64,000 nt of DNA from Candidatus Thiodiazotropha sp. CDECU1. GTDB taxonomy: Bacteria; Pseudomonadota; Gammaproteobacteria; Chromatiales; Chromatiaceae. Both the position numbers and the translations under genes were made by a program. Location of the stretch: assembly GCF_963455295.1 (NCBI RefSeq), contig NZ_OY734020.1:4154001-4218000 (forward strand). The letters are read 5' to 3'. Below are positions 1 through 64,000 of this stretch, piece by piece. The stretch's first letter is position 1, and each line of letters opens with the position of its first letter. Under the pieces are notes generated by a model. That model saw nothing but the letters and a program-made list of their open reading frames with translations, made no database searches and was not told the origin of the DNA.

Positions 1-999
1 TCTGAGGGTGAACGCCATCGATTACCCGCCTTCGCGGATTTCCTGAAGATTCTACAACATGAAGGGGAGAGGTTATTCTACGAGGGTGAGGCAGGCAGAC
101 AATTGGTCAATGACTGTCGAGATAGAGGCGGCCATCTGCAGATGGATGATCTGCTCGGTTATGCGCTTCTCCGGCGTTCACCTCTGCGATACAGATACCA
201 CGGCGCACAAATTTTAACCAACCCATTACCTTCCCTGGGTGGCACACTGATCGCCTTTTCCCTGGGTCAACTGGCCTCCCACACCATTGACCCAAACAGT
301 GCCGGTGAAGAGGATCATATCAGGAGACTTGCGCAAACCATGCAGATAACGCAGATAGCAAGAATGGATCACCATTCGAGCATGGAGCGTCTACTCGATC
401 CAGATATCAGCGAGCAGTTTAAAAAACGTCTGCGCCAGGGAGGCTTGTCCACCCGCGGCACCACCCAGATCAGCATCGCAGACAGGGATGGAAATCTTGC
501 CAGCATGACCCTCTCCAACGGTGAGGGCAGCGGCTATGTGATACCGGGCACAGGGATTATGATGAACAATATGTTAGGCGAGGAGGATCTGAACCCAAAA
601 GGTTTCCATCAATGGCCGCTCAACCAACGTCTTGCCTCGATGATGGCGCCGACCCTGATCCTGACCGACGACGGCCGCTCGATCGTATTGGGTTCCGGGG
701 GATCCAACCGGATTCGCAGCGCGATATTGCAGGTCATCATCAACCTGCTCGATTTTGGCATGCCCCTCGAACAGGCCGTTTCCTTCCCCCGCATCCACTA
801 CGAAAGCGAACTCTTGAGTATGGAACCGGGGATCGATGCTGCAATCGGCGACATATTGAAGAGTGAATTCCCGAAGCAACAGCATTGGCAGAGCAAAAAT
901 CTGTTCTTCGGTGGAACCCACTGTGTCCTGCTGGATGATAAAGGAAATCACATAGGCATTGGCGATGAACGCCGTGGCGGCGTCAGCCTGTCCGTATAA
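1..999 (+). CDS. ggt: Gamma-glutamyltransferase, 3' part (5' end outside window)
   Basis: This is the C-terminal 332 codons of a gamma-glutamyltransferase, which cleaves gamma-glutamyl bonds (for example in glutathione) in the periplasm. The frame is open from base 1, so the gene begins outside the window. The autoprocessing site is visible as STRGTTQISIADRDGN; the first Thr of TT (codon at 460-462) would be the nucleophile created by cleavage into large and small subunits. It is followed by the small-subunit motifs NNMLGEEDLNP and a GSGGSNRIRSA segment, equivalent to the Gly-rich oxyanion region. Both halves of the catalytic region are present and the gene looks intact as far as seen. The family assignment is firm; the physiological substrate is not known from sequence. 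Confidence 0.9.
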   Translation, partial: SEGERHRLPAFADFLKILQHEGERLFYEGEAGRQLVNDCRDRGGHLQMDDLLGYALLRRSPLRYRYHGAQILTNPLPSLGGTLIAFSLGQLASHTIDPNSAGEEDHIRRLAQTMQITQIARMDHHSSMERLLDPDISEQFKKRLRQGGLSTRGTTQISIADRDGNLASMTLSNGEGSGYVIPGTGIMMNNMLGEEDLNPKGFHQWPLNQRLASMMAPTLILTDDGRSIVLGSGGSNRIRSAILQVIINLLDFGMPLEQAVSFPRIHYESELLSMEPGIDAAIGDILKSEFPKQQHWQSKNLFFGGTHCVLLDDKGNHIGIGDERRGGVSLSV

Positions 1000-1043
1000 C
1001 CCATACCAATAGTTAATGCCCGTCGAATAACAATATCAATGGC

Positions 1044-1310
1044 TAGTGGGCCAAGCGGGAAGTTCTGTAATTCTCAGAGCCCCGCAAAGGGATCAAAGCA
1101 AGGCGCGCTTCGCGGGGAATGGCAGGCCCTTTCCAAGAAGCGCAACGCCGAATTGATCCCTTTGCGGGGCTCCCCATGGGCCAGCCCACAAGCCAAGCTG
1201 ACCGTGTTGTGCTCACTTGAATTGGCTACGGCCAGTCCTGCGCTCGCACGCCTTGTCACCTTGGCTTGTGGACTGGCTGAGAGTTACAGAACTTCCCGCT
1301 TGGCCCACTA
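1044..1310. repeat. Nested-palindrome (MITE-like) element, copy E1
   Basis: A 267-bp element bounded by 34-bp terminal inverted repeats with one mismatch (1044-1077 and 1277-1310; outer end TAGTGGGCCAAGCGGGAAG). Inside are two further stems. Stem A is a perfect 20-bp inverted repeat (1077-1096 with 1153-1172). Stem B is 16 bp with one mismatch (1181-1196 with 1261-1276). The loop of A carries AGCAAGGC and AACGCCG; the loop of B ends in CGCCTTG. Open frames across it are by-products of the palindrome. No transposase is nearby. An architecturally matching element lies at 49832-50102, and an 18-bp copy of the terminal sequence lies at 29559-29576. Confidence 0.85.
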
Positions 1311-1330
1311 CGCCTGACGCTTGTCTTTCG

Positions 1331-1388
1331 CAGTAGCGGCAAGGATGCCGCGTAAGCCCCATCAGTATAGGGAAGTACTGTTGGGGCG
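1331..1388 (+). repeat. Two-hairpin dispersed repeat, copy 1
   Basis: A short unit with two consecutive hairpins. The first is GCGGC (1336-1340) with GCCGC (1347-1351). The second is GCCCC plus CAGTA (1356-1367) with TACTG plus GGGGC (1376-1387). A second copy at 57197-57248 keeps both hairpins and almost all loop bases but changes the inner stem to CAGCA/TGCTG, a compensatory pair. It lies in the 430-bp gap between ggt and the chalcone-isomerase-like gene, directly after element E1; nothing else is recognised in the rest of that gap. Confidence 0.75.
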
Positions 1389-1430
1389 TCGGAGGGCTAA
1401 AACACGTGTTATTTCTGGACGGGCTACGAG

Positions 1431-1997
1431 TCAGTCTGAACCAAGCAGTTCCTGTTTAAGGGATTTGCTGATTGGCGAATCGCCCAACCACACCAGCAGC
1501 AGCGCCTGGTAGAAATCCCCGCCTGGTATAACCCCTTTCTCCACCCCTTTGATGGTGACATGGGTGCCTGTGCCGGGTATGTAGTCCAGGCTTATCAGGT
1601 CACCCTCCTGTAATGTCTGAAACATGGCATTGAATTGATCGAGTCGATCACGCACCGCCTGTAACTTGTCGGCGTCGAGATTGGCGCTGAAGCCATCATT
1701 CCACCCGGATACGAATTTCTCTTTTTCAATCTCCGAATAGAGAATCTGCATCTGAACTCGGGCAGGCCGGTCAACAGCCAGCACTTCGGCGATGTCACTG
1801 GTCGATTGCTCAAGATAGAGGGAGGCCAGATAGATGCTGAAAAAGAGTTTCTTTCGAATACCGGCGCCATTCAAGACCAGTTCAGCACTATCCGCATCCC
1901 GGACAATCTGCTCCGGCAAAGATATGCCGGCAACTTCCCGGGCTTGACTGGTCATCATGCTGAGGGCCAAAAGAGAGGCAACAACTATTTTTTGCAT
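1431..1997 (-). CDS. Chalcone isomerase-like exported protein
   Basis: 188 residues beginning with a signal peptide (MQKIVVASLLALSMMTSQAR, cleavage near SQA). The rest matches the bacterial chalcone-isomerase-like fold: an early LVLNGAGIRKKLFFSIYLA segment (the typical 'NG.G.R....KVYVAGLYL' pattern), a central helical part with FVSGWNDGFSANLD, and a late VTIKGVEKGVIPGGDFYQAL segment. Such proteins are small periplasmic fatty-acid- or ligand-binding folds in bacteria and are not expected to isomerise chalcones. It is monocistronic on the minus strand, facing repeat DNA. The family call is good; the function is unknown. Confidence 0.75.
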   Translation of the reverse strand: MQKIVVASLLALSMMTSQAREVAGISLPEQIVRDADSAELVLNGAGIRKKLFFSIYLASLYLEQSTSDIAEVLAVDRPARVQMQILYSEIEKEKFVSGWNDGFSANLDADKLQAVRDRLDQFNAMFQTLQEGDLISLDYIPGTGTHVTIKGVEKGVIPGGDFYQALLLVWLGDSPISKSLKQELLGSD

Positions 1998-2401
1998 TAC
2001 TTCTTCATCCTTTGTTCAATTATCCAATCGGACTGCCGCTAGCGTTACGATCCCAATCGGTTGGATTGGCATAGATAGCATTACATCCTGAGTAGTGAAA
2101 TATCGGAGCCATGAATCTGATTTCTGAATATCGACCGGGAAGCTTCAGCCCAGATTATCTTCAGATGAATGGCACACCGACTGTAATAACATGCGTTTCA
2201 ATCATAGCCCACCAGCCACCCGAAGCGCCAAATACGCTTAGCTGCCAACTCTGTTTATAGCGAAATAATCTATCAAATGGGAGAGAAATTAATCGAGATC
2301 ATGAAAAAACTATATAAAAAACTGGTTTTTCATATTTAACTAATTAGAATCTGTGTTATTTTTACCATGCACAACCATGTTCATCAGAAGGAGCAAACCC
2401 T
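1998..2401. other. Divergent intergenic region upstream of the HU gene
   Basis: About 400 bp without a gene between two divergently transcribed genes. The 120 bp before the HU gene are strongly A+T-rich (for example at 2285-2350), as expected for a promoter region of a nucleoid protein gene, but no convincing -35/-10 pair could be fixed by eye. An AGGAG ribosome-binding site lies at about 2389-2393, 8 nt before the HU start codon. Nothing else is recognised. Confidence 0.5.
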
Positions 2402-2809
2402 ATGGCCCTCAGAAAAACCGCCAAAAAGACTGCAAAAAAAGCAGCAAAGAAAAAGGTAGCTGCAAAGAAAGTAGCAGCAGCACCACGCTTGAAAGCCATC
2501 GCAACCAAGCAGACAAAGACCCAGATCATCAGCGCTATCGCCGAAGACACGGGCCTGACGAAAAAGGAAGTTTCCTCAGTTTTCGGCGCATTGGATTCAC
2601 TCATCACGCGTCATATGCAACGCAGGGGTTCTGGCGAGATAACCATTCCTGATACTGGCGTCAAGGTACGTCGGGTTATCAAACCTCGCACCAAGGCGCG
2701 TATGGGCCGAAATCCTGCTACTGGCGAAGCCATCAAGATTGCGGCTAAGCCAGCCAAGACCGTGGTCAAGGTAACTGCGCTCAAGGCATTGAAAGACAAG
2801 ATCGGCTGA
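2402..2809 (+). CDS. HU/IHF-family DNA-binding protein with lysine-rich N-terminal tail
   Basis: 135 residues in two parts. Residues 1-30 are a low-complexity Lys/Ala tail (repeats of AKK, with AAKKKVAAKKVAAA) resembling histone H1-like tails. From about residue 40 there is a bacterial HU fold: TKTQIISAIAEDTGLTKKEV, then GALDSLITRHM, a GSGEITIPDTGVKV strand pair and the DNA-contacting arm with ARMGRNPATGEAI. The NPATGE motif is close to the HU consensus RNPxTG. It would bend or compact DNA; the basic tail probably adds non-specific DNA binding. An AGGAG site lies 8 nt upstream of the ATG. It stands alone and is followed by a hairpin. Confidence 0.88.
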   Translation: MALRKTAKKTAKKAAKKKVAAKKVAAAPRLKAIATKQTKTQIISAIAEDTGLTKKEVSSVFGALDSLITRHMQRRGSGEITIPDTGVKVRRVIKPRTKARMGRNPATGEAIKIAAKPAKTVVKVTALKALKDKIG

Positions 2810-2817
2810 TCGATTCC

Positions 2818-2843
2818 GCTGCCACTACCTTTGTAGTGGCAGC
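2818..2843. terminator. Hairpin after the HU gene, possible terminator
   Basis: A perfect 11-bp stem GCTGCCACTAC (2818-2828) with GTAGTGGCAGC (2833-2843) around a 4-nt loop, 9 nt after the HU stop codon and just before the 3' end of the convergent protease gene. There is no T-run on either side, so it is a weak intrinsic terminator at best. Confidence 0.5.
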
Positions 2844-2852
2844 TGCAATCAA

Positions 2853-3362
2853 CTATTGGGGCAATATCACCAGCTCCCCGCCCTGCTGCCTCAGGGAGAG
2901 ATGCTTGAGAAAACTCATGCCGAGCAACACCTCTCCATCAGGCATAGACGGCAGAATAGTAGCCTTCACCTCTCGCATCTCAATCGGCCCTAACTGGAGT
3001 CGATCTATCCTCGTCAACCAACTGCGCACCACACCGTTGGCGGTCCTGCTTTGCATTGGCATCCCTCGCTGCAGTCCCGCCCTTTCCGCCAGGCTGGAGG
3101 ATACCGCGACATAGGTCGCCCCGGTATCGAGTAAAAATGTTACGTCTATCCCATTGATGCGGCCAGGTGCAACATAGTGTCCGGCTCGATTCCTTTGCAA
3201 TACGACTCCCGTCTTACCGCCACCAATCGTTGTGACCTGCAAATCCCGGTTCGGATTATTTCGCTTATCAAGCCACTGTGAAAACAGCAGGGTCAACAGC
3301 AGCAACAGCAGCAACCAGGCGAAAAGAATCATCCATCGTCCGAACCTCTGTCGTTCACTCAT
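2853..3362 (-). CDS. Membrane-anchored retropepsin-like aspartic protease (clan AA)
   Basis: 169 residues. Residues 10-29 form one transmembrane helix (mostly Leu) after a short basic N-terminus, so the catalytic part is probably periplasmic. The aspartic protease signature is FLLDTGATYVAVS with the catalytic Asp at residue 79; the later EVLLGMSFLKHLSL segment is the family's second hallmark (hLGh.hL). It carries only one D-T-G motif, as in retroviral proteases and the TIGR02281 family, so it should act as a dimer. The substrate is unknown. It is convergent with HU and follows the mlaC-like gene on the same strand. Confidence 0.82.
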   Translation of the reverse strand: MSERQRFGRWMILFAWLLLLLLLTLLFSQWLDKRNNPNRDLQVTTIGGGKTGVVLQRNRAGHYVAPGRINGIDVTFLLDTGATYVAVSSSLAERAGLQRGMPMQSRTANGVVRSWLTRIDRLQLGPIEMREVKATILPSMPDGEVLLGMSFLKHLSLRQQGGELVILPQ

Positions 3363-3417
3363 GTGGCAGATTTGCCCGGCGGCTAGCAGGCACAGTTTAA
3401 ATTAAATGTAGGTTAGG

Positions 3418-4029
3418 TTAACGGCGGTAGTTCCTGCTGCCTGTCTGAGTGCGGGATTGGTTGGCGAAGTGGCGGCGATAATAAGCCAATGCACTATTGC
3501 CATTTGCCGACACATCAAACACCTTCCAGCCCGATTCACTACGATAGAAGCGAAAATCCAGGTTTGCCGGATAACCGCCGGCCCGCAGAATACCGACCCG
3601 CACTTTCACCTCATTGTCACCGACTCGGCGCGGTCGATAAAAACGCACATCCTGATTGTCGTAGCTGATAAGTCTCTTTGCCAGCGTTCCCAACAGCAGG
3701 GTTTTGATCTGCTGCGCCAACTCCATGCGTTGCTGATCATTCATGCTTCGATTCATAGGACCCGCCGCCCAGGTCGCCATGTAGGCAAAATCAAAATAGG
3801 GCGCCACTTCACGCTCAAGAAACCCGGAAATCTGTCGCGGCTGGGGGTTATCAGCGGTACGCAGGTATCTCAGTAATTTGGTCATCCCTTCACGCAGCAG
3901 TGTATCCGGCCCTACCTCCTGGTATGCAGGGGCCTGCATCCGTGAGGCGGGATAGTTGTAGCCCGGGGCCGCCAACACTGATGTAGCAAACAGGCTCATG
4001 CTGGCAATGGCAATTAATACTCTTTTCAT
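3418..4029 (-). CDS. MlaC/Ttg2D-type phospholipid-binding protein
   Basis: 203 residues from the chosen ATG at 4029, which has a GGAGG site just upstream and starts a good signal peptide (MKRVLIAIASMSLFATSVLAA); an upstream ATG at 4071 would bury this signal. The mature part has the MlaC pattern: a leading helical region, then FLEREVAPYFDFAYMATWAAG, a QQRMELAQQIKTLLL helix and a C-terminal sheet with GWKVFDVSANG. MlaC shuttles phospholipids between outer- and inner-membrane Mla complexes. No mlaDEF genes are adjacent, so this is an orphan copy. It lies 50 bp downstream of cbbO on the same strand. Confidence 0.75.
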   Translation of the reverse strand: MKRVLIAIASMSLFATSVLAAPGYNYPASRMQAPAYQEVGPDTLLREGMTKLLRYLRTADNPQPRQISGFLEREVAPYFDFAYMATWAAGPMNRSMNDQQRMELAQQIKTLLLGTLAKRLISYDNQDVRFYRPRRVGDNEVKVRVGILRAGGYPANLDFRFYRSESGWKVFDVSANGNSALAYYRRHFANQSRTQTGSRNYRR

Positions 4030-4078
4030 AATTCCTCCGTTTGGGTGGTGAGTTTGCGTGGATTGACGCACGCAATCT

Positions 4079-6193
4079 TCAGGTGGTTATTTTTTTATAG
4101 ATATCAGAAACCTTCAAAGGTAGTTTTTCAACTTCATTGACAACCGTATAGTTCGCAGCACCATACATATGTGGCAGATAATCCTGCCCCTCTTCATCAA
4201 TAGTTATACAGAAGGCGTGAATTCCCTGGCGTCTCGCCTCGAACAATGCTTGCCGTGTATCCTCAATGCCATGTTGGCTACGGTAATCATCATTGTAATC
4301 ATCCGGTTTGCCATCTGACAATGTGATCAGCAATTTGGTTCTCGCCTCGACCTCACCCAGCAGATGACTCAAGTGGCGTATGGCTGCGCCCATGCGAGTA
4401 TAGTCCCCGGCCCGCATACCGCTGATCCTGGCCTTGACCGCCGCATCATAAGGCTGATCGAATCGCTTCACCGGAAACACCTCGCAACGCTTGCGGCTCA
4501 TCCCGGTAAAGCCATAGATCGCGTAGCGATCCCCCAGGGTTTCCAGTGACTCAGCCAGTAAAATCAAGGCCTCACGCTCCGCCTGATTGACCCAACCCTG
4601 AGTCGAGCCGGACATATCCACCATGAACATCACCGCGATATTCCGCTCCTCACGCTGCATGCGTGTAAACAGACGGTCGGTCATCTCCAGTCCTTTGTGC
4701 ATATCAGCCCAGGCCTCGACAAAGGCATCGATGTCCACGCTATCACCTTGTGCCTGACGCTTGAGCAATCGATCCTCATCGCGCAACGCCTCAAATGTCT
4801 TGCGCAGACCCGACAATAAGCGACGATATTTGACCATCACCCCGGCCACAAAATCGTCGTGCACCTCCTCCACAGGCATCTCTCGCACCACGCACCAGTT
4901 CTTGCGGTAGTGCTTACGCCGATAGTCCCACTCCTGATAGAGAAACGCACCATCTTCATGATAGGTGCCGCTCCACACCTCTTGCGGCTTCAATGTCTCG
5001 TCTTCCAAATCTTTCAGGTCGTACTCTCCTGGCCCCGCTGGGGTCAGATACTCTTCAGGGATATCCCCGAGATCCTGAACAATCGATGTGGCGAGATTTT
5101 TAATCTCTTCCGAGAATGGCACGGACTTTCCATTGACCTGCAACTCAAACCGCATCTCCTCCCTCGACTCCACATCATCCAGAGCCGGCATGGAAAACCG
5201 CTGAATCGGCTCCTGCTCATCATCGGACTGCTGCAGATCATCGGCAATCGTCTTCAAGGCCACTCGCAGCTTCACCTTTTCCCTTTCAATCCGGCGTTGC
5301 ATAACCGCCGCCACCAACCCCGGTTTCAATTGACCGTGGAAAAGGGCCAGCTTCGGCAACGCATCACCGATGATGCGTTTACTCAGATCGAGGGAGTCCT
5401 GGGCGGTGGCATCGTGTGCTCGCAGAAAGGCCAGCTGTCGCTCCCAGCCCGCGGGTTTCGATTCAGGATTCAATTGCTTCTCGAGCTCACCCATCTCCCG
5501 AAACAGACCTGGCAGTTCGCGCTCGATGCAGGCATTCAGACGCACACTTTCAACCGCGTGAAAATAACGCAGCGCCGTGTCCGGTGTGGGATGCTGCTGC
5601 AGATAGGCGATCAAATCGGCACGGTAGGTGCCGAAACGAACTTGCGCCCAATGATAGGCTACAGCCGCCTTGTAGAGTAGAAAGTTATCCCGTGGATTCG
5701 GCAGATGGGCCATGACAGCGGGAAGAAATATCACCTCACCATCGGTATAGAGAGCATCGGCCCGCTCGAGTTTCAACTTTCGCCCGGACAAACCCTGCAC
5801 GAAAGGGAGCAGCACGCCAGCCTGCTCATCGAACAGAGACCCGGCAGCCCGTTCCCGTCCCTGTTCGACGAACACCTCCACATCCCGGAGCGTCGCCAAT
5901 GCCGCATGCAGGCCGGAAAGATCGTACACATCCATCGCCTGCACCAACCAGGCTTCGATCATCGCCTTGTCCATCAAGCGCAGCACCTTAGGCGCCTGTT
6001 GTGCAAACTGATAAGCAATCTCGATATGGGTACTGGCGGTCCGCCTTATCCAGTCAAGGATAAATCTCTGGTCATCGGCTGGCAGACCAAGCAGTTCTTC
6101 ACAGATGTTCTGAGTGTTGCGGAAACTGTACTCGACTTCGAAGTACTCATCGAGCAACGCCTGAATCTGGGCCTGGTTGAGCTCAGACCTCAT
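4079..6193 (-). CDS. cbbO: RuBisCO activase subunit CbbO (VWA protein)
   Basis: 704 residues: a long N-terminal helical region, a linker rich in acidic residues, and a C-terminal von Willebrand factor A domain. The MIDAS metal site is visible as VDMSGSTQG (about residue 525) with the later TLSDGKPDDYND (about residue 622). CbbO is the adaptor that docks the CbbQ AAA+ ring onto inhibited RuBisCO. The stop-start gap to the upstream cbbQ is only 12 bp, so they are co-transcribed. No RuBisCO gene is in the window. NorD is the close paralogue; length and the CbbQ-like partner favour CbbO. Confidence 0.85.
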   Translation of the reverse strand: MRSELNQAQIQALLDEYFEVEYSFRNTQNICEELLGLPADDQRFILDWIRRTASTHIEIAYQFAQQAPKVLRLMDKAMIEAWLVQAMDVYDLSGLHAALATLRDVEVFVEQGRERAAGSLFDEQAGVLLPFVQGLSGRKLKLERADALYTDGEVIFLPAVMAHLPNPRDNFLLYKAAVAYHWAQVRFGTYRADLIAYLQQHPTPDTALRYFHAVESVRLNACIERELPGLFREMGELEKQLNPESKPAGWERQLAFLRAHDATAQDSLDLSKRIIGDALPKLALFHGQLKPGLVAAVMQRRIEREKVKLRVALKTIADDLQQSDDEQEPIQRFSMPALDDVESREEMRFELQVNGKSVPFSEEIKNLATSIVQDLGDIPEEYLTPAGPGEYDLKDLEDETLKPQEVWSGTYHEDGAFLYQEWDYRRKHYRKNWCVVREMPVEEVHDDFVAGVMVKYRRLLSGLRKTFEALRDEDRLLKRQAQGDSVDIDAFVEAWADMHKGLEMTDRLFTRMQREERNIAVMFMVDMSGSTQGWVNQAEREALILLAESLETLGDRYAIYGFTGMSRKRCEVFPVKRFDQPYDAAVKARISGMRAGDYTRMGAAIRHLSHLLGEVEARTKLLITLSDGKPDDYNDDYRSQHGIEDTRQALFEARRQGIHAFCITIDEEGQDYLPHMYGAANYTVVNEVEKLPLKVSDIYKKITT

Positions 6194-6205
6194 ACCGGCG
6201 AATGA

Positions 6206-7003
6206 TCAGAAGAGCGAGGCACTGAGTTCATTCACCGCCACCAGCATATCCGCATCGTCGGTCAACGCCTGAGCGACGCATGCACGACAAGCCATCACCG
6301 GATCAATCCCACTGGCAATCAGTTTTGCCGCATGTACCAGCAATCGGGTTGAGGCCCCTTCGTCCAAGCCGCTGCCTTTGAGATTGCGTGTCATATGCGC
6401 AAACTTCACCAGCCTGGCCGCCATTTCGCCATCCACTGCCGCCTCATTTTGAATAATCTTTTTCTCCAGCTCAGATTCCGGATAATCGAATTCCAGGGCG
6501 ACGAAACGCTGACGCGTACTCTGTTTGAGATCCTTGAGCACACTCTGATAGCCCGGATTGAATGAGATGGCCAGGCAAAAATCCTCCTTCGCCTCAAGCA
6601 ACTCACCCACCTTCTCCATCGGCAGGACGCGTCGATCGTCGGCCAATGGGTGGATTACCACAGTGGTGTCCTTGCGTGCCTCCACCACTTCATCCAGATA
6701 ACAGATGCCGCCGGCGCGCACCGCTGCCGCCAGGGGCCCGTCCACCCACAGTGTTTCGCCATTCTTTACCAGAAAGCGGCCCACCAGATCAGAGGCAGTC
6801 AAATCATCATGGCAAGAAACTGTAATCAAGGGGCGTTTCAGACGCCACGCCATATGCTCCATGAAGCGGGTCTTGCCACAGCCGGTAGGCCCCTTCAACA
6901 AGACGGGCAATTGATTGCGATAGGCGGCCTCAAAAACCGTTATCTCATCGTTTACCGGCTCGTAATAGGGCTCTTGTTCGAAATAATACTCTTCAGGTTT
7001 CAA
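6206..7003 (-). CDS. cbbQ: RuBisCO activase AAA+ subunit CbbQ
   Basis: 265 residues, MoxR-class AAA+ ATPase. Walker A is GPTGCGKT (residues 38-45), Walker B is YLDEVVEAR (Asp-Glu 104-105), and the SFNPGYQS and STRQRF segments hold the sensor-1 and arginine-finger region. CbbQ hexamers remodel RuBisCO carrying inhibitory sugar phosphates, with CbbO as adaptor. The annotated start is TTG at 7003; no ATG or GTG lies close by in frame, and no strong ribosome-binding site is visible, so the first few residues are uncertain. NorQ is an alternative name for the same fold, but the sequence reads closer to CbbQ. Confidence 0.87.
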
Positions 7004-7368
7004 AGTTTGATTCTTAAAGTAATTTAAGTATTGGACGTCAACGCTAACTGGGCCCGATGATTAGCGCAACTCATTAAACCACGGCCTGCCCAGGGGCTTT
7101 TATACGCCACTGCGGTAGTTCGAGAGTGTTAAACAGTCAGCAAAACAGGAGTTTTTGGCTATCAAGGCCCTACCATCAGCAACTTAACCCAACAACAGAG
7201 AGCAATAGTGAATTATACTTCGTAGTTGGGGCAGTCGCTAACCATATACCATTGTTGCATTTACGCAGAGACTGTCGACAATCGCAAATAGGAACCTTGG
7301 TCGTATGCAGGGGATCAAATCACCTGTCTGCCATTGTCAATTCTAAAGAAACATTTCAGGGAATGTTG
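7004..7368. other. Divergent intergenic region, cbbQ / GGDEF-EAL gene
   Basis: About 365 bp without a supported gene if the GGDEF-EAL protein begins at 7369. The reading frame of that protein stays open back to 7126, so an N-terminal extension of about 80 residues cannot be excluded, but that stretch reads as non-coding and has no family similarity. The region must hold divergent promoters; none could be assigned with confidence. Confidence 0.4.
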
Positions 7369-9843
7369 ATGTCAGGACAACTGCGGGCTCTTGTTATAGA
7401 AGAATCCGAATATGAACATGATCTGTTGCATAAATCGCTTCTTCGTGGCGGTTTGGACCTATCCACCCTCCGCATAGATTCTTTAGATTCCCTTAAGAAT
7501 GCCCTGCTAACCGAGAGTTGGGACCTTATCCTGTCGGCCACAGATGTCACAAACTGTGCGCCGGAACTGAGCCTCAAATTCCTGCAGAATCAACAGCTGG
7601 ACATCCCTTTTATCCTGGTTTCCGACCATATCGGTGAAGAAAACGTGGTCACCCTGCTAAAAGCGGGCGCCAACGATTTTATCAATTTCAAGAATCTCAC
7701 CCGGCTGGTACCCGCAATAGAACGGGAACTGAAAGAGGCCGCGGTGCGTCGCGAAGCGGAACAGACCAAGCAGGCACTGCATCGCAGTGAGAATCGCTAC
7801 CGTCAGTTGGTCGATGATTCACCCACCCCGATTCTGCTGCTGCAAGACGAGAAGATCGTCTTCCTCAACAAAGCGGCAAAACAGACCCTCGCCGTATCCG
7901 AGGAAGAACAGTTGATAAATGAACCTATCAACAAGCTGCTGCATGACGGCCCACCTGAGCTATTGAAATCCCAGCTGAAGTTACTGCGCAACCACAACAG
8001 CAGCCCCTATCAGGCCGCTTTCATACGCGCCGATGGTGTCATCATTATGGTCGAGGTCTTTGTCAGTCCGGCAGAGCATGAAGGGTCACCTGCCACCCAG
8101 CTCGTCTTCACCGATGTCACACAGCGCAAGGATTCAGATGTCAAGTTGCAGCAGGCGGTACAGATCATCGAACACACCATGGAAGGTGTTTTGACTGCCA
8201 ACAACCAGGGTATGATCGACTCGATCAATCCGGCCTTTACCGAGATTACCGGCTATACCGAGGAAGAGATCATCAATCGGCACCCGCGGCAGCTGATATC
8301 CAACAGACACTCCCCCGAAATTTTTGACGAGATCTGGAACGAGGTCAATCAGACCGGGTCCTGGCGCGGCGAGATCTGGAACCAGCGAAAAAACGGCGAG
8401 ACCTATCCTGCATGGATGACTATCACCTGCGTACAGGACCAACGGGGAGACACCCTGCGCTACGTGGCGGTCTTTTCCGATATCACCAGCATCAAGCAGA
8501 CTCAATCCCAGCTGGAACATCTGGCCCACCACGACTCCCTGACCAATCTACCCAACCGGCTGCTCTTCGAGGATCGCCTGGAACACGCCATTGCCCAGGC
8601 GAAACGTCAAAAACGTCAGCTCGCCGTGCTGTTTCTCGATCTCGATCGCTTCAAGAACATCAATGACAGCCTCGGCCATGCCATGGGGGACGAACTCCTG
8701 AAAGAGGTCGCCACGCGGCTACAGAATATCTTAAGGGATGACGACACCGCCGCACGCCTGGGGGGAGATGAATTTACCGTGCTGGTGGAAAACCTGGAGG
8801 ATCCGAGCCAGGCGGCGGTGGTCGCCTCCAAGATCCAGGAAAACTTCAAGGACCCCTTCAAGATCGCGGGACGGGAACTGCATGTCACGACCAGCATCGG
8901 CATCAGCATCTTCCCCGAGGATGGCAAGGATGTCGCCGACCTGACCAAGAATGCCGATGCCGCCATGTACCAGGCCAAGGAGCAGGGTCGCAACAGCTAC
9001 CGCTACTACACCTCGGAGCTGACCAGAACCGCATTCGAACGCCTGTTGCTGGAAACCGAGTTGCGCAGCGCGTTGCAACAGAATCAATTGCTGCTCTACT
9101 ACCAGCCGCAGATATCCCTGCATAATGGTGAGATGACCGGTGCGGAGGCTGTGCTTCGTTGGCACCATCCGCGGCTCGGGATCATCCCGCCGGCGCGCTT
9201 CATCCCCCTCGCAGAAGAGTCAGGTCTGATCCATGAGATCGGCAACTGGGTACTGCAGGAGGCCTGCGAGCAGACCCGTTATCTGCATCGACAGGGGTTG
9301 TTTCAAGGACGCATGGCCATCAACCTCTCGGTCAGACAGATCATGCAGACCGATCTGATCCTGCGTTTCGAACAGATCATCGGTGAATCGGGATGTCCAC
9401 CGGATATGCTGCAACTGGAGGTCACTGAAGGCATCTTCATGGGACAGATGAAACACTCGGTGCCGGTACTCGACGTATTCAAGAAACTCGGGGTGTCGAT
9501 TGCCATCGACGATTTCGGCACCGGCTACTCCTCCCTCTCCTACCTGAAGCAGCTGCCCATCGACAAGCTCAAGATCGACCGCTCATTCATCCGCGACATG
9601 CCCCACGACAGCGATGCGGTCGCTATCACCCAGGCCATCGTCTCGTTAGGCAAAAACCTGGGATTGCGTATCACCGCGGAGGGTATTGAAACCATGGCGC
9701 AGCAGTCATTGCTGCAGAAGATGGGCTGCCAGGAGGGCCAGGGCTATCTCTACAGCCCCCCGGTGCCTGCGGAGACCTTCGAAGAGATGCTCCTGGAGGG
9801 CAGAAGAACCTTCCACCACCACTTCTCCAACTACGGCAGATAG
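7369..9843 (+). CDS. REC-PAS-PAS-GGDEF-EAL cyclic-di-GMP protein
   Basis: 824 residues from the ATG at 7369, chosen because AGGGA sits 6 nt upstream. Order: a receiver-like domain (about 5-120), two PAS domains (about 145-260 and 265-385), GGDEF (about 386-550) and EAL (about 565-810). The cyclase site GGDEF is intact at 465-469. In the EAL domain the first motif is EAV (593-595), keeping the catalytic Glu, and the DDFGTGYSS motif (Asp 714-715) and later TAEGIET are intact, so both synthesis and hydrolysis of c-di-GMP are possible. The receiver lacks the usual clustered acidic residues near its N-terminus (EESEYEHD) and may be degenerate. Adaptor or target genes are not adjacent. Confidence 0.88.
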   Translation: MSGQLRALVIEESEYEHDLLHKSLLRGGLDLSTLRIDSLDSLKNALLTESWDLILSATDVTNCAPELSLKFLQNQQLDIPFILVSDHIGEENVVTLLKAGANDFINFKNLTRLVPAIERELKEAAVRREAEQTKQALHRSENRYRQLVDDSPTPILLLQDEKIVFLNKAAKQTLAVSEEEQLINEPINKLLHDGPPELLKSQLKLLRNHNSSPYQAAFIRADGVIIMVEVFVSPAEHEGSPATQLVFTDVTQRKDSDVKLQQAVQIIEHTMEGVLTANNQGMIDSINPAFTEITGYTEEEIINRHPRQLISNRHSPEIFDEIWNEVNQTGSWRGEIWNQRKNGETYPAWMTITCVQDQRGDTLRYVAVFSDITSIKQTQSQLEHLAHHDSLTNLPNRLLFEDRLEHAIAQAKRQKRQLAVLFLDLDRFKNINDSLGHAMGDELLKEVATRLQNILRDDDTAARLGGDEFTVLVENLEDPSQAAVVASKIQENFKDPFKIAGRELHVTTSIGISIFPEDGKDVADLTKNADAAMYQAKEQGRNSYRYYTSELTRTAFERLLLETELRSALQQNQLLLYYQPQISLHNGEMTGAEAVLRWHHPRLGIIPPARFIPLAEESGLIHEIGNWVLQEACEQTRYLHRQGLFQGRMAINLSVRQIMQTDLILRFEQIIGESGCPPDMLQLEVTEGIFMGQMKHSVPVLDVFKKLGVSIAIDDFGTGYSSLSYLKQLPIDKLKIDRSFIRDMPHDSDAVAITQAIVSLGKNLGLRITAEGIETMAQQSLLQKMGCQEGQGYLYSPPVPAETFEEMLLEGRRTFHHHFSNYGR

Positions 9844-9911
9844 GGCCTAGCCCGAATCCTACTTGCTAAAGCGATTTGATCACTAACTAGGGCATTTCCA
9901 ACGTGTTTTGG

Positions 9912-9968
9912 TGGGGCAGGGCCCCACCCTACGGCCTTTATAATTGTGTAGGCCGGGGCCCTGCCCCA
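9912..9968. repeat. GC-rich inverted repeat between GGDEF-EAL gene and qmoA
   Basis: TGGGGCAGGGCCCC (9912-9925) pairs with GGGGCCCTGCCCCA (9955-9968) around an A+T-rich loop that itself contains GGCC pairs. The motif CCACCCTACG inside it recurs near 29617-29640 (GTAGGGTGGGGC), so this belongs to a dispersed GTAGGGTGGGGC-type repeat family. It may end transcription of the upstream gene, but has no T-run. The rest of the 355-bp gap to qmoA holds nothing recognised apart from an AGGAG-like site before qmoA. Confidence 0.6.
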
Positions 9969-10199
9969 GCAAAATAGCCTGGTTACCACAGAGAATTCTC
10001 GGACTTGGTGTCAGACCCCTTAAGTGAGTGCTATTCGGGCCAGTATTTATTAGAAAAGGCTTATACACCATAACCCAACTCTATCATCTCATTCAAAAAT
10101 TCGATGGATTATTCCCAGCTGGGATATAGAAGGCACGCCAGAAGACGCGTAAGGTATCGGGTCCAGAATCTAAAGCCATTCCGCAACGGAGGAAGATCC

Positions 10200-11474
10200 A
10201 TGACGGAAGTAATCGCAACCAATGAGACTATTCTCGTGGTCGGTGGCGGCATCAGCGGCATGACCGCTGCGTTAGAGGCCGCTGAGACGGGAAAACAGGT
10301 CGTACTGGTTGAAAAGCGCCCCTACGTCGGCGGTCGCGTCACCCAGCTGTACAAATACTTTCCCAAGCTCTGCTTCCCCACCTGCGGGTTGGAGATCAAT
10401 CAGCGCCGGGCAAAGATGAATCCGAACCTCAACATCATCACCATGGCCGAGGTTACGGATATCAAGGGTGAGGCGGGCAATTATACCGCCAGCGTCAAAA
10501 TCAGCCCCCGTTACGTGAATGAGAACTGCACCGCCTGTGGCGATTGCGCCAAGGCAGTGGAGAGCGAATTCGACGATGAATTCAACTATGAGATGGGCAA
10601 GCGCAAGGGCGCCTACCTGCCTCACCGCATGGCCCATCCCCAGCGTTACATCATCGATCCGGCACTGATCGGCACCGATGAGGCTCAGAAAGCCAAAGAC
10701 GCCTGCAAAGTGAATGCAGTCGACCTGGACATGCAGGAAGAGACCATCGAATTCAAGGCCGGCGCGGTAGTCTGGGCCACCGGCTGGAGACCCTATGATG
10801 CCAACAAGATCCAGCCCTACGGCTACGATCGTATCGCCAATGTGATCACCAGCGTCGAATTCGAGCGCATGGCCGATCCCAACGGCCCCACCGGCGGCAA
10901 GCTGGTGCGTCCATCCGACGGTAAAGAGGTCAAATCAGTGGCCTTCATTCAGTGCGCCGGCTCCCGTGACAAGAATCACCTGCTGCACTGCTCGCGCATC
11001 TGCTGCATGGCCTCCCTGAAGCAGGCCACCTACCCGGCGGACGAGGTGGACATCTCCATCTACTATATCGATATCCGCGCCATCGACCGTTTTGAAGATT
11101 TCTACCAGACGGTGAAGGCAAAGGAGAACGTCAGCTTCATCAAGTCCAAGGTTGCCTCCATCGTGGAGAACAAGGAGAACGGCAATCCGACCCTGCACGG
11201 CGTCGATACCGAGGGTTACAACCGCTACGCCAACGAGCACGACCTGGTGGTCCTGGCCGTGGGTATGGAGCCCAGCGTCGACAAGACCAGTTTCCCGGTG
11301 GAGATCGTCATCAACGAAGAGGGCTTTATCGAGCCCGCGCCGGAAAACGGCGGCGTCTTCGCTGCTGGTTGCTCGTCCGATGCGCTGGATGTCAACCGCG
11401 CCGTTCAACACGCCACTGGTGCCGCCCTGCGCGCCATCCAAGTGGTCAATCGCGTAGCAGCGACGGAGGGTTAA
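10200..11474 (+). CDS. qmoA: QmoA-type flavoprotein (HdrA-like)
   Basis: 424 residues from ATG 10200, preceded by GGAGG 7 nt away; a longer open frame upstream has no family similarity. The N-terminal FAD-binding motif is VVGGGISGMTAALEAAE, followed by the family-typical YFPKLCFPTCGLEINQRR and a CTACGDC cysteine cluster. The later CAGSRDKNHLLHCSRICC matches the HdrA signature. QmoA is an FAD protein of the Qmo complex, which exchanges electrons with APS reductase; in sulfur oxidisers it is thought to accept electrons from AprBA. It is the first gene of a four-gene operon with qmoB, hdrC and hdrB. Confidence 0.92.
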   Translation: MTEVIATNETILVVGGGISGMTAALEAAETGKQVVLVEKRPYVGGRVTQLYKYFPKLCFPTCGLEINQRRAKMNPNLNIITMAEVTDIKGEAGNYTASVKISPRYVNENCTACGDCAKAVESEFDDEFNYEMGKRKGAYLPHRMAHPQRYIIDPALIGTDEAQKAKDACKVNAVDLDMQEETIEFKAGAVVWATGWRPYDANKIQPYGYDRIANVITSVEFERMADPNGPTGGKLVRPSDGKEVKSVAFIQCAGSRDKNHLLHCSRICCMASLKQATYPADEVDISIYYIDIRAIDRFEDFYQTVKAKENVSFIKSKVASIVENKENGNPTLHGVDTEGYNRYANEHDLVVLAVGMEPSVDKTSFPVEIVINEEGFIEPAPENGGVFAAGCSSDALDVNRAVQHATGAALRAIQVVNRVAATEG

Positions 11475-11478
11475 GAGA

Positions 11479-13728
11479 GTGGCTGAGGAAAAGAAATTTG
11501 CTGGATATGTCTGCACCGGCTGTGGCCTGGGCGAGCGCCTGGACGCCGGTCAGCTGGAAACCACCGCCACCCGTGACGGTAAGATGCAGAGCTGCAAGCA
11601 ACACGAGATGCTGTGTAACGCTGAAGGCGTACAGATGATCAAAGACGACATCGCCAACGATGATGTCACCCATGTCATGATCGCCGCCTGCTCCCGCCGC
11701 GCCAAGGTGGAGGCCTTCAATTTTACCGATGTGGCCCTGACCCGCGCCAACCTGCGTGAAGGTGTGATCTGGGTTCGTCCGGATACGGACGAGAACAAAG
11801 AGACCACCCAGGAGATGGCCGACGACTACATCCGTATGGCCTGTGCCGAGCTGAAGTCCATGACCAAGCCATCCGCTTCCGGTGAGCAGTCCCTGAACAA
11901 GAACATCCTGGTGGTGGGCGGCGGCGTTACCGGCATGACCGCGGCCATCGAGGCTGCCGCCGCCGGTTATCCGGTCCACCTGGTGGAGAAGAGCGGCAAG
12001 CTGGGCGGCGCCATCGGCGGCTACTACAAGGTCATCCCGAACCGTTCCCCCTATGACGCCCCGGCCGAGAATCCGGTGCCCGGCATGGTCGCTGCCATCG
12101 AGGCCGATGACAAGATCACGGTTCACCTGAACAGCACCCTGGCCAAGACCGAAGGTGCTCCTGGCCGCTTCAACGTGGAAGTCGCCACCGAATCGGGCAG
12201 CAGCGAGACCCTCACCATCGGCGCCATCGTCCAGGCCTCCGGCTGGAAGCCCTACGATGCCGGCCAACTTCCCGAGTTCGCCTACGACAAATCGGCGGAC
12301 GTGGTGACCAACCACGAGCTGGAGGCCCTGGCGGTCGCCGCCAACGGCGGTCCCATCAAACGGCCCTCCGACGGCAAAGAGGTGCAGTCGGTCTGCTTTA
12401 TCCAGAACGCGGGACAGTGCTCCGACAAAGAGGGTCACCTGACCTACTTCGCCGGTGTCACCGATCTGGTCTCCATCAAGCAGGCGATGTATTTCAAGGA
12501 GCTCAACGGCGACTGCGACACCACCATCCTGTTCGACAACCTGCGCACCCCCGGTGCCGGCGGTGAGGATTTCTACCGCGCCGGTCAAGAGGCGATGGTC
12601 ACCTTCTCCAAGGGTATCGCCTCAGAGGTCGTCACAGGCGACAGCCTGACGGTCAAGTTCGAGGACAAGATCCTCAACGAAGAGACCGAGATGGTCTGTG
12701 ACCTGGTGGTCCTGGCCACCGGCATGGAGCCCAACTCCGGTCCCGATCCCTACGCCCAGTTGATGGTGGACGAGGCAGAGGACGAAGAGGAAAAGGCGAA
12801 GGCCCAGGCGGCACTGGAAAATGCCCCCCCTTCAATCCTCAACCTGCAGTATCGTCAGGGTACCGACCTGCCCCATCTGAAGAACGGATTCAATGACTCT
12901 CACTTCATCTGTTTCCCCTACGAGAGCCGCCGTACCGGCATCTACGCCGCCGGCCCTGTACGCCGTCCCATGGACGCCCAGCAGGCCCGCGACGACGCCA
13001 CCGGTGCAGCCTTGAAGGCGATCCAGGCAGCCGAGAACGCAGGCAAGGGACGTGCCGCGCATCCCCGCTCCGGCGACCTCTCCTTCCCGAGCTTCCGCAA
13101 GGAGGGTTGTACCCAGTGTAAGCGCTGTACCGTTGAGTGCCCCTTCGGCGCCATCAACGAGGACGAGGAAGGCTATCCGATGTACAACGAATCCCGTTGT
13201 CGTCGCTGCGGCACCTGCATGGGCGCCTGCCCGGTGCGCGTCATCTCCTTCGAGAACTACTCGGTGGAGACCGTCAACCAGCAGATCAAGAACGTGGAGA
13301 TCCCGGAAGAGTGGGATGAGAAACCCCGTATCCTGGTACTGGCCTGTGAGAACGACGCCTATCCGGCTCTCGACCAAGCCGCCCAGGCGGGTGTGGAGAT
13401 CAACCCCTGGGCCCGGGTCATCCCGGTGCGCTGTTTGGGATCCGTGAGCCTCTCCTGGGTGACCGATGCCTTGAACAACGGTTATGACGGCATCGTCATG
13501 ATGGGCTGTCGTCGTGATGACGACTACCAATGCCACTTTGTACGCGGTTCGGCCATGGCGGCGGAGCGCATGAGCAAGGTGGGTGACACCCTGGATACGC
13601 TGAACCTGGAACCGGAGCGGGTGATCCTGCACGAGGTTGCCATCACCGACGTGGAGCGTGCGCCGCAGTTGATCAACGACATGGCGGAGACCGTCGAGAA
13701 GATCGGCCTGAGCCCGTTCAAGTTCTAA
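11479..13728 (+). CDS. qmoB: QmoB-type flavoprotein with ferredoxin and MvhD-like domains
   Basis: 749 residues, GTG start at 11479 with GGAGG upstream, 4 bp after qmoA. The N-terminal part has CTGCGLGERLD and a second Cys-containing region. An HdrA-like FAD domain begins near residue 140 (VVGGGVTGMTAAIEAA). A two-cluster ferredoxin segment lies at about residues 544-590 (CTQCKRCTVECPFGA, CRRCGTCMGACPVRV). The C-terminus is an MvhD/delta-like domain (LACENDAYPALDQA ... CLGSVSLSWVTDAL ... GCRRDDDYQCHF). This is the standard QmoB layout: electron relay between QmoA and the membrane or HdrBC partner. Confidence 0.92.
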   Translation: MAEEKKFAGYVCTGCGLGERLDAGQLETTATRDGKMQSCKQHEMLCNAEGVQMIKDDIANDDVTHVMIAACSRRAKVEAFNFTDVALTRANLREGVIWVRPDTDENKETTQEMADDYIRMACAELKSMTKPSASGEQSLNKNILVVGGGVTGMTAAIEAAAAGYPVHLVEKSGKLGGAIGGYYKVIPNRSPYDAPAENPVPGMVAAIEADDKITVHLNSTLAKTEGAPGRFNVEVATESGSSETLTIGAIVQASGWKPYDAGQLPEFAYDKSADVVTNHELEALAVAANGGPIKRPSDGKEVQSVCFIQNAGQCSDKEGHLTYFAGVTDLVSIKQAMYFKELNGDCDTTILFDNLRTPGAGGEDFYRAGQEAMVTFSKGIASEVVTGDSLTVKFEDKILNEETEMVCDLVVLATGMEPNSGPDPYAQLMVDEAEDEEEKAKAQAALENAPPSILNLQYRQGTDLPHLKNGFNDSHFICFPYESRRTGIYAAGPVRRPMDAQQARDDATGAALKAIQAAENAGKGRAAHPRSGDLSFPSFRKEGCTQCKRCTVECPFGAINEDEEGYPMYNESRCRRCGTCMGACPVRVISFENYSVETVNQQIKNVEIPEEWDEKPRILVLACENDAYPALDQAAQAGVEINPWARVIPVRCLGSVSLSWVTDALNNGYDGIVMMGCRRDDDYQCHFVRGSAMAAERMSKVGDTLDTLNLEPERVILHEVAITDVERAPQLINDMAETVEKIGLSPFKF

Positions 13729-13739
13729 GGGGATAGAAA

Positions 13740-14363
13740 ATGAGTGATTTGAATACCGCAATGATCGAAAAGTATCGCAGCAGCTTCTTGAAAGAGGTTG
13801 AGGCGAATGTGGAGGAGGGAGAATGGGTCAAGATGTGCATGCAGTGCGGCGTCTGCTCCGGCTCCTGCCCGCTGGGTAAGCATTGGGATCATCCCCCCCA
13901 GGAGCTCTTCATGATGATCCGCGCCAACAAGCGCGACGAGGTGCTGGGCACCGACTCCATGTGGATGTGCACCTCCTGCTACAACTGCATCGCCCGCTGC
14001 CCCCGCGGCCTGCCGATCACCCACATCATGCACGGCCTGGCGGTCTATTCGAAACGTCTCGGCCTGGTGCAGAAGAAACAGCCCACCGCTGAGTTCTCGC
14101 AGATCTTCTGGGACAACCTGATGAAGAAGGGCCGGGTCAACGAACTGAAACTCGGTCTCTCCATGTACTTCAAGGACGGTTTCGGCCAGGGCATCAAGAA
14201 CGCCATGGCGAATCAGAAACTGGGCCAGAACATGATGAAGGCCAAGCGCATGAACGCCATGGAGTTCTTTGGCGGACACAGCGTAAAGGATCTCTCCGGC
14301 TTCCAGAAGATGGTGAAGAAGGCCCAGGAGATCGAAGAAGGCAACCTGAAAGACGCGAAGTGA
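13740..14363 (+). CDS. hdrC: HdrC-type iron-sulfur subunit replacing the front part of QmoC
   Basis: 207 residues, soluble, 11 bp after qmoB. Two four-cysteine 4Fe-4S motifs: CMQCGVCSGSCP (Cys 33, 36, 39, 43) and CTSCYNCIARCP (Cys 77, 80, 83, 87), then a helical C-terminus rich in Lys and Met. There is no transmembrane helix. In many sulfate reducers this domain is fused to a haem-b membrane domain as QmoC; in some Gram-positive sulfate reducers and sulfur oxidisers it is replaced by separate HdrC and HdrB, as here. It passes electrons between QmoAB and HdrB. Confidence 0.88.
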   Translation: MSDLNTAMIEKYRSSFLKEVEANVEEGEWVKMCMQCGVCSGSCPLGKHWDHPPQELFMMIRANKRDEVLGTDSMWMCTSCYNCIARCPRGLPITHIMHGLAVYSKRLGLVQKKQPTAEFSQIFWDNLMKKGRVNELKLGLSMYFKDGFGQGIKNAMANQKLGQNMMKAKRMNAMEFFGGHSVKDLSGFQKMVKKAQEIEEGNLKDAK

Positions 14364-14375
14364 GGAACGACCGAC

Positions 14376-15275
14376 ATGGCTAAGATAGAACTATCATTCT
14401 ACCCGGGTTGCTCCTCACAAAAGGGCGCCACCTCATCCAACTATTTAGTCTCCGCGCAAACCATGTGCGAGGAGCTGGACATCCAGCTCAACGAGATCCC
14501 CGACTGGAACTGCTGCGGCGCCTCCATCGGCTACGGCGGTGGCGGCGAACTGCCCCGTCTGGCCCTGTCCGTGCGCAACATCGCGCTGTCCGAGGAGCAC
14601 AACTCCGGCCAGGAGATCGTCGCCACCTGCGCCGCCTGCTGGCTCTCCACCCGGGAGGCCAAGGAGCGCCTGCACGAAGACGAGCAGATGTTCAAGGACG
14701 CCAACGCCGCCCTCTCCGAGGCCGGTCTGAAATACCAGGGCGAAGCCAACGTGCGCCACATGGTGGAAGTGCTGGTGGAAGACATCGGTTTCGACGGCAT
14801 CAAATCCAAGGTCAAGAAGCCCCTGGAGGGCCTCAAGATCGCCGGCTACGTGGGCTGTCAGACCAACCGTCCTTTCGGCATCGCCGGCGAATCCTTCGAA
14901 AACCCTCAGTACCTGGACAAGATCGTGGAGAGCGTCGGCGCTGATTCGATTCCCGGCTACGAAAAAAAGGTCCAGTGCTGCGGCGGCGCCCTCGCCTTCT
15001 CCGAGCCCGAAAAGTCCCAGGAGATGATCAAAGGCATCATCGAAGCGGCCTACGACAACGGCGCCGATATGATCGTCACCCCCTGCCCCCTGTGTCAGGC
15101 CAATGTGGAGATCTATCAGGACAACATCAATGACACCTACGGCACCAAGTTCAATATGCCGGTGGTTTACTACTCTACCTTGATGAGTGTCGCCTTCGGC
15201 CGTAGTGCCAAGGACGCCGCCCTCGACGGCCAGGTGATCCCGGCCAAGCAGCTTGAAGAAATCGCTAATAAATAA
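14376..15275 (+). CDS. hdrB: HdrB-type CCG-domain subunit
   Basis: 299 residues, last gene of the qmo/hdr operon. It carries two CCG domains: FYPGC (Cys 12) with DWNCCGAS (Cys 46-47) and ATCAACW; then GYVGCQTNRPFG with VQCCGGALAF and TPCPLCQANV. These cysteines bind the noncubane 4Fe-4S clusters that do disulfide or quinone-type chemistry in heterodisulfide reductases. No membrane segment is present, so how the complex reaches the quinone pool is not shown by the sequence. A strong terminator follows 21 bp after the stop codon. Confidence 0.9.
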   Translation: MAKIELSFYPGCSSQKGATSSNYLVSAQTMCEELDIQLNEIPDWNCCGASIGYGGGGELPRLALSVRNIALSEEHNSGQEIVATCAACWLSTREAKERLHEDEQMFKDANAALSEAGLKYQGEANVRHMVEVLVEDIGFDGIKSKVKKPLEGLKIAGYVGCQTNRPFGIAGESFENPQYLDKIVESVGADSIPGYEKKVQCCGGALAFSEPEKSQEMIKGIIEAAYDNGADMIVTPCPLCQANVEIYQDNINDTYGTKFNMPVVYYSTLMSVAFGRSAKDAALDGQVIPAKQLEEIANK

Positions 15276-15296
15276 GGCGGTCAAACTTCAGACTTG

Positions 15297-15323
15297 AAAG
15301 CCCGCTTAGGCGGGCTTTTTTTT
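15297..15323 (+). terminator. Intrinsic terminator of the qmoAB-hdrCB operon
   Basis: Perfect 9-bp stem AAAGCCCGC (15297-15305) with GCGGGCTTT (15310-15318), loop TTAG, followed by a run of Ts to 15323. This is a textbook Rho-independent terminator and marks the left edge of the A+T-rich island. Confidence 0.93.
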
Positions 15324-15730
15324 GCTTTGGGGAAATTGTGGGGGGCGTGAGAATATGAATCTTTTTATCGCATGTATACAGCTTATTTGGGTTTAAACAG
15401 GCTTTGCTGGGGAGAAAAACACGTTGTTTTCTTGCGTTGGGTTTAGAAATGGTTTAAATAAACAGTGAAATCCAATTCATGCCAGCACAGGGAACTTTGG
15501 AAGTGAATGCAACGGATCGGAAAATCCAACCCCGTACCCACACCGCCTCAACCAGTTTGACGTCACAGAAAACTGTCGGGCACATGCCCCTTCAATTAAT
15601 CAAAGTCCTTATATGGTGCTTTAAATATTCACTTGTCGGCATAAGTCATTATTTGTGGCGTCCCCAAAATCCACTGTTATGCGATAAAAATATAGTCACT
15701 AGCAGTGCTTTATTGTAAAACACTGGGGAT
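15324..15730. other. A+T-rich gap before the DUF4062 gene
   Basis: About 400 bp, visibly richer in A+T than the qmo operon. A 79-codon open frame (15479-15718) has no ribosome-binding site or recognisable family and is not called. The last 60 bp (TTATGCGATAAAAATATAGT around 15678-15697) resemble promoter DNA with a TATAGT -10-like hexamer at about 15692, but the -35 is poor. Nothing else is seen. Confidence 0.4.
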
Positions 15731-15736
15731 ATGCAT

Positions 15737-17323
15737 ATGAAAAGTAATGGTTTGTATGAGCAAGAAAGAAAATACCAAGTATTTATAAGTTCGCCATTCA
15801 GCTTGCAGGAAGTGAGGCAGCAGGTGTTTCGCGCCGTATTGATGACAAATCACATTCCGATCAGAATGGAAGAGACTCCCGCCACTAGTAGAGCCACCAG
15901 AGAAGTCATTAAAAGCGCCATTCAGAAATCTGACATTTATGTACTGATTTTAGGTTGCCGCTATGGATCGTTAATGCATGATGAAGGCGGCAATATGAGT
16001 TTTACGGAGTGGGAGTATAATCAGGCGGTTGCCTCGGGTGCCGAAATATTGATTTACTTGTTGAACGAAACTGAAATACGAGAAAAAAGACGTTTGTTAG
16101 ACGGAGAAAAAAAGCATGATTCGGAAGAACTTAAGAATGAAGATAAGTTTTGGCGCTTTTACAATATGCTTCGAGAGGGCGATCATTTCGATAATATATG
16201 GACAGAACAAGATTACCCTGCTCTTTCTGGCGCAGTTGGTATCTCTGTCAACAATACGGCAACAGAGTTATTTAAGAAGAGTCCTGATAGAGGGTTGATA
16301 CCAGCATCTAGTGCTCAGACCCTTGATATATTCACTAAAGCTTTAAAGAATGAGTTAAGAGCCGACGTTCATTATAGATTTAATAAATTCGTTGAGCTCG
16401 ACGATAGGTGCGCAGATAGCAAGGCAGAAAAAAAAGCGCTAGCTAAGCATTTTGTTACGTATTATATAGAGCGTATCGCAAGCAAGAATGTAAACCTCTA
16501 TTTTGATACAGGCTCCACTTCTTCATATGTGGCAAAAGAACTAGGCATTGAAGTAAAGCGTGCCAAGCATAGGGCATACTCGTCGCAGAAACTGATTTCT
16601 TCTGTATCCACTAATTGTGCATTAACATTTCTACATTTGTGGCTGAGTAGCGACATACCCGCTACCATGTTCCCTGAAGGCCCTGTTGAAGCGCCCTATG
16701 GAGCATCTCATGGGCCACTATCTCTATATGGTGAAGAGTCTTCAAGTCAACAGGCGGACTATTGCCGTTTGGAATTATCACCAGCAGAACAAAAAAGAAT
16801 CGCAAGCTTGATCAAGCTATCCCCGCGACTAAATCATGAAAAAGAAACCCCGGTTTTAATTATTGGCGGAGTGTCTGGTGTGAAGATTGCGGATACGCCC
16901 GAACCGGTTCCTGATGACGCTTCCAATTTCTTCATAGATGAGGAAATAAGGGCTTGTATAAAGAGATACCGAGGCTTTCATGTCGGTGATTACCACAGCA
17001 TGCTGTTCAAACGGTATTTGTATGAAACAGGATTACCGATAGTCGTTTGCATGCACTACAACAAGATCCATCAGCCGATCAAAGTAGGGAAATGTCACCT
17101 TGTGTTTGATGATGCATACTCGTGGGAACAATTTTTAGAAAACTACCCATTCGCGCTGTGCATTGGATATGACCACAACGATGAGTCAGAAGTCAAAGAT
17201 GTTTTGGATGAACTAGCTTTGACTCCGTTGATTCCACAGCGTCATGACGGGTCAAGAAAACGAGCGATATTAGTGGGGAACAAGAAGTATCTAGAATGGG
17301 AAGATAGCATAACAAAGGCATAA
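15737..17323 (+). CDS. DUF4062 protein with a DeoR-sensor-like (ISOCOT-type) C-terminal domain
   Basis: 528 residues from ATG 15737 (GGGG 8 nt upstream; ATG 15731 has too short a spacing). Residues about 10-130 match DUF4062: YQVFISSPFSLQEVRQ, then IPIRMEETPATSRATREVI, SDIYVLILGCRYGS and SFTEWEYNQAVASG, a TIR-like alternating fold found at the N-terminus of signalling NTPases. The C-terminal half contains LYFDTGSTSSYVAKEL (DTGST 257-261), then ISSVSTNCALTFL and a GPVEAPYGASHGPLS stretch, the order of the effector domain of DeoR regulators, but there is no DNA-binding helix-turn-helix. The gene is A+T-rich and alone, suggesting transfer. The DUF4062 call is fairly firm; the second domain and any role in defence are inference. 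Confidence 0.65.
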   Translation: MKSNGLYEQERKYQVFISSPFSLQEVRQQVFRAVLMTNHIPIRMEETPATSRATREVIKSAIQKSDIYVLILGCRYGSLMHDEGGNMSFTEWEYNQAVASGAEILIYLLNETEIREKRRLLDGEKKHDSEELKNEDKFWRFYNMLREGDHFDNIWTEQDYPALSGAVGISVNNTATELFKKSPDRGLIPASSAQTLDIFTKALKNELRADVHYRFNKFVELDDRCADSKAEKKALAKHFVTYYIERIASKNVNLYFDTGSTSSYVAKELGIEVKRAKHRAYSSQKLISSVSTNCALTFLHLWLSSDIPATMFPEGPVEAPYGASHGPLSLYGEESSSQQADYCRLELSPAEQKRIASLIKLSPRLNHEKETPVLIIGGVSGVKIADTPEPVPDDASNFFIDEEIRACIKRYRGFHVGDYHSMLFKRYLYETGLPIVVCMHYNKIHQPIKVGKCHLVFDDAYSWEQFLENYPFALCIGYDHNDESEVKDVLDELALTPLIPQRHDGSRKRAILVGNKKYLEWEDSITKA

Positions 17324-17325
17324 AC

Positions 17326-17369
17326 TCAGGCCACAAAAAGCGCCGCTTCGCTTTGCTTTTTGTGCCTGA
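17326..17369. terminator. Hairpin after the DUF4062 gene
   Basis: TCAGGCCACAAAAAGC (17326-17341) pairs with GCTTTTTGTGCCTGA (17355-17369) with one bulge, just after the stop codon at 17323. The T-run is inside the right arm, so it may terminate in both directions. It resembles stem B of the element at 49832-50102 (GCCTGAAAAAGCGCC), so it could also be repeat-derived. The rest of the gap to 17622 has no supported gene. Confidence 0.5.
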
Positions 17370-17622
17370 ACTAGCACAACTCTGCCGTTATGTTTTGAAC
17401 TTCCCCCACCAAATCGGACACCAGGCTACCATCCATTTCAACATCGGTGGTAATGGCGCCATCCATCATGGTGGAATTGAGTCGCAGATGGAGGCTATCT
17501 GTTAACAGTCAGTAAATTGCGATCAGCTTCACATCACTTATGACATCGATACGTTAATAATTCCATAAGCACGTTTCTTTCTCGGATATTCAGGGACGAA
17601 GCGATAATCATTGAGATCCCTG

Positions 17623-18657
17623 ATGAAGAAGATTCCCAAACAAAACAAACGTCTGTTTTTCAGCCAGTTGTTGTGGAGCAAACGCATCAACCAGAAATTT
17701 ATGCCCCATGCCGGATACATGGGCAATGGCGGAGACATTCACTTGATACTGGGTGTTGATGGCACCGGTATCAATCATTTGATTCAACTTCTGTCACAAG
17801 CAGTACCCAACAACCGCTTTATTCACAATCCGCTTGCAAAGTTTGAACCCAAACTCACCTTGTCTTACCAAGGTGACAGATTGGCAATTCTCTATCAAAA
17901 GGAGTTGACGGCAGATCACCCCCTGAACCGCGTCTATCGGATTTATGCTGAAGAGAATCTGGCGGAAACCAATTACGATCTGTTACTGATGGAGAACAAA
18001 GCAACACCTAGCGTTTTACTCATTATGAAGGAGACGCATAGCTTACTGGCGACAGAAGCCCTGTTACGGGAATTACAATGTCATGCACTGTTCTATATAA
18101 GCGATCCCGTCATTCTGGCTGAACAGATCTTCTCGCGGGAGGGATTAAATACTTCCTATCTCGAGTTGGAAAGTAAGGCGGTTATGGAATCCCGGTTTCT
18201 GAAGCGTTTTCTATCTCACGATCTTCGCGCTGTACTACATGCCTATAAACTGATTCAGCGTCTGCCTACAGACCGCCAGCGAAGTATACAGATGAAAGTT
18301 TTTACCATCGCCTTAATCCAGCATATGTTTCGCATGTTGGCTGCTCGCTATCCTGAATTGGCGTCAGTGGTGGATTTTGAGTGTATAGAAAATGATCCCG
18401 AACGTTTGCAGTTCCCTCTTGTCAATTGGCTGGGGTCGAACGGTCTGGGGCACTCAGAACTAGTACTCAATCGATCAACCTTCAAGCCGGACGGACAAAT
18501 GTCTAGTCGCTGGACACGTTCCTGGCCGGAATCAATCAACACTTTTGATGCACTCACCGCTAAGGATGCGAACCTGGCGTACCAGATCATGATTGATCAC
18601 GGATTAATGCGTGATGAAGGTAAGCACAAAACCTGGGATGATAGGTTTGCAGTGTGA
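17623..18657 (+). CDS. Hypothetical protein, possible sulfotransferase-like P-loop enzyme
   Basis: 344 residues from ATG 17623 (a TTG at 17611 is in frame upstream; neither has a strong ribosome-binding site). Near the N-terminus LILGVDGTGINHLIQLLSQA sits where sulfotransferases carry the 5'-PAPS loop (GxxxSGTT-like). LLIMKETHSLLATEALLREL followed by ALFYISDPVILAEQIFSREG resembles the sulfotransferase 3'-phosphate region (K-E... h.R-DP). The key Ser/Arg residues are not conserved in a standard way, so the assignment is tentative. Base composition is lower in G+C than the flanking metabolic genes, like the DUF4062 gene before it. Confidence 0.45.
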   Translation: MKKIPKQNKRLFFSQLLWSKRINQKFMPHAGYMGNGGDIHLILGVDGTGINHLIQLLSQAVPNNRFIHNPLAKFEPKLTLSYQGDRLAILYQKELTADHPLNRVYRIYAEENLAETNYDLLLMENKATPSVLLIMKETHSLLATEALLRELQCHALFYISDPVILAEQIFSREGLNTSYLELESKAVMESRFLKRFLSHDLRAVLHAYKLIQRLPTDRQRSIQMKVFTIALIQHMFRMLAARYPELASVVDFECIENDPERLQFPLVNWLGSNGLGHSELVLNRSTFKPDGQMSSRWTRSWPESINTFDALTAKDANLAYQIMIDHGLMRDEGKHKTWDDRFAV

Positions 18658-18732
18658 AACAGCATACAGCACAAAGGTCAGAGAGCAACTGTTCCAAGTA
18701 ATCAAGCAGGCAGAGATACGGCCTTTCTCGAT

Positions 18733-21546
18733 TCAATGAACATCGGTATCATCCAGCCGCTCACCCGGATCATCCACGGCTGTCTCGGATAGCGCCCGAT
18801 CGATCAGTTCCATTTGTTGCTGGGCATGCAGGCGAGAGTTGCCGCAAGCAGGCGATGCCGAGGGTGGCCGCCCCGAATAACCAAGCACCATGGACTTGGG
18901 CTTGCTGACACGTAGATGGTGCTGAATCTGGTACCAGGCACCCTGGTTGCGCGGTTCCTCCTGACACCACACGAGTTCATGGGCATACACATATTTTTGT
19001 AATATATCCATCAAAGTTCTACGCGGGAAAGGATAGAGCTGCTCGATGCGCAGAATGGCTATATTTGTAATCCCGCGCTCTCGACGCGCCTTGAGCAGGT
19101 CAAAATAGACCTTGCCGCTGCACAACACCACACGCCGGATCTCTGTAACCTGATGCTCATCGAGCTCTTCGATCACCAACGTCAGGGAGCCCTGGGTAAT
19201 CTCTTCAATCGACGATGTGGATAATCGATGCCGCAACAGGCTCTTTGGGGTCATAATCACCAGGGGACGGCGGAAGGCCCGCTTTTGCTGATCCCGCAAC
19301 AGATGGAACATCTGCGCCGGAGTGCTCGGGTTCCACACCCGCATGTTCAACTCTGCACACAACTGCAGAAAGCGTTCGAGGCGCGCAGAGGAATGTTCCG
19401 GGCCCTGGCCTTCGAAACCGTGGGGCAGAAACAGGGTCAGCTGACAAAAGCGCCCCCACTTCAGATAACCGCTGGAGATAAACTGATCGATCACCACCTG
19501 GGCGCTGTTGCCGAAATCACCGAACTGGGCTTCCCAGATAACCAGGGTTTCAGGACTCGACGTGGCATAGCCGTATTCGAAGGCCAGCACGGCGAGTTCG
19601 GAGAGGGCCGAGTTGATGATTTTGAAACTGGGTCCTTCCCGGGTGATATGCTGCAGGGGTATGTAGCGTTCATCGGTTTCTTGATCGTGCAGGATGGCAT
19701 GGCGGTGTGAAAAGGTGCCACGTCCGCTATCCTGGCCGGAAAAGCGCACCGACTCACCCTCCCCCAGTAGCGATGCATAGGCGAGCAGCTCAGCCATACC
19801 CCAGTCGAACTGTTGTACGCCGGCGATCATGTCTGCGCGGTTCTCGAGCACCTTTTTGACCCGCGGATGCAGGCTGAAGGATTCGGGCACATGGATGAGC
19901 CTCTCCCCCAGCGCATTCACTTGTTCAAGGCTGATTGCGGTAATGACTGTTTCAACGGGTCTGGCGTCGATATAGCGCTTCCAGTCATTCAGCTGGTAGC
20001 CGGTAGAAGAGCCTTGCAGGAACGCATGTACCATGACCTGACCTTTATCAAGCATACGGCGGTAGTCGCTGATCAGCTGTTCCGCTTCGCCCTGTTGAAG
20101 GATGCCGTCGGCTTTCAGCCGCTTCGCATAGAGGGCACGGGTTGTTTCGATCTGCTTGATGCGTTGATACATACCTGGCTGGGTGATCATCGGCTCATCG
20201 GCCTCGTTGTGGCCCTGACGACGGTAGCAGACCAGATCGATAACCACGTCGTTGTGGTAGGTATTGCGATATTCGATCGCCAGGCGGGCGACGAAGACCA
20301 CCGCGTCAGGATCATCGGCGTTGACATGAAATATCGGCGCCTCGATCAACTTGGCCATCTCGGTGCAATAGCGGGTCGAGCGTGCTTCCTGGGGCAGGCT
20401 TGTGGTGAAACCGATCTGGTTGTTGATAACGATATGTACCGTGCCGCCGGTCTGGTATCCGGGGGTCTTTGCCAGATTGAGGATTTCAGAGGTTACACCC
20501 TGGCCGATGAAGGCCGCGTCACCATGAATCAAAACCGGCATCACCCGGCCTCTGCCGTTTTCATCAATACTATCCTGCCGCGCACGCACCCCCCCCTCCA
20601 CCACAGGCGCCACAATCTCCAGGTGGGAGGGGTTGAATGCCAGCGCCACATGCACAGGACCACTCGGACTCTGGATGGTGGAATAGAATCCCTGGTGGTA
20701 TTTCACATCCCCCGAGCCGGTTGAATCCTCTTCATCGAGAGTGCCCTCGAACTCGGAAAAGAGCTCCTGTGGCGACTTACCCATCAGGTTGACCAGCACA
20801 TTCAGACGCCCACGGTGGGCCATGCCGATGACCACATGGGTGACACCGAGTTGGCCGCTGCCCTGAACCACTTCATCGAGTAGCGGAATCAGGGAATCTC
20901 CACCTTCCAGTGAGAACCGCTTCTGTCCGATGTAGCGACGATGCAGATATTGCTCGAGCCCTTCCGCTGCGGTCAGGTCCTTGAGAATTCCCACCCGCGC
21001 CTCATCGCTGTGCTGTCCCCGCCAATCCCCATGGCCGGATTCCAGGCGCTGCTCTATCCAGCGCCGCTGCTCGGTTGAGCTGATGTGCATGTGTTCAGTG
21101 GCCAAACTCCCACAATAGACCTTATTCAGGATGGCGACGATCTCATCCAGGGGGATTTTACGCTTCGGATCTATCGAAACGTGGTTGAAGCGTTTTTTCA
21201 ACGCCTCCTCCTGGAGACCATAGTATGACGGACTGAGCTCTATAGGCCGTTCAATCTTATTCAGTTGTAGAGGGTCGGTTGCAGCACATAGATGTCCCAT
21301 CATGCGGTACGCGGTGATCAGACGTTCCGCTGCCGCGGCTACACCTACCCCAGGAGTTGGGACGGAGTCTGCCTGAGGTGTGATACTACCGGGTGTCTGT
21401 CCCTCGCTATAGGCGAGTTCGAAACCGTAGAAATAGTGCCTCCACTCGGTGGAGACGCTATCCGGATCCTGCCTGAAGGCTTCGTATAGTTGATCGATAT
21501 ACTGTGCGTTTTGCGGGTTGATCCCTGTCTTGTTGAAGGTATTCAT
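18733..21546 (-). CDS. sucA: 2-oxoglutarate dehydrogenase E1 component
   Basis: 937 residues, full length for SucA. It has the N-terminal SEWRHYF-like lead-in (SVSTEWRHYFYGFE), thiamine-diphosphate motifs GMAHRGRLNVLVNLMGK and HGDAAFIGQGVTSEILN followed by VINNQIGFTTS, NADDPDAVVFVARLA, RRQGHNEADEP, and the pyrimidine-binding-domain WEAQFGDFGNSAQVV. E1 decarboxylates 2-oxoglutarate and loads the E2 lipoyl domain. Unusually, no sucB (E2) or lpd (E3) follows; the gene ends 75 bp from a convergent hypothetical gene. E2 and E3 must be encoded elsewhere if the complex works. Confidence 0.95.
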   Translation of the reverse strand: MNTFNKTGINPQNAQYIDQLYEAFRQDPDSVSTEWRHYFYGFELAYSEGQTPGSITPQADSVPTPGVGVAAAAERLITAYRMMGHLCAATDPLQLNKIERPIELSPSYYGLQEEALKKRFNHVSIDPKRKIPLDEIVAILNKVYCGSLATEHMHISSTEQRRWIEQRLESGHGDWRGQHSDEARVGILKDLTAAEGLEQYLHRRYIGQKRFSLEGGDSLIPLLDEVVQGSGQLGVTHVVIGMAHRGRLNVLVNLMGKSPQELFSEFEGTLDEEDSTGSGDVKYHQGFYSTIQSPSGPVHVALAFNPSHLEIVAPVVEGGVRARQDSIDENGRGRVMPVLIHGDAAFIGQGVTSEILNLAKTPGYQTGGTVHIVINNQIGFTTSLPQEARSTRYCTEMAKLIEAPIFHVNADDPDAVVFVARLAIEYRNTYHNDVVIDLVCYRRQGHNEADEPMITQPGMYQRIKQIETTRALYAKRLKADGILQQGEAEQLISDYRRMLDKGQVMVHAFLQGSSTGYQLNDWKRYIDARPVETVITAISLEQVNALGERLIHVPESFSLHPRVKKVLENRADMIAGVQQFDWGMAELLAYASLLGEGESVRFSGQDSGRGTFSHRHAILHDQETDERYIPLQHITREGPSFKIINSALSELAVLAFEYGYATSSPETLVIWEAQFGDFGNSAQVVIDQFISSGYLKWGRFCQLTLFLPHGFEGQGPEHSSARLERFLQLCAELNMRVWNPSTPAQMFHLLRDQQKRAFRRPLVIMTPKSLLRHRLSTSSIEEITQGSLTLVIEELDEHQVTEIRRVVLCSGKVYFDLLKARRERGITNIAILRIEQLYPFPRRTLMDILQKYVYAHELVWCQEEPRNQGAWYQIQHHLRVSKPKSMVLGYSGRPPSASPACGNSRLHAQQQMELIDRALSETAVDDPGERLDDTDVH

Positions 21547-21668
21547 TACTGCTCAATATTGGACTGCCAGATGGTTCCAGTACACTACCCAAGTCTATAT
21601 GGATAAAGGGTAATATATAGTATAGGAGTCAGAGTGAACCTCTTCATACCAAAATAGTGTTTTACCCC

Positions 21669-21926
21669 CTAGAGCAATGGGTGGTCTTTCGGTAGTTGCT
21701 TTGCATACCAGATGGCAAGCTTGTGTTTCATGGATAATTGGGAGACCTGATTCTCCGGCAAGGGTTGGATGACTTTGTCATGTACCAAGAGTCGGTAGAT
21801 GTAGAGGATCTTTTCACTTGCGGAGTCCGTCGGCTCGAATACGGCAGCACCTCTTTTTTCAGCATATTTAACACCTGCAATAATGGCCCCTTTGACCAAC
21901 TCCGCTTCATTTTTGAGTTTCTTCAT
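21669..21926 (-). CDS. DUF5062 family small protein
   Basis: 85 residues from ATG 21926 (a GTG immediately upstream is an alternative). The sequence MKKLKNEAELVKGAI, YAEKRGAAVFEP, KILYIYRLLVHDKVIQPLP and MKHKLAIWYAKQLPKDHPLL matches the DUF5062 family of gammaproteobacteria along its whole length. It has no signal or membrane segment. The function is unknown. It is on the same strand as sucA, about 120 bp upstream, and may be expressed independently. Confidence 0.8.
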   Translation of the reverse strand: MKKLKNEAELVKGAIIAGVKYAEKRGAAVFEPTDSASEKILYIYRLLVHDKVIQPLPENQVSQLSMKHKLAIWYAKQLPKDHPLL

Positions 21927-21950
21927 CACGCTCTCTTATGTGTAAGTGAG

Positions 21951-23972
21951 TCAAGGCCTTGCTCGAACGGTGAGTGTGTCCGATGCAATCTGTCCTGACT
22001 GGTCGGTGACCGTGACGCCAATCGTATAGTTTCTATCCTCGTCAAATGTCAGTTCGACAGTCGGACCGGAAAGTGCCGTCTGCACCGAACCGTCGATTGT
22101 CCATTCTATACTGCAACAGGGTACACCACCTTCAACATCGACCGCACGGGCGGTGACCGTTACCGGACTCCCCATATCGACCACCGGTGTACCAAACACT
22201 CCCGGCATGGGATCGACGATACGGACGATAGGTGAAAAGTCGGTATCCGAAAAACTATTGATCAGCGCCTGCTGCACCGGTCGCGAAGCATTAAGCCAGC
22301 GGTTGACGGTATTATCGGGCACCGCAGCTTCAGGCAGGTTGTTCTCATTGGTAGAGGCCAGTGAGAGCAACAGATCCGTCACCTGCGACGGAGTCAGTGT
22401 GGGTTCGACTGCAGTAATCAGTGCAGCCACGCCCGCCGCCAACGGTGCAGCAATCGAGGTCCCCGAAGCGGATTGAACAGAGTCATTGGGCACTCCAGGA
22501 AACTGGGGATCAGCACCGACAAAGATGCCACTACCTGGTGCATAGATATCTACCGTATCGTTATCCTTACCCTGTCCGAAGGTCCCGGTGCCGAAATTGC
22601 TCTGCGCCAATCGTTGCGTACTGTTCGAACGCAACGCTCCGACACACACCACCCCGGTCAGCTCACAGGGCAACTTGCGCTCTGTCTCATAGCAGCTGGC
22701 GAGGCTGCTTTCGGGACAGTAGGTCGCATCAATATCCTCACCGTTGTTACCTGAAGAAGCCACCAGCAGAACGCCCAGCGATTCCAGCGATAGCGCGGCA
22801 ACGTCCAACGGCGTGGTAGACCATTCAAAGAGTGCGGGAACCGAATAGCCAAAACTCATACTGACGACACGCGGACGCTCGACAACTGTCTTGCCAAGAC
22901 CGGCGATCCATCCGATCAATGACCAGGTTTCGTAACCTTCGAAGTTTTGCAGGATCATCTGTGAGACCACCGGTCCAGCCGGACCCGCCACGGCCTTTCC
23001 ATTACCCAGTCGGGCAGCCATCGCCTCAGCCGTATTGGAACCGTGCCACTCACACTCAAATCCACCGGTACAAGCAGCGCTGGCCGGAATATCAAACGGG
23101 CCGCCATTCAGCGTCGGATTTGTCACATCAACGCCTGACCAGAAGCCGGTATCGGCCACACCCGCCACAATCTGGTGCGGCGGGGTCGCGAAATTGTTGC
23201 CGTCCAGGACGCCGGCAGCTTTCATCAGGTGCCAGGCATCTGTCACACCAACTGCAGCTGCACCCGTACCGTTAAGGTAGTTGAGCAGGAACGGATTGAC
23301 GAAGCCGGCATTGCTGGGCAGAACACCCTCGATGAGGATTTCGTTTTCCAGCGAGAAGGGTTGGCCGACCCAATTGATACCGATGCTGGCCCTGCCACCA
23401 AGATGAAGCGCAGTGGCAAGTCGCAGTGTCGCCCCGGCTTCAGGGGAAGAGACTTCATAGATCCCTGCGTATGCGCCGGGAGCCATGCGTTCAATATCGT
23501 GAAAGATTTTTGGGTTTTCGTACTTGCTTGCTTCGATTCGGATCAGACGCAGGTAAAGCGATCTCTTCTCTCCATCCAGAATCGATGTAATGTCGTGGGT
23601 AGCGACAATCCTGGCATCCAAGCCTTGTCCGATCGCTTCCAGCACCTCAATTTCCGGCGAGACGAGAATCAGCTCATTCTCGACAAACAGGGTGCTCGTG
23701 CGATCCTTACGAAGGACAGCCAGCCGGCGTTCCGAGCCACTGCGGTCGGGCGCAATACGATGCTTGGCTGTCAACTTTTGCAGCTGAGGTATGGCACGTA
23801 TCCGGATACCTACATCCCTCTCCCGCTTTCCTGATTTCGCAATCGGTACTTTCAATTTCATCGACTCAAGCATCTCTGCCGATTTGAATCTTGACTGTTC
23901 GGTATGTTTAATCGGTGCGCACGCAATAAACGTTGATGCAAGAGAAACGAGTAACAAGACAAAGACTCTCAT
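21951..23972 (-). CDS. Subtilisin-like (S8) serine protease lipoprotein with C-terminal Ig/PKD-like domain
   Basis: 673 residues. The N-terminus is a lipoprotein signal ending STFIAC, so it is probably anchored to a membrane. After a long prodomain-like region comes an S8 peptidase domain: Asp in GVADTGFW, His in EWHGSNTAEAMA, the oxyanion region LLVASSGNNGEDID and the catalytic Ser in SGTSIAAPLAAGVAAL. All three catalytic residues are present. The last 90 residues (VTVTARAVDVEGG ... YTIGVTVTDQSGQ) look like a PKD/Ig-like beta-domain. A GGGAGGGAG stretch precedes the start. Substrates are unknown. Confidence 0.9.
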   Translation of the reverse strand: MRVFVLLLVSLASTFIACAPIKHTEQSRFKSAEMLESMKLKVPIAKSGKRERDVGIRIRAIPQLQKLTAKHRIAPDRSGSERRLAVLRKDRTSTLFVENELILVSPEIEVLEAIGQGLDARIVATHDITSILDGEKRSLYLRLIRIEASKYENPKIFHDIERMAPGAYAGIYEVSSPEAGATLRLATALHLGGRASIGINWVGQPFSLENEILIEGVLPSNAGFVNPFLLNYLNGTGAAAVGVTDAWHLMKAAGVLDGNNFATPPHQIVAGVADTGFWSGVDVTNPTLNGGPFDIPASAACTGGFECEWHGSNTAEAMAARLGNGKAVAGPAGPVVSQMILQNFEGYETWSLIGWIAGLGKTVVERPRVVSMSFGYSVPALFEWSTTPLDVAALSLESLGVLLVASSGNNGEDIDATYCPESSLASCYETERKLPCELTGVVCVGALRSNSTQRLAQSNFGTGTFGQGKDNDTVDIYAPGSGIFVGADPQFPGVPNDSVQSASGTSIAAPLAAGVAALITAVEPTLTPSQVTDLLLSLASTNENNLPEAAVPDNTVNRWLNASRPVQQALINSFSDTDFSPIVRIVDPMPGVFGTPVVDMGSPVTVTARAVDVEGGVPCCSIEWTIDGSVQTALSGPTVELTFDEDRNYTIGVTVTDQSGQIASDTLTVRARP

Positions 23973-23993
23973 GACATAGACTCCCTCCCCAAC

Positions 23994-24242
23994 TTACAGG
24001 GCTCCCTTATAATTTCTTGTGACTATGGCAGTGCCGATGACATTGCAGCGGATACCAGCCATTATTGAGAGTTCAAAAAAATCCGGCCCTAGTAGGAACA
24101 GACTGCGGATATTTTCGATTCGTTTTAGCTTATGACTGGCGCAGGTATAGTGTGTAAAGAGTAGCGGCGGCTCTTCGCCTATTCCGACATAGGTAACATT
24201 AGGGCCCTTGAGGCTTAAGAGATGTTGCTGGTATCGACTCAT
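23994..24242 (-). CDS. Small hypothetical protein upstream of the subtilase
   Basis: 82 residues, not recognised. It is on the same strand as the subtilase gene, 21 bp before it, and has a weak AGGGA site. It has no signal peptide and no motif I know. The stretch 24243-24442 further upstream is non-coding. It could be a chance frame. Confidence 0.25.
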   Translation of the reverse strand: MSRYQQHLLSLKGPNVTYVGIGEEPPLLFTHYTCASHKLKRIENIRSLFLLGPDFFELSIMAGIRCNVIGTAIVTRNYKGAL

Positions 24243-24442
24243 CTCGTCATCCCTAAGCTAAATCCATGGTCTACAGAAAATAGTTCAGAATGGCAATGAT
24301 AGCGAGAGCAAACAACTGCGTTTAACTTGTGGTCTTTGTGTCAACGGCAGCATAGGGGACAGAGAGCAATTATTTATAATACTCGTGCAGACTAGCATTC
24401 CATTGGCAACAATTTTTTATATAAAGGAAGAAGCAATCGTGC

Positions 24443-25837
24443 TTAGGGATTGCTGTAGAGATTGACCCTGATCCGCTGGTTCTGAGCCGCGATCTTATTC
24501 CACTCTGCCGCTGTCTTGACTTCGTAGATTGACGGATAGGGTATTAGCGGGTCATTGAAGCCACTACTGAAAAGCAGTATCTCCAGCTCACCGCCACTCC
24601 TTGCCAACTCGACATTCAGATAGTTTGCAAAGGCCACGGACTGGCCGTTGATATAATCATTGCTGCTGCGGTGATCGGCCGCAAAAAGACACTCACTGAC
24701 ATCCGTGCCATCCTTTGCCAGGATCAGTTTATCCCCTTCGGCTTTCTGCAGACAGTAGTTGCCATGGGTTGCACGCAACTCAATGGTGCCGGTAAATCCC
24801 GCCTCTCTCAGTTGGTCGACAAGTTCCGATAACCACAGCGCCCGTTGATCATTGAAGGGTCTTTCGCCATAGGCAAATTCGGTGCCCTGATTTGCAGCCC
24901 ATTCAATCAGTTTGACCGGAATCAGTGGTCCGGTGTTATCCGCATTGCCGAACCCACCCTCATCCATTTTCTGAGACAGGCGCTCTATACTGTCACCCTG
25001 GTCAGCGATCAATTCGAATAGGCCTTCACTGTTCCCGCCAAGGCCGGTATTGGCGCTCTGATCCACTGGAGCAAGAATGAGAAAGTAGTAGGTAAGGGTG
25101 AAGCCGACGAACATAAACAGAAGACTCAATAAACCCAGCAATTGCGCTCTGCTGGCCTGATTCTTTGATGCTTCCTGCATCGCTTCAAGCTCGTACAGCT
25201 CTCCTTGGGTCTCGGCAAAATGCTTTTCCAACCGCTCCTGAAGCCGGCTCTCGCTGAGACTCTGTTCTTTACGGATAAAACGTTTCAGGGATTCGTCACC
25301 TGTGGATATAGAGCCCAGAATGTCTTCCATGGGCAGGCTGACCGGCTCCACAGGCGCCGACTTGCGACGCTCATGTTCACTGATGGAGTGAATGTTGCTC
25401 TGACGACGAACGGTTTTGACCCCGCTCAACTCGCTGTCCTCGAAACCGTGTACCAGGGACTCCTGATCCGGCATCAGGTGTAGCGAGTGGAGCACATCCT
25501 CCAGGTCATGGGACTCCAGCTGTTTCGGCAGTACCCCGACCGCACCCAGCGCCCTGGCCTGACTAAGTTCCAGTCCTCCGGCTTTAGAGGTATACATCAT
25601 GACCGGTATCACAGCGGTGTTGGGATTGGACTTGATGACCTTCAGTGCCTGGAATCCATCCATGCCGGGCATCTCGTAATCCATGAAGATGGCATCCGGT
25701 GCATTGTCATACAGAAAGTCTATTGCCGCTGCCGCTGACTCCAGCGACACCACCGAAATACCATATTGCGAGAGCTTACCCGACAGGACCTGTCGAGCTG
25801 TTTTTGAATCATCGACGATGAGTGCGCGTTTGGTCAC
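24443..25837 (-). CDS. Membrane-anchored receiver-domain protein with exported C-terminal domain
   Basis: 464 residues, GTG start. Residues 1-120 are a CheY-like receiver: LIVDDSKTARQVL, phosphoacceptor in AIFMDYEMPGMDGF, VMMYTSKAG (Thr/Ser) and the Lys in VLPKQLE. A charged linker and helical region (about 150-230) leads to one transmembrane helix (LLGLLSLLFMFVGFTLTYYF, about 235-255). The remaining 200 residues would be periplasmic and end with a globular part (GFTGTIELRATHGNYC ... SVAFANYLNVELARSG) loosely reminiscent of OmpA-like folds. This joins a cytoplasmic phosphorylation switch to a periplasmic domain. No kinase gene is adjacent. Confidence 0.72.
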   Translation of the reverse strand: MTKRALIVDDSKTARQVLSGKLSQYGISVVSLESAAAAIDFLYDNAPDAIFMDYEMPGMDGFQALKVIKSNPNTAVIPVMMYTSKAGGLELSQARALGAVGVLPKQLESHDLEDVLHSLHLMPDQESLVHGFEDSELSGVKTVRRQSNIHSISEHERRKSAPVEPVSLPMEDILGSISTGDESLKRFIRKEQSLSESRLQERLEKHFAETQGELYELEAMQEASKNQASRAQLLGLLSLLFMFVGFTLTYYFLILAPVDQSANTGLGGNSEGLFELIADQGDSIERLSQKMDEGGFGNADNTGPLIPVKLIEWAANQGTEFAYGERPFNDQRALWLSELVDQLREAGFTGTIELRATHGNYCLQKAEGDKLILAKDGTDVSECLFAADHRSSNDYINGQSVAFANYLNVELARSGGELEILLFSSGFNDPLIPYPSIYEVKTAAEWNKIAAQNQRIRVNLYSNP

Positions 25838-25998
25838 TTAATCCCTAGGCCGCACCGGAGTGCCGCTTTCCCCTATTGATTCTGTGTATGCAATCCCGAC
25901 TATCTGCATGATAATCCTATCGTGGTGTCTTGCACAAATGACAGAGGCACCATCCTCAACTAACTATATCTGACATATTCGAACAGAGGAAACACCTA

Positions 25999-26340
25999 AT
26001 GCTAGCGTTGACTGAAGAAAAGTGTGAGGCATGTCGCGCTGATGCGCCAAAAGTCAGCGATGACGAGCTGGCGGAGCTGATACGTGCCATTCCTGATTGG
26101 AACATTGAGGTCAGGGAAGGGATCATGCAGCTGGAGAAGACTTACCACTTCAACAACTTCGTCGAGGCCCTGGATTTCACCAACAGGGTCGGGCACCTGG
26201 CCGAGGAGGAGGGGCACCACCCCGCGCTATTGACCGAGTGGGGCAGTACCAGGGTAACCTGGTGGTCGCATAAGATAAAAGGCCTTCACCGCAACGACTT
26301 TATCATGTCATCGAAAACCGATCAGCTCTACCAGGGATAG
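25999..26340 (+). CDS. phhB: 4a-hydroxytetrahydrobiopterin dehydratase (pterin carbinolamine dehydratase)
   Basis: 113 residues, the usual length. The active-site pattern is complete: [29 protein letters not shown] (in two parts: YHFNNF, then AEEEGHHP) with the later [21 protein letters not shown]. The enzyme dehydrates 4a-hydroxy-tetrahydrobiopterin or related pterins, recycling the cofactor of phenylalanine hydroxylase, or serves molybdopterin or folate-type pterin metabolism in bacteria lacking that enzyme. No phenylalanine hydroxylase gene is adjacent. Monocistronic. An AGAGGAAA site precedes the ATG. Confidence 0.9.
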
Positions 26341-26615
26341 CAGCGTAGCATCCTCCGGTTTGCCATCCGCGCTCTACAGGGTGATTGGTCTTCTACCCAG
26401 TGGCTGTCAGGTCCATTTTTTTGTGGCCAGACTACAGAAATGCTTGTTTTTTTTAATGCAGACCAGACACTGAACGGTGTAAATTAAACACAGTAGTCAT
26501 TCCCTTAATCCCAGGTTCCGGCTCTACGGCCAGGACGGTACAGGGATACTTATTGGCGACGACTGTTCCAGGATCCCCCATATGGCGCAGGATTTGTAGT
26601 AAACGGAGTTTTTAT

Positions 26616-29561
26616 ATGCGACATTGGAAAAGCTTTATCGGACTCATTCTGTCAGTTTCATCCATCCTGCTCCTACTGACCTCATGTGGCGGCTCCGGCA
26701 ACAGTGGTGAGCCTGGTGATTCGACAAATGACACGCCCTCCAATGGCGACTCGGATAATGTGCAAATTCAGGACCCGTCGGTCCTTAGCGTCAGTAACCT
26801 GCGCACCGCCGCCAATCCAGACATTCCGATCAGCGTATTCAACGATGCAGGGGATGGCTTGGCCGTCTGGGCGGTGACTAGCGAAGGCTCCTGGCTCTAT
26901 TACTCACTCTATGACAGCGCTTCCGACAGCTGGACAAGTGCGCAAAGATTGGCTGAAGTTGCCCATGACGAGCTATATATTGCACCCAAGGTGGTTTCGA
27001 ACGGTGTCGGCTTTGCCGTTGCCTGGAATACGGATAACACGTTGTATATCAACCTGTTCAATGATGGTGAGTGGGTCACAACCCAGGCAAATCCCGGTGC
27101 AACCTGGTTCGATAGTCATGAGTTAATCTCCAATGGCAGAGGTTATCTACTTGCCTGGAGGCAGGATTCCGGGGCCAGACAAAGTGTATACACCTCACTA
27201 TCAGAAGATGGCATGACATGGGGAGACACGGTTATCCACAGTGAGGCAGCCAGCGATAACGCATTTTCCATTCAAGTCGAGTCTGATGGAACCGGCTATG
27301 CAGTGATCTGGGAAGAGAGTAATACCCGTATCTTGGGTAATATTCATGACGGATCAGCCTGGCTAGGCACAGAAGAGCTGGTCAACCTGCCCGGCAGCTC
27401 TATTTTCCGTTCCCGCATCGCCAGCAACGGCACGGGATATTTACTGGCCTGGACCAGAGGTGGCGAATCCATAATGAATCGGATCTATACGCCATCTGAC
27501 GGCTGGGGTCTCAGCGAAGTACTGTTCCCGCGGGACAGCGATGACAATTCAGCACACGTCAATACGATCGTCTCAAACGGTACGGGATATTGCGCACTGA
27601 TCACGAAGTACGAGGATGCCGGTCAGTGGGGACTCTATGCGGCAATCGACTCTCAGGGCAATGGAGCCTGGGAAGATACCTCATTGTTGGACATCTCCAG
27701 GCAGTGGGGGACAGAACAGTGGACGCTGGTCTCTGACGGCAACGGTTATGCCGCTGCATGGGGTTACTTTGACGCTAACAACGACAATATCGTACAACAC
27801 ACCGCAAGTGTTTATCAGGGAACCGGCTGGCATACCTTAAGCAATCCGATAAGCATTGCCCCCATAGTCTCGGAAGTGTTGTACCGGTATCGCCTGCACG
27901 ATCAATTGGACATCGAAATCGCAGGCCTGAATGGACAGTATGCACTCGCTACGAAACAACTGATCGATGGTGTCGACAGCATCACCGCCACCCGCTACGA
28001 CAGCGATCTGGGTTGGCTTGATACGGAGATCCTGGAAAACGGCTCCGGAACGGCCAAAGACCCAAAGTTAGCCGTGAATCAAGACAGGGGTCTCTCGGTC
28101 ATCTGGCACCAAATCGATGACAGCGGTACAGCTATCTCGACATACCGTAACCGTATGGATGGGGAACAATGGAGCGGTGCGGAACTGCTTCACGAATCCA
28201 CTTACCTACTCGGCAGCAGTTACACACCACAGCTGGTCGCCGCTGACAACGGCACAACCCTGGCACTCTGGTCACAGCATAGAAACGGATACCGGGCGTT
28301 GATCGCCAATATCCGTGATGGCGACGCCTGGGCACAACCCGTTGTTCTATCCGACTCAACAACAGAGACCACACCACGTATTGCCAGCAATGGAACCGGC
28401 TTTGCTGTCACCTGGGAGGAACGCAGCGGCGAGGAGTATCTCCTCAAGGGCGTAACCTTTGAGCGGGATGGGTGGAGTGATTCCATTGTGCATGATATCA
28501 GTGTGCTGCATTACTCATCCAAACCCATACCCATGGTCTTGGCGTCAAATGGCCGCGATTACATGTTGTTGCATTTCGACTACCCCAGCCAGTCAAACAC
28601 AACGGGAAACCTGATCGCACGCCATTTTGACGCCATCGATTGGCGCGAACCCGCTATGGTTGCCGAAGGTGTCTATTTCGCAACCAGGTATCCAAAGATC
28701 GCAACCAACGGAACAACCTATTTGACGGCCTGGTTACAACAGGGCGATACCATGGACATCTATTCGTCTCAATATGATGGCGATGTCTGGGGCAGCGGCC
28801 AGTTGGTCGCATCCGACCTGGAAATAACAACAAACATATACCATATGAGCAGGCCGGATGGCCCTGAATTGGCGAGTAACGGTGAAGGCTATGGAATATT
28901 CTGGTTCGACCGTGGCAACGTGATGGGCAGCCTCTATACAGAGAGCTGGAGCAGTCCCGAAGATATTGGTGATATCAACCTCCAGGCCTGGCGCGGTGAG
29001 AAGACGCCATACGTCGCATCCAACGGCAGCGGTTATGCGGTTGCATGGCGATCCGATAACGAGACGGGATCAACCCTCTATGCCAATGTCTACAACGCTA
29101 CCTCATGGATCGGCGCCGAGAGATTCAGCGCCAGCCAAAACGACACTTTCGTTCTGCCCGACAACGGTGACCTGCTCGAGGCATCAGGGGAAAAATATGC
29201 CCTGCTTTGGGCTACACCCTACCCCGAAGTCTCAACCAGTGTGTACGATGGGAGCCAATGGTCCACCACTACCCGTTTGAATCGTGTTCTCAATGAGACC
29301 AGCCATTTTCAATTGGCCAGCGACGGCATGGGATTTCTCGCGGCCTGGATACAAGACAACGGAAGCGGTACACATGAGATTGTCAGCAGCAGCTACGACA
29401 ACAATAGCTGGGGAGAGCCCGTGGTCGTGGATGATAACCAACTCAGTAAATTTGATCTCGATCTGATTGGGGGTTCAACCAGTTTCCAGGCTGTCTGGAC
29501 GCGGGCTGAACAGGGTGGCGATCCTTGGGTGAGAATTCCCTGGGCCAAGTCGGGACTATAG
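26616..29561 (+). CDS. Large repeat lipoprotein, beta-propeller-like
   Basis: 981 residues from ATG 26616 (GGAG upstream); a longer frame from 26553 would destroy the signal. The lipoprotein signal ends LLLLTSCGGSG. The rest is built from about 16-18 divergent repeats of roughly 50 residues with cores such as SNGTGYLLAW, SNGVGFAVAW, SDGTGYAVIW, ASNGSGYAVAW, each followed by a W-containing strand. This pattern suggests stacked or propeller beta-blades on the cell surface. No catalytic motif is visible. The stop codon TAG lies inside an 18-bp match to the terminal repeat of element E1. The gene stands alone; the function is unknown. Confidence 0.7.
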   Translation: MRHWKSFIGLILSVSSILLLLTSCGGSGNSGEPGDSTNDTPSNGDSDNVQIQDPSVLSVSNLRTAANPDIPISVFNDAGDGLAVWAVTSEGSWLYYSLYDSASDSWTSAQRLAEVAHDELYIAPKVVSNGVGFAVAWNTDNTLYINLFNDGEWVTTQANPGATWFDSHELISNGRGYLLAWRQDSGARQSVYTSLSEDGMTWGDTVIHSEAASDNAFSIQVESDGTGYAVIWEESNTRILGNIHDGSAWLGTEELVNLPGSSIFRSRIASNGTGYLLAWTRGGESIMNRIYTPSDGWGLSEVLFPRDSDDNSAHVNTIVSNGTGYCALITKYEDAGQWGLYAAIDSQGNGAWEDTSLLDISRQWGTEQWTLVSDGNGYAAAWGYFDANNDNIVQHTASVYQGTGWHTLSNPISIAPIVSEVLYRYRLHDQLDIEIAGLNGQYALATKQLIDGVDSITATRYDSDLGWLDTEILENGSGTAKDPKLAVNQDRGLSVIWHQIDDSGTAISTYRNRMDGEQWSGAELLHESTYLLGSSYTPQLVAADNGTTLALWSQHRNGYRALIANIRDGDAWAQPVVLSDSTTETTPRIASNGTGFAVTWEERSGEEYLLKGVTFERDGWSDSIVHDISVLHYSSKPIPMVLASNGRDYMLLHFDYPSQSNTTGNLIARHFDAIDWREPAMVAEGVYFATRYPKIATNGTTYLTAWLQQGDTMDIYSSQYDGDVWGSGQLVASDLEITTNIYHMSRPDGPELASNGEGYGIFWFDRGNVMGSLYTESWSSPEDIGDINLQAWRGEKTPYVASNGSGYAVAWRSDNETGSTLYANVYNATSWIGAERFSASQNDTFVLPDNGDLLEASGEKYALLWATPYPEVSTSVYDGSQWSTTTRLNRVLNETSHFQLASDGMGFLAAWIQDNGSGTHEIVSSSYDNNSWGEPVVVDDNQLSKFDLDLIGGSTSFQAVWTRAEQGGDPWVRIPWAKSGL

Positions 29562-29576
29562 TGGGCCAAGCGGGAA
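29559..29576. repeat. Solo copy of the E1 terminal repeat
   Basis: TAGTGGGCCAAGCGGGAA is identical to the outer end of element E1 (1044-1061). Its first three bases form the stop codon of the large lipoprotein gene. A near-repeat, TGGGCCAAGTCGGGA, lies directly upstream at 29541-29555 inside the gene. A GTAGGGTGGGGC-type repeat follows at about 29617-29640. Confidence 0.6.
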
Positions 29577-29679
29577 CCGGGGTAGGAGATAATTGAGTTG
29601 AAACTATTGGTAAAACGTAGGGTGGGGCCTGCCCCACCCTAGATTGATAATCTAACTTACGCACCGAATCCTTGAACAA

Positions 29680-30570
29680 TCAGGACAGCGCATCCTTCAT
29701 CTGCTGCTCCTGTTTCTGTTTGTGCAGTTCGATCTCAGCCTTTCTGCGCATCTCCAGGATCTCTTTGCGCTCTTCTACACGCTTTTCAGTTGCGTTATCT
29801 TTCACCGGAATGGTGACCTCGCCGAACAGGACCTGTTTCAACAGCCGGGTACCGAACTGCATCAGGGCGAGATCCTCTTTCTCCATGGTCTGGTAAAACG
29901 TCTCATCCAGATCGTAGGAGGCCTTGAAGGAGTCGCTTAACACGAAGCGGCGCAGGCGGTCAGTGTCGTAGGAGCACATGAAGAAGAACTGCAGACTGGT
30001 ATCGGAGGGTCGACCGATTGCCGGGCCGGCGGATTTCTTCTTCAGCATCAGCTGCAGCCATTCACGATTGAGCTGATCGTAGACCTCAACCTCCTGCTCC
30101 TTGCGGTAATCATCGACCAATATCTCCCTATCCTCTTCATGCCCCTTACAGTGATCCTCTCGGATCAGAAAGTAGCGAGCCTCGTCCTCGGTGGAACCTG
30201 CTTCGCGCATGGCCATATGTCCGATCGGATAGTAACGGCAGGCCGTGGGACGATCCTTATAGACACTGCAGCCCTCATCATTCACAAACAGGCAGGCACC
30301 CTCATTATCGGTACGCAGTTTCACCCCCGGCAGACCATCCTTATCCATCTCGTAAGGTACCGTGTGGTCCTTGAGAAACGCTGTGGCACTGATCCCCAGA
30401 TTATCCTTCAAACGCAGGATGTCATAGGGTGTGAGCTGAATATCCGCATGCTTGCAGCAGGCATTGAAGCAGGAAATTCCCTTGTGACAGTTGAATGTGA
30501 TCTTGGCGCCAGGCTCAAGCACCGCGGGTACGAAGCTGCTTTTGAATGGAATATCGAATTTTTCGCTCAT
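29680..30570 (-). CDS. YkgJ-family cysteine-cluster protein
   Basis: 296 residues. The Zn/Fe-binding CxxxCC-type cluster is at the N-terminus (CHKGISCFNACCKHADIQLT) with further cysteines in GACLFVNDEGCSVYKDRPTACRYYPIG and EDHCKGH, the standard YkgJ arrangement (eight conserved Cys). The C-terminal 60 residues are charged and probably form a coiled coil (EKRVEERKEILEMRRKAEI). The role of YkgJ proteins is not settled. It follows aprBA on the same strand, but a terminator hairpin separates them, so co-regulation is unproven. Confidence 0.82.
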   Translation of the reverse strand: MSEKFDIPFKSSFVPAVLEPGAKITFNCHKGISCFNACCKHADIQLTPYDILRLKDNLGISATAFLKDHTVPYEMDKDGLPGVKLRTDNEGACLFVNDEGCSVYKDRPTACRYYPIGHMAMREAGSTEDEARYFLIREDHCKGHEEDREILVDDYRKEQEVEVYDQLNREWLQLMLKKKSAGPAIGRPSDTSLQFFFMCSYDTDRLRRFVLSDSFKASYDLDETFYQTMEKEDLALMQFGTRLLKQVLFGEVTIPVKDNATEKRVEERKEILEMRRKAEIELHKQKQEQQMKDALS

Positions 30571-30737
30571 TGTCTGCCTCCGATATGGGAATCGGCTGGT
30601 GTAGGAATCAATTTGTAAATGGACACCGTGAAACTGAATATTAGTCCAAGTTGCGGACTGCTGATACGGTTCGCCCTTAGAGTATCAGCGCACACATGTG
30701 TTCATTTAAAAACTGCATAAATAACAACCATTAAAGA

Positions 30738-30770
30738 CGGAAAAGTCCGGGCACCTTACGATACCCGGAC
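30738..30770 (-). terminator. Terminator of the aprBA operon
   Basis: On the minus strand GTCCGGG (plus 30764-30770) pairs with CCCGGAC (plus 30745-30751) across a 12-nt loop and is followed by TTTT (plus 30741-30744). It sits 28 bp after the aprA stop codon. Confidence 0.75.
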
Positions 30771-30797
30771 CCTCCTAAGCTACTAAACAGTCAAGTA

Positions 30798-32783
30798 TTA
30801 CTTGAACAACTTAGCCTTATCTACGATATCTACGTGTGCCCGCTTGAAGCACTTGTAGGTCTTGGTCTCTCTGTCGTAGATGGAGTTTACGAAGCACTTC
30901 CAGTTCTCTTCGTCGACAAAGTTCTTATCCATGCGGTAGTAGAAACCAGGATAACGAGACTCTTGACGGAACTGAATGTGTTTCATGTGAGCTTCAGCAG
31001 TCAGGATGCGGTGATAGTTCTCCCACGCACGCAGTAGTTCGTGGAGGTCCTTGGCGCGCATCTTGAGGGCGTCTTCCTTGAGCATTTCAAGCTTCTGCTC
31101 AGCCAGGTCCAGCATGTGCTCGTTGGTGGTGTAGTAGGTGGCAACACCGGCAACGTACTCATCCATAACCTTCTGCAGACGGAACTGCAGCATCCGCGGT
31201 GTAATGTAGTTGGGATTTACATCGATTGCGGTTGAGTAGTCCTTGTGCTCAAGGTAGTTGCGAACCGGACGGTAGATCTCTTCGATCAGGGAATCAACGT
31301 CGGTGTCCAGCTCAGGGCTGAGATCCTTGTTGTCCATGACGTACTTGACCATGGCCTTGGCGGCCATACGGCCTTCGGCATGGGAACCGGAAGAGAATTT
31401 GTGACCGGAAGCGCCCACGCCGTCACCAGCGGTGAACAGACCGGAGACGGTGGTCATACCACGGTAGCCCCAGTTCCAGCCCTGAGGCAGATGCTCAGGC
31501 ACGCCAGCCTCGGTCTCCTCGGTAGGTGCGCCAACATCTTCAGGACCGGAGGTCCAGATGCCGCAACAACCGGAGTGAGAGCCCAGCAGGTAGGGTTCGG
31601 TAGGCATCAGCTCTGAGTTCTTTTTCTCAGGCTCGATGTTCTCACCAGCCCAGATACCGCACTGGCCGATACACATGTCCAGGAAGTCTTCCCAGGCCTC
31701 GGCTTCCAGATGCTTAACCTCACGGGGAGACAGGGTCTCACGCAGGTTGGCAAGGGCGGTGACAGTGTCCATCCAGATAGGACCACGACCCTCTTTCATC
31801 TCTTTCAGCATCAGATGGTTACGCAGGCAGGATGCGGGAACGGCAGCCTGACCATAAGGAGGATAGTCGTCCAGCATCTCCTTGTTGCGGTCCATGTAGA
31901 CTTCACCAAAGGCGTTGGTGGCCTTGGATTTGAAGAGCAGGAACCATGCGCCAACAGGACCGTAACCGTCTTTGAAACGGGTAGGTACGAAGCGGTTTTC
32001 CATCATGGTCAGCTCAGCACCAGCCTCGGCAGCCATGGCGTAGGTGGAACCAGCGTTCCATACCGGGTACCAGGCACGGCCCTGACCCTCACCCACAGAG
32101 CGGGGACGGAAGATGTTTACACAACCACCGGCAGCCAGCAGGATGGCCTTTGCCTTGAAGACATACAGCTTGTGCTCACGTACAGAGAAACCAACGGCAC
32201 CGGCGATGCGGTTGGGATCGTTCTTGTCGTTGACCAGCTTGACGATGAAGATACGCTCCTGGATGTTGTCCATGCCCAGGGCTTTCTTCGCGGCTTCAGC
32301 GACGATCCACTTGTAGGACTCACCGTTGATCATGATCTGCCACTTACCGGAACGTACGGGCTTGCCGCCGTCCTTCAATGGGGTCATGCCTTTTGAACCG
32401 TCGTGACGCTCACCGTTCTCATCAGTCTTCCAGATGGGCAGGCCCCACTCTTCGAACAGATGCACGGACTCGTCAACGTGGCGGCCCAGGTCATAGGCCA
32501 GATCGTCACGGGTGATACCCATCAGATCGTTGGAGACCATACGTGCGTAATCGGCGGGATCCTGTTCCGAACCGATGTAAGTGTTGATAGCGGACAGACC
32601 CTGGGCGACAGCACCAGAACGGTCCATAGCGGCCTTATCGACCAGCTTAACTTTAATGTCGCCACCAGCGGCTTGTACCCAAGGACCGATCTCATAGGCG
32701 GCACCACTACAGGCCATACCACCACCGATCAGCAGGATGTCTACCTCTTCTTGGACGACTTCCGGATTTCCGAACTCAGCCAT
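30798..32783 (-). CDS. aprA: Adenylylsulfate reductase alpha subunit (dissimilatory)
   Basis: 661 residues, full length. The FAD-binding start is DILLIGGGMACSGAAYEIG; conserved stretches include DRSGAVAQGLSAINTYIG, ENRFVPTRFKDGYGPVGAW and the TVSGLFTAGDGVGASGHKFS segment. AprA binds FAD and, with AprB, interconverts APS and sulfite plus AMP in the cytoplasm. Given the quinone-linked Qmo/Hdr genes and the autotrophy genes, the oxidative direction (sulfite to APS) is inferred. It is the second gene of aprBA, 51 bp after aprB. Confidence 0.96.
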   Translation of the reverse strand: MAEFGNPEVVQEEVDILLIGGGMACSGAAYEIGPWVQAAGGDIKVKLVDKAAMDRSGAVAQGLSAINTYIGSEQDPADYARMVSNDLMGITRDDLAYDLGRHVDESVHLFEEWGLPIWKTDENGERHDGSKGMTPLKDGGKPVRSGKWQIMINGESYKWIVAEAAKKALGMDNIQERIFIVKLVNDKNDPNRIAGAVGFSVREHKLYVFKAKAILLAAGGCVNIFRPRSVGEGQGRAWYPVWNAGSTYAMAAEAGAELTMMENRFVPTRFKDGYGPVGAWFLLFKSKATNAFGEVYMDRNKEMLDDYPPYGQAAVPASCLRNHLMLKEMKEGRGPIWMDTVTALANLRETLSPREVKHLEAEAWEDFLDMCIGQCGIWAGENIEPEKKNSELMPTEPYLLGSHSGCCGIWTSGPEDVGAPTEETEAGVPEHLPQGWNWGYRGMTTVSGLFTAGDGVGASGHKFSSGSHAEGRMAAKAMVKYVMDNKDLSPELDTDVDSLIEEIYRPVRNYLEHKDYSTAIDVNPNYITPRMLQFRLQKVMDEYVAGVATYYTTNEHMLDLAEQKLEMLKEDALKMRAKDLHELLRAWENYHRILTAEAHMKHIQFRQESRYPGFYYRMDKNFVDEENWKCFVNSIYDRETKTYKCFKRAHVDIVDKAKLFK

Positions 32784-32834
32784 TTTTAATTCCTCAAAAA
32801 ATTTCGTTAGTTTCTAAATCTGTCTGAATCCGGC

Positions 32835-33308
32835 TTATTTGCGGATCAGTTCGCTAGCATCACCGGCACGGTAGCCGTTCTGCTCATTATGATTGAAGAA
32901 ACCGGGCTCACCGATCTTCGCGAAATCGGCAGCAGGCTTACCACCATAGGGATCGATGGAACCCTCTGGAGTGGTACGGATCGGGAACTTGAAGCGCTTC
33001 ATGGTGCCGTTGCGGAACTTGATGGTCCACATGATGGAATCGGTACCGCGCAGAGGCTGTACAGATGCGCCCAGAGGTACGATATCGGCGTAAGGACGCG
33101 CTTCGATGGCCTGCTGAGGGCAGATCTTGATGCAGGAGTAACACTCCCAGCACTGCTCAGGCTCTTGGTTGAAGGACTTCATGGCATGGCCTGTCTCTGA
33201 GCCGTCTTTATCCAGCTTCATCAGGTCGTGAGGACAGATGTACATGCAAGCTGTCCTGTCCTGGCCTTTACAGCCATCGCACTTCTCAGTACGCACAAAT
33301 GTTGGCAT
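32835..33308 (-). CDS. aprB: Adenylylsulfate reductase beta subunit (dissimilatory)
   Basis: 157 residues. Two 4Fe-4S clusters: CDGCKGQDRTACMYICP and CWECYSCIKICP, then the AprB-specific tail that wraps around AprA (PLGASVQPLRGTDSIMWTI, RFKFPIRTTPEGSIDPYGG). It passes electrons between the AprA flavin and an external partner. AGGAG precedes the ATG. No aprM membrane-anchor gene is next to it, which fits use of the QmoAB-HdrCB module encoded about 18 kb away. Confidence 0.96.
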   Translation of the reverse strand: MPTFVRTEKCDGCKGQDRTACMYICPHDLMKLDKDGSETGHAMKSFNQEPEQCWECYSCIKICPQQAIEARPYADIVPLGASVQPLRGTDSIMWTIKFRNGTMKRFKFPIRTTPEGSIDPYGGKPAADFAKIGEPGFFNHNEQNGYRAGDASELIRK

Positions 33309-33821
33309 GGTGTTTATCTCCTAAGGGTTTCACTGCAGTGATTCAGACGCCGTGAGATGCCGCAGCTTTAGTAAGCACACCCGGGCAATACCCGGCGTCA
33401 TTCTTTAGTATCTCTACCGGCCCGTGCCCATGGCGTCCGAACCTAGTTTCACTCCCGAATCAGCCAGGCCGCACAGCCAGGCACTCCGTCGCACGCATGC
33501 GCGCAAGCTGGACTCGGGGCGACAAACATTAATGCCTTACAATCCCTTTAGCCAAACAGTCTTTTTATGAGGGCGCATAAAATACGCTTATTGACCTAGC
33601 CCATTGTAAAACATACTATTTTAGTTGGTTTAGTAACTACCTATTTATAAAAAAGAAAATTCCAATATTCTAAATAAGGTCTTTTACCTCAGGGTTGATC
33701 AACCGGTCGAATATGCGACGCGACTATCCCAAGGGAGATATGCATTGCGCGATAATCTATCAAGTCAAAAAGTTGCAGAACCGGCCTTTTCGGTTAGAGT
33801 GGCCCTTTTTCGAGTATCCAC
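33309..33821. other. Divergent control region between aprBA and the thioredoxin-HEAT operon
   Basis: About 510 bp without genes. The half nearest aprB is G+C-rich, the rest strongly A+T-rich. A good promoter-like sequence for the rightward operon is at 33591-33619. No clear promoter for aprBA could be placed on the minus strand; it must lie here. No operator palindrome is evident. Confidence 0.5.
33591..33619 (+). promoter_or_regulatory. Sigma-70-like promoter
   Basis: TTGACC (33591-33596), a 17-bp spacer and TACTAT (33614-33619): near-consensus hexamers with optimal spacing. It would give a leader of about 200 nt for the gene starting at 33822. Seen by eye only. Confidence 0.5.
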
Positions 33822-34472
33822 ATGAGCAAAGCTGAAGCCCCTGACGCCCTACTTCTCCTGGCCACTGGTTGTGCTCACTGTCCCGTGGTTTTGCAACATC
33901 TGAGCCAGCTGCTGAAGCAGGGCAAGATTGGTCGTCTGGAGGCTGTAAACATCGTTGAACATCCCCAAGTCGCACACAGCATGGGCACCCGCAGTGTTCC
34001 CTGGACCCGCATCGGCTCCTTTGAGCTGGAGGGTGTCCTGTCCCAGGGAGAACTCGAGCGATGGATCGACCTGGCAGGCCGGGAGGAGGGAACAGCAAGC
34101 TATCTCAGCCACCTGCTGGAATCCCAGCGGGCCCATGGGGCGGTTGCCTGGTTGCAGAGACATCCCGATGCACTGGGGGATTTACTGAGTCTGCTGAATT
34201 CCCCCGAAACCCCCATCGTGGTACGCATCGGTATCGGTGTGGTTGCTGAGGAGTTGCAGGGAACACCCCTGTGGAAGTCAGTACTCACTGACCTGCTGCC
34301 ACTGGCAGAATCCCCCGACCCCACCCTGCGCGCCGATGTTGCCCACTACCTGGGCCTGACCCTGTCCAAGCAGGCCATCGAACCATTGCGAGGAATGCTC
34401 GATGACGAACACCCTGATGTCAGAGAGATCGCTGCGGAATCACTCGAACTGCTGCAGGGAGAAAACAGCTGA
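33822..34472 (+). CDS. Thioredoxin-fold / HEAT-repeat fusion protein
   Basis: 216 residues. The N-terminal 85 residues form a thioredoxin-like fold: LLLATGCAHCPVVLQHL (Cys 17 and Cys 20 as the CxxC redox pair) and a cis-proline region TRSVPWTRIG. The C-terminal part has HEAT-like helices (LRADVAHYLGLTLSKQAIEPLRGMLDD split as ADVAHYLGLT and EPLRGMLDD; HPDVREIAAESLELL). This pairs a redox site with a protein-interaction scaffold. The next gene starts inside its stop codon (TGATG), so the five-gene cluster is translationally coupled. Confidence 0.72.
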   Translation: MSKAEAPDALLLLATGCAHCPVVLQHLSQLLKQGKIGRLEAVNIVEHPQVAHSMGTRSVPWTRIGSFELEGVLSQGELERWIDLAGREEGTASYLSHLLESQRAHGAVAWLQRHPDALGDLLSLLNSPETPIVVRIGIGVVAEELQGTPLWKSVLTDLLPLAESPDPTLRADVAHYLGLTLSKQAIEPLRGMLDDEHPDVREIAAESLELLQGENS

Positions 34473-35023
34473 TGGATAAGAGAGCCCAGATCCTGGCGGT
34501 GCACGCCGCCTTCATCAATCAGGTTGTCGCCACCGGACCCAATCCTGAGCGTAACAGCGAGTTCGAACAACTCATGGCCCTGGCGAGCGAGAATGGCTGG
34601 TCAGAACTGGTAGAGACCATACGCAAGATCTTCAATCAGGGTCGGCGTGATATTGAGTTGTTGAACAATCTTGACGAAGAGGACCAGGTGATCACCGAAG
34701 CGATCCTGCTTGGCCTGCAGGACCCCTCCACCCTGCCTGATCCCAATGCAAAACCAGACCCGGCAATGGCAGCCCCCGGTCTTGCCTCCATGATTCACGC
34801 CGCTGGCAGTGGCAATCCCCAGGCACTGCAGATTATCGCCGAGATGGCGAATCAGATGAGCAAGGTCGGCGGTCCCATGAGCCGACTGGCTGCCGTGATT
34901 CGTCCCATGATCGATGGCGAACGCCATCCCGAGGTTCTATGCAAACGCATGGATAGCAAAACAGAAGCAATCGTCATGGGTATTCTGGAAGAGCTCAAAC
35001 AACTCGAAGGGGACGACCGCTGA
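34472..35023 (+). CDS. Conserved hypothetical protein
   Basis: 183 residues, soluble, largely helical and acidic, not recognised as a named family. Features are a GWSELVETIRKIFNQGRRD segment, a DEEDQVITEAILLGLQDP segment and a Met/Ala-rich middle (AAPGLASMIHAAGSGNP). Both ends overlap neighbours by one base (TGATG), indicating translational coupling with the thioredoxin-HEAT gene and the DUF423 gene. Confidence 0.65.
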   Translation: MDKRAQILAVHAAFINQVVATGPNPERNSEFEQLMALASENGWSELVETIRKIFNQGRRDIELLNNLDEEDQVITEAILLGLQDPSTLPDPNAKPDPAMAAPGLASMIHAAGSGNPQALQIIAEMANQMSKVGGPMSRLAAVIRPMIDGERHPEVLCKRMDSKTEAIVMGILEELKQLEGDDR

Positions 35024-35397
35024 TGCCGCGCACCTTGCTGGTTCTCGCTGCTGTCAGCGGTATGCTGCTGGTGATACTCGGTGCATTCGGCGCCCACACC
35101 CTGGAGGCCCGCCTGCCACCCGGCCACATGATCTGGTGGCAAAAAGCGGTACACTATCAAGGCTTGCATACCCTGGCCCTGTTGGGTTGCGGACTGCTTG
35201 GCCTGCACTATCCCAGCCGCGCACTGAGTATCGCCGGCTGGTCTTTCCTGGCCGGAATCCTGCTCTTCTCCGGCAGCCTCTATATCCTGGCACTCACCGG
35301 TGTACGCAGCCTGGGCATGGTCACCCCCCTGGGTGGTGTGGCCTTTATCGCAGGCTGGTTTGCCCTCGCCCTGGCTGCATGGCGCCTGCCCCGCTGA
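35023..35397 (+). CDS. DUF423 (YgdD-type) inner-membrane protein
   Basis: 124 residues with four predicted transmembrane helices. The family signature is clear: GAFGAHTLEARLPPGHMIWW, KAVHYQGLHTLALL, LLFSGSLYILALTG and TPLGGVAFIAGW. The function of DUF423 proteins is not known. It overlaps the preceding and following genes by one base each. Confidence 0.87.
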   Translation: MPRTLLVLAAVSGMLLVILGAFGAHTLEARLPPGHMIWWQKAVHYQGLHTLALLGCGLLGLHYPSRALSIAGWSFLAGILLFSGSLYILALTGVRSLGMVTPLGGVAFIAGWFALALAAWRLPR

Positions 35398-36332
35398 TGC
35401 AGCTCAGTGATTTCGGTAATCGCCTGCAGAAGAACCAGCGCCACTGGAGCAAGTGGGCACGCCGGCGTGGCATCAGTTGCTACCGCCTCTATGACCGGGA
35501 TATCCCCGAGTTTCCCCTCGCCATCGATTGGTACGAAGGCGAGGTCCACGCCCAGGTCTTTGCCCGCAAAGGCCAGGTGCCGCTGAGCGAGGCAGAAGAA
35601 CTGGCCATCGGCGAGACGATCTGTGAAGCGTTGCAGATCCCAAACCAGTCACTGGCGTTCAAGACCCGTCAAAGACAGCGCGGCCTCGCCCAATATGAAA
35701 AAACCGGCCAACGGGGCTGCCATCAGGTGGTCAGCGAGGGAGGTCTGAAATTCGAGGTCGACCTGCACAGCTATCTGGATACCGGACTGTTTCTCGACCA
35801 CCGGGAAACCCGTGATCTGATCCGCCGGCGTGCCGAAGGGCGGCGCATGCTCAACCTGTTCGCCTACACCGGCAGCTTCTCGGTCTACGCCGCAGCGGGC
35901 GGGGCCCTGGCCACCACCAGTGTCGACCTCTCCAATACCTACCAGGCCTGGACCCGGCGCAACCTGACCCTCAACGGTTTCAGCGGCGATGACCATCAGT
36001 TGCAGCGGGCAGATGTGTTTGACTATCTGGAACGGGCGGTGCGTGAACGGCGGCTGTTCGGCCTCATCGTCCTCGACCCACCCAGCTTCTCCAACTCGAA
36101 AAAGATGCAGGAGATACTCGATGTTCAGCGGGACCACAGACAGCTGATAGAGGCCTGCCTGAAACTGCTTACCCCCAGCGGCGAACTCTACTTCTCCACC
36201 AACAAGCGCCGTTTTAAGATCGATCAGGGTCTGGAGTCCCTACCCGGTTGTGAGGAGATCACCCGCCAGACACTGCCCGACGACTTCAAACGCCACCCGG
36301 CCCATCGATGCTGGATCTTCCGTCAATCCTGA
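35397..36332 (+). CDS. rlmK: Stand-alone RlmK-type 23S rRNA methyltransferase
   Basis: 311 residues from the ATG at 35397, which overlaps the DUF423 stop codon; the frame is open further upstream but only as a shadow. The whole protein lines up with the C-terminal (RlmK) half of E. coli RlmKL: FGNRLQKNQRHWSKWARRRG, YRLYDRDIPEFPLAID, DTGLFLDHRETRDLI, LNLFAYTGSFSVYAA (SAM motif I), VLDPPSFSNSKKM (motif IV) and VQRDHRQLIE. It should make the m7G modification at the RlmK site (G2069 in E. coli). The RlmL half is not in the window. Confidence 0.82.
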   Translation: MQLSDFGNRLQKNQRHWSKWARRRGISCYRLYDRDIPEFPLAIDWYEGEVHAQVFARKGQVPLSEAEELAIGETICEALQIPNQSLAFKTRQRQRGLAQYEKTGQRGCHQVVSEGGLKFEVDLHSYLDTGLFLDHRETRDLIRRRAEGRRMLNLFAYTGSFSVYAAAGGALATTSVDLSNTYQAWTRRNLTLNGFSGDDHQLQRADVFDYLERAVRERRLFGLIVLDPPSFSNSKKMQEILDVQRDHRQLIEACLKLLTPSGELYFSTNKRRFKIDQGLESLPGCEEITRQTLPDDFKRHPAHRCWIFRQS

Positions 36333-36760
36333 ACCTGTCGGGTGGGCCAGTCGGACTCTTCATCGGCAGCTTCCTTGCCTCGACCCTGTTGCCCGGCGGT
36401 TCAGAGGCGATGTTGGTATGGGAACTGCAACAGCATCCTGACCAGGCAATCCTGTTATGCAGCGTTGCCACCCTTGGCAACACCCTTGGCGGACTCAGCA
36501 GTTGGCTGATCGGCTGGTGGTTGGGGCGTCGATATCCTGGACGAGGGCTAAGCAACGAGAGACAGAGGCTTGCGTTAAAGCGGGTAACCCACTACGGCAG
36601 CCCGATACTGCTGCTCTCCTGGCTGCCGGTGATAGGCGACCCGCTCTGCCTGGCCGCAGGCTGGAGCGGCGTCAGGCTGCTACCGGCCACCCTCTTCATC
36701 GGACTTGGCAAGGCACTGCGGTACGGGGCACTGGCAGGAGCCATGGGCAGCCTGGGATAG
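36308..36760 (+). CDS. YqaA-family (DedA-like) inner-membrane protein
   Basis: 150 residues with several hydrophobic helices. The family pattern is present: GLFIGSFLASTLLPGGSEAML, TLGNTLGGLSSWLIG-W, RYGSPILL-like (HYGSPILLLSWLPVIGDPLC) and the closing GKALRYGALA. YqaA proteins belong to the SNARE-associated/DedA group of membrane transporters or scramblases; the substrate is unknown. It overlaps the end of rlmK by 25 bp in another frame and is the last gene of the coupled operon. Confidence 0.8.
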   Translation: MLDLPSILNLSGGPVGLFIGSFLASTLLPGGSEAMLVWELQQHPDQAILLCSVATLGNTLGGLSSWLIGWWLGRRYPGRGLSNERQRLALKRVTHYGSPILLLSWLPVIGDPLCLAAGWSGVRLLPATLFIGLGKALRYGALAGAMGSLG

Positions 36761-36963
36761 CGGCTGGCATATCTAGCTGACTCCCTTGTAAGTATGTCGA
36801 TTTACTTTACATATATCAGCCATTGGGTATCACCCGTCCCACACACAACCCTGCAAGCTATTAATTAAACACGCATATTGTATGCACTGGCACGGATCAT
36901 GCTTAATAGGCCTTAAAGCTTTAATGACAAAGCTTTGAATATAAATACGGGGAATCGAAATAA

Positions 36964-37479
36964 ATGTATAAATCAAGCAATTTAATTTTGGGACTCTTGC
37001 TCCTGCTTCCTCTGGCCACCTCTGCGAACATCATTAGTACGACCGGATCGATTACAGCTTCTGGTGCCGGATCAGTCGCGTACACGTTGTTCGACCAGAG
37101 TACAGCTGGATGGACAGGCATTTCTGTTAATTCACGTGATTTTGACACCTATGTCTATCTGTTTGAGAGCAACGGTGCTCTCGACAACACCGACTACATC
37201 ACGCGGAATGATGATGGCGGACCCGGCCTTAACTCTTTCATCGGCAGGATGTTGAGTGCAGGCAGTTATATCCTGGCCGTGTCTGATTTCCATCTCTCCT
37301 TGAGCGAGGCACTATCGGGGTACAACAGCAACAACCGATATGGTGACTATGCTATTACTATCGCGTCGCGGGCCGAGGTGGGTTTCAACTCTAGCTCCGT
37401 ACCCGAACCAACAACCCTATCCTTATTGGGCCTGGGCCTATTGGGTGCGGGGATTTCCCGGCGTCGAGCCAAAAAATAG
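36964..37479 (+). CDS. PEP-CTERM anchored exported protein
   Basis: 171 residues: a signal peptide (LILGLLLLLPLATSANI), a beta-rich body (AYTLFDQSTAGWTGIS, FDTYVYLFESNG, AGSYILAVSDF) resembling the pre-peptidase/DVUA0089-type domain, and a C-terminal PEP-CTERM signal: VPEPTTLSLLGLGLLGAG then SRRRAKK. An exosortase should recognise PEP, cut, and place the protein in exopolysaccharide or at the surface. No exosortase gene is in the window. It is monocistronic, with its own terminator. Confidence 0.85.
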   Translation: MYKSSNLILGLLLLLPLATSANIISTTGSITASGAGSVAYTLFDQSTAGWTGISVNSRDFDTYVYLFESNGALDNTDYITRNDDGGPGLNSFIGRMLSAGSYILAVSDFHLSLSEALSGYNSNNRYGDYAITIASRAEVGFNSSSVPEPTTLSLLGLGLLGAGISRRRAKK

Positions 37480-37513
37480 TCTGCCTCTGATCTTAACTCT
37501 ATTCATAACATAG

Positions 37514-37543
37514 AAACCCGCTGCAAATGCAGCGGGTTTTTTT
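37514..37543 (+). terminator. Intrinsic terminator after the PEP-CTERM gene
   Basis: 12-bp perfect stem AAACCCGCTGCA (37514-37525) with TGCAGCGGGTTT (37528-37539), loop AA, then a T-run to 37543. It lies between convergent genes and may also stop trkH transcription. Confidence 0.92.
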
Positions 37544-37612
37544 ATTGACCTGAGAAATTATCCACTTCCGCGGATGCTGGTAGTTGGCGATTCGTCGATA
37601 ACAGAGTGTCCC

Positions 37613-39064
37613 TTACTTACGCCAAAACGCGGGGGTCAACAACACCAGCAGGGTGAAGATCTCCAGACGACCCAACAGCATGGCGAAACAGAGTATCCAC
37701 TTGGCGGGGTCGTTGAGGTTGGCATAGTTGGAACCCACATCGGCCAGACCTGGCCCCAGATTGTTGATACTGGCGGCCACTGCGGAGAACGAGGTCATCA
37801 GATCGAGTCCGGTGGAGGCCAGGGCCAGGTACATGACGCCAAAACTGGCCACATAGAGGGCGAAGAATCCCCACACCGCCTCCACAATCCGCCAGGGAAT
37901 GGTTTTGGTGCCGATGCGGATCGGAATCTCAGCATTGGGGTGGATCAGGCGATTGATCTCGCGTACACCCTGTTTGATCAACAGTAAAAAACGTATCACC
38001 TTGATGCCACCACCAGTGGAGCCGGCACAGCCGCCGACGAAGCTGGAGAACAGCAACAGGATGGATATGAATCCCGGCCATAGGGAGTAGTCTGCCGTGG
38101 TAAATCCGGTGGTGGTGCCGATTGAAACCGCCTGAAACAGCCCACGTATAATCGACTCACCCCAGGTGCCGTAAACCCCCATGAAAAAGAGCGCCGAGGA
38201 GACGATAACTATGACCACCCCCAGGGTGGTGATATAGCCGCGAAACTCCGGGTCCTCGAAATATGTGCGAAGGGATCTACGCCGCACGGCAAGGAAATGG
38301 AGGGCGAAGTTTGCCCCTGAGAGGAGCATGAAAATCACCGCGATCATCTCGATCAGGGTACTGTCGTAATAACCGATGCTCTCATCATGGGTGGAAAATC
38401 CGCCGATGGCCACCGTCGAGAAGGCGTGTCCCATGGCGTCAAAGGGCCGCATGCCCCCCAACCAATAGGCGAGCATACAGCTGAGGGTCAGACCCAGGTA
38501 GATATACCAGAGCGCCTTGGCGGTCTCGGTTATACGGGGTGTCAGTTTATTGTCTTTTACCGGACCCGGGGTCTCGGCCCGATAGAGCTGCATGCCACCG
38601 ATACCCAGCATCGGTAACACCGCCACCGCCAGGACGATGATCCCCATCCCCCCCAGCCACTGCAGTTGCTGTCGGTAGTAGAGGATGGATACCGGCAGCT
38701 CATCGATGCCAACGATGACCGTGGCGCCGGTGGTCGTGAGGCCCGATATGGATTCGAACACCGCATCGGTGATGGTCATATCCTGGTTTTCCGCGAACAG
38801 GAAAGGGAGGGAGCCGGTCAGCCCCAGCACGCCCCAGAACATCACCACAACCAGAAAGCCGTCGCGGACGCGTAAATCCTGGCGGCGGTTGCGTACCGGT
38901 GCCCAGCACGCCAGGCCGAGTCCCAGGGTAAGGATAAAGGCATCGGTAAAGCCCACCAGGGCACCGTCACCGGTCCACATGGAGATCCCAAGGGGTGGCA
39001 GCATGCTGAGACTGAAGACCATCAGCAGCACACCCAGTATCCGTTGAACCACAAAAAGATGCAT
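37613..39064 (-). CDS. trkH: Trk potassium uptake protein TrkH
   Basis: 483 residues, polytopic inner-membrane protein. The four pore-loop selectivity filters of the KtrB/TrkH family are visible: SISGLTTTGATV, STVAIGGFSTHD, SIGTTTGFTTADY and SINNLGPGLADVG. The intramembrane loop region SFVGGCAGSTGGGIKV is also present. It moves K+ into the cell under control of TrkA, encoded 16 bp upstream on the same strand. Confidence 0.95.
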   Translation of the reverse strand: MHLFVVQRILGVLLMVFSLSMLPPLGISMWTGDGALVGFTDAFILTLGLGLACWAPVRNRRQDLRVRDGFLVVVMFWGVLGLTGSLPFLFAENQDMTITDAVFESISGLTTTGATVIVGIDELPVSILYYRQQLQWLGGMGIIVLAVAVLPMLGIGGMQLYRAETPGPVKDNKLTPRITETAKALWYIYLGLTLSCMLAYWLGGMRPFDAMGHAFSTVAIGGFSTHDESIGYYDSTLIEMIAVIFMLLSGANFALHFLAVRRRSLRTYFEDPEFRGYITTLGVVIVIVSSALFFMGVYGTWGESIIRGLFQAVSIGTTTGFTTADYSLWPGFISILLLFSSFVGGCAGSTGGGIKVIRFLLLIKQGVREINRLIHPNAEIPIRIGTKTIPWRIVEAVWGFFALYVASFGVMYLALASTGLDLMTSFSAVAASINNLGPGLADVGSNYANLNDPAKWILCFAMLLGRLEIFTLLVLLTPAFWRK

Positions 39065-39080
39065 ATTCTATTTTCCTGGA

Positions 39081-40454
39081 TTACAGAAAGGTCACACCGA
39101 CTTGGAAAAGCTTTTCCACATCGCGGATTTTCCGCTTGTCCACCAGGAACAAGATTACATGGTCGTCACTCTCGATCATGGTGTCATGGTGGGCGATCAG
39201 CACCTCATCCCCACGCACCACCGCGCCAATGGTCGCGCCTTTGGGGAGCTTGATCTCCTCAACCGCGCGACCCACAACCTTGGATGAATTTCTATCCCCG
39301 TGAGCCACTGCCTCGATCGCTTCTGCGGCACCCCTTCGCAGGGAGTGAACCTGTACCACATCACCGCGTCGCACATGGGTCAGCAGGGTACCGATGGTGG
39401 CCTGCTGGGGAGAGATGGCAATATCGATGGTTTCACTCTGCACCAGGTCGACGTAAGAGGGACGATTGATCAATGCCATTACCCTGGCGGCACCCAGGCG
39501 CTTGGCCAGCATGGCGGAGAGAATATTGTCCTCATCATCATTGGTCACGGCACAGAAGACATCCGTGTTCTCGATATTCTCCTCCAGCAACAAGCTCTCA
39601 TCCGCCGCGTCTCCATGCAGCACGATGGTCATTTCGAGTCGCTCGGCAATCTCCCTTGCCCGCACCTTGTCATTTTCAATGAGCTTGACCCGGTATTTCT
39701 GTTCCAGGGATGAGGCCAGTCGCCTGCCTATGTTCCCACCCCCGGCAAGCACGATGCGCCGGTAGGGCTTCTCCAGCCTCTGCAGTTCACTCATCACGGA
39801 ACGGATGTTCTCCGTCGCGGCGATGAAGAACACCTCATCTCCCTCCTCGATCAGGGTATCACCCCTGGGAATTATCACCTCACCCTCGCGGTAGATGGCG
39901 GCGACCCGGGCGTCCACATTGGGCATATGCTCATACAGCGCACTCAGAGCATTCCCCACCAGGGGCCCGCCATGGTAGGCCTTTACCGCCACCAACCTGA
40001 CCCGACCATCCGCGAAGTCGAGCACCTGCAGTGCCCCGGGGTATTCGATCAGTTTGAGAATATAGTCGGTTACCAGCTGCTCCGGGCTGATCAGCACATC
40101 AACCGGTACCGCGGTCTGCTCAAACAGATGGGGATAGTCCAGATAGCCCTGAGCCCGCACCCGAGCGATCTTGGTCGGGGTATGGAACAGGGTATAGGCG
40201 ATCTGGCAGGCAACCATGTTGGTCTCGTCGCTGTTGGTGACCGCGAGGATCATATCCGCATCCTCGGCACCGGCTCTGCGCAGCACATCCGGATGACCCG
40301 CATGCCCCCTGACAGTACCGAGATCGAGCCGATTCTGCAGGTCCATCAATAGCTGCTCATCCTGATCGACCACGGTAATATCGTTGGCCTCGCTGACCAA
40401 CGCATTGGCAACTGAACGACCCACCTGACCGGCACCGAGAATAATTATTTTCAT
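39081..40454 (-). CDS. trkA: Trk system potassium uptake regulator TrkA
   Basis: 457 residues, the duplicated RCK form. There are two Rossmann NAD-binding domains, [17 protein letters not shown] at the N-terminus and [17 protein letters not shown] near residue 230, each followed by a TrkA-C domain (for example [15 protein letters not shown] and later [19 protein letters not shown]). It is a cytosolic ring that gates TrkH in response to nucleotides. It is first in a two-gene operon with trkH. Confidence 0.95.
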
Positions 40455-40710
40455 TGTTTCATCGGGTGTAGTTGTTTAATGCCTACCTGAGTCGCAACAG
40501 CCGTATCACCTCAACACCTGGGGCAGAATAATAGCAACATCAACCCCGGTCCTGTTCAGGTCTCATAGCAACTTCTGTTAGTGACCACCATTATAACTGT
40601 TTGAAATATAGCATTCATGTAAACGAAATAGATATGACACCGTTAAGAAACAGTGGCCACCTAGAATGCTCAGCGCTTATAAGTATTACGCCTAATGGGG
40701 AGCATATTCT

Positions 40711-42540
40711 ATGTTGCAAAAGAAATCATTTCGTCTGTTATCTCTGCCTGCTTCAATAGCGGCAGCAATATTGGGTTCATCTCTGCTGCTGACCGGCTGT
40801 AGCGGTGATGACGGCGATGACGGTGTAAACGGCGTCGATGGACAAGATGGTGCTGATGGCACCGACGGCATAACCAACTATATCCCCTTGGGTTTGAAGC
40901 GACTTGCGACTGCCCCCCTGGGAGCTGAGTTCACCGGCATGTACCTGAACAGCGACAACACCCTGTTTCTCAATGTTCAGCATCCCAGCAGCAGCAACAC
41001 AACCACTGACGCCGCAGGTAAGGTATTCGACAAGGGCACCGTGGGTGTCATCGTTGGCCAGGATTTCTCGGCCCTGTCTGAGAACTTCGGCACTCTCGAC
41101 CTGCCGGTCACCACTGCCGAGAAAGAGGTAGTCATGACAGCAGTGGGCTCCTATCAGGTACTGACCCAGCAGGGCGACACCCTGGATGACGGTAACGCCA
41201 TGGGCGACATTGTCGCCCTGGACGGCACCACCCTGATCAAAAGCTCCAACGATCCTGACTTTAACGGCGTCATCTCTGACGGTAACGGCGGATTCTATGT
41301 CTACAGCAACTGGGAAGACCGTCCAGGCAGCATGAGCCGTATCCAGGTGAATGGCCTCACCGATAGTGGCTACACCAGCATCGTCCAGGAAGGCATGATC
41401 GACTTCACCAGCGTCGGCGGCACCTGGGTGAACTGCTTCGGTACTGTCAGTCCCTGGGAAACCCCGCTCTCATCGGAAGAGCTCTACTTCGACGATACTG
41501 CTGATTGGTTCAACCCGGACTACGAATATTTCGACAATCCTCAGTCCCTGGCCACCTATTTCGGTTATCCCACCGACGGTAGCGGCGACTGGCCCAACCC
41601 CTATCGCTACGGCTACATCGTGGAGATCGGCAATGCTGCCGATGCGGCAGTGGCCAACGTCACGGTCAACAAATTGGAGACCATGGGCCGTTTCTCCCAC
41701 GAGAACTCGGTTGTCATGCCCGATCAGCGGACTGTCTTCCTCAGTGACGACGGCACCGGTGTCGTATTCTTCAAGTTCGTTGCCGATGCGGCCGGTGATA
41801 TGAGTTCAGGCACCCTGTATGCCGCGCAGATCACCCAGGCTTCCGGTGTTGACGATCCTGCAGAGGCTGCTCTGGGTATCGAGTGGATCGAACTCGCCAG
41901 TATGGGTGAAGCCGACATCGAGGCTGCTATCAACTCCTTCGACGGTAGCTTCGCCGATGGCAACTACATCACCGACGAGCAGGTCTGTGACTGGGCCGAG
42001 TCCAAGACCGGCACCGATCTGACCTGTGACGAAGACGTCACTGTCGACGCCAACCCATTCAGCGATGACCGGGTGGCCTTTCTGGAGAGCCGTAAAGCGG
42101 CAGTCGCCCTGGGCGCTACCGGCGAGTTCCGCAAGATGGAAGGGGTGAACATCAACTACGGCCTGGCCTCGGACTGGTGGAACGGTGGTGCTGCGGACGG
42201 TGACCAGGCCCACATGTACATGGCCATGTCCAGCTTCGACGCCACCATGAGCGACGACGAAGGAGCCATTCAACTGAACGGCGACAACGGCAAGTGCGGC
42301 GTTGTCTACCGCATGCAGCTGATGCGCAATGCCCAGGGCGAGGTTGATGTGGCAACCATGGTCCCGGCCATTGTTGGCGGACCCTACTACGCTGACCGTT
42401 CAGTCAACGAGTGTAACGTCAACAACATCTCCAACCCCGACAACCTGCTGATCATGGATGATGGTCGCGTACTCATCGGTGAGGATACCGGCAACCACGA
42501 AAACAATGTGGTCTGGGTATTCGATGATCCTGCGATCTAA
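40711..42540 (+). CDS. PhoX-family (DUF839) lipoprotein with a collagen-like Gly-Asp segment
   Basis: 609 residues. A lipoprotein signal ends LLLTGC; directly after it is a short Gly-X-X-like acidic segment (GDDGDDGVNGVDGQDGADG), then the DUF839/PhoX fold: GTWVNCFGTVSPWETPLSSEE, GRFSHENSVVMPDQRTVFLSD, SNPDNLLIMDDGRVLIGEDT and a final NNVVWVFD. PhoX enzymes are Ca/Fe alkaline phosphatases, usually Tat-exported; this one carries a lipobox and no twin-Arg, so it is a Sec lipoprotein and phosphatase activity is unproven. Paired with a di-haem cytochrome gene downstream. Confidence 0.8.
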   Translation: MLQKKSFRLLSLPASIAAAILGSSLLLTGCSGDDGDDGVNGVDGQDGADGTDGITNYIPLGLKRLATAPLGAEFTGMYLNSDNTLFLNVQHPSSSNTTTDAAGKVFDKGTVGVIVGQDFSALSENFGTLDLPVTTAEKEVVMTAVGSYQVLTQQGDTLDDGNAMGDIVALDGTTLIKSSNDPDFNGVISDGNGGFYVYSNWEDRPGSMSRIQVNGLTDSGYTSIVQEGMIDFTSVGGTWVNCFGTVSPWETPLSSEELYFDDTADWFNPDYEYFDNPQSLATYFGYPTDGSGDWPNPYRYGYIVEIGNAADAAVANVTVNKLETMGRFSHENSVVMPDQRTVFLSDDGTGVVFFKFVADAAGDMSSGTLYAAQITQASGVDDPAEAALGIEWIELASMGEADIEAAINSFDGSFADGNYITDEQVCDWAESKTGTDLTCDEDVTVDANPFSDDRVAFLESRKAAVALGATGEFRKMEGVNINYGLASDWWNGGAADGDQAHMYMAMSSFDATMSDDEGAIQLNGDNGKCGVVYRMQLMRNAQGEVDVATMVPAIVGGPYYADRSVNECNVNNISNPDNLLIMDDGRVLIGEDTGNHENNVVWVFDDPAI

Positions 42541-42550
42541 AAACCGGCTG

Positions 42551-42609
42551 GCCCGTATTTCTCGCACCCGGACCTAGCGAGACGGCTCAAGGGTGCGGGA
42601 TGAACGGGC
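42551..42609 (+). terminator. Imperfect hairpin after the PhoX-like gene
   Basis: GCCCGT (42551-42556) pairs with ACGGGC (42604-42609) and CGCACCC (42563-42569) with GGGTGCG (42591-42597), forming a long interrupted stem right after the stop codon. No T-run follows. It may slow or partly end transcription. Confidence 0.45.
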
Positions 42610-42630
42610 TTGAGTAATCAAATCAGGGAA

Positions 42631-42656
42631 ATGGGGGTGGCCTATGCCACCCCCAT
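42631..42656 (+). promoter_or_regulatory. Perfect hairpin just upstream of the cytochrome start
   Basis: An 11-bp perfect stem ATGGGGGTGGC (42631-42641) with GCCACCCCCAT (42646-42656), loop CTAT, followed by TTGTGTTTC. It ends 20 nt before the ATG at 42677 and about 10 nt before its GGAG site. It could be a terminator/attenuator between the PhoX-like gene and the cytochrome gene, or a mRNA-end-protecting hairpin. Confidence 0.55.
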
Positions 42657-42676
42657 TGTGTTTCAGGAGATACAAA

Positions 42677-44317
42677 ATGAAACATATTCACATGTTCTTG
42701 ATGACGGTAGTGTTTGCGGCCCTCACGGCATGCGGCGGCTCAAGCAGCGACTCAGACACGCTAAATCAATCGCTGGTTTTTCCCACAAGCTATGCGAAAT
42801 CACCTGCCGGAGACCTGCGACCCGAGGAGACCGGTGTGGTCTACAATTTGGAGGCGATAGTCCCCCCCCAGTGTTATACCAAGCACGAAGCAACCCACAA
42901 TCCCTGTATGATCTGCCACCAGACCTATACCTTTGGCAGCCGTCCGAACTATATGAGCGACAAGGCGCTGCAGGCAGAGTACTCATTCTCGGAGATCGGG
43001 GTTACCAACCATTGGCAGAATCTGTTTGAAGACCGTTCGGACGCGGTCTCCCAAATCAGCGATCAGGCGGTCATCGACTATATCTATACCGACAACTACT
43101 CGACCCTGATCGAGCAGTTGCAGCGAGACTCCTGGGATGGACCTATCCCCGCCATCCAAGATCTGCATCTCGGTGCCGGCGCCTTTGACGACCAGGGCTT
43201 TGCCCTCGATGGCAGCCACTGGGTGGCCTTCAACTACAAACCCCTGCCCAGCACATTCTGGCCGACCAACGGTTCCACCGATGACGTCATGGTGCGGCTT
43301 CCCGCAGCGTTTCGCGAACAGAGTTGTAACGGCAGCGGCTACTCCCGGGATACCTACATCGCCAACCTGGCGATACTGGAGGCGGCAATACAGGAGCTGC
43401 AACAGGTAAGCCTGCCGCAAGTGGATGAAAACAGCTTCTGTACCGACCTGAACGGGGATGGGCAGCTTGGGCTCATCAACACGATTAACCGTCCCGATGC
43501 ATATGTCGGTAACGCCTCCAATGTCAGCGTCACCCCGATGCTCTACCCCGAGGGTACCGAATTCCTGCATACGGTGCGTTATATCGGACTCGACGAGGAT
43601 ATGACGATTACCATCCCGGCACGCATGAAAGAGGTGCGGTATATGGTCAAACAGACCTTCTATACGCCCCCGGAACTGCTCTCCATGTATGGCAACGAGA
43701 AGCAGGAAAAACTCGATGGCAACCTACCGAACTTTGTCTCCCGGGGAGACGACGGTCTGGACAACGGCTTCGGCTGGCTGGTGCTGGGTTTTATCGAAGG
43801 TGCTGACGGCCATCTACGCAAGCAGAGCGAAGAGGAGACCACCTTCTGCATGGGCTGCCATACCTCCATCGGCAGCACTATCGACCAGACCTTTGCCTTC
43901 CCCCGCAAAGTGACCGGAGCCTCGGGTTGGGGCTATATCAACCTTCGGGGTATGGTGGACGCACCCAACATCGGCGAGACAGAGGGTGAGATTCTCAATT
44001 ATTTGAAGCTTGTCGGCGGCGGCAATGAATTCCGGGAAAACGACGAGATCATCGAGAAGTGGTTCAATGAGGATGGCAGCGTCAATGAAGAGAAGGTCCT
44101 GGCCGCGGACGTCTATGAGTTGATCACCCCGAGCCCGGAACGCGCCTTGATCTTGAACAAGGCCTACATGGTGATCGTAGGGGATCAGGATTTCATCCAC
44201 GGTCGCGACGCCAATGTCACATCAGCAGTGAACGTCTATAATGCGGTCGATCCGGAGATCGCACCGGTTTTACCCACCGAACGTCAGTATGACTGGGATA
44301 TGCGCCTGGCCTGGTGA
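42677..44317 (+). CDS. Di-haem c-type cytochrome lipoprotein
   Basis: 546 residues from ATG 42677 (GGAG 6 nt upstream); an in-frame start at 42644 lies inside a hairpin and would spoil the signal. The lipobox is ALTAC. Two haem c motifs: CMICHQ (near residue 82) and CMGCHT (near residue 390), far apart, with no other known domain recognised between them. It would face the periplasm or cell surface and carry electrons. It directly follows the PhoX-like gene, so the two may work together; no partner oxidase is adjacent. Confidence 0.78.
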   Translation: MKHIHMFLMTVVFAALTACGGSSSDSDTLNQSLVFPTSYAKSPAGDLRPEETGVVYNLEAIVPPQCYTKHEATHNPCMICHQTYTFGSRPNYMSDKALQAEYSFSEIGVTNHWQNLFEDRSDAVSQISDQAVIDYIYTDNYSTLIEQLQRDSWDGPIPAIQDLHLGAGAFDDQGFALDGSHWVAFNYKPLPSTFWPTNGSTDDVMVRLPAAFREQSCNGSGYSRDTYIANLAILEAAIQELQQVSLPQVDENSFCTDLNGDGQLGLINTINRPDAYVGNASNVSVTPMLYPEGTEFLHTVRYIGLDEDMTITIPARMKEVRYMVKQTFYTPPELLSMYGNEKQEKLDGNLPNFVSRGDDGLDNGFGWLVLGFIEGADGHLRKQSEEETTFCMGCHTSIGSTIDQTFAFPRKVTGASGWGYINLRGMVDAPNIGETEGEILNYLKLVGGGNEFRENDEIIEKWFNEDGSVNEEKVLAADVYELITPSPERALILNKAYMVIVGDQDFIHGRDANVTSAVNVYNAVDPEIAPVLPTERQYDWDMRLAW

Positions 44318-44326
44318 AGAAGTAAG

Positions 44327-44406
44327 GGGGACAGACCACGGTTTCCAACGCTATCGACGTTTAACAACAGTAACGCGCTAAAATCCCAAAACCGTGGTCT
44401 GTCCCC
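44327..44406. repeat. Inverted repeat GGGGACAGACCACGGTTT between convergent genes
   Basis: GGGGACAGACCACGGTTT (44327-44344) has a perfect inverted copy, AAACCGTGGTCTGTCCCC (44389-44406), around a 44-nt loop. It fills the gap between the cytochrome gene and ntrX, which converge, and may act as a bidirectional terminator. The motif resembles mobile REP-type palindromes. Confidence 0.7.
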
Positions 44407-44415
44407 GATTTTACA

Positions 44416-45786
44416 TCACCGCTTGTCTTTGAACTCGATCTCCAGGGATTTGAGCTTGCGATAGAGATGGGTGCGTTCCATGCCCACCTCCTTGGCCATG
44501 CGTGAGATGTTGCCCTCGTGCTGGCGCAGCTGATACTCCAGATAGACCTTCTCGAACTCCTCTCTGGCCTGTCGCAAGGGTTGATCGAAACTGACCAATG
44601 ACTCCAGCCCCCCCAATGCACTCCCCACATCGGGGGCGCCCAGCGCCGCTTCCACCTCCTCCTGGGAGATCTCATTGCCGGCACCCAGGATCAACAATCG
44701 TTGCACCAGGTTCTTCAACTCCCGCACGTTGCCATGCCAGGGATGGTTACGCAGGGTATTCTGCGCCCCCACGTTAAAGTGCCGGTAAGGCAGCTTTTCG
44801 TGGTTCACATACCAGTCCACGTAGAAGTTGAGCAGCTCCGGGACATCTTCCGGATGCTCACGCAGGGGAGGAACATGCAGGGGTACCACATTGAGATGGT
44901 AGAAGAGGTCTTCACGAAATGTCTCCTCCTGCACCGCCTCTTCCAGATTGTGTTGGGTTGCGGCAATGATCCGCACATCGATACTCACCGGCTCCGTGCC
45001 GCCGACCCGAAGAAAACTCCCGGTATCCAGCGCACCCACCAGTTGTGACTGGGCCTCCAGGTCCATATCCGCCACTTCATCAAGGAACAGGGTCCCTCCC
45101 GCCGCCTGCTCCAGTCGACCGTAGTGAATTCGGCCGTCTCTTTCACTGCCAAACAGTTCCTGCGCAGCGTTTCCCTTCACGATCGAGCTGACATTCACCT
45201 CCACAAAGGGTCGGTCGCGGCGAACGCTCTGGGAGTGGAGATAGCGGGCCAGGGTTTCACGGCCACTACCTGGCTCACCGGTCACCAACACCCAGGTATC
45301 GTGCTGGGCTATCCGCTTCACCTGCTCTCGCAGACGCAGCATCACCGGGCTGCGGCCCGTGGGCTCGTGCACGGCATGCACATGGCGTTTTAGGCCAACA
45401 TTCTCCTGCTTGAGCTGTTCCGCCTCCAGGGCGCGATTGACCGTCAATAATAACTTGGCCAGAGAGAGAGGCTTCTCCAGAAAATCATAGGCCCCCAGAC
45501 GCGTGGCCTCGACAGCTGTCTCCACTGTGCCATGCCCCGACATCATGATCACCGGGCAGGGTAGGCCCTCGTTCTCACCCCACTCCTTCAACAGGGTGAT
45601 ACCGTCCACATCGGGCATCCAGATGTCCAGCAGGATCAGTTCCGGGCGACGATCACGCAATGCCTGGCGCGCAGACTTGCCATCCTCCGCCATCGCTACC
45701 TCATAGGATTCGTCCTGGAGAATCTCTTTTACCAGGTTGCGGATATCAGGCTCATCATCCACAACCAGGATATAGGCGCGACTCAT
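44416..45786 (-). CDS. ntrX: NtrX-type response regulator lacking GAFTGA and the Walker A lysine
   Basis: 456 residues: receiver (VVDDEPDI, phosphoacceptor Asp 54 in LILLDIWMPD), an AAA+ central domain and a Fis-type helix-turn-helix (NISRMAKEVGMERTHLYRKL). The Walker A reads GEPGSGRE, with Arg (codon CGT) in place of the catalytic-site Lys. Between ELFGS and the Walker B GGTLFLDEVADMD the sequence is ERDGRIHYGRLEQAA, so the sigma-54-contacting GAFTGA loop is absent. It probably binds DNA but does not activate sigma-54 polymerase. Its start overlaps the ntrY stop by 4 bp. Confidence 0.85.
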   Translation of the reverse strand: MSRAYILVVDDEPDIRNLVKEILQDESYEVAMAEDGKSARQALRDRRPELILLDIWMPDVDGITLLKEWGENEGLPCPVIMMSGHGTVETAVEATRLGAYDFLEKPLSLAKLLLTVNRALEAEQLKQENVGLKRHVHAVHEPTGRSPVMLRLREQVKRIAQHDTWVLVTGEPGSGRETLARYLHSQSVRRDRPFVEVNVSSIVKGNAAQELFGSERDGRIHYGRLEQAAGGTLFLDEVADMDLEAQSQLVGALDTGSFLRVGGTEPVSIDVRIIAATQHNLEEAVQEETFREDLFYHLNVVPLHVPPLREHPEDVPELLNFYVDWYVNHEKLPYRHFNVGAQNTLRNHPWHGNVRELKNLVQRLLILGAGNEISQEEVEAALGAPDVGSALGGLESLVSFDQPLRQAREEFEKVYLEYQLRQHEGNISRMAKEVGMERTHLYRKLKSLEIEFKDKR

Positions 45787-47981
45787 ACTTCACTCTCCTC
45801 TGTTGCGGTCTCTCGAGTCAAATCCAGCAGCATAGGTAGTTGCACCACCATACAGGCACCTTTATCACAGTTTTCTGCCCAGATGATACCGCCATGTTCC
45901 TCAACAATCTTCTTTACAATCGCCAGACCCAGTCCCGTACCCTTGGGTTTGGATGTGACATAGGGCTCAAAGAGCTGTTGTATCATCGCCTCGGCGAAGC
46001 CCGGACCATTGTCCTGCACACGCAATTCATAGAACGGATGATCATCCCGGCTACGGACGGAAGAGACCAGGGAGACCTTACCCCGCTTCTTCCCCTCCAA
46101 CGCCTCGACAGCGTTTTTAACGAGATTGTGAACGACTTGACGGATACGCAAGGGATCGGCCTCGATCCTGGCGTGGTTGGCTGACAGGTCGATCTCAAAT
46201 CCCACCCCGCGAGTACCCCGGTAGAGGTCGACAATCTCCCCGATCAGGGTATCCGGTTTGATCGGCTTCAACTCCATCTGCGGCGGACGGGCATACTCGG
46301 AGAAGTCGTTGACCATGCTCTTCATGGCCTCCACTTGCTGCACGATGGTATGGGTCGCGCGATCGAGCACCTCGGCATCACGTTTCGGCATGTCATTCAG
46401 ATATTTGTGTCGCAAACGCTCCGCCGAAAGCTGAATAGGCGTCAGCGGATTTTTTATCTCATGGGCCAGACGCCGCGCCACCTCGCCCCAGGCGGCATCC
46501 CGCTGGGCGCGGATCAGTGCCGTCACGTCATCGAACAAGACGATATGACCTTTGCGCCCGTTGGGCTGGGCAAATGGGGTGGTCCTGCAGATCAACACCT
46601 TGCGTCCTTCACCACCAAACAGGGTCAACTCACCGCGCCACTCCTCGTCGATCTGGCGTAACGGCGCCTCCAAACCTTCGGCGAACTGCCTCAGAATGGG
46701 GGATTCAAGGGCCAAGGCCTGAACCGGCATATCGATTCTGCGGTTCAGGTTGATACCGAGAATCTTTTCCGCGGCCGGATTGGCGGTGCGCATCTTGCGC
46801 TGGGCATCGAAGGTCAGCACCCCGGACGAGAGTCGGGCCAACACGGTTTCCAGGTAGGCCCGCTGTCCCTCCACCTCCCGCTGGCTCTCCGCGGCTTGAT
46901 CCCTGGCCTGGCGGATACGCCGGGTCATGGTGTTGAATGAGGATACCAGGAAGGCAAGCTCATCCGCCCGTCTCGGTACGGGCAGACGGCGATCGTAGTC
47001 CCCCTCGGCAACCGCCTTGGTGCCTGCAGCGATGTTCGCAATCGGCGCCACCAAGCGCCTGGCGGAAAAGAACGCGGCCCAGACAGCCGACAGCATCGCG
47101 AACATCAGTACCAGAAACAGGGTCAGGGAGAAGTTGCGCTTCAGTGATTGACGCAGAAACGAGAGTTCATTGTAGCGGTTATAGGCCACTTCCAGCTTTT
47201 CCGAGAGGACGCTGACCCTCTCCGACGCGGGGTAGAGCCCCTGAATGATGAAGGGTCGGCCGAGGGGATCCGCCACGGCAACACGAATCATCAGCTCATC
47301 CTTCTCCCTGGCCAATCCAACGTAGCTGTTACCCTCACGCAGACGCTGCATGATGTAATCGTCCGGTTTGGCCGGCACCAACTCATCCGCCACGGCATTT
47401 GAATAGGCGATGATCTGCCCCGACGGATCGCTCAGTGAGAGCTCCAACGCACCCGATTGTTGACGCAGCTTGGCTATAGTCAGAGAGAGCGCCGATTCAG
47501 AGGTATCCGCGATACTGAGCAGCTGCTGCTCCGTATACTTCAGCCACACCCGCTGATTGAGGGAGAGAGAGGCCTGGGCCAGATCCCGAGCATCCTGCAT
47601 GGCCTGGTCGATCTGCACATCGAACCAGCTATCGATACCCCCCTGCAGAAAACTGAACGAATAATAATAGACCACGCCTACGGGAAGCAGTGAGATCAGG
47701 GTGAAGATCATCACCATGCGCAGGGTCAGCCGCGAACCGGCGCTGTGTCGCAGATATTGGCGTATCAGACGTATCGAGTTGTAGGTGATCATGACGATCA
47801 GGACGAACATACCCGCCAGGTTGAAGATCAGCAGCGGGACAAAATAGCGGCTCAACTCGGTTGAATTCTGCACCGCACTGCTCATCAGGTGCAGGCTCAC
47901 CAGCAACAGTATCAGCAATAGGCCGACGGAGAGCCCTCCCAGGCGTAATCGACTCAAGGTTGAAGGGGCCATTGGGACCAT
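45783..47981 (-). CDS. ntrY: NtrY-type membrane sensor histidine kinase
   Basis: 732 residues: several N-terminal transmembrane helices with a periplasmic sensor part (about residues 100-280), a HAMP linker (SARRLVAPIANIAAGTKAV), a PAS domain, a HisKA domain with the phospho-His in RLAHEIKNPLTPIQLSAERL, and a HATPase domain (VVHNLVKNAVEAL, DNGPGFAE, GTGLGLAIVKKIVEEHGG). It should phosphorylate the partner NtrX. The start overlaps the DUF4390 gene; it belongs to the def-fmt-rsmB-DUF4390-ntrY-ntrX block. Confidence 0.9.
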   Translation of the reverse strand: MVPMAPSTLSRLRLGGLSVGLLLILLLVSLHLMSSAVQNSTELSRYFVPLLIFNLAGMFVLIVMITYNSIRLIRQYLRHSAGSRLTLRMVMIFTLISLLPVGVVYYYSFSFLQGGIDSWFDVQIDQAMQDARDLAQASLSLNQRVWLKYTEQQLLSIADTSESALSLTIAKLRQQSGALELSLSDPSGQIIAYSNAVADELVPAKPDDYIMQRLREGNSYVGLAREKDELMIRVAVADPLGRPFIIQGLYPASERVSVLSEKLEVAYNRYNELSFLRQSLKRNFSLTLFLVLMFAMLSAVWAAFFSARRLVAPIANIAAGTKAVAEGDYDRRLPVPRRADELAFLVSSFNTMTRRIRQARDQAAESQREVEGQRAYLETVLARLSSGVLTFDAQRKMRTANPAAEKILGINLNRRIDMPVQALALESPILRQFAEGLEAPLRQIDEEWRGELTLFGGEGRKVLICRTTPFAQPNGRKGHIVLFDDVTALIRAQRDAAWGEVARRLAHEIKNPLTPIQLSAERLRHKYLNDMPKRDAEVLDRATHTIVQQVEAMKSMVNDFSEYARPPQMELKPIKPDTLIGEIVDLYRGTRGVGFEIDLSANHARIEADPLRIRQVVHNLVKNAVEALEGKKRGKVSLVSSVRSRDDHPFYELRVQDNGPGFAEAMIQQLFEPYVTSKPKGTGLGLAIVKKIVEEHGGIIWAENCDKGACMVVQLPMLLDLTRETATEESEV

Positions 47982-48502
47982 CCTGTCGTCAGCTTCCAGC
48001 CCCGGCCCAGGTAGGCCAAGGGCTGCAGCGGTAAGGGAAGTGATTCGATATCGAGGTCGGCGCGTAGACGCAGTTGATAGGCCTCGCCAGGGGTCAGTTT
48101 TGTCATGCTGACCATAGGCAGATTGGTGATCTCACCCAATGCATGCAGGGCCGCTTCCTGGGTGACGAAATTCTCTTCATCCCCGGTCTGTCTATCCACG
48201 ATTCGATAGAGTTCCGTCAAGGCATGGTAGCGAATCTGAAAACTCAAGGTGGTGGCAAATGGGCTCGGTTCCCAGAATCCACGCCATACCTTCTCCACAA
48301 AAAGCTGTACTTTCAAGGTCAGCGGCACCCCGTTGCTCAGCGCTTCATGGGCCTGTTCACTCAATTGATAATCTATGCGGGCATTCAACTGGTACACGTT
48401 GTCGACTTGATTGATCTGAACATCCTTGATGTTAAAGGCCGCTGCCTGCGCCAGTGGCAGCAACAGCAGAATCGACAACAGCCATGATGATCCCCTCCTC
48501 AT
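47954..48502 (-). CDS. DUF4390 exported protein
   Basis: 182 residues with a signal peptide (LLSILLLLPLAQAAAF). The body matches DUF4390: NARIDYQLSEQAHEALSNGVP, LTLKVQLFVEKVWRGFW, FQIRYHALTELYRIVDRQTG and a final GWSQWPL. This family is almost always between rsmB and an ntrY-type kinase gene in gammaproteobacteria, as here, and may modulate the kinase in the periplasm (inference). It overlaps both neighbours. Confidence 0.85.
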   Translation of the reverse strand: MRRGSSWLLSILLLLPLAQAAAFNIKDVQINQVDNVYQLNARIDYQLSEQAHEALSNGVPLTLKVQLFVEKVWRGFWEPSPFATTLSFQIRYHALTELYRIVDRQTGDEENFVTQEAALHALGEITNLPMVSMTKLTPGEAYQLRLRADLDIESLPLPLQPLAYLGRGWKLTTGWSQWPLQP

Positions 48503-49827
48503 GAGGCCAGTTTTACTAAACGAGCATAGTAAAAACCGTCCAAACCATCCTCACCAGGGGCGATCTGGCGTCCTGACGATCTGGCCTCTCCCCAAGTCTC
48601 ATCCATCATATCCTCCCTGGCATCGGCCTGGCGGGAGAGAAATTGCTGTAACTGCAGTTCATTCTCCTGCGGCAGGATTGAGCAGGTTGCATAGAGCATC
48701 ACACCACCCGGTTTCAATAACTGCCAGACAGCGTCCAGAATTTTGGCCTGAAGTTTCACAAGATTGACGATATCTGTCTCCCTGCGCAGGTACTTGATAT
48801 CAGGATGGCGCCGGATCACACCTGTCGCTGAACAGGGCAGATCCAGCAATATCCGATCATAACACTGCCTCGCCCAGGATCCACTGGGGTTGGCCGCATC
48901 TCCCAGCTGCAGGGTCGCCTGAAGTCCCAGGCGTGACAGATTCTCCCCCACCCGTTGCAGACGGTCGGCGTCGTTGTCCAGGGCGGTCAACTCGATCTTT
49001 GGCTCCAGCTCCAACATATGGCAGCTCTTGCCCCCCGGCGCCGCACAGGCATCCAGTACCTGCTGCCCAGGCTGCAATCTCATAAGACCTGCCGCCAACT
49101 GGGCTGCCCCATCCTGTACCGAGACACGCCCCTCGGCAAAACCGGGCAGTCTCTCCACGTCCATGGCCTGGGCCAGGTTGATGCCGCTTTCGATGATTGG
49201 CATGGGACTGGCCTCGATAGCACTCTCCTGCAGCAGTTGCAGGTAATCCTGGCGCGAATTGATTTGCCGGTTAATCCTGAGACTCATGGGTGGATGGGCA
49301 TTGAGCGCCTCTACCCGTTGACGCCAACTCTCGGGCCATTGGGTCTGCAGCGCTTGCAGTAACCAACCGGGCATGGCATGCAGCGCCTCCGCTTCATCCG
49401 CCAGATCAGCGAGCAGCTTCTCCTTCCGGCGCAGGAAGTTGCGTAGCACACCATTGATCAGACCCACGGCCCAACGCTTGCCGAGTTTATTCGCCGCACC
49501 GGCCGTTTCATGCACCGCGGCATGATCGCCAACTCTGAGTTCGAGCAGCTGATAGAACCCAACCAGAATCAGGGCCTCCACATCCCGGTCCTTCGACTTC
49601 AACGGTTTTGCCAATAATTGGCGTTGCAGATATTGCAGCTTGAGATAAAACCGCATCACACCGAAGCAGATCGCCTGGACCAATCCCCGGTCGCGACTAT
49701 CGTCAAGTTGATCGAGATAGTGGGGCAGCAACTCGGAAAGCGAACGACCCGCCAATACCTGCTGGATGACGAGCGCGGAAACAAGGCGCGGATCACCGGA
49801 GTTTACTCTCCTTGCGCCAGCCGGCAT
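48499..49827 (-). CDS. rsmB: 16S rRNA m5C967 methyltransferase
   Basis: 442 residues from ATG 49827. The open frame continues upstream to 49992, but that part translates the inserted palindromic element and is not homologous. Domains: an N-terminal NusB-like RNA-binding domain (ALVIQQVLAGRSLSELLP, HAAVHETAGAANKLGKRWAVGLINGVLRNF) and a SAM methyltransferase domain (LDACAAPGGKSCHML, DLPCSATGVIRRHPDIK, catalytic Cys in YATCSILPQENE). It methylates C967 of 16S rRNA. Confidence 0.93.
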   Translation of the reverse strand: MPAGARRVNSGDPRLVSALVIQQVLAGRSLSELLPHYLDQLDDSRDRGLVQAICFGVMRFYLKLQYLQRQLLAKPLKSKDRDVEALILVGFYQLLELRVGDHAAVHETAGAANKLGKRWAVGLINGVLRNFLRRKEKLLADLADEAEALHAMPGWLLQALQTQWPESWRQRVEALNAHPPMSLRINRQINSRQDYLQLLQESAIEASPMPIIESGINLAQAMDVERLPGFAEGRVSVQDGAAQLAAGLMRLQPGQQVLDACAAPGGKSCHMLELEPKIELTALDNDADRLQRVGENLSRLGLQATLQLGDAANPSGSWARQCYDRILLDLPCSATGVIRRHPDIKYLRRETDIVNLVKLQAKILDAVWQLLKPGGVMLYATCSILPQENELQLQQFLSRQADAREDMMDETWGEARSSGRQIAPGEDGLDGFYYARLVKLAS

Positions 49828-49831
49828 CAGC

Positions 49832-50102
49832 CTAGGACCTGTTAACACTAATCCAATGCACTCTGCTGGGACTGTTTTTGCACCCAGCAAGGCAGAATGA
49901 GCGTAGTGTAGCCCGGCTACATGAGCGAATGATAACGCCGCTGGGTGCAAAAACAGCCCCAGCCCTTCGGGGTGCGCCTGAAAAAGCGCCACTCAGCGTT
50001 GCTCGTCGTTCATTTGGAGTGACCAAACTTCTCTCCTCGCGCCTTGATTGGCGCTTTTTCAGGCACAACAGTGTGCATTGGATTAGTGTTAACAGGCCCT
50101 AG
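49832..50102. repeat. Nested-palindrome (MITE-like) element, copy E2
   Basis: A 271-bp element with 30-bp terminal inverted repeats, one mismatch (49832-49861 and 50073-50102; ends CTAGGACCTGTTAACACTAA), bounded by CTAG on both sides. Stem A: 24 bp, one mismatch (49865-49888 with 49940-49963). Stem B: 15 bp perfect (49976-49990 with 50050-50064), with an inner hairpin TTTGG/CCAAA in its loop. Loop A has AGCAAGGC and AACGCCG; loop B has GTTGCTC and CGCCTTG, as in E1. It sits exactly between fmt and rsmB and supplies the last codons of fmt. Confidence 0.85.
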
Positions 50103-51032
50103 CACCACGCCTTGCATGGAATGGGCATTCAGGAAATCGGCTGCGGACATGGCGCGTTTACCCGGCATCTGCAACTGAGTGATGCGTAACACGCCATCAG
50201 CCGTAGCAACGTCGATGCCCGATTTACCGCTGCGCAATACCTCTCCCGGCTCGGCGGCACACCCCTGCTTAAGCGGTTCTGCCTGCCAGATGCGCATTAC
50301 CTTTTCCCCAAAGCGGCATTGGGCCACCGGCCATGGATTGAAGGCCCGTACCTTGCGGTCGATCTCTGCTGCACTCTGCGACCAGTCTATCAGGCCCTCC
50401 TGTTTATCCAGTTTACTGGCATAGTTGGCCAGTTGGTCATCCTGGGTTTCGGCCTGTAGCCGACCTGCAGCCAAATCGGGCAGACAGGCCAACAGCGCCT
50501 GTGCACCCATCTCCGCCAGGCGATCGTGTAGCGAGCCACCGGTATCCTGGTCATGAATAGGGGTCTTCAATGTATATAGCATCGGCCCCGTATCCAGACC
50601 CGCCTCCATCTGCATGATGGTGACGCCCGTCTCCTTGTCCCCCGCCAACAGCGCCCGCTGAATCGGTGCGGCCCCCCGCCAGCGCGGTAACAGGGATGCA
50701 TGGATATTGATGCAACCCAGTCTGGGTATATCCAAAACAGCCTGAGGTAACAGCAGTCCGTAGGCCACCACCACCATCAAATCCGCTTTCAGATCGGCCA
50801 GTGCCTGCAGTGCACCCTCATCCTTGAGTGTCTGAGGCTGCCTCACCTCGATACCTCTCTCCAGGGCTAACGCCTTCACCGGACTGATGTGGACTTTTCT
50901 GCCGCGGCCGGCAGGTCGATCGGGCTGCGTATAGACAGCCACCACCCGGTGTTGGGTAGTCAGGAGGGACTCGAGCGCAGTAGCGGCGAACTCCGGGGTC
51001 CCGGCAAAGACGATATTCAGTGGCTCAGACAT
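50010..51032 (-). CDS. fmt: Methionyl-tRNA formyltransferase
   Basis: 340 residues from ATG 51032 (MSEPLNIVFAGTPEFA; the upstream ATG at 51110 is unsupported). Motifs: GTPEFAATALESLL, the formyl-THF site CINIHASLLPRWRGAAPIQRALLAGD and VTIMQMEAGLDTGPML. It formylates initiator Met-tRNA. The normal end is near MQGVVLG; the last about 28 residues (starting PVNTNPMHT) are encoded by element E2, giving a tail longer than the about 315 residues usual in the family. It follows def on the same strand. Confidence 0.93.
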   Translation of the reverse strand: MSEPLNIVFAGTPEFAATALESLLTTQHRVVAVYTQPDRPAGRGRKVHISPVKALALERGIEVRQPQTLKDEGALQALADLKADLMVVVAYGLLLPQAVLDIPRLGCINIHASLLPRWRGAAPIQRALLAGDKETGVTIMQMEAGLDTGPMLYTLKTPIHDQDTGGSLHDRLAEMGAQALLACLPDLAAGRLQAETQDDQLANYASKLDKQEGLIDWSQSAAEIDRKVRAFNPWPVAQCRFGEKVMRIWQAEPLKQGCAAEPGEVLRSGKSGIDVATADGVLRITQLQMPGKRAMSAADFLNAHSMQGVVLGPVNTNPMHTVVPEKAPIKARGEKFGHSK

Positions 51033-51152
51033 GGGTTGTTGACCTGCTTTGATCAATATCGAAGGGTAGATTTGATAGCTTTGGGAACGGTGTCTCAGAC
51101 AAACCCGCATTCACGGATGAAGATTGGATCAAGATGGGACTCCAGAGAAGGC

Positions 51153-51686
51153 TCAGATGGCCTGGTGGGCATTATCGCCAGGGGCAACTTGCTGTCGATT
51201 CTCCTTTTCCAGCTTCTTGCGGATCCGTTGTCGCTTGAGGCTGGATAGATAGTCCACAAACAATTTACCTTCCAGGTGATCCAGTTCGTGTTGAATACAG
51301 ACCGCCAACAACTCTTCGGCCTCCATCTCAAAGGGAGCACCGTCGCGATCGAGGGCTCTCACCCGGATCTTGTTGGCCCTTATCACCATTTCGTAGATGC
51401 CGGGGACCGAGAGACAACCCTCTTCCATCTGCTCCTCGCCATCCTTCTCGATTATCTCCGGATTGACCAGACAAAGGGGCTCATTTTTCTCTTCGGAGAG
51501 GTCGATAACGACCACACGCTTGGCCACATTGACCTGGGTTGCAGCGAGTCCGATCCCCGGGGCCTGATACATTGTCTCAAGCATATCGTCAATCAGCCGA
51601 CGTATAGAGTCGTCAACCTGAGCCACAGGTTTGGCCTTGTTGCGCAGTCGTGGATCGGGAAAGTGGAGTATGTCAAGAATCGCCAT
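51153..51686 (-). CDS. def: Peptide deformylase
   Basis: 177 residues from ATG 51686 ([14 protein letters not shown]), the typical length; an in-frame ATG 12 bp upstream is less likely. All three motifs are intact: [17 protein letters not shown] (Cys metal ligand) and HELDHLEG (HExxH). It removes N-formyl groups from nascent proteins, working after Fmt, whose gene is next on the same strand. Confidence 0.96.
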
Positions 51687-51881
51687 CTGTTTTTCCAAAA
51701 TCTATAGTACAAATGCAAGAAATTGCGCTAACATTATGATCATACTGGAAACTGGTGTAGTGTCACAGACTGTTTTTTCACCAAAATCGTCATCGAGTAT
51801 AGAACACAGCTCATGGGAGATATCCGCAGTTGATCGCTAGCCAAGCCGAAGAATTTCCGCTTCGTACCCAAGGGAATAGTT

Positions 51882-52916
51882 ATGTCATATCTTAACAACA
51901 AACTCATCGGAGTCATCAGCGGCCTGCTGCTCTCCTTTTCCTTAATTGCGGCTGAGCATGTCGCTCTCAATCCCTCTCACCCGGAACGTTACACCGTGGT
52001 CAAAGGCGATACACTCTGGGACATCTCATCGATGTTTCTGCGGGACCCCTGGCTGTGGCCGGAGGTCTGGTATGTGAATCCGCAGATCGAAAACCCACAT
52101 CTGATCTATCCCGGCGATGAGATCCTGCTCACCTATCGGGACGGTCGTCCGGTACTTCAGCTGAATCGCAAAAACGCGCTTGGGCCCAGAATTCGGGCAA
52201 CTCCCCTGGATCAGGCCATTCCAACCATCCCCATTGACGCCATAGCCCCATTCCTCACCAGACCTTACGTGGTCGACGAGAATGAGCTGGAGAAGGCACC
52301 CTATATCGTCCATTTTCTGGATGACCACATTGTAGGGGGTGCGGGGATCAGCTACTACGCACGCAGTATCATGGAGACAAGTCCCATCCAATACGCCGTG
52401 GTTAGACCGGAAAAGCCCTACAAAGATCCTGATACCGGTGAGATTCTGGGTTATGAAGCCCTGTATGTGGGCACTTCGGAGCTGAAACGAACCGGCGACC
52501 CCGCCAAACTGCTGCTTACCTCCACCGACATGGAAGCGATCATCGGGGATCGCCTGATCAAGGAACAGCAGGATGAACCACTGATCGATTTTCAACCCAG
52601 GGTGCCTGATTCGGCCATTGAAGGACGTATCATATCAGTGCTCAACGGTGTCACCCAGATCGGACAGTACAACGTGGTGGTGCTGAACAAAGGTGCCAAC
52701 GCGGGACTGGAAGCCGGCCATGTAATGAAGATCCTGCAGGGTGGTGACGAGGTGCGCGATATCGTCAAAGGCCGCGGTGAAACCGTCACCCTGCCCCTGG
52801 AAGAGGCCGGCCATCTGATGGTCTTTCGCACCTTCGAGAAGGTCAGCTTCGCCCTGGTGATGGATGCCACCAAACCCCTGCATGTTCTGGACTGGGTGCG
52901 CACACCAGGCTCCTAA
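51882..52916 (+). CDS. LysM-domain exported protein
   Basis: 344 residues with a signal peptide (LIGVISGLLLSFSLIAAE). A single LysM domain spans about residues 36-88 (RYTVVKGDTLWDISSMFLRDPWLWP ... NPHLIYPGDEILL, read here in parts), which binds peptidoglycan. The remaining 250 residues have no catalytic motif I recognise but contain the conserved QIGQYNVVVLNKGANAGLE and GHLMVFRTFEKVSFALVM segments seen in proteins encoded next to dprA. It diverges from def and heads the dprA-smg-topA cluster. Confidence 0.83.
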   Translation: MSYLNNKLIGVISGLLLSFSLIAAEHVALNPSHPERYTVVKGDTLWDISSMFLRDPWLWPEVWYVNPQIENPHLIYPGDEILLTYRDGRPVLQLNRKNALGPRIRATPLDQAIPTIPIDAIAPFLTRPYVVDENELEKAPYIVHFLDDHIVGGAGISYYARSIMETSPIQYAVVRPEKPYKDPDTGEILGYEALYVGTSELKRTGDPAKLLLTSTDMEAIIGDRLIKEQQDEPLIDFQPRVPDSAIEGRIISVLNGVTQIGQYNVVVLNKGANAGLEAGHVMKILQGGDEVRDIVKGRGETVTLPLEEAGHLMVFRTFEKVSFALVMDATKPLHVLDWVRTPGS

Positions 52917-52940
52917 ACCAATCTGAAGAGGCCGTGTAGC

Positions 52941-54101
52941 ATGGATGGTACACCTGGCACATCAGCTTCCGAGATGGAGGCCTGGCTGCTTGTCAGCCTG
53001 GCCTCCGGTATCGGCAGCCGCTACTTTCAGCGTCTCTTGAATCACTATGGTGATCCGCAAGCCATCCTGGGCGCCAAGGGTGACGAGCTTAAACAACTTG
53101 GCTTACCACAACCGGCTATAGACGCCCTCTTGAGCCAAGACCGGAGCAGGATAGAGCCCTCCCTCGAGTGGTTGACACATCCTGACCATCAACTCCTCAC
53201 CCTGAAGGACGAGGGCTATCCCTCCCTGTTACGGCAGATAGACGCCCCACCCCCCTTGCTCTTTCTGGTGGGTGACGAACAGCTGCTGCAACAACCTCAG
53301 CTGGCCATAGTCGGCAGCCGCAACCCGACCACCACGGGCCTCGATAATGCCCGCGAGTTTGCCAGCTACCTGGCCGCGGCCGGCTTCTGCATCACCAGTG
53401 GCCTGGCCCAGGGCATTGATGGGGCAGCCCACCAGGGCGCGCTCAAGAGCGGTTCAACCATTGCCGTCATGGGTACAGGGCCTGATCGTATCTATCCGGG
53501 CAGTCATAAAGACCTCGCCCACCAGATTGCCGATCAGTCACTCTTGATCACCGAGTTTCCGCCAGGCACCCAGGCAAGGGCGGAAAACTTCCCGCGTCGA
53601 AACCGGATCATCAGCGGCCTCTCCCTCGGCACCCTGGTGGTGGAGGCCACCCTGCAGAGCGGTTCACTGATCACCGCAAGACTCTCCTCGGAGCAGGGCC
53701 GAGAGGTGTTTGCCATTCCGGGATCGATTCACAATCCCCAGGCCCGCGGCTGTCATGCCCTGATCAGGCAGGGGGCCAAACTGGTGGAGTCGGCCCAGGA
53801 TATCATCGAGGAATTGGGTTCCCTGTTCGCAACACTTGAAAATCCAGTGGAAACACAGATACCTGGACAGACTTTAGAGATCGTAGAACGCGATGCCGAC
53901 TATCAGCTGTTGGATCAGGCCCTGGGTTATGATCCGGTATCGGTTGACGAATTAATCACCCGAACGGGTTTGACCGCGGAGGCAGTTTCGTCCATGCTGC
54001 TGTTGCTCGAGCTAGAAGGTCATGTATCATCGGCTCCCGGCGGCTACTACTGCCGCACAGACAGACTGACATCCCGCCACAGCGGGAGAGAGAGCATATG
54101 A
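52941..54101 (+). CDS. dprA: DNA-processing protein DprA/Smf
   Basis: 386 residues. The Rossmann-like core has the DprA signatures AIVGSRNPTTTGLDNARE, ITSGLAQGIDGAAHQGAL, VMGTGPDRIYPGSHKDLA and RNRIISGLSLGTLVVEATLQSG; an N-terminal helical SAM-like part and a C-terminal winged-helix (PVSVDELITRTGLTAEAV) flank it. DprA loads RecA on incoming single-stranded DNA in natural transformation. It overlaps smg by 4 bp (ATGA). Confidence 0.94.
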   Translation: MDGTPGTSASEMEAWLLVSLASGIGSRYFQRLLNHYGDPQAILGAKGDELKQLGLPQPAIDALLSQDRSRIEPSLEWLTHPDHQLLTLKDEGYPSLLRQIDAPPPLLFLVGDEQLLQQPQLAIVGSRNPTTTGLDNAREFASYLAAAGFCITSGLAQGIDGAAHQGALKSGSTIAVMGTGPDRIYPGSHKDLAHQIADQSLLITEFPPGTQARAENFPRRNRIISGLSLGTLVVEATLQSGSLITARLSSEQGREVFAIPGSIHNPQARGCHALIRQGAKLVESAQDIIEELGSLFATLENPVETQIPGQTLEIVERDADYQLLDQALGYDPVSVDELITRTGLTAEAVSSMLLLLELEGHVSSAPGGYYCRTDRLTSRHSGRESI

Positions 54102-54574
54102 ACGAGAACGTGGTCGATATTCTGATCTACCTCTATGAAAACTATATGGACGGCGAGCAGGCCCCACCATCCGATCAACACGAGCTTCGTGACGAGTTGA
54201 TTCAAGCAGGCTTCCCCGCGGTAGAGATTACCAAGGCCTTTGATTGGCTGGATGAACTTGCCAACCACGATCAGTCTCAACATGGCGATACGAACCAATC
54301 CCACTCTCTGAGGGTCTTTACCGAAGAGGAGACCACCCGGCTGGATGTGGATTCCCGCGGTCTGCTGCTGTTTCTGGAGCAGAATGACATACTCACGCTA
54401 AACGCCCGCGAGCTTGTCATCGATCGGGCCCTGGCGCTCGATACCGCGATCATCACGGAAGAGGAGTTGAAATGGATAATACTACTGGTATTGATGAATC
54501 AGCCCGGTCAGGAAGCTGCCTTCGCGCGGATGGAGGATATGGTCTATAACGAAGTCCCGGTATTCCTGCATTAG
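54098..54574 (+). CDS. smg: Smg family protein (DUF494)
   Basis: 158 residues, typical for Smg: MNENVVDILIYLYENYMDG at the start, then ELIQAGFPAVEITKAFDWLDEL, LDVDSRGLLLFLEQNDILT and a C-terminal LKWIILLVLMNQPGQEAAF. The function is unresolved; the gene is conserved between dprA and topA across gammaproteobacteria, as here. Confidence 0.93.
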   Translation: MNENVVDILIYLYENYMDGEQAPPSDQHELRDELIQAGFPAVEITKAFDWLDELANHDQSQHGDTNQSHSLRVFTEEETTRLDVDSRGLLLFLEQNDILTLNARELVIDRALALDTAIITEEELKWIILLVLMNQPGQEAAFARMEDMVYNEVPVFLH

Positions 54575-54661
54575 TAGCAGCAAACATTAAAAAAACTTGA
54601 TTTCTTTCGCGCGGGGCGGTTCACTGTGCCGCGTTTTTCCCTTGAAACGACCCTAATATCG

Positions 54662-56941
54662 ATGAATCTGGTTATTGTTGAATCGCCAGCAAAGGCAAAA
54701 ACCATCAAGAAGTACCTCGGTGGCAACTTCGAGGTAATGGCCTCCTATGGGCATGTAAGAGACCTTATACCCAAAGAGGGGGCAGTCGATCCTGACAAGG
54801 GTTTTGCCATGAAATACCAGGTGATCGAACGCAACGATCGCCATGTTCAGGCAATAACCAAGGCCCTGAAAAAATCTGAAGCCCTCTATCTGGCAACCGA
54901 TCCCGACCGCGAGGGCGAGGCGATATCCTGGCATCTCTCCGAGCTGCTCCAGCAACGTGGCAAGCTCAAGGACAAGCCGGTCTACCGGGTCGTGTTCAAC
55001 GAGATCACAAAGAAGGCGGTGAATGACGCCATTGCCAATCCCCGCGAACTTTCCCATGAACTCGTGGATGCCCAGCAGGCGCGCAGGGCGCTTGATTATC
55101 TAGTCGGTTTCAACCTCTCGCCCCTGCTGTGGAAAAAGGTACGCAGAGGCCTCTCGGCAGGTCGCGTGCAGAGCCCGGCGCTGCGCATGATCGTGGAGAG
55201 GGAGCTGGAGATCGAGGCCTTCAAGGCGGAAGAGTTCTGGAGCATCGAGGCGGACTCGGAAAAGGAGAAACAGGGTTTCTCTGCACGCCTTACCCACTAC
55301 CAGGGTGAAAAACTGGCGAAGTTCAGCATCACCGACGAGACAAGCGCCAAGGCTGCCGAGAATCAGCTGCTGGAGGCTGGCCGTAGCGGTCTGCAGGTGG
55401 TCAAGGTTGAGAAGAAACAGCGCAAACGTAATCCCGCGCCGCCCTTCACCACCTCCACCCTGCAGCAGGAAGCGGCACGCAAGCTGGGCTTCACCACCCA
55501 ACGCACCATGCGCACCGCGCAGCAACTTTATGAAGGGGTGGACGTGGGTCAGGGCACCGTGGGCCTGATCACCTACATGCGTACCGACTCCGTTCACCTG
55601 GCGGATGAGGCATTGGATGAGATCCGTGACCTCATCAGCAAACGCTATGGCGCCGATCAGCTGCCTGCATCGGTACGTCACTTCAAGACAAAAGCCAAGA
55701 ATGCCCAGGAGGCCCATGAGGCGGTCAGACCCACCTCTGTGCTGCGCATCCCCGAAGAGATCAAGGGTCACCTGAGCAAGGATCAGGCAAAGCTGTACGA
55801 GCTGATCTGGAAAAGATCGGTGGCCTGCCAGATGATCCACGCCACGATTCATACCGTCGCCGCCGATCTAGCGTGTGGCGAGGGCAACCTGTTTCGGGCC
55901 AACGGCTCGGTTATCGCCAAGCCGGGTTTCATCACGGTCTACCAGGAAGGACTCGACGATGGGGCCAAGAGCGACAGCGATGAGAAACTATTACCACCGC
56001 TGATCGAAGGCGAGACCCTACCGCTGAAGGCGATCCGCCCCGAGCAACACTTTACCGAGCCACCCCCCCGCTACAGTGAGGCGAGCCTGGTGAAGGCATT
56101 GGAGGAGTACGGCATCGGCCGCCCCTCCACCTACGCCTCCATCATCTCCACCCTGCAGGACCGGGAATACGTGGTGCTGGAGAAGAAGCGCTTCCAGCCT
56201 ACCGATGTGGGCAGGGTGGTGAATAAGTTTCTCACCGAATATTTCACCCGTTACGTGGACTACGACTTCACCGCCAATCTGGAGGATGAGTTGGACGCCG
56301 TCTCCCGCGGGGAGGAGGACTGGATCCCGCTGTTGAGTAAATTCTGGGGCCCGTTCAAGGAACGGATCGATCATACCCAGGAGAATGTGAAACGCAGCGA
56401 CGTCACCCATGAGGCACTGGACGAGGCCTGTCCCCATTGCGGCAAGCAGCTCTCCATCCGCCTCGGCCGTCACGGCCGCTTTATCGGTTGTACCAACTAT
56501 CCCGAGTGCGACTACACCCGGGATCTGAATGCGGACACCGCGGAGAAGGAGGAACCGGAGGTCGTGGAGGGGCGTAACTGTCCCGACTGTGGCTCCGAAC
56601 TGGTGATCAAGCGGGGCCGCTACGGCAAGTTCATCGGCTGCTCCAGCTATCCGACCTGTAAATTCATCGAACCCCTGGAAAAGCCGGAGGATACCGGCGT
56701 CAGCTGCCCCAAGTGTAACAAGGGCAAATTGCTGAAACGAAAATCCCGGCGCGGCAAGATCTTCTACTCCTGCTCAACCTACCCAGATTGCGACTACGCG
56801 GTGTGGAACGAGCCGGTGGCCGAACCCTGCCCCAACTGCGGCTGGCCGGTACTGACCATCAAGACCACCAAGCGCAAAGGCACCGAGAAGGTCTGCCCGC
56901 AGAAGGATTGCTCCTTCAGCGAGCCTGTGGTCGACGGCTGA
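54662..56941 (+). CDS. topA: DNA topoisomerase I
   Basis: 759 residues from ATG 54662 (MNLVIVESPAKAKTIKKYL); an upstream in-frame ATG at 54626 is unlikely. It has a TOPRIM domain with DPDREGEAISWHL, the catalytic Tyr in GLITYMRTDSVHLAD, and four C-terminal zinc-ribbon modules (CPHCGKQ, CPDCGSE, CPKCNKG, CPNCGWP, each with a second Cys pair). It relaxes negative supercoils. It is shorter than the E. coli enzyme (865) through a smaller C-terminal region. Confidence 0.96.
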   Translation: MNLVIVESPAKAKTIKKYLGGNFEVMASYGHVRDLIPKEGAVDPDKGFAMKYQVIERNDRHVQAITKALKKSEALYLATDPDREGEAISWHLSELLQQRGKLKDKPVYRVVFNEITKKAVNDAIANPRELSHELVDAQQARRALDYLVGFNLSPLLWKKVRRGLSAGRVQSPALRMIVERELEIEAFKAEEFWSIEADSEKEKQGFSARLTHYQGEKLAKFSITDETSAKAAENQLLEAGRSGLQVVKVEKKQRKRNPAPPFTTSTLQQEAARKLGFTTQRTMRTAQQLYEGVDVGQGTVGLITYMRTDSVHLADEALDEIRDLISKRYGADQLPASVRHFKTKAKNAQEAHEAVRPTSVLRIPEEIKGHLSKDQAKLYELIWKRSVACQMIHATIHTVAADLACGEGNLFRANGSVIAKPGFITVYQEGLDDGAKSDSDEKLLPPLIEGETLPLKAIRPEQHFTEPPPRYSEASLVKALEEYGIGRPSTYASIISTLQDREYVVLEKKRFQPTDVGRVVNKFLTEYFTRYVDYDFTANLEDELDAVSRGEEDWIPLLSKFWGPFKERIDHTQENVKRSDVTHEALDEACPHCGKQLSIRLGRHGRFIGCTNYPECDYTRDLNADTAEKEEPEVVEGRNCPDCGSELVIKRGRYGKFIGCSSYPTCKFIEPLEKPEDTGVSCPKCNKGKLLKRKSRRGKIFYSCSTYPDCDYAVWNEPVAEPCPNCGWPVLTIKTTKRKGTEKVCPQKDCSFSEPVVDG

Positions 56942-56980
56942 CATCAGCACGCAAATAAACACGAATAAACGTAAATATTA

Positions 56981-57071
56981 CGTAGGGTGCGGCTGGCCGC
57001 ACCATTAAACCATCCGGAAACACCTTGCCACTCTGATGTTTGTGTATCGGTGCGGCAAGCCGCACCCTACG
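56981..57071. repeat. GTAGGGTGCGGC inverted repeat downstream of topA
   Basis: CGTAGGGTGCGGCTGGCCGC-type arm (56981-57003) pairs with its inverted copy (57049-57071), 23 bp with one mismatch; each arm is itself partly palindromic (GTGCGGC/GCCGCAC). It may terminate topA, but looks like a dispersed REP-type repeat. Confidence 0.7.
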
Positions 57072-57169
57072 CAAGAAAGAACATTTCAAATTACCAAGCT
57101 CCAACGTGGAAACTCATACCTCTCTTTGCTGTTCTACATGCCGTTGCAAGCCACCACTATCAGAACGGA

Positions 57170-57275
57170 GGTGGCTGGCGTAGCTCTTTCGTAGCAGCGG
57201 CAGGGATGCCGCGATAGCCCCGTCAGCACACGGACGTGCTGTTGGGGCGGCGTAGAAAGAGCTACGCCAGCCACC
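57170..57275. repeat. Palindromic element containing two-hairpin repeat, copy 2
   Basis: Perfect 21-bp outer inverted repeat (57170-57190 with 57255-57275; arm GGTGGCTGGCGTAGCTCTTT). Inside are the two hairpins shared with 1336-1387: GCGGC/GCCGC (57197-57201, 57208-57212), and GCCCC plus CAGCAC (57217-57229) with GTGCTG plus GGGGC (57236-57248). Together with the preceding repeat it fills the 390-bp gap between topA and yqiA. Confidence 0.75.
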
Positions 57276-57330
57276 GTGACTCCTTCTAATTCATACCAAG
57301 AACACGGAATGAGAAATGCAACAATTGCGT

Positions 57331-57990
57331 TCATTCGCGTTGATTTGCGGAATCAATCTTCTCCGCCACTCTCTGGTGAATCTCAGCAACTATCCCCACC
57401 GCCTCCTCCATGTGATCGAAGGTGTGGCTCCCCCCCTCGAAACAGTGAATGTCACCGATCCCCCGATAGATCCCCTCGGCGATGCGGTAGTCGATCAGCT
57501 CATCCCCCTTGTCGAGCAGCAGGGTCGTGGGCACCCCATCGGCACTCGGTTCCACGGCAAATCCACGGGTAGCGGCCACCATCTCCGAGGATAGATAGTA
57601 GCGCTCGTCCTGGGCCTGGTTGTACTGCCAACCCACCACCTGCAGCAGCAGCTCCCAGGGTCGCAGGGCGGGGTTGATCATTACCAGGTGGTGAATCCCC
57701 AAGCGTTGCGCCAGACAGGCGCCGTAGAAGCCCCCCATGGAGCTTCCCACCATGACGCGGGGCTCATCGGCATTGCGCTCCTCTTGCAGCAGGGGCTGCA
57801 GACTATGGGTGAGTGTCGCCACCGCCTTCGCCGCGGTATGGGCGGGATAGGTGGGGGCGATGATCTTAAGTTCGGGTAGCGACTCCCTCAATACCGCCGC
57901 CTTACCGGAACTGCCGGCGCTGTTGAGCCCATGGAGATAGATAATCACAATATATCGATAACAGCTGGTTGCAACAGTAATGCCGGACAT
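57331..57990 (-). CDS. yqiA: YqiA/YcfP-type alpha/beta hydrolase (esterase)
   Basis: Up to 219 residues. It is a small alpha/beta hydrolase of the UPF0227/YqiA group: IIYLHGLNSAGSSGKAAVL at the start, nucleophile Ser in VGSSMGGFYGACLA, LLLDKGDELIDYR (Asp) and GGSHTFDHMEE (His). The start is uncertain: the family normally begins M-IIYLHG, which would be the GTG at 57948; the ATG at 57990 adds 14 unrelated residues and has a poor ribosome-binding site. A truncated second copy of its 5' end is at 58880-58951. Confidence 0.83.
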   Translation of the reverse strand: MSGITVATSCYRYIVIIYLHGLNSAGSSGKAAVLRESLPELKIIAPTYPAHTAAKAVATLTHSLQPLLQEERNADEPRVMVGSSMGGFYGACLAQRLGIHHLVMINPALRPWELLLQVVGWQYNQAQDERYYLSSEMVAATRGFAVEPSADGVPTTLLLDKGDELIDYRIAEGIYRGIGDIHCFEGGSHTFDHMEEAVGIVAEIHQRVAEKIDSANQRE

Positions 57991-58077
57991 TTAAAGCCAG
58001 CACGATGATTAGGATATAATAGAACGAATTACATGGAGTCGCCCAAGCCATATGATCACGACTACGGATAGTTAACA

Positions 58078-58857
58078 ATGAATGCTAGATTGTCAGATCG
58101 GATCAAGATGATCCCTAAGCATATACAAGAAGAAGGTGTGGCGAATTTTTTTACCCGTCAAACAGTGGCTGCACTACTCACAATCCTGGCTGTGTTACTG
58201 ACTCCATTGAAAAAAGGGACAGATAGGGATCCCTTTTATCAGCTCTTCGGTAAGTTTATAGCGTCTGTAAACGAGTCACCGAAACCGGAACTGCTTGAGA
58301 TAGGTTCAAGAAATGTTACTGGCGTGGTTTGGCGAGATGCGTTTCATTCCTCTGTTTCATATACTGGACTGGATATTCATCAAGGCGATAACGTTGATGT
58401 GGTTGGAGACGTTCACGCACTCTCCTCACATCTTCCTACTGAACATTACGATGCCGTCTTTTCGATATCTGTATTTGAGCACCTGGCGATGCCATGGAAG
58501 GCGGTGATAGAAATCAATAAGACCCTGAAACCCGGGGGACTACTATATGTATCCACTCATCCAGCCATACCACCCCACGAAATGCCCTGGGACTTTTGGC
58601 GCTACTCCATCGAAACTTTCAAAACATTGCTAAATGAAAGAACCGGATTCCAAATAATTGAGTCCATTGAAGGGACACCAGGCCGAATCATCTCATTGTC
58701 CCGCGATCGCACCACATCCAAAGTACATCTGGCACCTATTAACCAGAGTATCGCTGTACTGGCACGAAAAACAGCATTACCAGATCCCGGATTATCCTGG
58801 GATATCCCTATCACTAACATACTCCAGACAGACTATCCGAGGCATCAGACGATTTAA
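58078..58857 (+). CDS. Class I SAM-dependent methyltransferase
   Basis: 259 residues. The SAM-binding motif is LLEIGSRNVTGVVW with the acidic residue in YTGLDIHQGDNVD; YDAVFSISVFEHLAMPWKA and LKPGGLLYVSTHP are the typical motifs II-III of Methyltransf_11/25 enzymes. The target is unknown; sequences like this are often in surface-polysaccharide clusters. It is A+T-rich compared with neighbours, isolated, and flanked on both sides by yqiA 5' sequence (one intact gene, one fragment), which suggests insertion. Confidence 0.75.
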   Translation: MNARLSDRIKMIPKHIQEEGVANFFTRQTVAALLTILAVLLTPLKKGTDRDPFYQLFGKFIASVNESPKPELLEIGSRNVTGVVWRDAFHSSVSYTGLDIHQGDNVDVVGDVHALSSHLPTEHYDAVFSISVFEHLAMPWKAVIEINKTLKPGGLLYVSTHPAIPPHEMPWDFWRYSIETFKTLLNERTGFQIIESIEGTPGRIISLSRDRTTSKVHLAPINQSIAVLARKTALPDPGLSWDIPITNILQTDYPRHQTI

Positions 58858-58879
58858 TAACCCTTACAGCTTGCTCTCT

Positions 58880-58951
58880 CAGCAACATCGCCGCCTTGGC
58901 CGAACTGCCTGCGCTATTCAGACCGTGTAAGTAGACAATTATTTCTAACAC
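58880..58951 (-). pseudogene. Truncated 5' fragment of a second yqiA copy
   Basis: On the minus strand from GTG 58951 the frame reads LEIIVYLHGLNSAGSSAKAA followed by MLL, matching the N-terminus of yqiA (IIYLHGLNSAGSSGKAA). Homology stops after about 24 codons and the frame continues only into unrelated sequence. Many synonymous differences show the copy is old, not a recent duplication. It is 22 bp from the methyltransferase stop codon. Confidence 0.7.
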
Positions 58952-59044
58952 TCGAATCGAAGTCCGCTCACCAGAATCGAACCAGTATAGCAACTCACTA
59001 GGCAAGGATCGCTTGACCCATAGCCCCAATCTCTGTAAGTTTTG

Positions 59045-59218
59045 CCGCCTGCCTCAGGTGCCCGGCGCAAGCCGGGTTAAACGGGAAGCAGGTGAGATGC
59101 CTGCACTGCCCCCGCAACGGTAAACAGATGAGGTGTCACAACAAGCCACTGTGGCTAAGACCATGGGAAGGCGTGACATCGGTTTAATCCAATCTGTGAG
59201 TCCGGAGACCGGCCTGGG
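59045..59218 (+). ncRNA. Cobalamin (AdoCbl) riboswitch
   Basis: The leader of btuB shows the conserved B12-riboswitch blocks in order: CAGGTGCCCGGCGCAAGCCG, AACGGGAAGCAGGTGAGATG, CTGCCCCCGCAACGGTAA, the B12-box GCCACTGTG, GGGAAGGCG and the closing AGTCCGGAGACCGGCCTG. It should fold on binding cobalamin and shut off the downstream btuB-btuF-btuC-btuD genes. The switch mechanism (terminator or start-site occlusion) is not clear from the 118 nt between it and the btuB ATG. An open frame reading through it from 59133 is not coding. Confidence 0.95.
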
Positions 59219-59336
59219 CGATTCGATGTGTTGCGGCGGGCGGCATGGGGATCGCCGACCACATCGGCTCCACCCGGCTCCCAACGCACGCGCTTTTTCA
59301 TCCAAAGACGCGGGTGTGCGTCATCGGGAGCTTACG

Positions 59337-61295
59337 ATGTATTTTTCAAAAAGAAGCCGGTTGATAACCACCGGTCTGTTACTCCTTCCCAGTCTACCGC
59401 TGTTTGCGGCCTCTGATCTGCCGACCATTGCCGTCAGTGCATCGCGCCACGACCAGGCGAGTATCGATACTCCGGCCAACATCACCGTCATCGATCGGGA
59501 GGAGATCGAACAGAGCGGTTCGCAAACAATACAACAGCTGCTGCAGTCCCGCAGCGGCATCCAGATCGACAGCCTCTACGGCGACGGCAGTAAAGCGGTC
59601 ATCGACATGCGTGGCTTTGGTGCCACGGCCCAATCCAACACCCTGGTGCTGGTGGATGGCCGGCGCCTGAACAACACCGGCGACACCGCCGCCCCCGATC
59701 TCAACAGCATCGATATGCGGCGGGTGGAAAGAATCGAGATCGTCCAGGGCAGCGCCGGTGTGCTCTACGGCAACCAAGCGGTGGGGGGGATGGTGAATAT
59801 CATCACCAGGCTAGCGAACACCTTCTCCACCAATGTCTCGCTGGGCGTTGGCAGCTACCAGGGCCGGGAAGGCTATGTCGACATCGAAGACCGCCTGGAT
59901 AACGGCCTGGCCTACCGCTTCTCCGCCAAGCACCACGAGAGCGACAACTACAGGGACAACAACGAAACCGAGCGCAAGGACTACAATCTGCGACTCGACT
60001 ACGACTACGCCAGCGGTGGCATCTTCTTCGAGCAACAGCGAACCGAAGAGTACCAACAGCTGCCTGGTGCGCTCTTCGCCGATGAGATGGCACTGGACCG
60101 CACCCAATCGGTCTCAGCCTACGACGGCGACTTCGCCGATGCCGAGACCGACGTCAGCCGCATCGGCCTGCAACAGAGTCTGGGCAGCCACTGGACCTTC
60201 GATGGAGAACTCACCTATCGCAAAGACGACCGGGAGTTCCAGACCAGCTTCCGCACCTTACCCGGCTCAATCAACACCCAGGATAGAACGGTGAAAGGCT
60301 TCAACCCACGCGTCATCGGGCAGTTTCCCATCGCCTCCGGCGAGATGCAGTTGACCGCGGGTGCCGATCTTGAGCGGACCGATTACAAGCTGATCACCAG
60401 CTTCGCCCCCACCATCCTGGATCAATCGGTGGACGCGATCTACGCCCAAATCACTATCCCCGCCAGCGAGAAACTCTCCATCACCGGCGGCCTGCGTCAC
60501 TCGTCCATCGACAACCACATCGAGAGCTATCTCGGTATCGATCAGTTGGATGACAGTCAAACAGTTGGCTCCCTTGGTGCCAGCTTTCGCGCGACCGACG
60601 CCCTGCGCCTGTTTCTACGTGCAGACGAAAACTTCCGCTACGCCACGGTAGAAGAGCACACCAATCCCATCTTCGGCAATCCAACAGGATTGGAAAACCA
60701 GACCGGTATCTCCTATGAGGCCGGGGCCGAGTGGAACCGGGATGGCTTCAGCACCAAGCTGGCCCTCTTCCGCCTCGACCTGGAGAACGAGATCAGCTTC
60801 GACGCCAGTGGCTATAGCAACATCAACCTGGAGGACACCAGTCGCAAAGGGATCACCATGGAAGCCAACTGGAAAGTCGCCCCCGATTTCTCCCTGGGCG
60901 GCTCCCTCAGCTACACCGACCCCCGTATCAGCGACGGTCCCTACGACGGCAACCGCATCCCCCTGGTGGCGGCGAGGACCGGCAAACTTACCGGCGACTG
61001 GCGCATCTCATCCCAGTGGAACCTCTTTGCCGAAGGGATCTTCAGCAGCGAACGGGTGCTGGGGGGGGATTTCAGCAACAGCCATGAAGAACTGCCCGGC
61101 TATGGCATGTTGAATCTCGGCTCCCAATTCACCAGCGGACCCTGGCACATCGGCCTGCGGATCGATAATCTCCTGGACAGGGAGTACTCGAACTCGGGCT
61201 CGGTGGGGATGGACGCCAGTTTCGCCAACCGGGCCGCCTTCTTCCCGGCACCGGAGAGAAACCTGTGGCTGACCCTCAACTACCACTTCGGCTAG
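59337..61295 (+). CDS. btuB: TonB-dependent vitamin B12 receptor
   Basis: 652 residues from ATG 59337 (signal LITTGLLLLPSLPLFAAS). It has a TonB-box-like TIAVSASRHDQA, a plug domain (NITVIDREEIEQSGSQTIQQ, VIDMRGFGATAQSNTLVLVD, VLYGNQAVGGMVNIIT) and a beta-barrel ending in NLWLTLNYHFG with a C-terminal aromatic-Gly. The riboswitch upstream and the btuF/C/D genes downstream identify the ligand as cobalamin or a related corrinoid. The next gene starts 3 bp later. Confidence 0.93.
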   Translation: MYFSKRSRLITTGLLLLPSLPLFAASDLPTIAVSASRHDQASIDTPANITVIDREEIEQSGSQTIQQLLQSRSGIQIDSLYGDGSKAVIDMRGFGATAQSNTLVLVDGRRLNNTGDTAAPDLNSIDMRRVERIEIVQGSAGVLYGNQAVGGMVNIITRLANTFSTNVSLGVGSYQGREGYVDIEDRLDNGLAYRFSAKHHESDNYRDNNETERKDYNLRLDYDYASGGIFFEQQRTEEYQQLPGALFADEMALDRTQSVSAYDGDFADAETDVSRIGLQQSLGSHWTFDGELTYRKDDREFQTSFRTLPGSINTQDRTVKGFNPRVIGQFPIASGEMQLTAGADLERTDYKLITSFAPTILDQSVDAIYAQITIPASEKLSITGGLRHSSIDNHIESYLGIDQLDDSQTVGSLGASFRATDALRLFLRADENFRYATVEEHTNPIFGNPTGLENQTGISYEAGAEWNRDGFSTKLALFRLDLENEISFDASGYSNINLEDTSRKGITMEANWKVAPDFSLGGSLSYTDPRISDGPYDGNRIPLVAARTGKLTGDWRISSQWNLFAEGIFSSERVLGGDFSNSHEELPGYGMLNLGSQFTSGPWHIGLRIDNLLDREYSNSGSVGMDASFANRAAFFPAPERNLWLTLNYHFG

Positions 61296-61298
61296 CCC

Positions 61299-62126
61299 AT
61301 GCGGACTAGCGCGATCGCCATAATCCTGATGCTCTGCTCAGGCATGGCCATCGCCGCCGAGCCACCCCGGCGGGTGGTCTCGGTGAATCTCTGCAGTGAT
61401 CAGTTGCTTTTGATGCTAGCCGACCCCCAACAGGTGGCGTCGGTCAGTTTTCTCTCCCGGGATCCCGACAGCTCCTTTGTTGCAGAGAAAGCCAAGGCCT
61501 ATCCGATCAACCACGCCCGGGCGGAAGAGATCATCCGATTAAAACCCGATCTGATATTGATCACCCCCCATGACAATCCACGCCTGCGTACGACTCTCAA
61601 GCAACTGGGGTACCCGCTGCATCAACTCTCTATCGGCAACCGGCTCGACACTATCCATACAGACATCCGCCAACTGGCCGCCCGGCTCGGGCAGGTCTCC
61701 CGGGGCGAGTTGCTTATAAGAGAGATGCAACAACGTTTACACACCGGAGAAGACAAAAACCCTCAACCACCCGGCGCCCTCTTCCTGCAACCCCGCGGCT
61801 ACACCAGCGGCACCGACACCCTGCAGGACGAAGCACTACGACTCGCCGGCTGGCACAACCTGGCCGCACAACATGGTGTGAAGGGTTACACCCCTGTCCC
61901 GCTGGAAGAGATCCTCCGCTGGCAACCCGGCACCCTCTTCACCTCTAGCTTCAGCGAGTCGGGGGACTCCCTGGCGGAGCGACAACTGCGCCACCCTGCC
62001 CTGAAGCGCCTGCTGGCGAAGCGGCCGATGGTGGAGATCCCCTTCAAGTACTGGATCTGCCCCGGCCCGATGCTGGCCGATGCGGTGGCCTTGTTGCGTC
62101 AGGCAAGAGAGGGCGTAGATCAATGA
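61299..62126 (+). CDS. btuF: Periplasmic cobalamin-binding protein
   Basis: 275 residues with a signal peptide (AIILMLCSGMAIAAE). It is a class III (BtuF/FhuD-type) substrate-binding protein: PRRVVSVNLCSDQLLLML, EEIIRLKPDLILITPHDNP, a backbone helix in the middle and KYWICPGPMLADAVALL at the end. It delivers corrinoids from BtuB to the BtuCD transporter. It follows btuB by 3 bp; 722 bp of repeat-laden DNA then separate it from btuC. Confidence 0.88.
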   Translation: MRTSAIAIILMLCSGMAIAAEPPRRVVSVNLCSDQLLLMLADPQQVASVSFLSRDPDSSFVAEKAKAYPINHARAEEIIRLKPDLILITPHDNPRLRTTLKQLGYPLHQLSIGNRLDTIHTDIRQLAARLGQVSRGELLIREMQQRLHTGEDKNPQPPGALFLQPRGYTSGTDTLQDEALRLAGWHNLAAQHGVKGYTPVPLEEILRWQPGTLFTSSFSESGDSLAERQLRHPALKRLLAKRPMVEIPFKYWICPGPMLADAVALLRQAREGVDQ

Positions 62127-62174
62127 AGCCCAACAACCTCTCATTGTTATTGTTATCTCTATCCCCACTACCCC

Positions 62175-62244
62175 GTCATCCCGGCGAAGGCCGGGATCCA
62201 GAGGCTACCGGTACAGACTGGATCCCGGCATCCGCCGGGATGAC
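62175..62244. repeat. REP-like hairpin, btu copy 1
   Basis: GTCATCCCGGCGAAGGCCGG at 62175 and onward to GATCCAG, with the inverted partner CTGGATCCCGGCATCCGCCG...GGGATGAC ending at 62244. This is a common proteobacterial REP-type palindrome (CCGGGATCCAG core). First of three near-identical copies. Confidence 0.85.
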
Positions 62245-62461
62245 GATGAGAAGGTGTTGGCAATGAACACCGCCATACAACAACACCGCCTGATCCACTC
62301 CCTCACCATCGGCAACCAGCCCCTGACGCAGGCGCTGCAAGAGAGCTTCAGCGACAAACCCGCCGTATCCAAAAAGCCCAACAACCCAGGCAAATACCCT
62401 GGACTGAACTTGTCACGGCACCCCGATCAGGTAAATAACCTTCTCGTATCCCTACCACCCC

Positions 62462-62531
62462 GTCATCCCGGCGGAGGCCGGGATCCAGAGGCTACTGGCA
62501 CGGACTGGATCCCGGCCTCCGCCGGGATGAC
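62462..62531. repeat. REP-like hairpin, btu copy 2
   Basis: Second copy, 287 bp after the first, with GGCGGAGGCCGGG in the left arm and GGCCTCCGCCGGG in the right arm: here the two arms pair even better than in copy 1 (GGAGG/CCTCC). Confidence 0.85.
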
Positions 62532-62736
62532 GATGAGAGGATGTTGGCAATGATCACCGCCTTCCCCTCCCTCACCACCGGCAGTCAACCCCTGCCTCTG
62601 ATGCAGACACTGCTGGAGAGCTTCAGCGACAAGCCCACCGTATCCAGAGAGCCCAACAACCTCGGCAAATACCCTGGACTGAACTTGATACGGTACCCCG
62701 ATCAGACAAACAACCTTCTCGCTACCCTACTACCCC

Positions 62737-62806
62737 GTCATCCCGGCGAAGGCCGGGATCCAGAGGCTACCGGCACTGACTGGATCCCGGCATGCGCCGG
62801 GATGAC
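62737..62806. repeat. REP-like hairpin, btu copy 3
   Basis: Third copy, 275 bp after the second, directly in front of the functional btuC start (43 bp from its ATG). The right arm reads CCCGGCATGCGCCGGGATGA. Confidence 0.85.
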
Positions 62807-62848
62807 GATGAGAGGGTGTCGGATATGGACGATGAGCGGGAGTGGGCA

Positions 62849-63850
62849 ATGATCGCCGCCGTGCGACAACACCGTCTGATCCTCTCCCTCGCGGTGGCCA
62901 TCCTGATCACCGCCCTGTTCTCCCTCACCATCGGCAGCCAACCCCTGCCCCTGTTGCAGGCATTGCAGGAGAGCTTCGGCGACACGCCCGGCGTCTACAG
63001 CCTGATCCTCACAGAGCTGCGCATCCCGAGAACCCTGGTGGCCCTGCTGGCCGGGGCCTCCCTCGGTCTCTGCGGCGCGGTGATGCAGGCCCTGCTGCGC
63101 AATCCCCTGGCCAGCCCCGGCCTGGTGGGCAGCGCCAGCGGCGCCGCCCTGGGGGCGGTGATCACCCTCTACTTCGGCGTCGCCGGCCTGTTCGCATACG
63201 CACTCCCTTTAGGCGGAATGGCGGGGGCCCTGCTGGCGACCCTCACGGCCTATCTCCTGGCCGGGCGCGACGGCGGCACCCTCACCCTGATCCTGGCGGG
63301 GGTGGCGGTCAACGCCTTCGCCCTGGCCCTGGTCTCCCTGCTGCTCAACCTGGCCCCCAGCCCCTACGCGGTGCAGGAGATCGCCCTCTGGATGCTCGGC
63401 TCCCTGGCCAATGTGAGCCGTAACGAGCTGTGGATCTTGCTCCCCGGCACACTCCTGGGCTGGCTGTTGATCTGGCGCCAGGGCCGCCCCCTGGATCTCC
63501 TCACCCTGGGGGAGGAGACCGCCAGCTCCATGGGCGCCGATCTGCCGAATCTGCGAAAGCGTCTCTTTCTCGCCGTCGCCCTGGCGGTGGGCTCGGCCAT
63601 CTCGGTCACAGGCGCCATCGGCTTTATCGGCCTGGTGGTGCCCCATCTGCTGCGCCCCCTGGTGGGCTACCAGCCGAGCCGGTTGCTGGTCCCCAGCGCC
63701 ATGGGTGGGGCACTGCTGCTGATGCTGGCCGACATGGGGGTGCGCCTGCTGCCGGTGCAGGGCGAGATCAAGGTCGGCGTGGTCACCTCCCTCATCGGCG
63801 CACCCTTCTTCCTCTGGCTGATCCTGCACCACAGAAGGAGGGGGGTATGA
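62849..63850 (+). CDS. btuC: Cobalamin ABC transporter permease
   Basis: 333 residues from ATG 62849, which has GGGAG 6 nt upstream; in-frame starts at 62792 and 62825 lie in or next to the REP hairpin. It is a FecCD/BtuC permease with about ten transmembrane helices: ELRIPRTLVALLAGASLGLCG, LLRNPLASPGLVGSASGAALG, GAIGFIGLVVPHLLRPLVGY and a C-terminal GEIKVGVVTSLIGAPFFLWL. It moves the BtuF-delivered corrinoid inwards. Its 3' end overlaps btuD by 4 bp (ATGA). Confidence 0.9.
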   Translation: MIAAVRQHRLILSLAVAILITALFSLTIGSQPLPLLQALQESFGDTPGVYSLILTELRIPRTLVALLAGASLGLCGAVMQALLRNPLASPGLVGSASGAALGAVITLYFGVAGLFAYALPLGGMAGALLATLTAYLLAGRDGGTLTLILAGVAVNAFALALVSLLLNLAPSPYAVQEIALWMLGSLANVSRNELWILLPGTLLGWLLIWRQGRPLDLLTLGEETASSMGADLPNLRKRLFLAVALAVGSAISVTGAIGFIGLVVPHLLRPLVGYQPSRLLVPSAMGGALLLMLADMGVRLLPVQGEIKVGVVTSLIGAPFFLWLILHHRRRGV

Positions 63851-64000
63851 CACTGCTGAGCGGCAAGGGCCTCTGCGTCACCCGTGGGCAGCGGCCGATC
63901 CTCAAGGGGGTGGAGATCTCCCTGCAACAGGGTGAGATGCTGGGCCTGATCGGCCCCAATGGCGCGGGGAAAAGCACCCTGCTCCGCGTTCTCGCCGGGG
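63847..64000 (+). CDS. btuD: Cobalamin ABC transporter ATPase, 5' part (3' end outside window)
   Basis: The first 51 codons of an ABC ATPase, from an ATG overlapping the btuC stop. The Walker A GLIGPNGAGKSTLLRVLAG is complete; the gene runs off the window at 64000. Position after btuBFC makes it the BtuD energy subunit. Confidence 0.9.
   Translation, partial: MTLLSGKGLCVTRGQRPILKGVEISLQQGEMLGLIGPNGAGKSTLLRVLAG

Follow-up and report, generated by a model that had tools for sequence, protein, structure and literature searches.

The usual picture of a bacterial miniature non-autonomous transposon (MITE) is an insertion sequence (IS) with its middle missing. Similar in form to the elements described here are the Correia/NEMIS repeats of Neisseria, which, in the parts of the sources available, combine a terminal TA and terminal inverted repeats (TIRs) with folded transcripts and RNase III processing (PMC2229807, PMC10969869); cleavage by RNase III is reported for Correia elements in the accessible portion of one of these (PMC10969869). 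The window analysed here, a whole stretch of 64,000 nucleotides from Candidatus Thiodiazotropha sp. CDECU1, contains two elements, E1 and E2, that belong to a group of tiny passenger transposons widespread in proteobacteria, in which a pair of hairpins is kept while stems and ends change. We read E1 and E2 as members of one superfamily of MITEs, mobilized in trans, whose ends can be exchanged while the core is conserved; the core most likely serves as a two-sided RNA device, a reading to which we give roughly even weight.

Architecture of E1 and E2

E1 and E2 are each about 270 bp long and consist of TIRs enclosing two internal hairpins. Remapping of both elements reproduced the coordinates, the 30- to 34-nt TIRs, and stems A and B given in a preliminary description of this DNA. 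The features are as follows.

1044 to 1077, plus strand: left TIR of E1; arm of 34 nt, 97%; flanking TA at 1044-1045, target C-TA
1077 to 1172, minus strand: hairpin A of E1; stem A arms 1077-1096/1153-1172 (20 nt, 100%); loop module 1099-1150 in minus orientation
1172 to 1180, no strand assigned: central mini-hairpin of E1, CCCCATGGG, which separates hairpins A and B (from the sequence and a spacer survey)
1180 to 1277, plus strand: hairpin B of E1; stem B arms 1180-1202/1255-1277 (23 nt, 91%); loop module 1202-1255 in plus orientation
1277 to 1310, plus strand: right TIR of E1; arm of 34 nt, 97%; flanking TA at 1309-1310
48499 to 49827, minus strand: rsmB-like gene (Pfam), immediately downstream of E2 and in the same direction
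49832 to 49861, plus strand: left TIR of E2; arm of 30 nt; CTAG at 49832-49835
49865 to 49963, minus strand: hairpin A of E2; stem A arms 49865-49888/49940-49963 (24 nt, 96%); module 49888-49940 in minus orientation
49963 to 49971, no strand assigned: central mini-hairpin of E2, CCCTTCGGG, opposite strand CCCGAAGGG (from the sequence and a spacer survey)
49973 to 50067, plus strand: hairpin B of E2; stem B arms 49973-49995/50045-50067 (23 nt, 91%); module 49994-50046 in plus orientation
50073 to 50102, plus strand: right TIR of E2; arm of 30 nt; CTAG at 50099-50102
50010 to 51110, minus strand: fmt, methionyl-tRNA formyltransferase (Pfam), with its final 28 codons inside E2

Hairpins A and B of E1 score 72.7 and 45.6 bits, respectively (R1 matches). 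Loop B is an inverted copy of the loop A module, a point that the preliminary description missed; the shared boxes read GCGTT...GCCTTG on one strand and CAAGGC...AACGC on the other. Correia elements have a similar AAGGCG...GCAACGCCG stretch. No transposase gene lies inside either of these nested palindromes, and the reading frames that touch E2 are the ends of its neighbors only. E2 sits within the fmt-rsmB operon; the fmt product here continues beyond VVLG, the point at which a relative terminates (VVLG-stop).

Copies, target sites, and distribution

The genome holds 31 near-full copies of E2 and three full copies of E1. TA flanks both ends in all three of the latter, and among the E2 copies read (n = 30) the flanks are Y-TA in 29 and TA-R in 30. 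The E2 site is precisely empty in 20/20 congeners, and the module itself is present in all 20 congeners tested. Crude gene calls placed 32 of 33 copies, every one of them intergenic (tandem gene pairs, 20; tail-to-tail, 7; head-to-head, 5). A terminator role, considered on the basis of a tail-to-tail excess, found no support in these counts, control pairs being tandem in 24, tail-to-tail in 15, and head-to-head in 12 cases. The loop motifs that the preliminary description saw in both elements are borne out by the pattern GCAAGGC-N(20-50)-AACGCCG, which has 36 matches in this genome, most of them E2-family copies, vs. none for a backwards control.

Among the 369 genomes sampled from the class, a model of the loop module matches 105, with at most 15 candidates scored per genome (at most 14 in one other genome scan). 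A further 33 hits lie outside the class, of which one was inspected. One match was found among viral contigs; the phage collection gave none, and the E. coli genomes gave none to loop B of E2. Rfam returned nothing at threshold for E1 or E2 in the window, where it reported only a cobalamin riboswitch, and no element match at gathering score in 12 element-bearing loci; the best subthreshold match, to M23 (25.9 bits against a threshold of 41.2), was taken as chance. No description of this two-hairpin core was recognized in the literature searched, whose coverage leaves out most subscription papers, so that unpublished status is not implied.

Ends and transposases

The TIR survey (TIR score of at least 13) covered 219 elements, some of which are one element read in two loci; 197 elements with TIRs of at least 24 nt entered the comparison of TIR clusters. 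The core is carried by 26 such clusters, across which core identity is 0.75 (0.52 when shuffled) and TIR identity 0.42 (a value without a shuffled control). Eight TIR pairs are alike in their inner halves and unlike in their outer halves (inner end CAG/CTG, 26 to 44 nt, 88 distinct).

Ends of the E2 type match IS5-family IS in other genomes (locus L346), and another end type matches IS630-family IS in other genomes (locus L199); the ends held in common with autonomous IS are those of the E2 class and the TATTAACCCGGC class only. The home genome showed neither an IS5_3-like transposase nor a DDE_3 (IS630-type) transposase, and no transposase was recognized in 20 of its regions where an E2-type end lacks a complete counterpart. 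DDE_3 is present in 4 of 23 other hosts, with a matched TIR at L199. Three further loci considered as DDE_3 partners (L200, L201, and L203) have no matching TIR. The DDE_3 gene at L202 is a broken fragment. For the TAGTG ends of E1 no IS was found, and the E1 TIR had no match among plasmids; two further TAGTG-type TIRs gave matches only at E values of 1 to 4, of which three were inspected and held nothing usable, and L212 had no plasmid match.

Movement in trans, one of two options in the preliminary description, is favored on sequence grounds by the TA-flanked ends, the empty E2 site, and the TIRs common with IS5- and IS630-family IS elsewhere; DDE transposases supplied by other elements would move E1 and E2. 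The outer, transposase-recognized ends appear to have been exchanged several times with the core retained, in which case the core would not be the site of one transposase and would act on something common to the hosts. That transposases of two unrelated kinds are matched by some of the ends suggests that the hairpins serve something other than a single transposase.

Covariation and strand bias

Covariation was assessed in an alignment (A4) of the best 150 of 172 matches, from 99 sources, fitted to the model. Over its 145 distinct modules, pairing is seen in 85.4% of cells, and both sides are changed in 290; two of five covariation measures were no better than shuffling (double-change pairs, reached by 53 of 500 shuffles, and further pair types, by 105 of 500). 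Palindromic arms scoring at least 11 surround 81 of 101 modules located blind to the arms and having at least 60 nt on each side, compared with 0 of 505 shuffled flanks. As in a structured RNA, and at the level of sequence, the helices covary and wobble is tolerated on one strand. Mismatches in the modules are strand biased (A.C 110 vs. G.T 31), a count that includes inherited events and draws much of its total from two positions (A.C 40 and 21); the arms of hairpins of 80 to 115 nt are biased as well (48 vs. 22 at 70% clustering). From this bias we infer that one strand of each hairpin folds, with opposite strands used for A and B.

The core could instead act as single-stranded or extruded DNA, folding on the replication-exposed strand and joining the ends or recruiting a host DNA factor, and so aid any DDE transposase. 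We regard this as possible but unlikely. The symmetric fold would be available from either strand, and the strand bias fits here too, as G.T is better tolerated than A.C in single-stranded DNA, whereas a double-stranded cruciform would give no bias. On one strand the central loop usually takes the form GNA (65 of 82 with a CCN5GG spacer), a loop unusually stable in DNA, but the opposite strand reads C(UNCG)G, a stable RNA loop. DDE transposition is not known to require single-stranded ends.

A folded RNA core also has to be weighed against the absence of any function, in which palindrome-correcting template switching would keep drifting arms complementary and the loops would be old MITE sequence. 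The arms do change yet remain complementary, wobble intermediates are few in the module orientation, and outer-arm identity between TIR clusters is barely above shuffled (0.55 vs. 0.50). We nonetheless find this account improbable: the boxes GCGTT/GCCTT, although unpaired, persist throughout the class (80 matches listed, at least 117 stretches) while the TIRs do not, template-switch correction predicts no strand bias, and module spacing is 103 to 106 bp in 40 of 44 pairs among the best 150 of 172 matches. That spacing is not rigid, being 119 to 170 bp in the other 4 pairs and 132 to 133 in long E2 forms. Selection on the fold rather than ordinary MITE decay, the central suggestion of the preliminary description, is supported by the occurrence of the module in the congeners and across the class together with the covarying helices; neither a lack of further copies nor decay without covariation was found.

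Kinship of E1 and E2

As had been noted, E1 and E2 have unrelated stems, but the view that stems change freely goes too far for close families, in which they can be aligned and change stepwise. Direct similarity between E1 and E2 is weak: a model built without E2 scores its loop B at 15.1 bits (E value of 0.17) and misses loop A, so that kinship rests on bridging elements. A Stutzerimonas element (L245) matches hairpin A of E1 (E value of 3e-8) as well as hairpins B (3e-15) and A (5e-13) of E2, the best among 100 E2 shuffles being 0.033. Matches to the E1-only model (R2) occur in the bridging loci L343, L344, L345, L245, and L246; none at E values up to 1 was found in the IS loci L346, L199, and L352 or in L348 and L350, which are Catenovulum elements. 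A module, GTGTTATAGC...GCTATGCCTTG, can be read by eye in the two Catenovulum elements despite the silence of R2. Convergence of independent IS-derived MITE families, with E1 and E2 lacking shared ancestry, would account for their unrelated TIRs and the poor reach of the E1-only model but is very improbable given the L245 matches and the many specific positions of the 54-nt loops.

Discussion

The TIRs flank a core ordered as a hairpin, a short central mini-hairpin, and a hairpin in inverted orientation. In the mechanism that we propose for the RNA device, transcription arriving from either side would first meet a correctly oriented hairpin, which makes the core a candidate for RNase III-type processing, for instance, or for insulation of read-through transcripts; such a device could render both intergenic and operon insertions tolerable. 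A further step, which we take tentatively and with some doubt, would place the inherited identity of these elements in the two-sided folded RNA core, not in the ends. On this view, the core may have moved between the TIRs of unrelated transposases (IS5, IS630, and others) across the Gammaproteobacteria and one or more other classes of their phylum, as a selfish RNA or host-interaction module in its own right, relying on borrowed transposases.

Conservation of the middle with changing ends makes it testable what these elaborate folds are maintained for, which host factor they engage, and how non-autonomous DNA survives the loss of its transposase. Repeats without Rfam coverage can already be annotated with a covariance model of this core.

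Comparison with known systems

All of the following comparisons are with published descriptions, as far as the available parts of the sources give them. Terminal TA and TIRs link E1 and E2 to Correia/NEMIS, which are shorter (∼107 or 155 bp, compared with ∼270 bp here; PMC2229807). CIR of Caulobacter and Brucella likewise have two hairpin arms and a linker but differ in a GANTC motif and in having no TIR listed in the portion available (PMC2229807). RUP and other IS630-derived repeats share the TA target and a presumed IS630 transposase acting in trans, and one TIR class here matches IS630 IS; RUP, however, is 107 bp long, and the accessible description does not include a two-hairpin core (PMC2229807). 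The R0, R2, and R6 repeats of Pseudomonas fluorescens are TIR flanked, with R0 and R2 ends identical to those of IS, but measure 80 to 177 bp against ∼270 bp (PMC2718517). From REP/BIME with RAYT (GTAG-tagged short palindromes and a tyrosine transposase), as partially described, the present elements differ in length and TIRs.

The likeness to IS-derived bacterial MITEs extends to short length, lack of genes, TIRs, TA flanks, intergenic placement, and some TIRs that match IS5- or IS630-family IS. E1 and E2 display the defining marks of MITEs: TIRs, TA target duplication, an empty site (E2), no transposase gene of their own, and IS-shared ends (E2 and TATTAACCCGGC classes). Unlike IS-derived MITEs, they have a conserved interior and variable ends, and the core occurs with ends that belong to two or more families of transposase. 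A conserved middle with changing ends, found in 105 of the 369 class genomes sampled, reverses the usual MITE picture.

Copies and target sites

The preliminary description had placed two elements of about 270 bp in the window, each with terminal inverted repeats (TIRs) around two hairpins, A then B; re-reading of the sequence bore out their positions and anatomy. The window takes up positions 4154001-4218000 of a single contig of 4,463,383 bases. The elements and the other repeats and RNA features nearby are as follows:

1044-1310: E1
49832-50102: E2
9906-9974, 44313-44420, 56978-57074 and 57170-57275: other inverted repeats, 21-33 nt
59039-59231: cobalamin riboswitch (123.3 bits)
62174-62807: three copies, in alternating orientation, of a 72-nt palindromic repeat starting CGTCATCCCGGC

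Its own genome holds 31 E2 matches, counting the window copy (at least 90% query cover, 81-100% identity), and three full copies of E1; both also occur as fragments. Between scored ends, E2 spans 263 bp in 17 of the 30 copies read, 289-291 bp in 7, 316-317 bp in 5, and 343 bp in 1; the longer forms (the 263-bp form plus ~27, ~54, or ~80 bp) lie at loci L012-L014, L016-L018, L022, L023, and L026-L030. TA stands on both sides of all three full E1 copies. The base before the left TA of E2 is C or T in 29/30 copies and that after the right TA is A or G in 30/30; the two flanks vary independently of each other, a pattern that fits TA duplication in a YTAR target.

Shorter relatives of E2 are scattered through the same genome. 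Separate sites (L323, L324, L330, L332, L334, L335, and L337; variant in L325) carry a mini-element of 33 bp, TAGGGCCTGTTAACACTAATCCGATAGGCCCTA, with a single base changed in some copies; it looks like a pair of E2 ends that almost overlap. Lone 20- to 22-bp E2 ends lie beside unrelated sequence (L326, L327, L329, L331, L339, L340, and L342), and a ~100-bp derivative near 2329700 (L328) has both E2 TIRs without loop modules.

The empty-site comparison proposed in the preliminary description found the junction of fmt (methionyl-tRNA formyltransferase) and rsmB without E2 in 20/20 congeners. The site reads CATCAGCCTAGGACCACGCC in a 98%-identical relative, and the window has CTAG-element-CTAG there. 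The Fmt C terminus reads VVLG in the relative; Fmt in the window has 28 extra residues encoded by E2, after which rsmB follows in the same direction as fmt.

Loop Module and Fold

Loop B is an inverted loop A, and nine such modules from five element kinds can be aligned, with boxes GCGTT (GTGTT in E1B) and GCCTT. A loop-module model built with E2 included (R1; E-values rough) has 81 matches in the own genome and is positive in 25/39 genomes (own genome plus a sample of relatives), including 20/20 congeners. Matches occur in 105/369 genomes class-wide (E ≤ 0.001) and 52/398 phylum-wide (E ≤ 1e-4), 33 of the 52 outside the class. Among the matches listed by a scan of named genomes are Thiodiazotropha, Sedimenticola, Thiohalobacter, Wenzhouxiangella, Stutzerimonas, Pseudomonas, Nitrosomonas, Giesbergeria, and others. 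Two of the loci outside the class were read: L382 has the full anatomy, and the L383 stretch was not centred on an element.

Across 145 distinct modules, in an alignment fitted to the model, standard pairs fill 85.4% of cells (shuffled, 68.6%; slid partners, 33-58%) and 290 cells are changed on both sides vs. 78 shuffled; two other covariation measures were not above shuffling. The arms (hairpin stems) score at least 11 in 81/101 modules and in 0/505 with shuffled flanks. Neighbouring modules are oriented (-,+) in 44/44 pairs, spaced by 103-106 bp in 40 and 119-170 bp in 4; in the own genome, the long forms of E2 have a spacing of 132-133. The central spacer carries CCN5GG in 82/88 unique pairs, many being related copies; 65 of the 82 are C-GNA-G, which the opposite strand reads as C(UNCG)G.

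Relationship of E1 and E2

R1 cannot prove a link between E1 and E2 because E2 was inside it. A model built without E2 (R2) scores E2 loop B at 15.1 bits (E 0.17) and misses E2 loop A. A bridging element from Stutzerimonas nitrititolerans (L245) can be aligned with hairpin A of E1 (E 3e-8), with hairpin B of E2 (E 3e-15), and, in inverted orientation, with hairpin A of E2 (E 5e-13). For the E2 matches, a control of 100 E2 shuffles gave 0.033 at best. R2 also picks up hairpin A in L245, in L246, and in plasmid elements L343-L345, each time at E 5e-7 or better. The inverted alignment of L245 suggests a B-type origin for both hairpins of E2.

Ends and Transposase Partners

The 219 readings of TIR-bearing elements yield 125 distinct TIRs in 26 clusters. 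Identity between clusters is 0.75 for the core (shuffled, 0.52), 0.55 for the arms (shuffled, 0.50), and 0.42 for the TIRs, a figure without shuffled control. In eight TIR pairs the inner halves are alike and the outer halves differ, and one element, L299, takes part in four of these; one pair shows the reverse; 0/3828 shuffled inner halves reached the cut-off.

TIR class TAGGGYCTGTTRAC matches IS5-family insertion sequences (ISs) on Aeromonas and Azotobacter plasmids (NCBIfam transpos_IS5_3) and in a congener (G007). Class TATTAACCCGGC is carried by L235 (two hairpins) and L242 (one); the IS that it matches belongs to the IS630 family and lies in another congener (G009), with agreement at 20/22 bases for L235. 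Neither partner transposase was seen in the own genome, and a search for a transposase for E1's TAGTG ends found none. In G007, a TAGTACTC-type end directly follows the CTAG closing the IS5-family IS (L352), as if element ends themselves served as insertion targets.

Strand Bias and Possible Role of the Core

In the GCGTT...GCCTT orientation, module mismatches, in counts inflated by fixed internal loops and shared ancestry, are A.C in 110 cases vs. G.T in 31 (lower helix, 38 vs. 4); 61 of the 110 sit at two positions outside the lower helix. Distinct cluster-position events in the arms, subject to the same inflation, number 112 vs. 30 at 80% clustering and 48 vs. 22 at 70%. Because A.C reads G.T on CAAGGC...AACGC, this is, judged from the mismatches, the wobble-tolerating strand. 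The hairpins of an element are opposed, and therefore each DNA strand, 5' to 3', meets its own folding hairpin first.

One core (both hairpins and the short spacer between them) is combined with the ends of two transposase families, an argument that it is retained for something common to the hosts. Crude gene calls put 0/32 placed copies inside an ORF and 20/32 between tandem genes. Given the strand bias, the simplest candidate is a core that would work as RNA, made by transcription coming in from either side. Its main rival is a core acting as single-stranded DNA; a DNA cruciform predicts no strand bias. For RNase III processing, Correia elements offer a reported precedent (PMC10969869).
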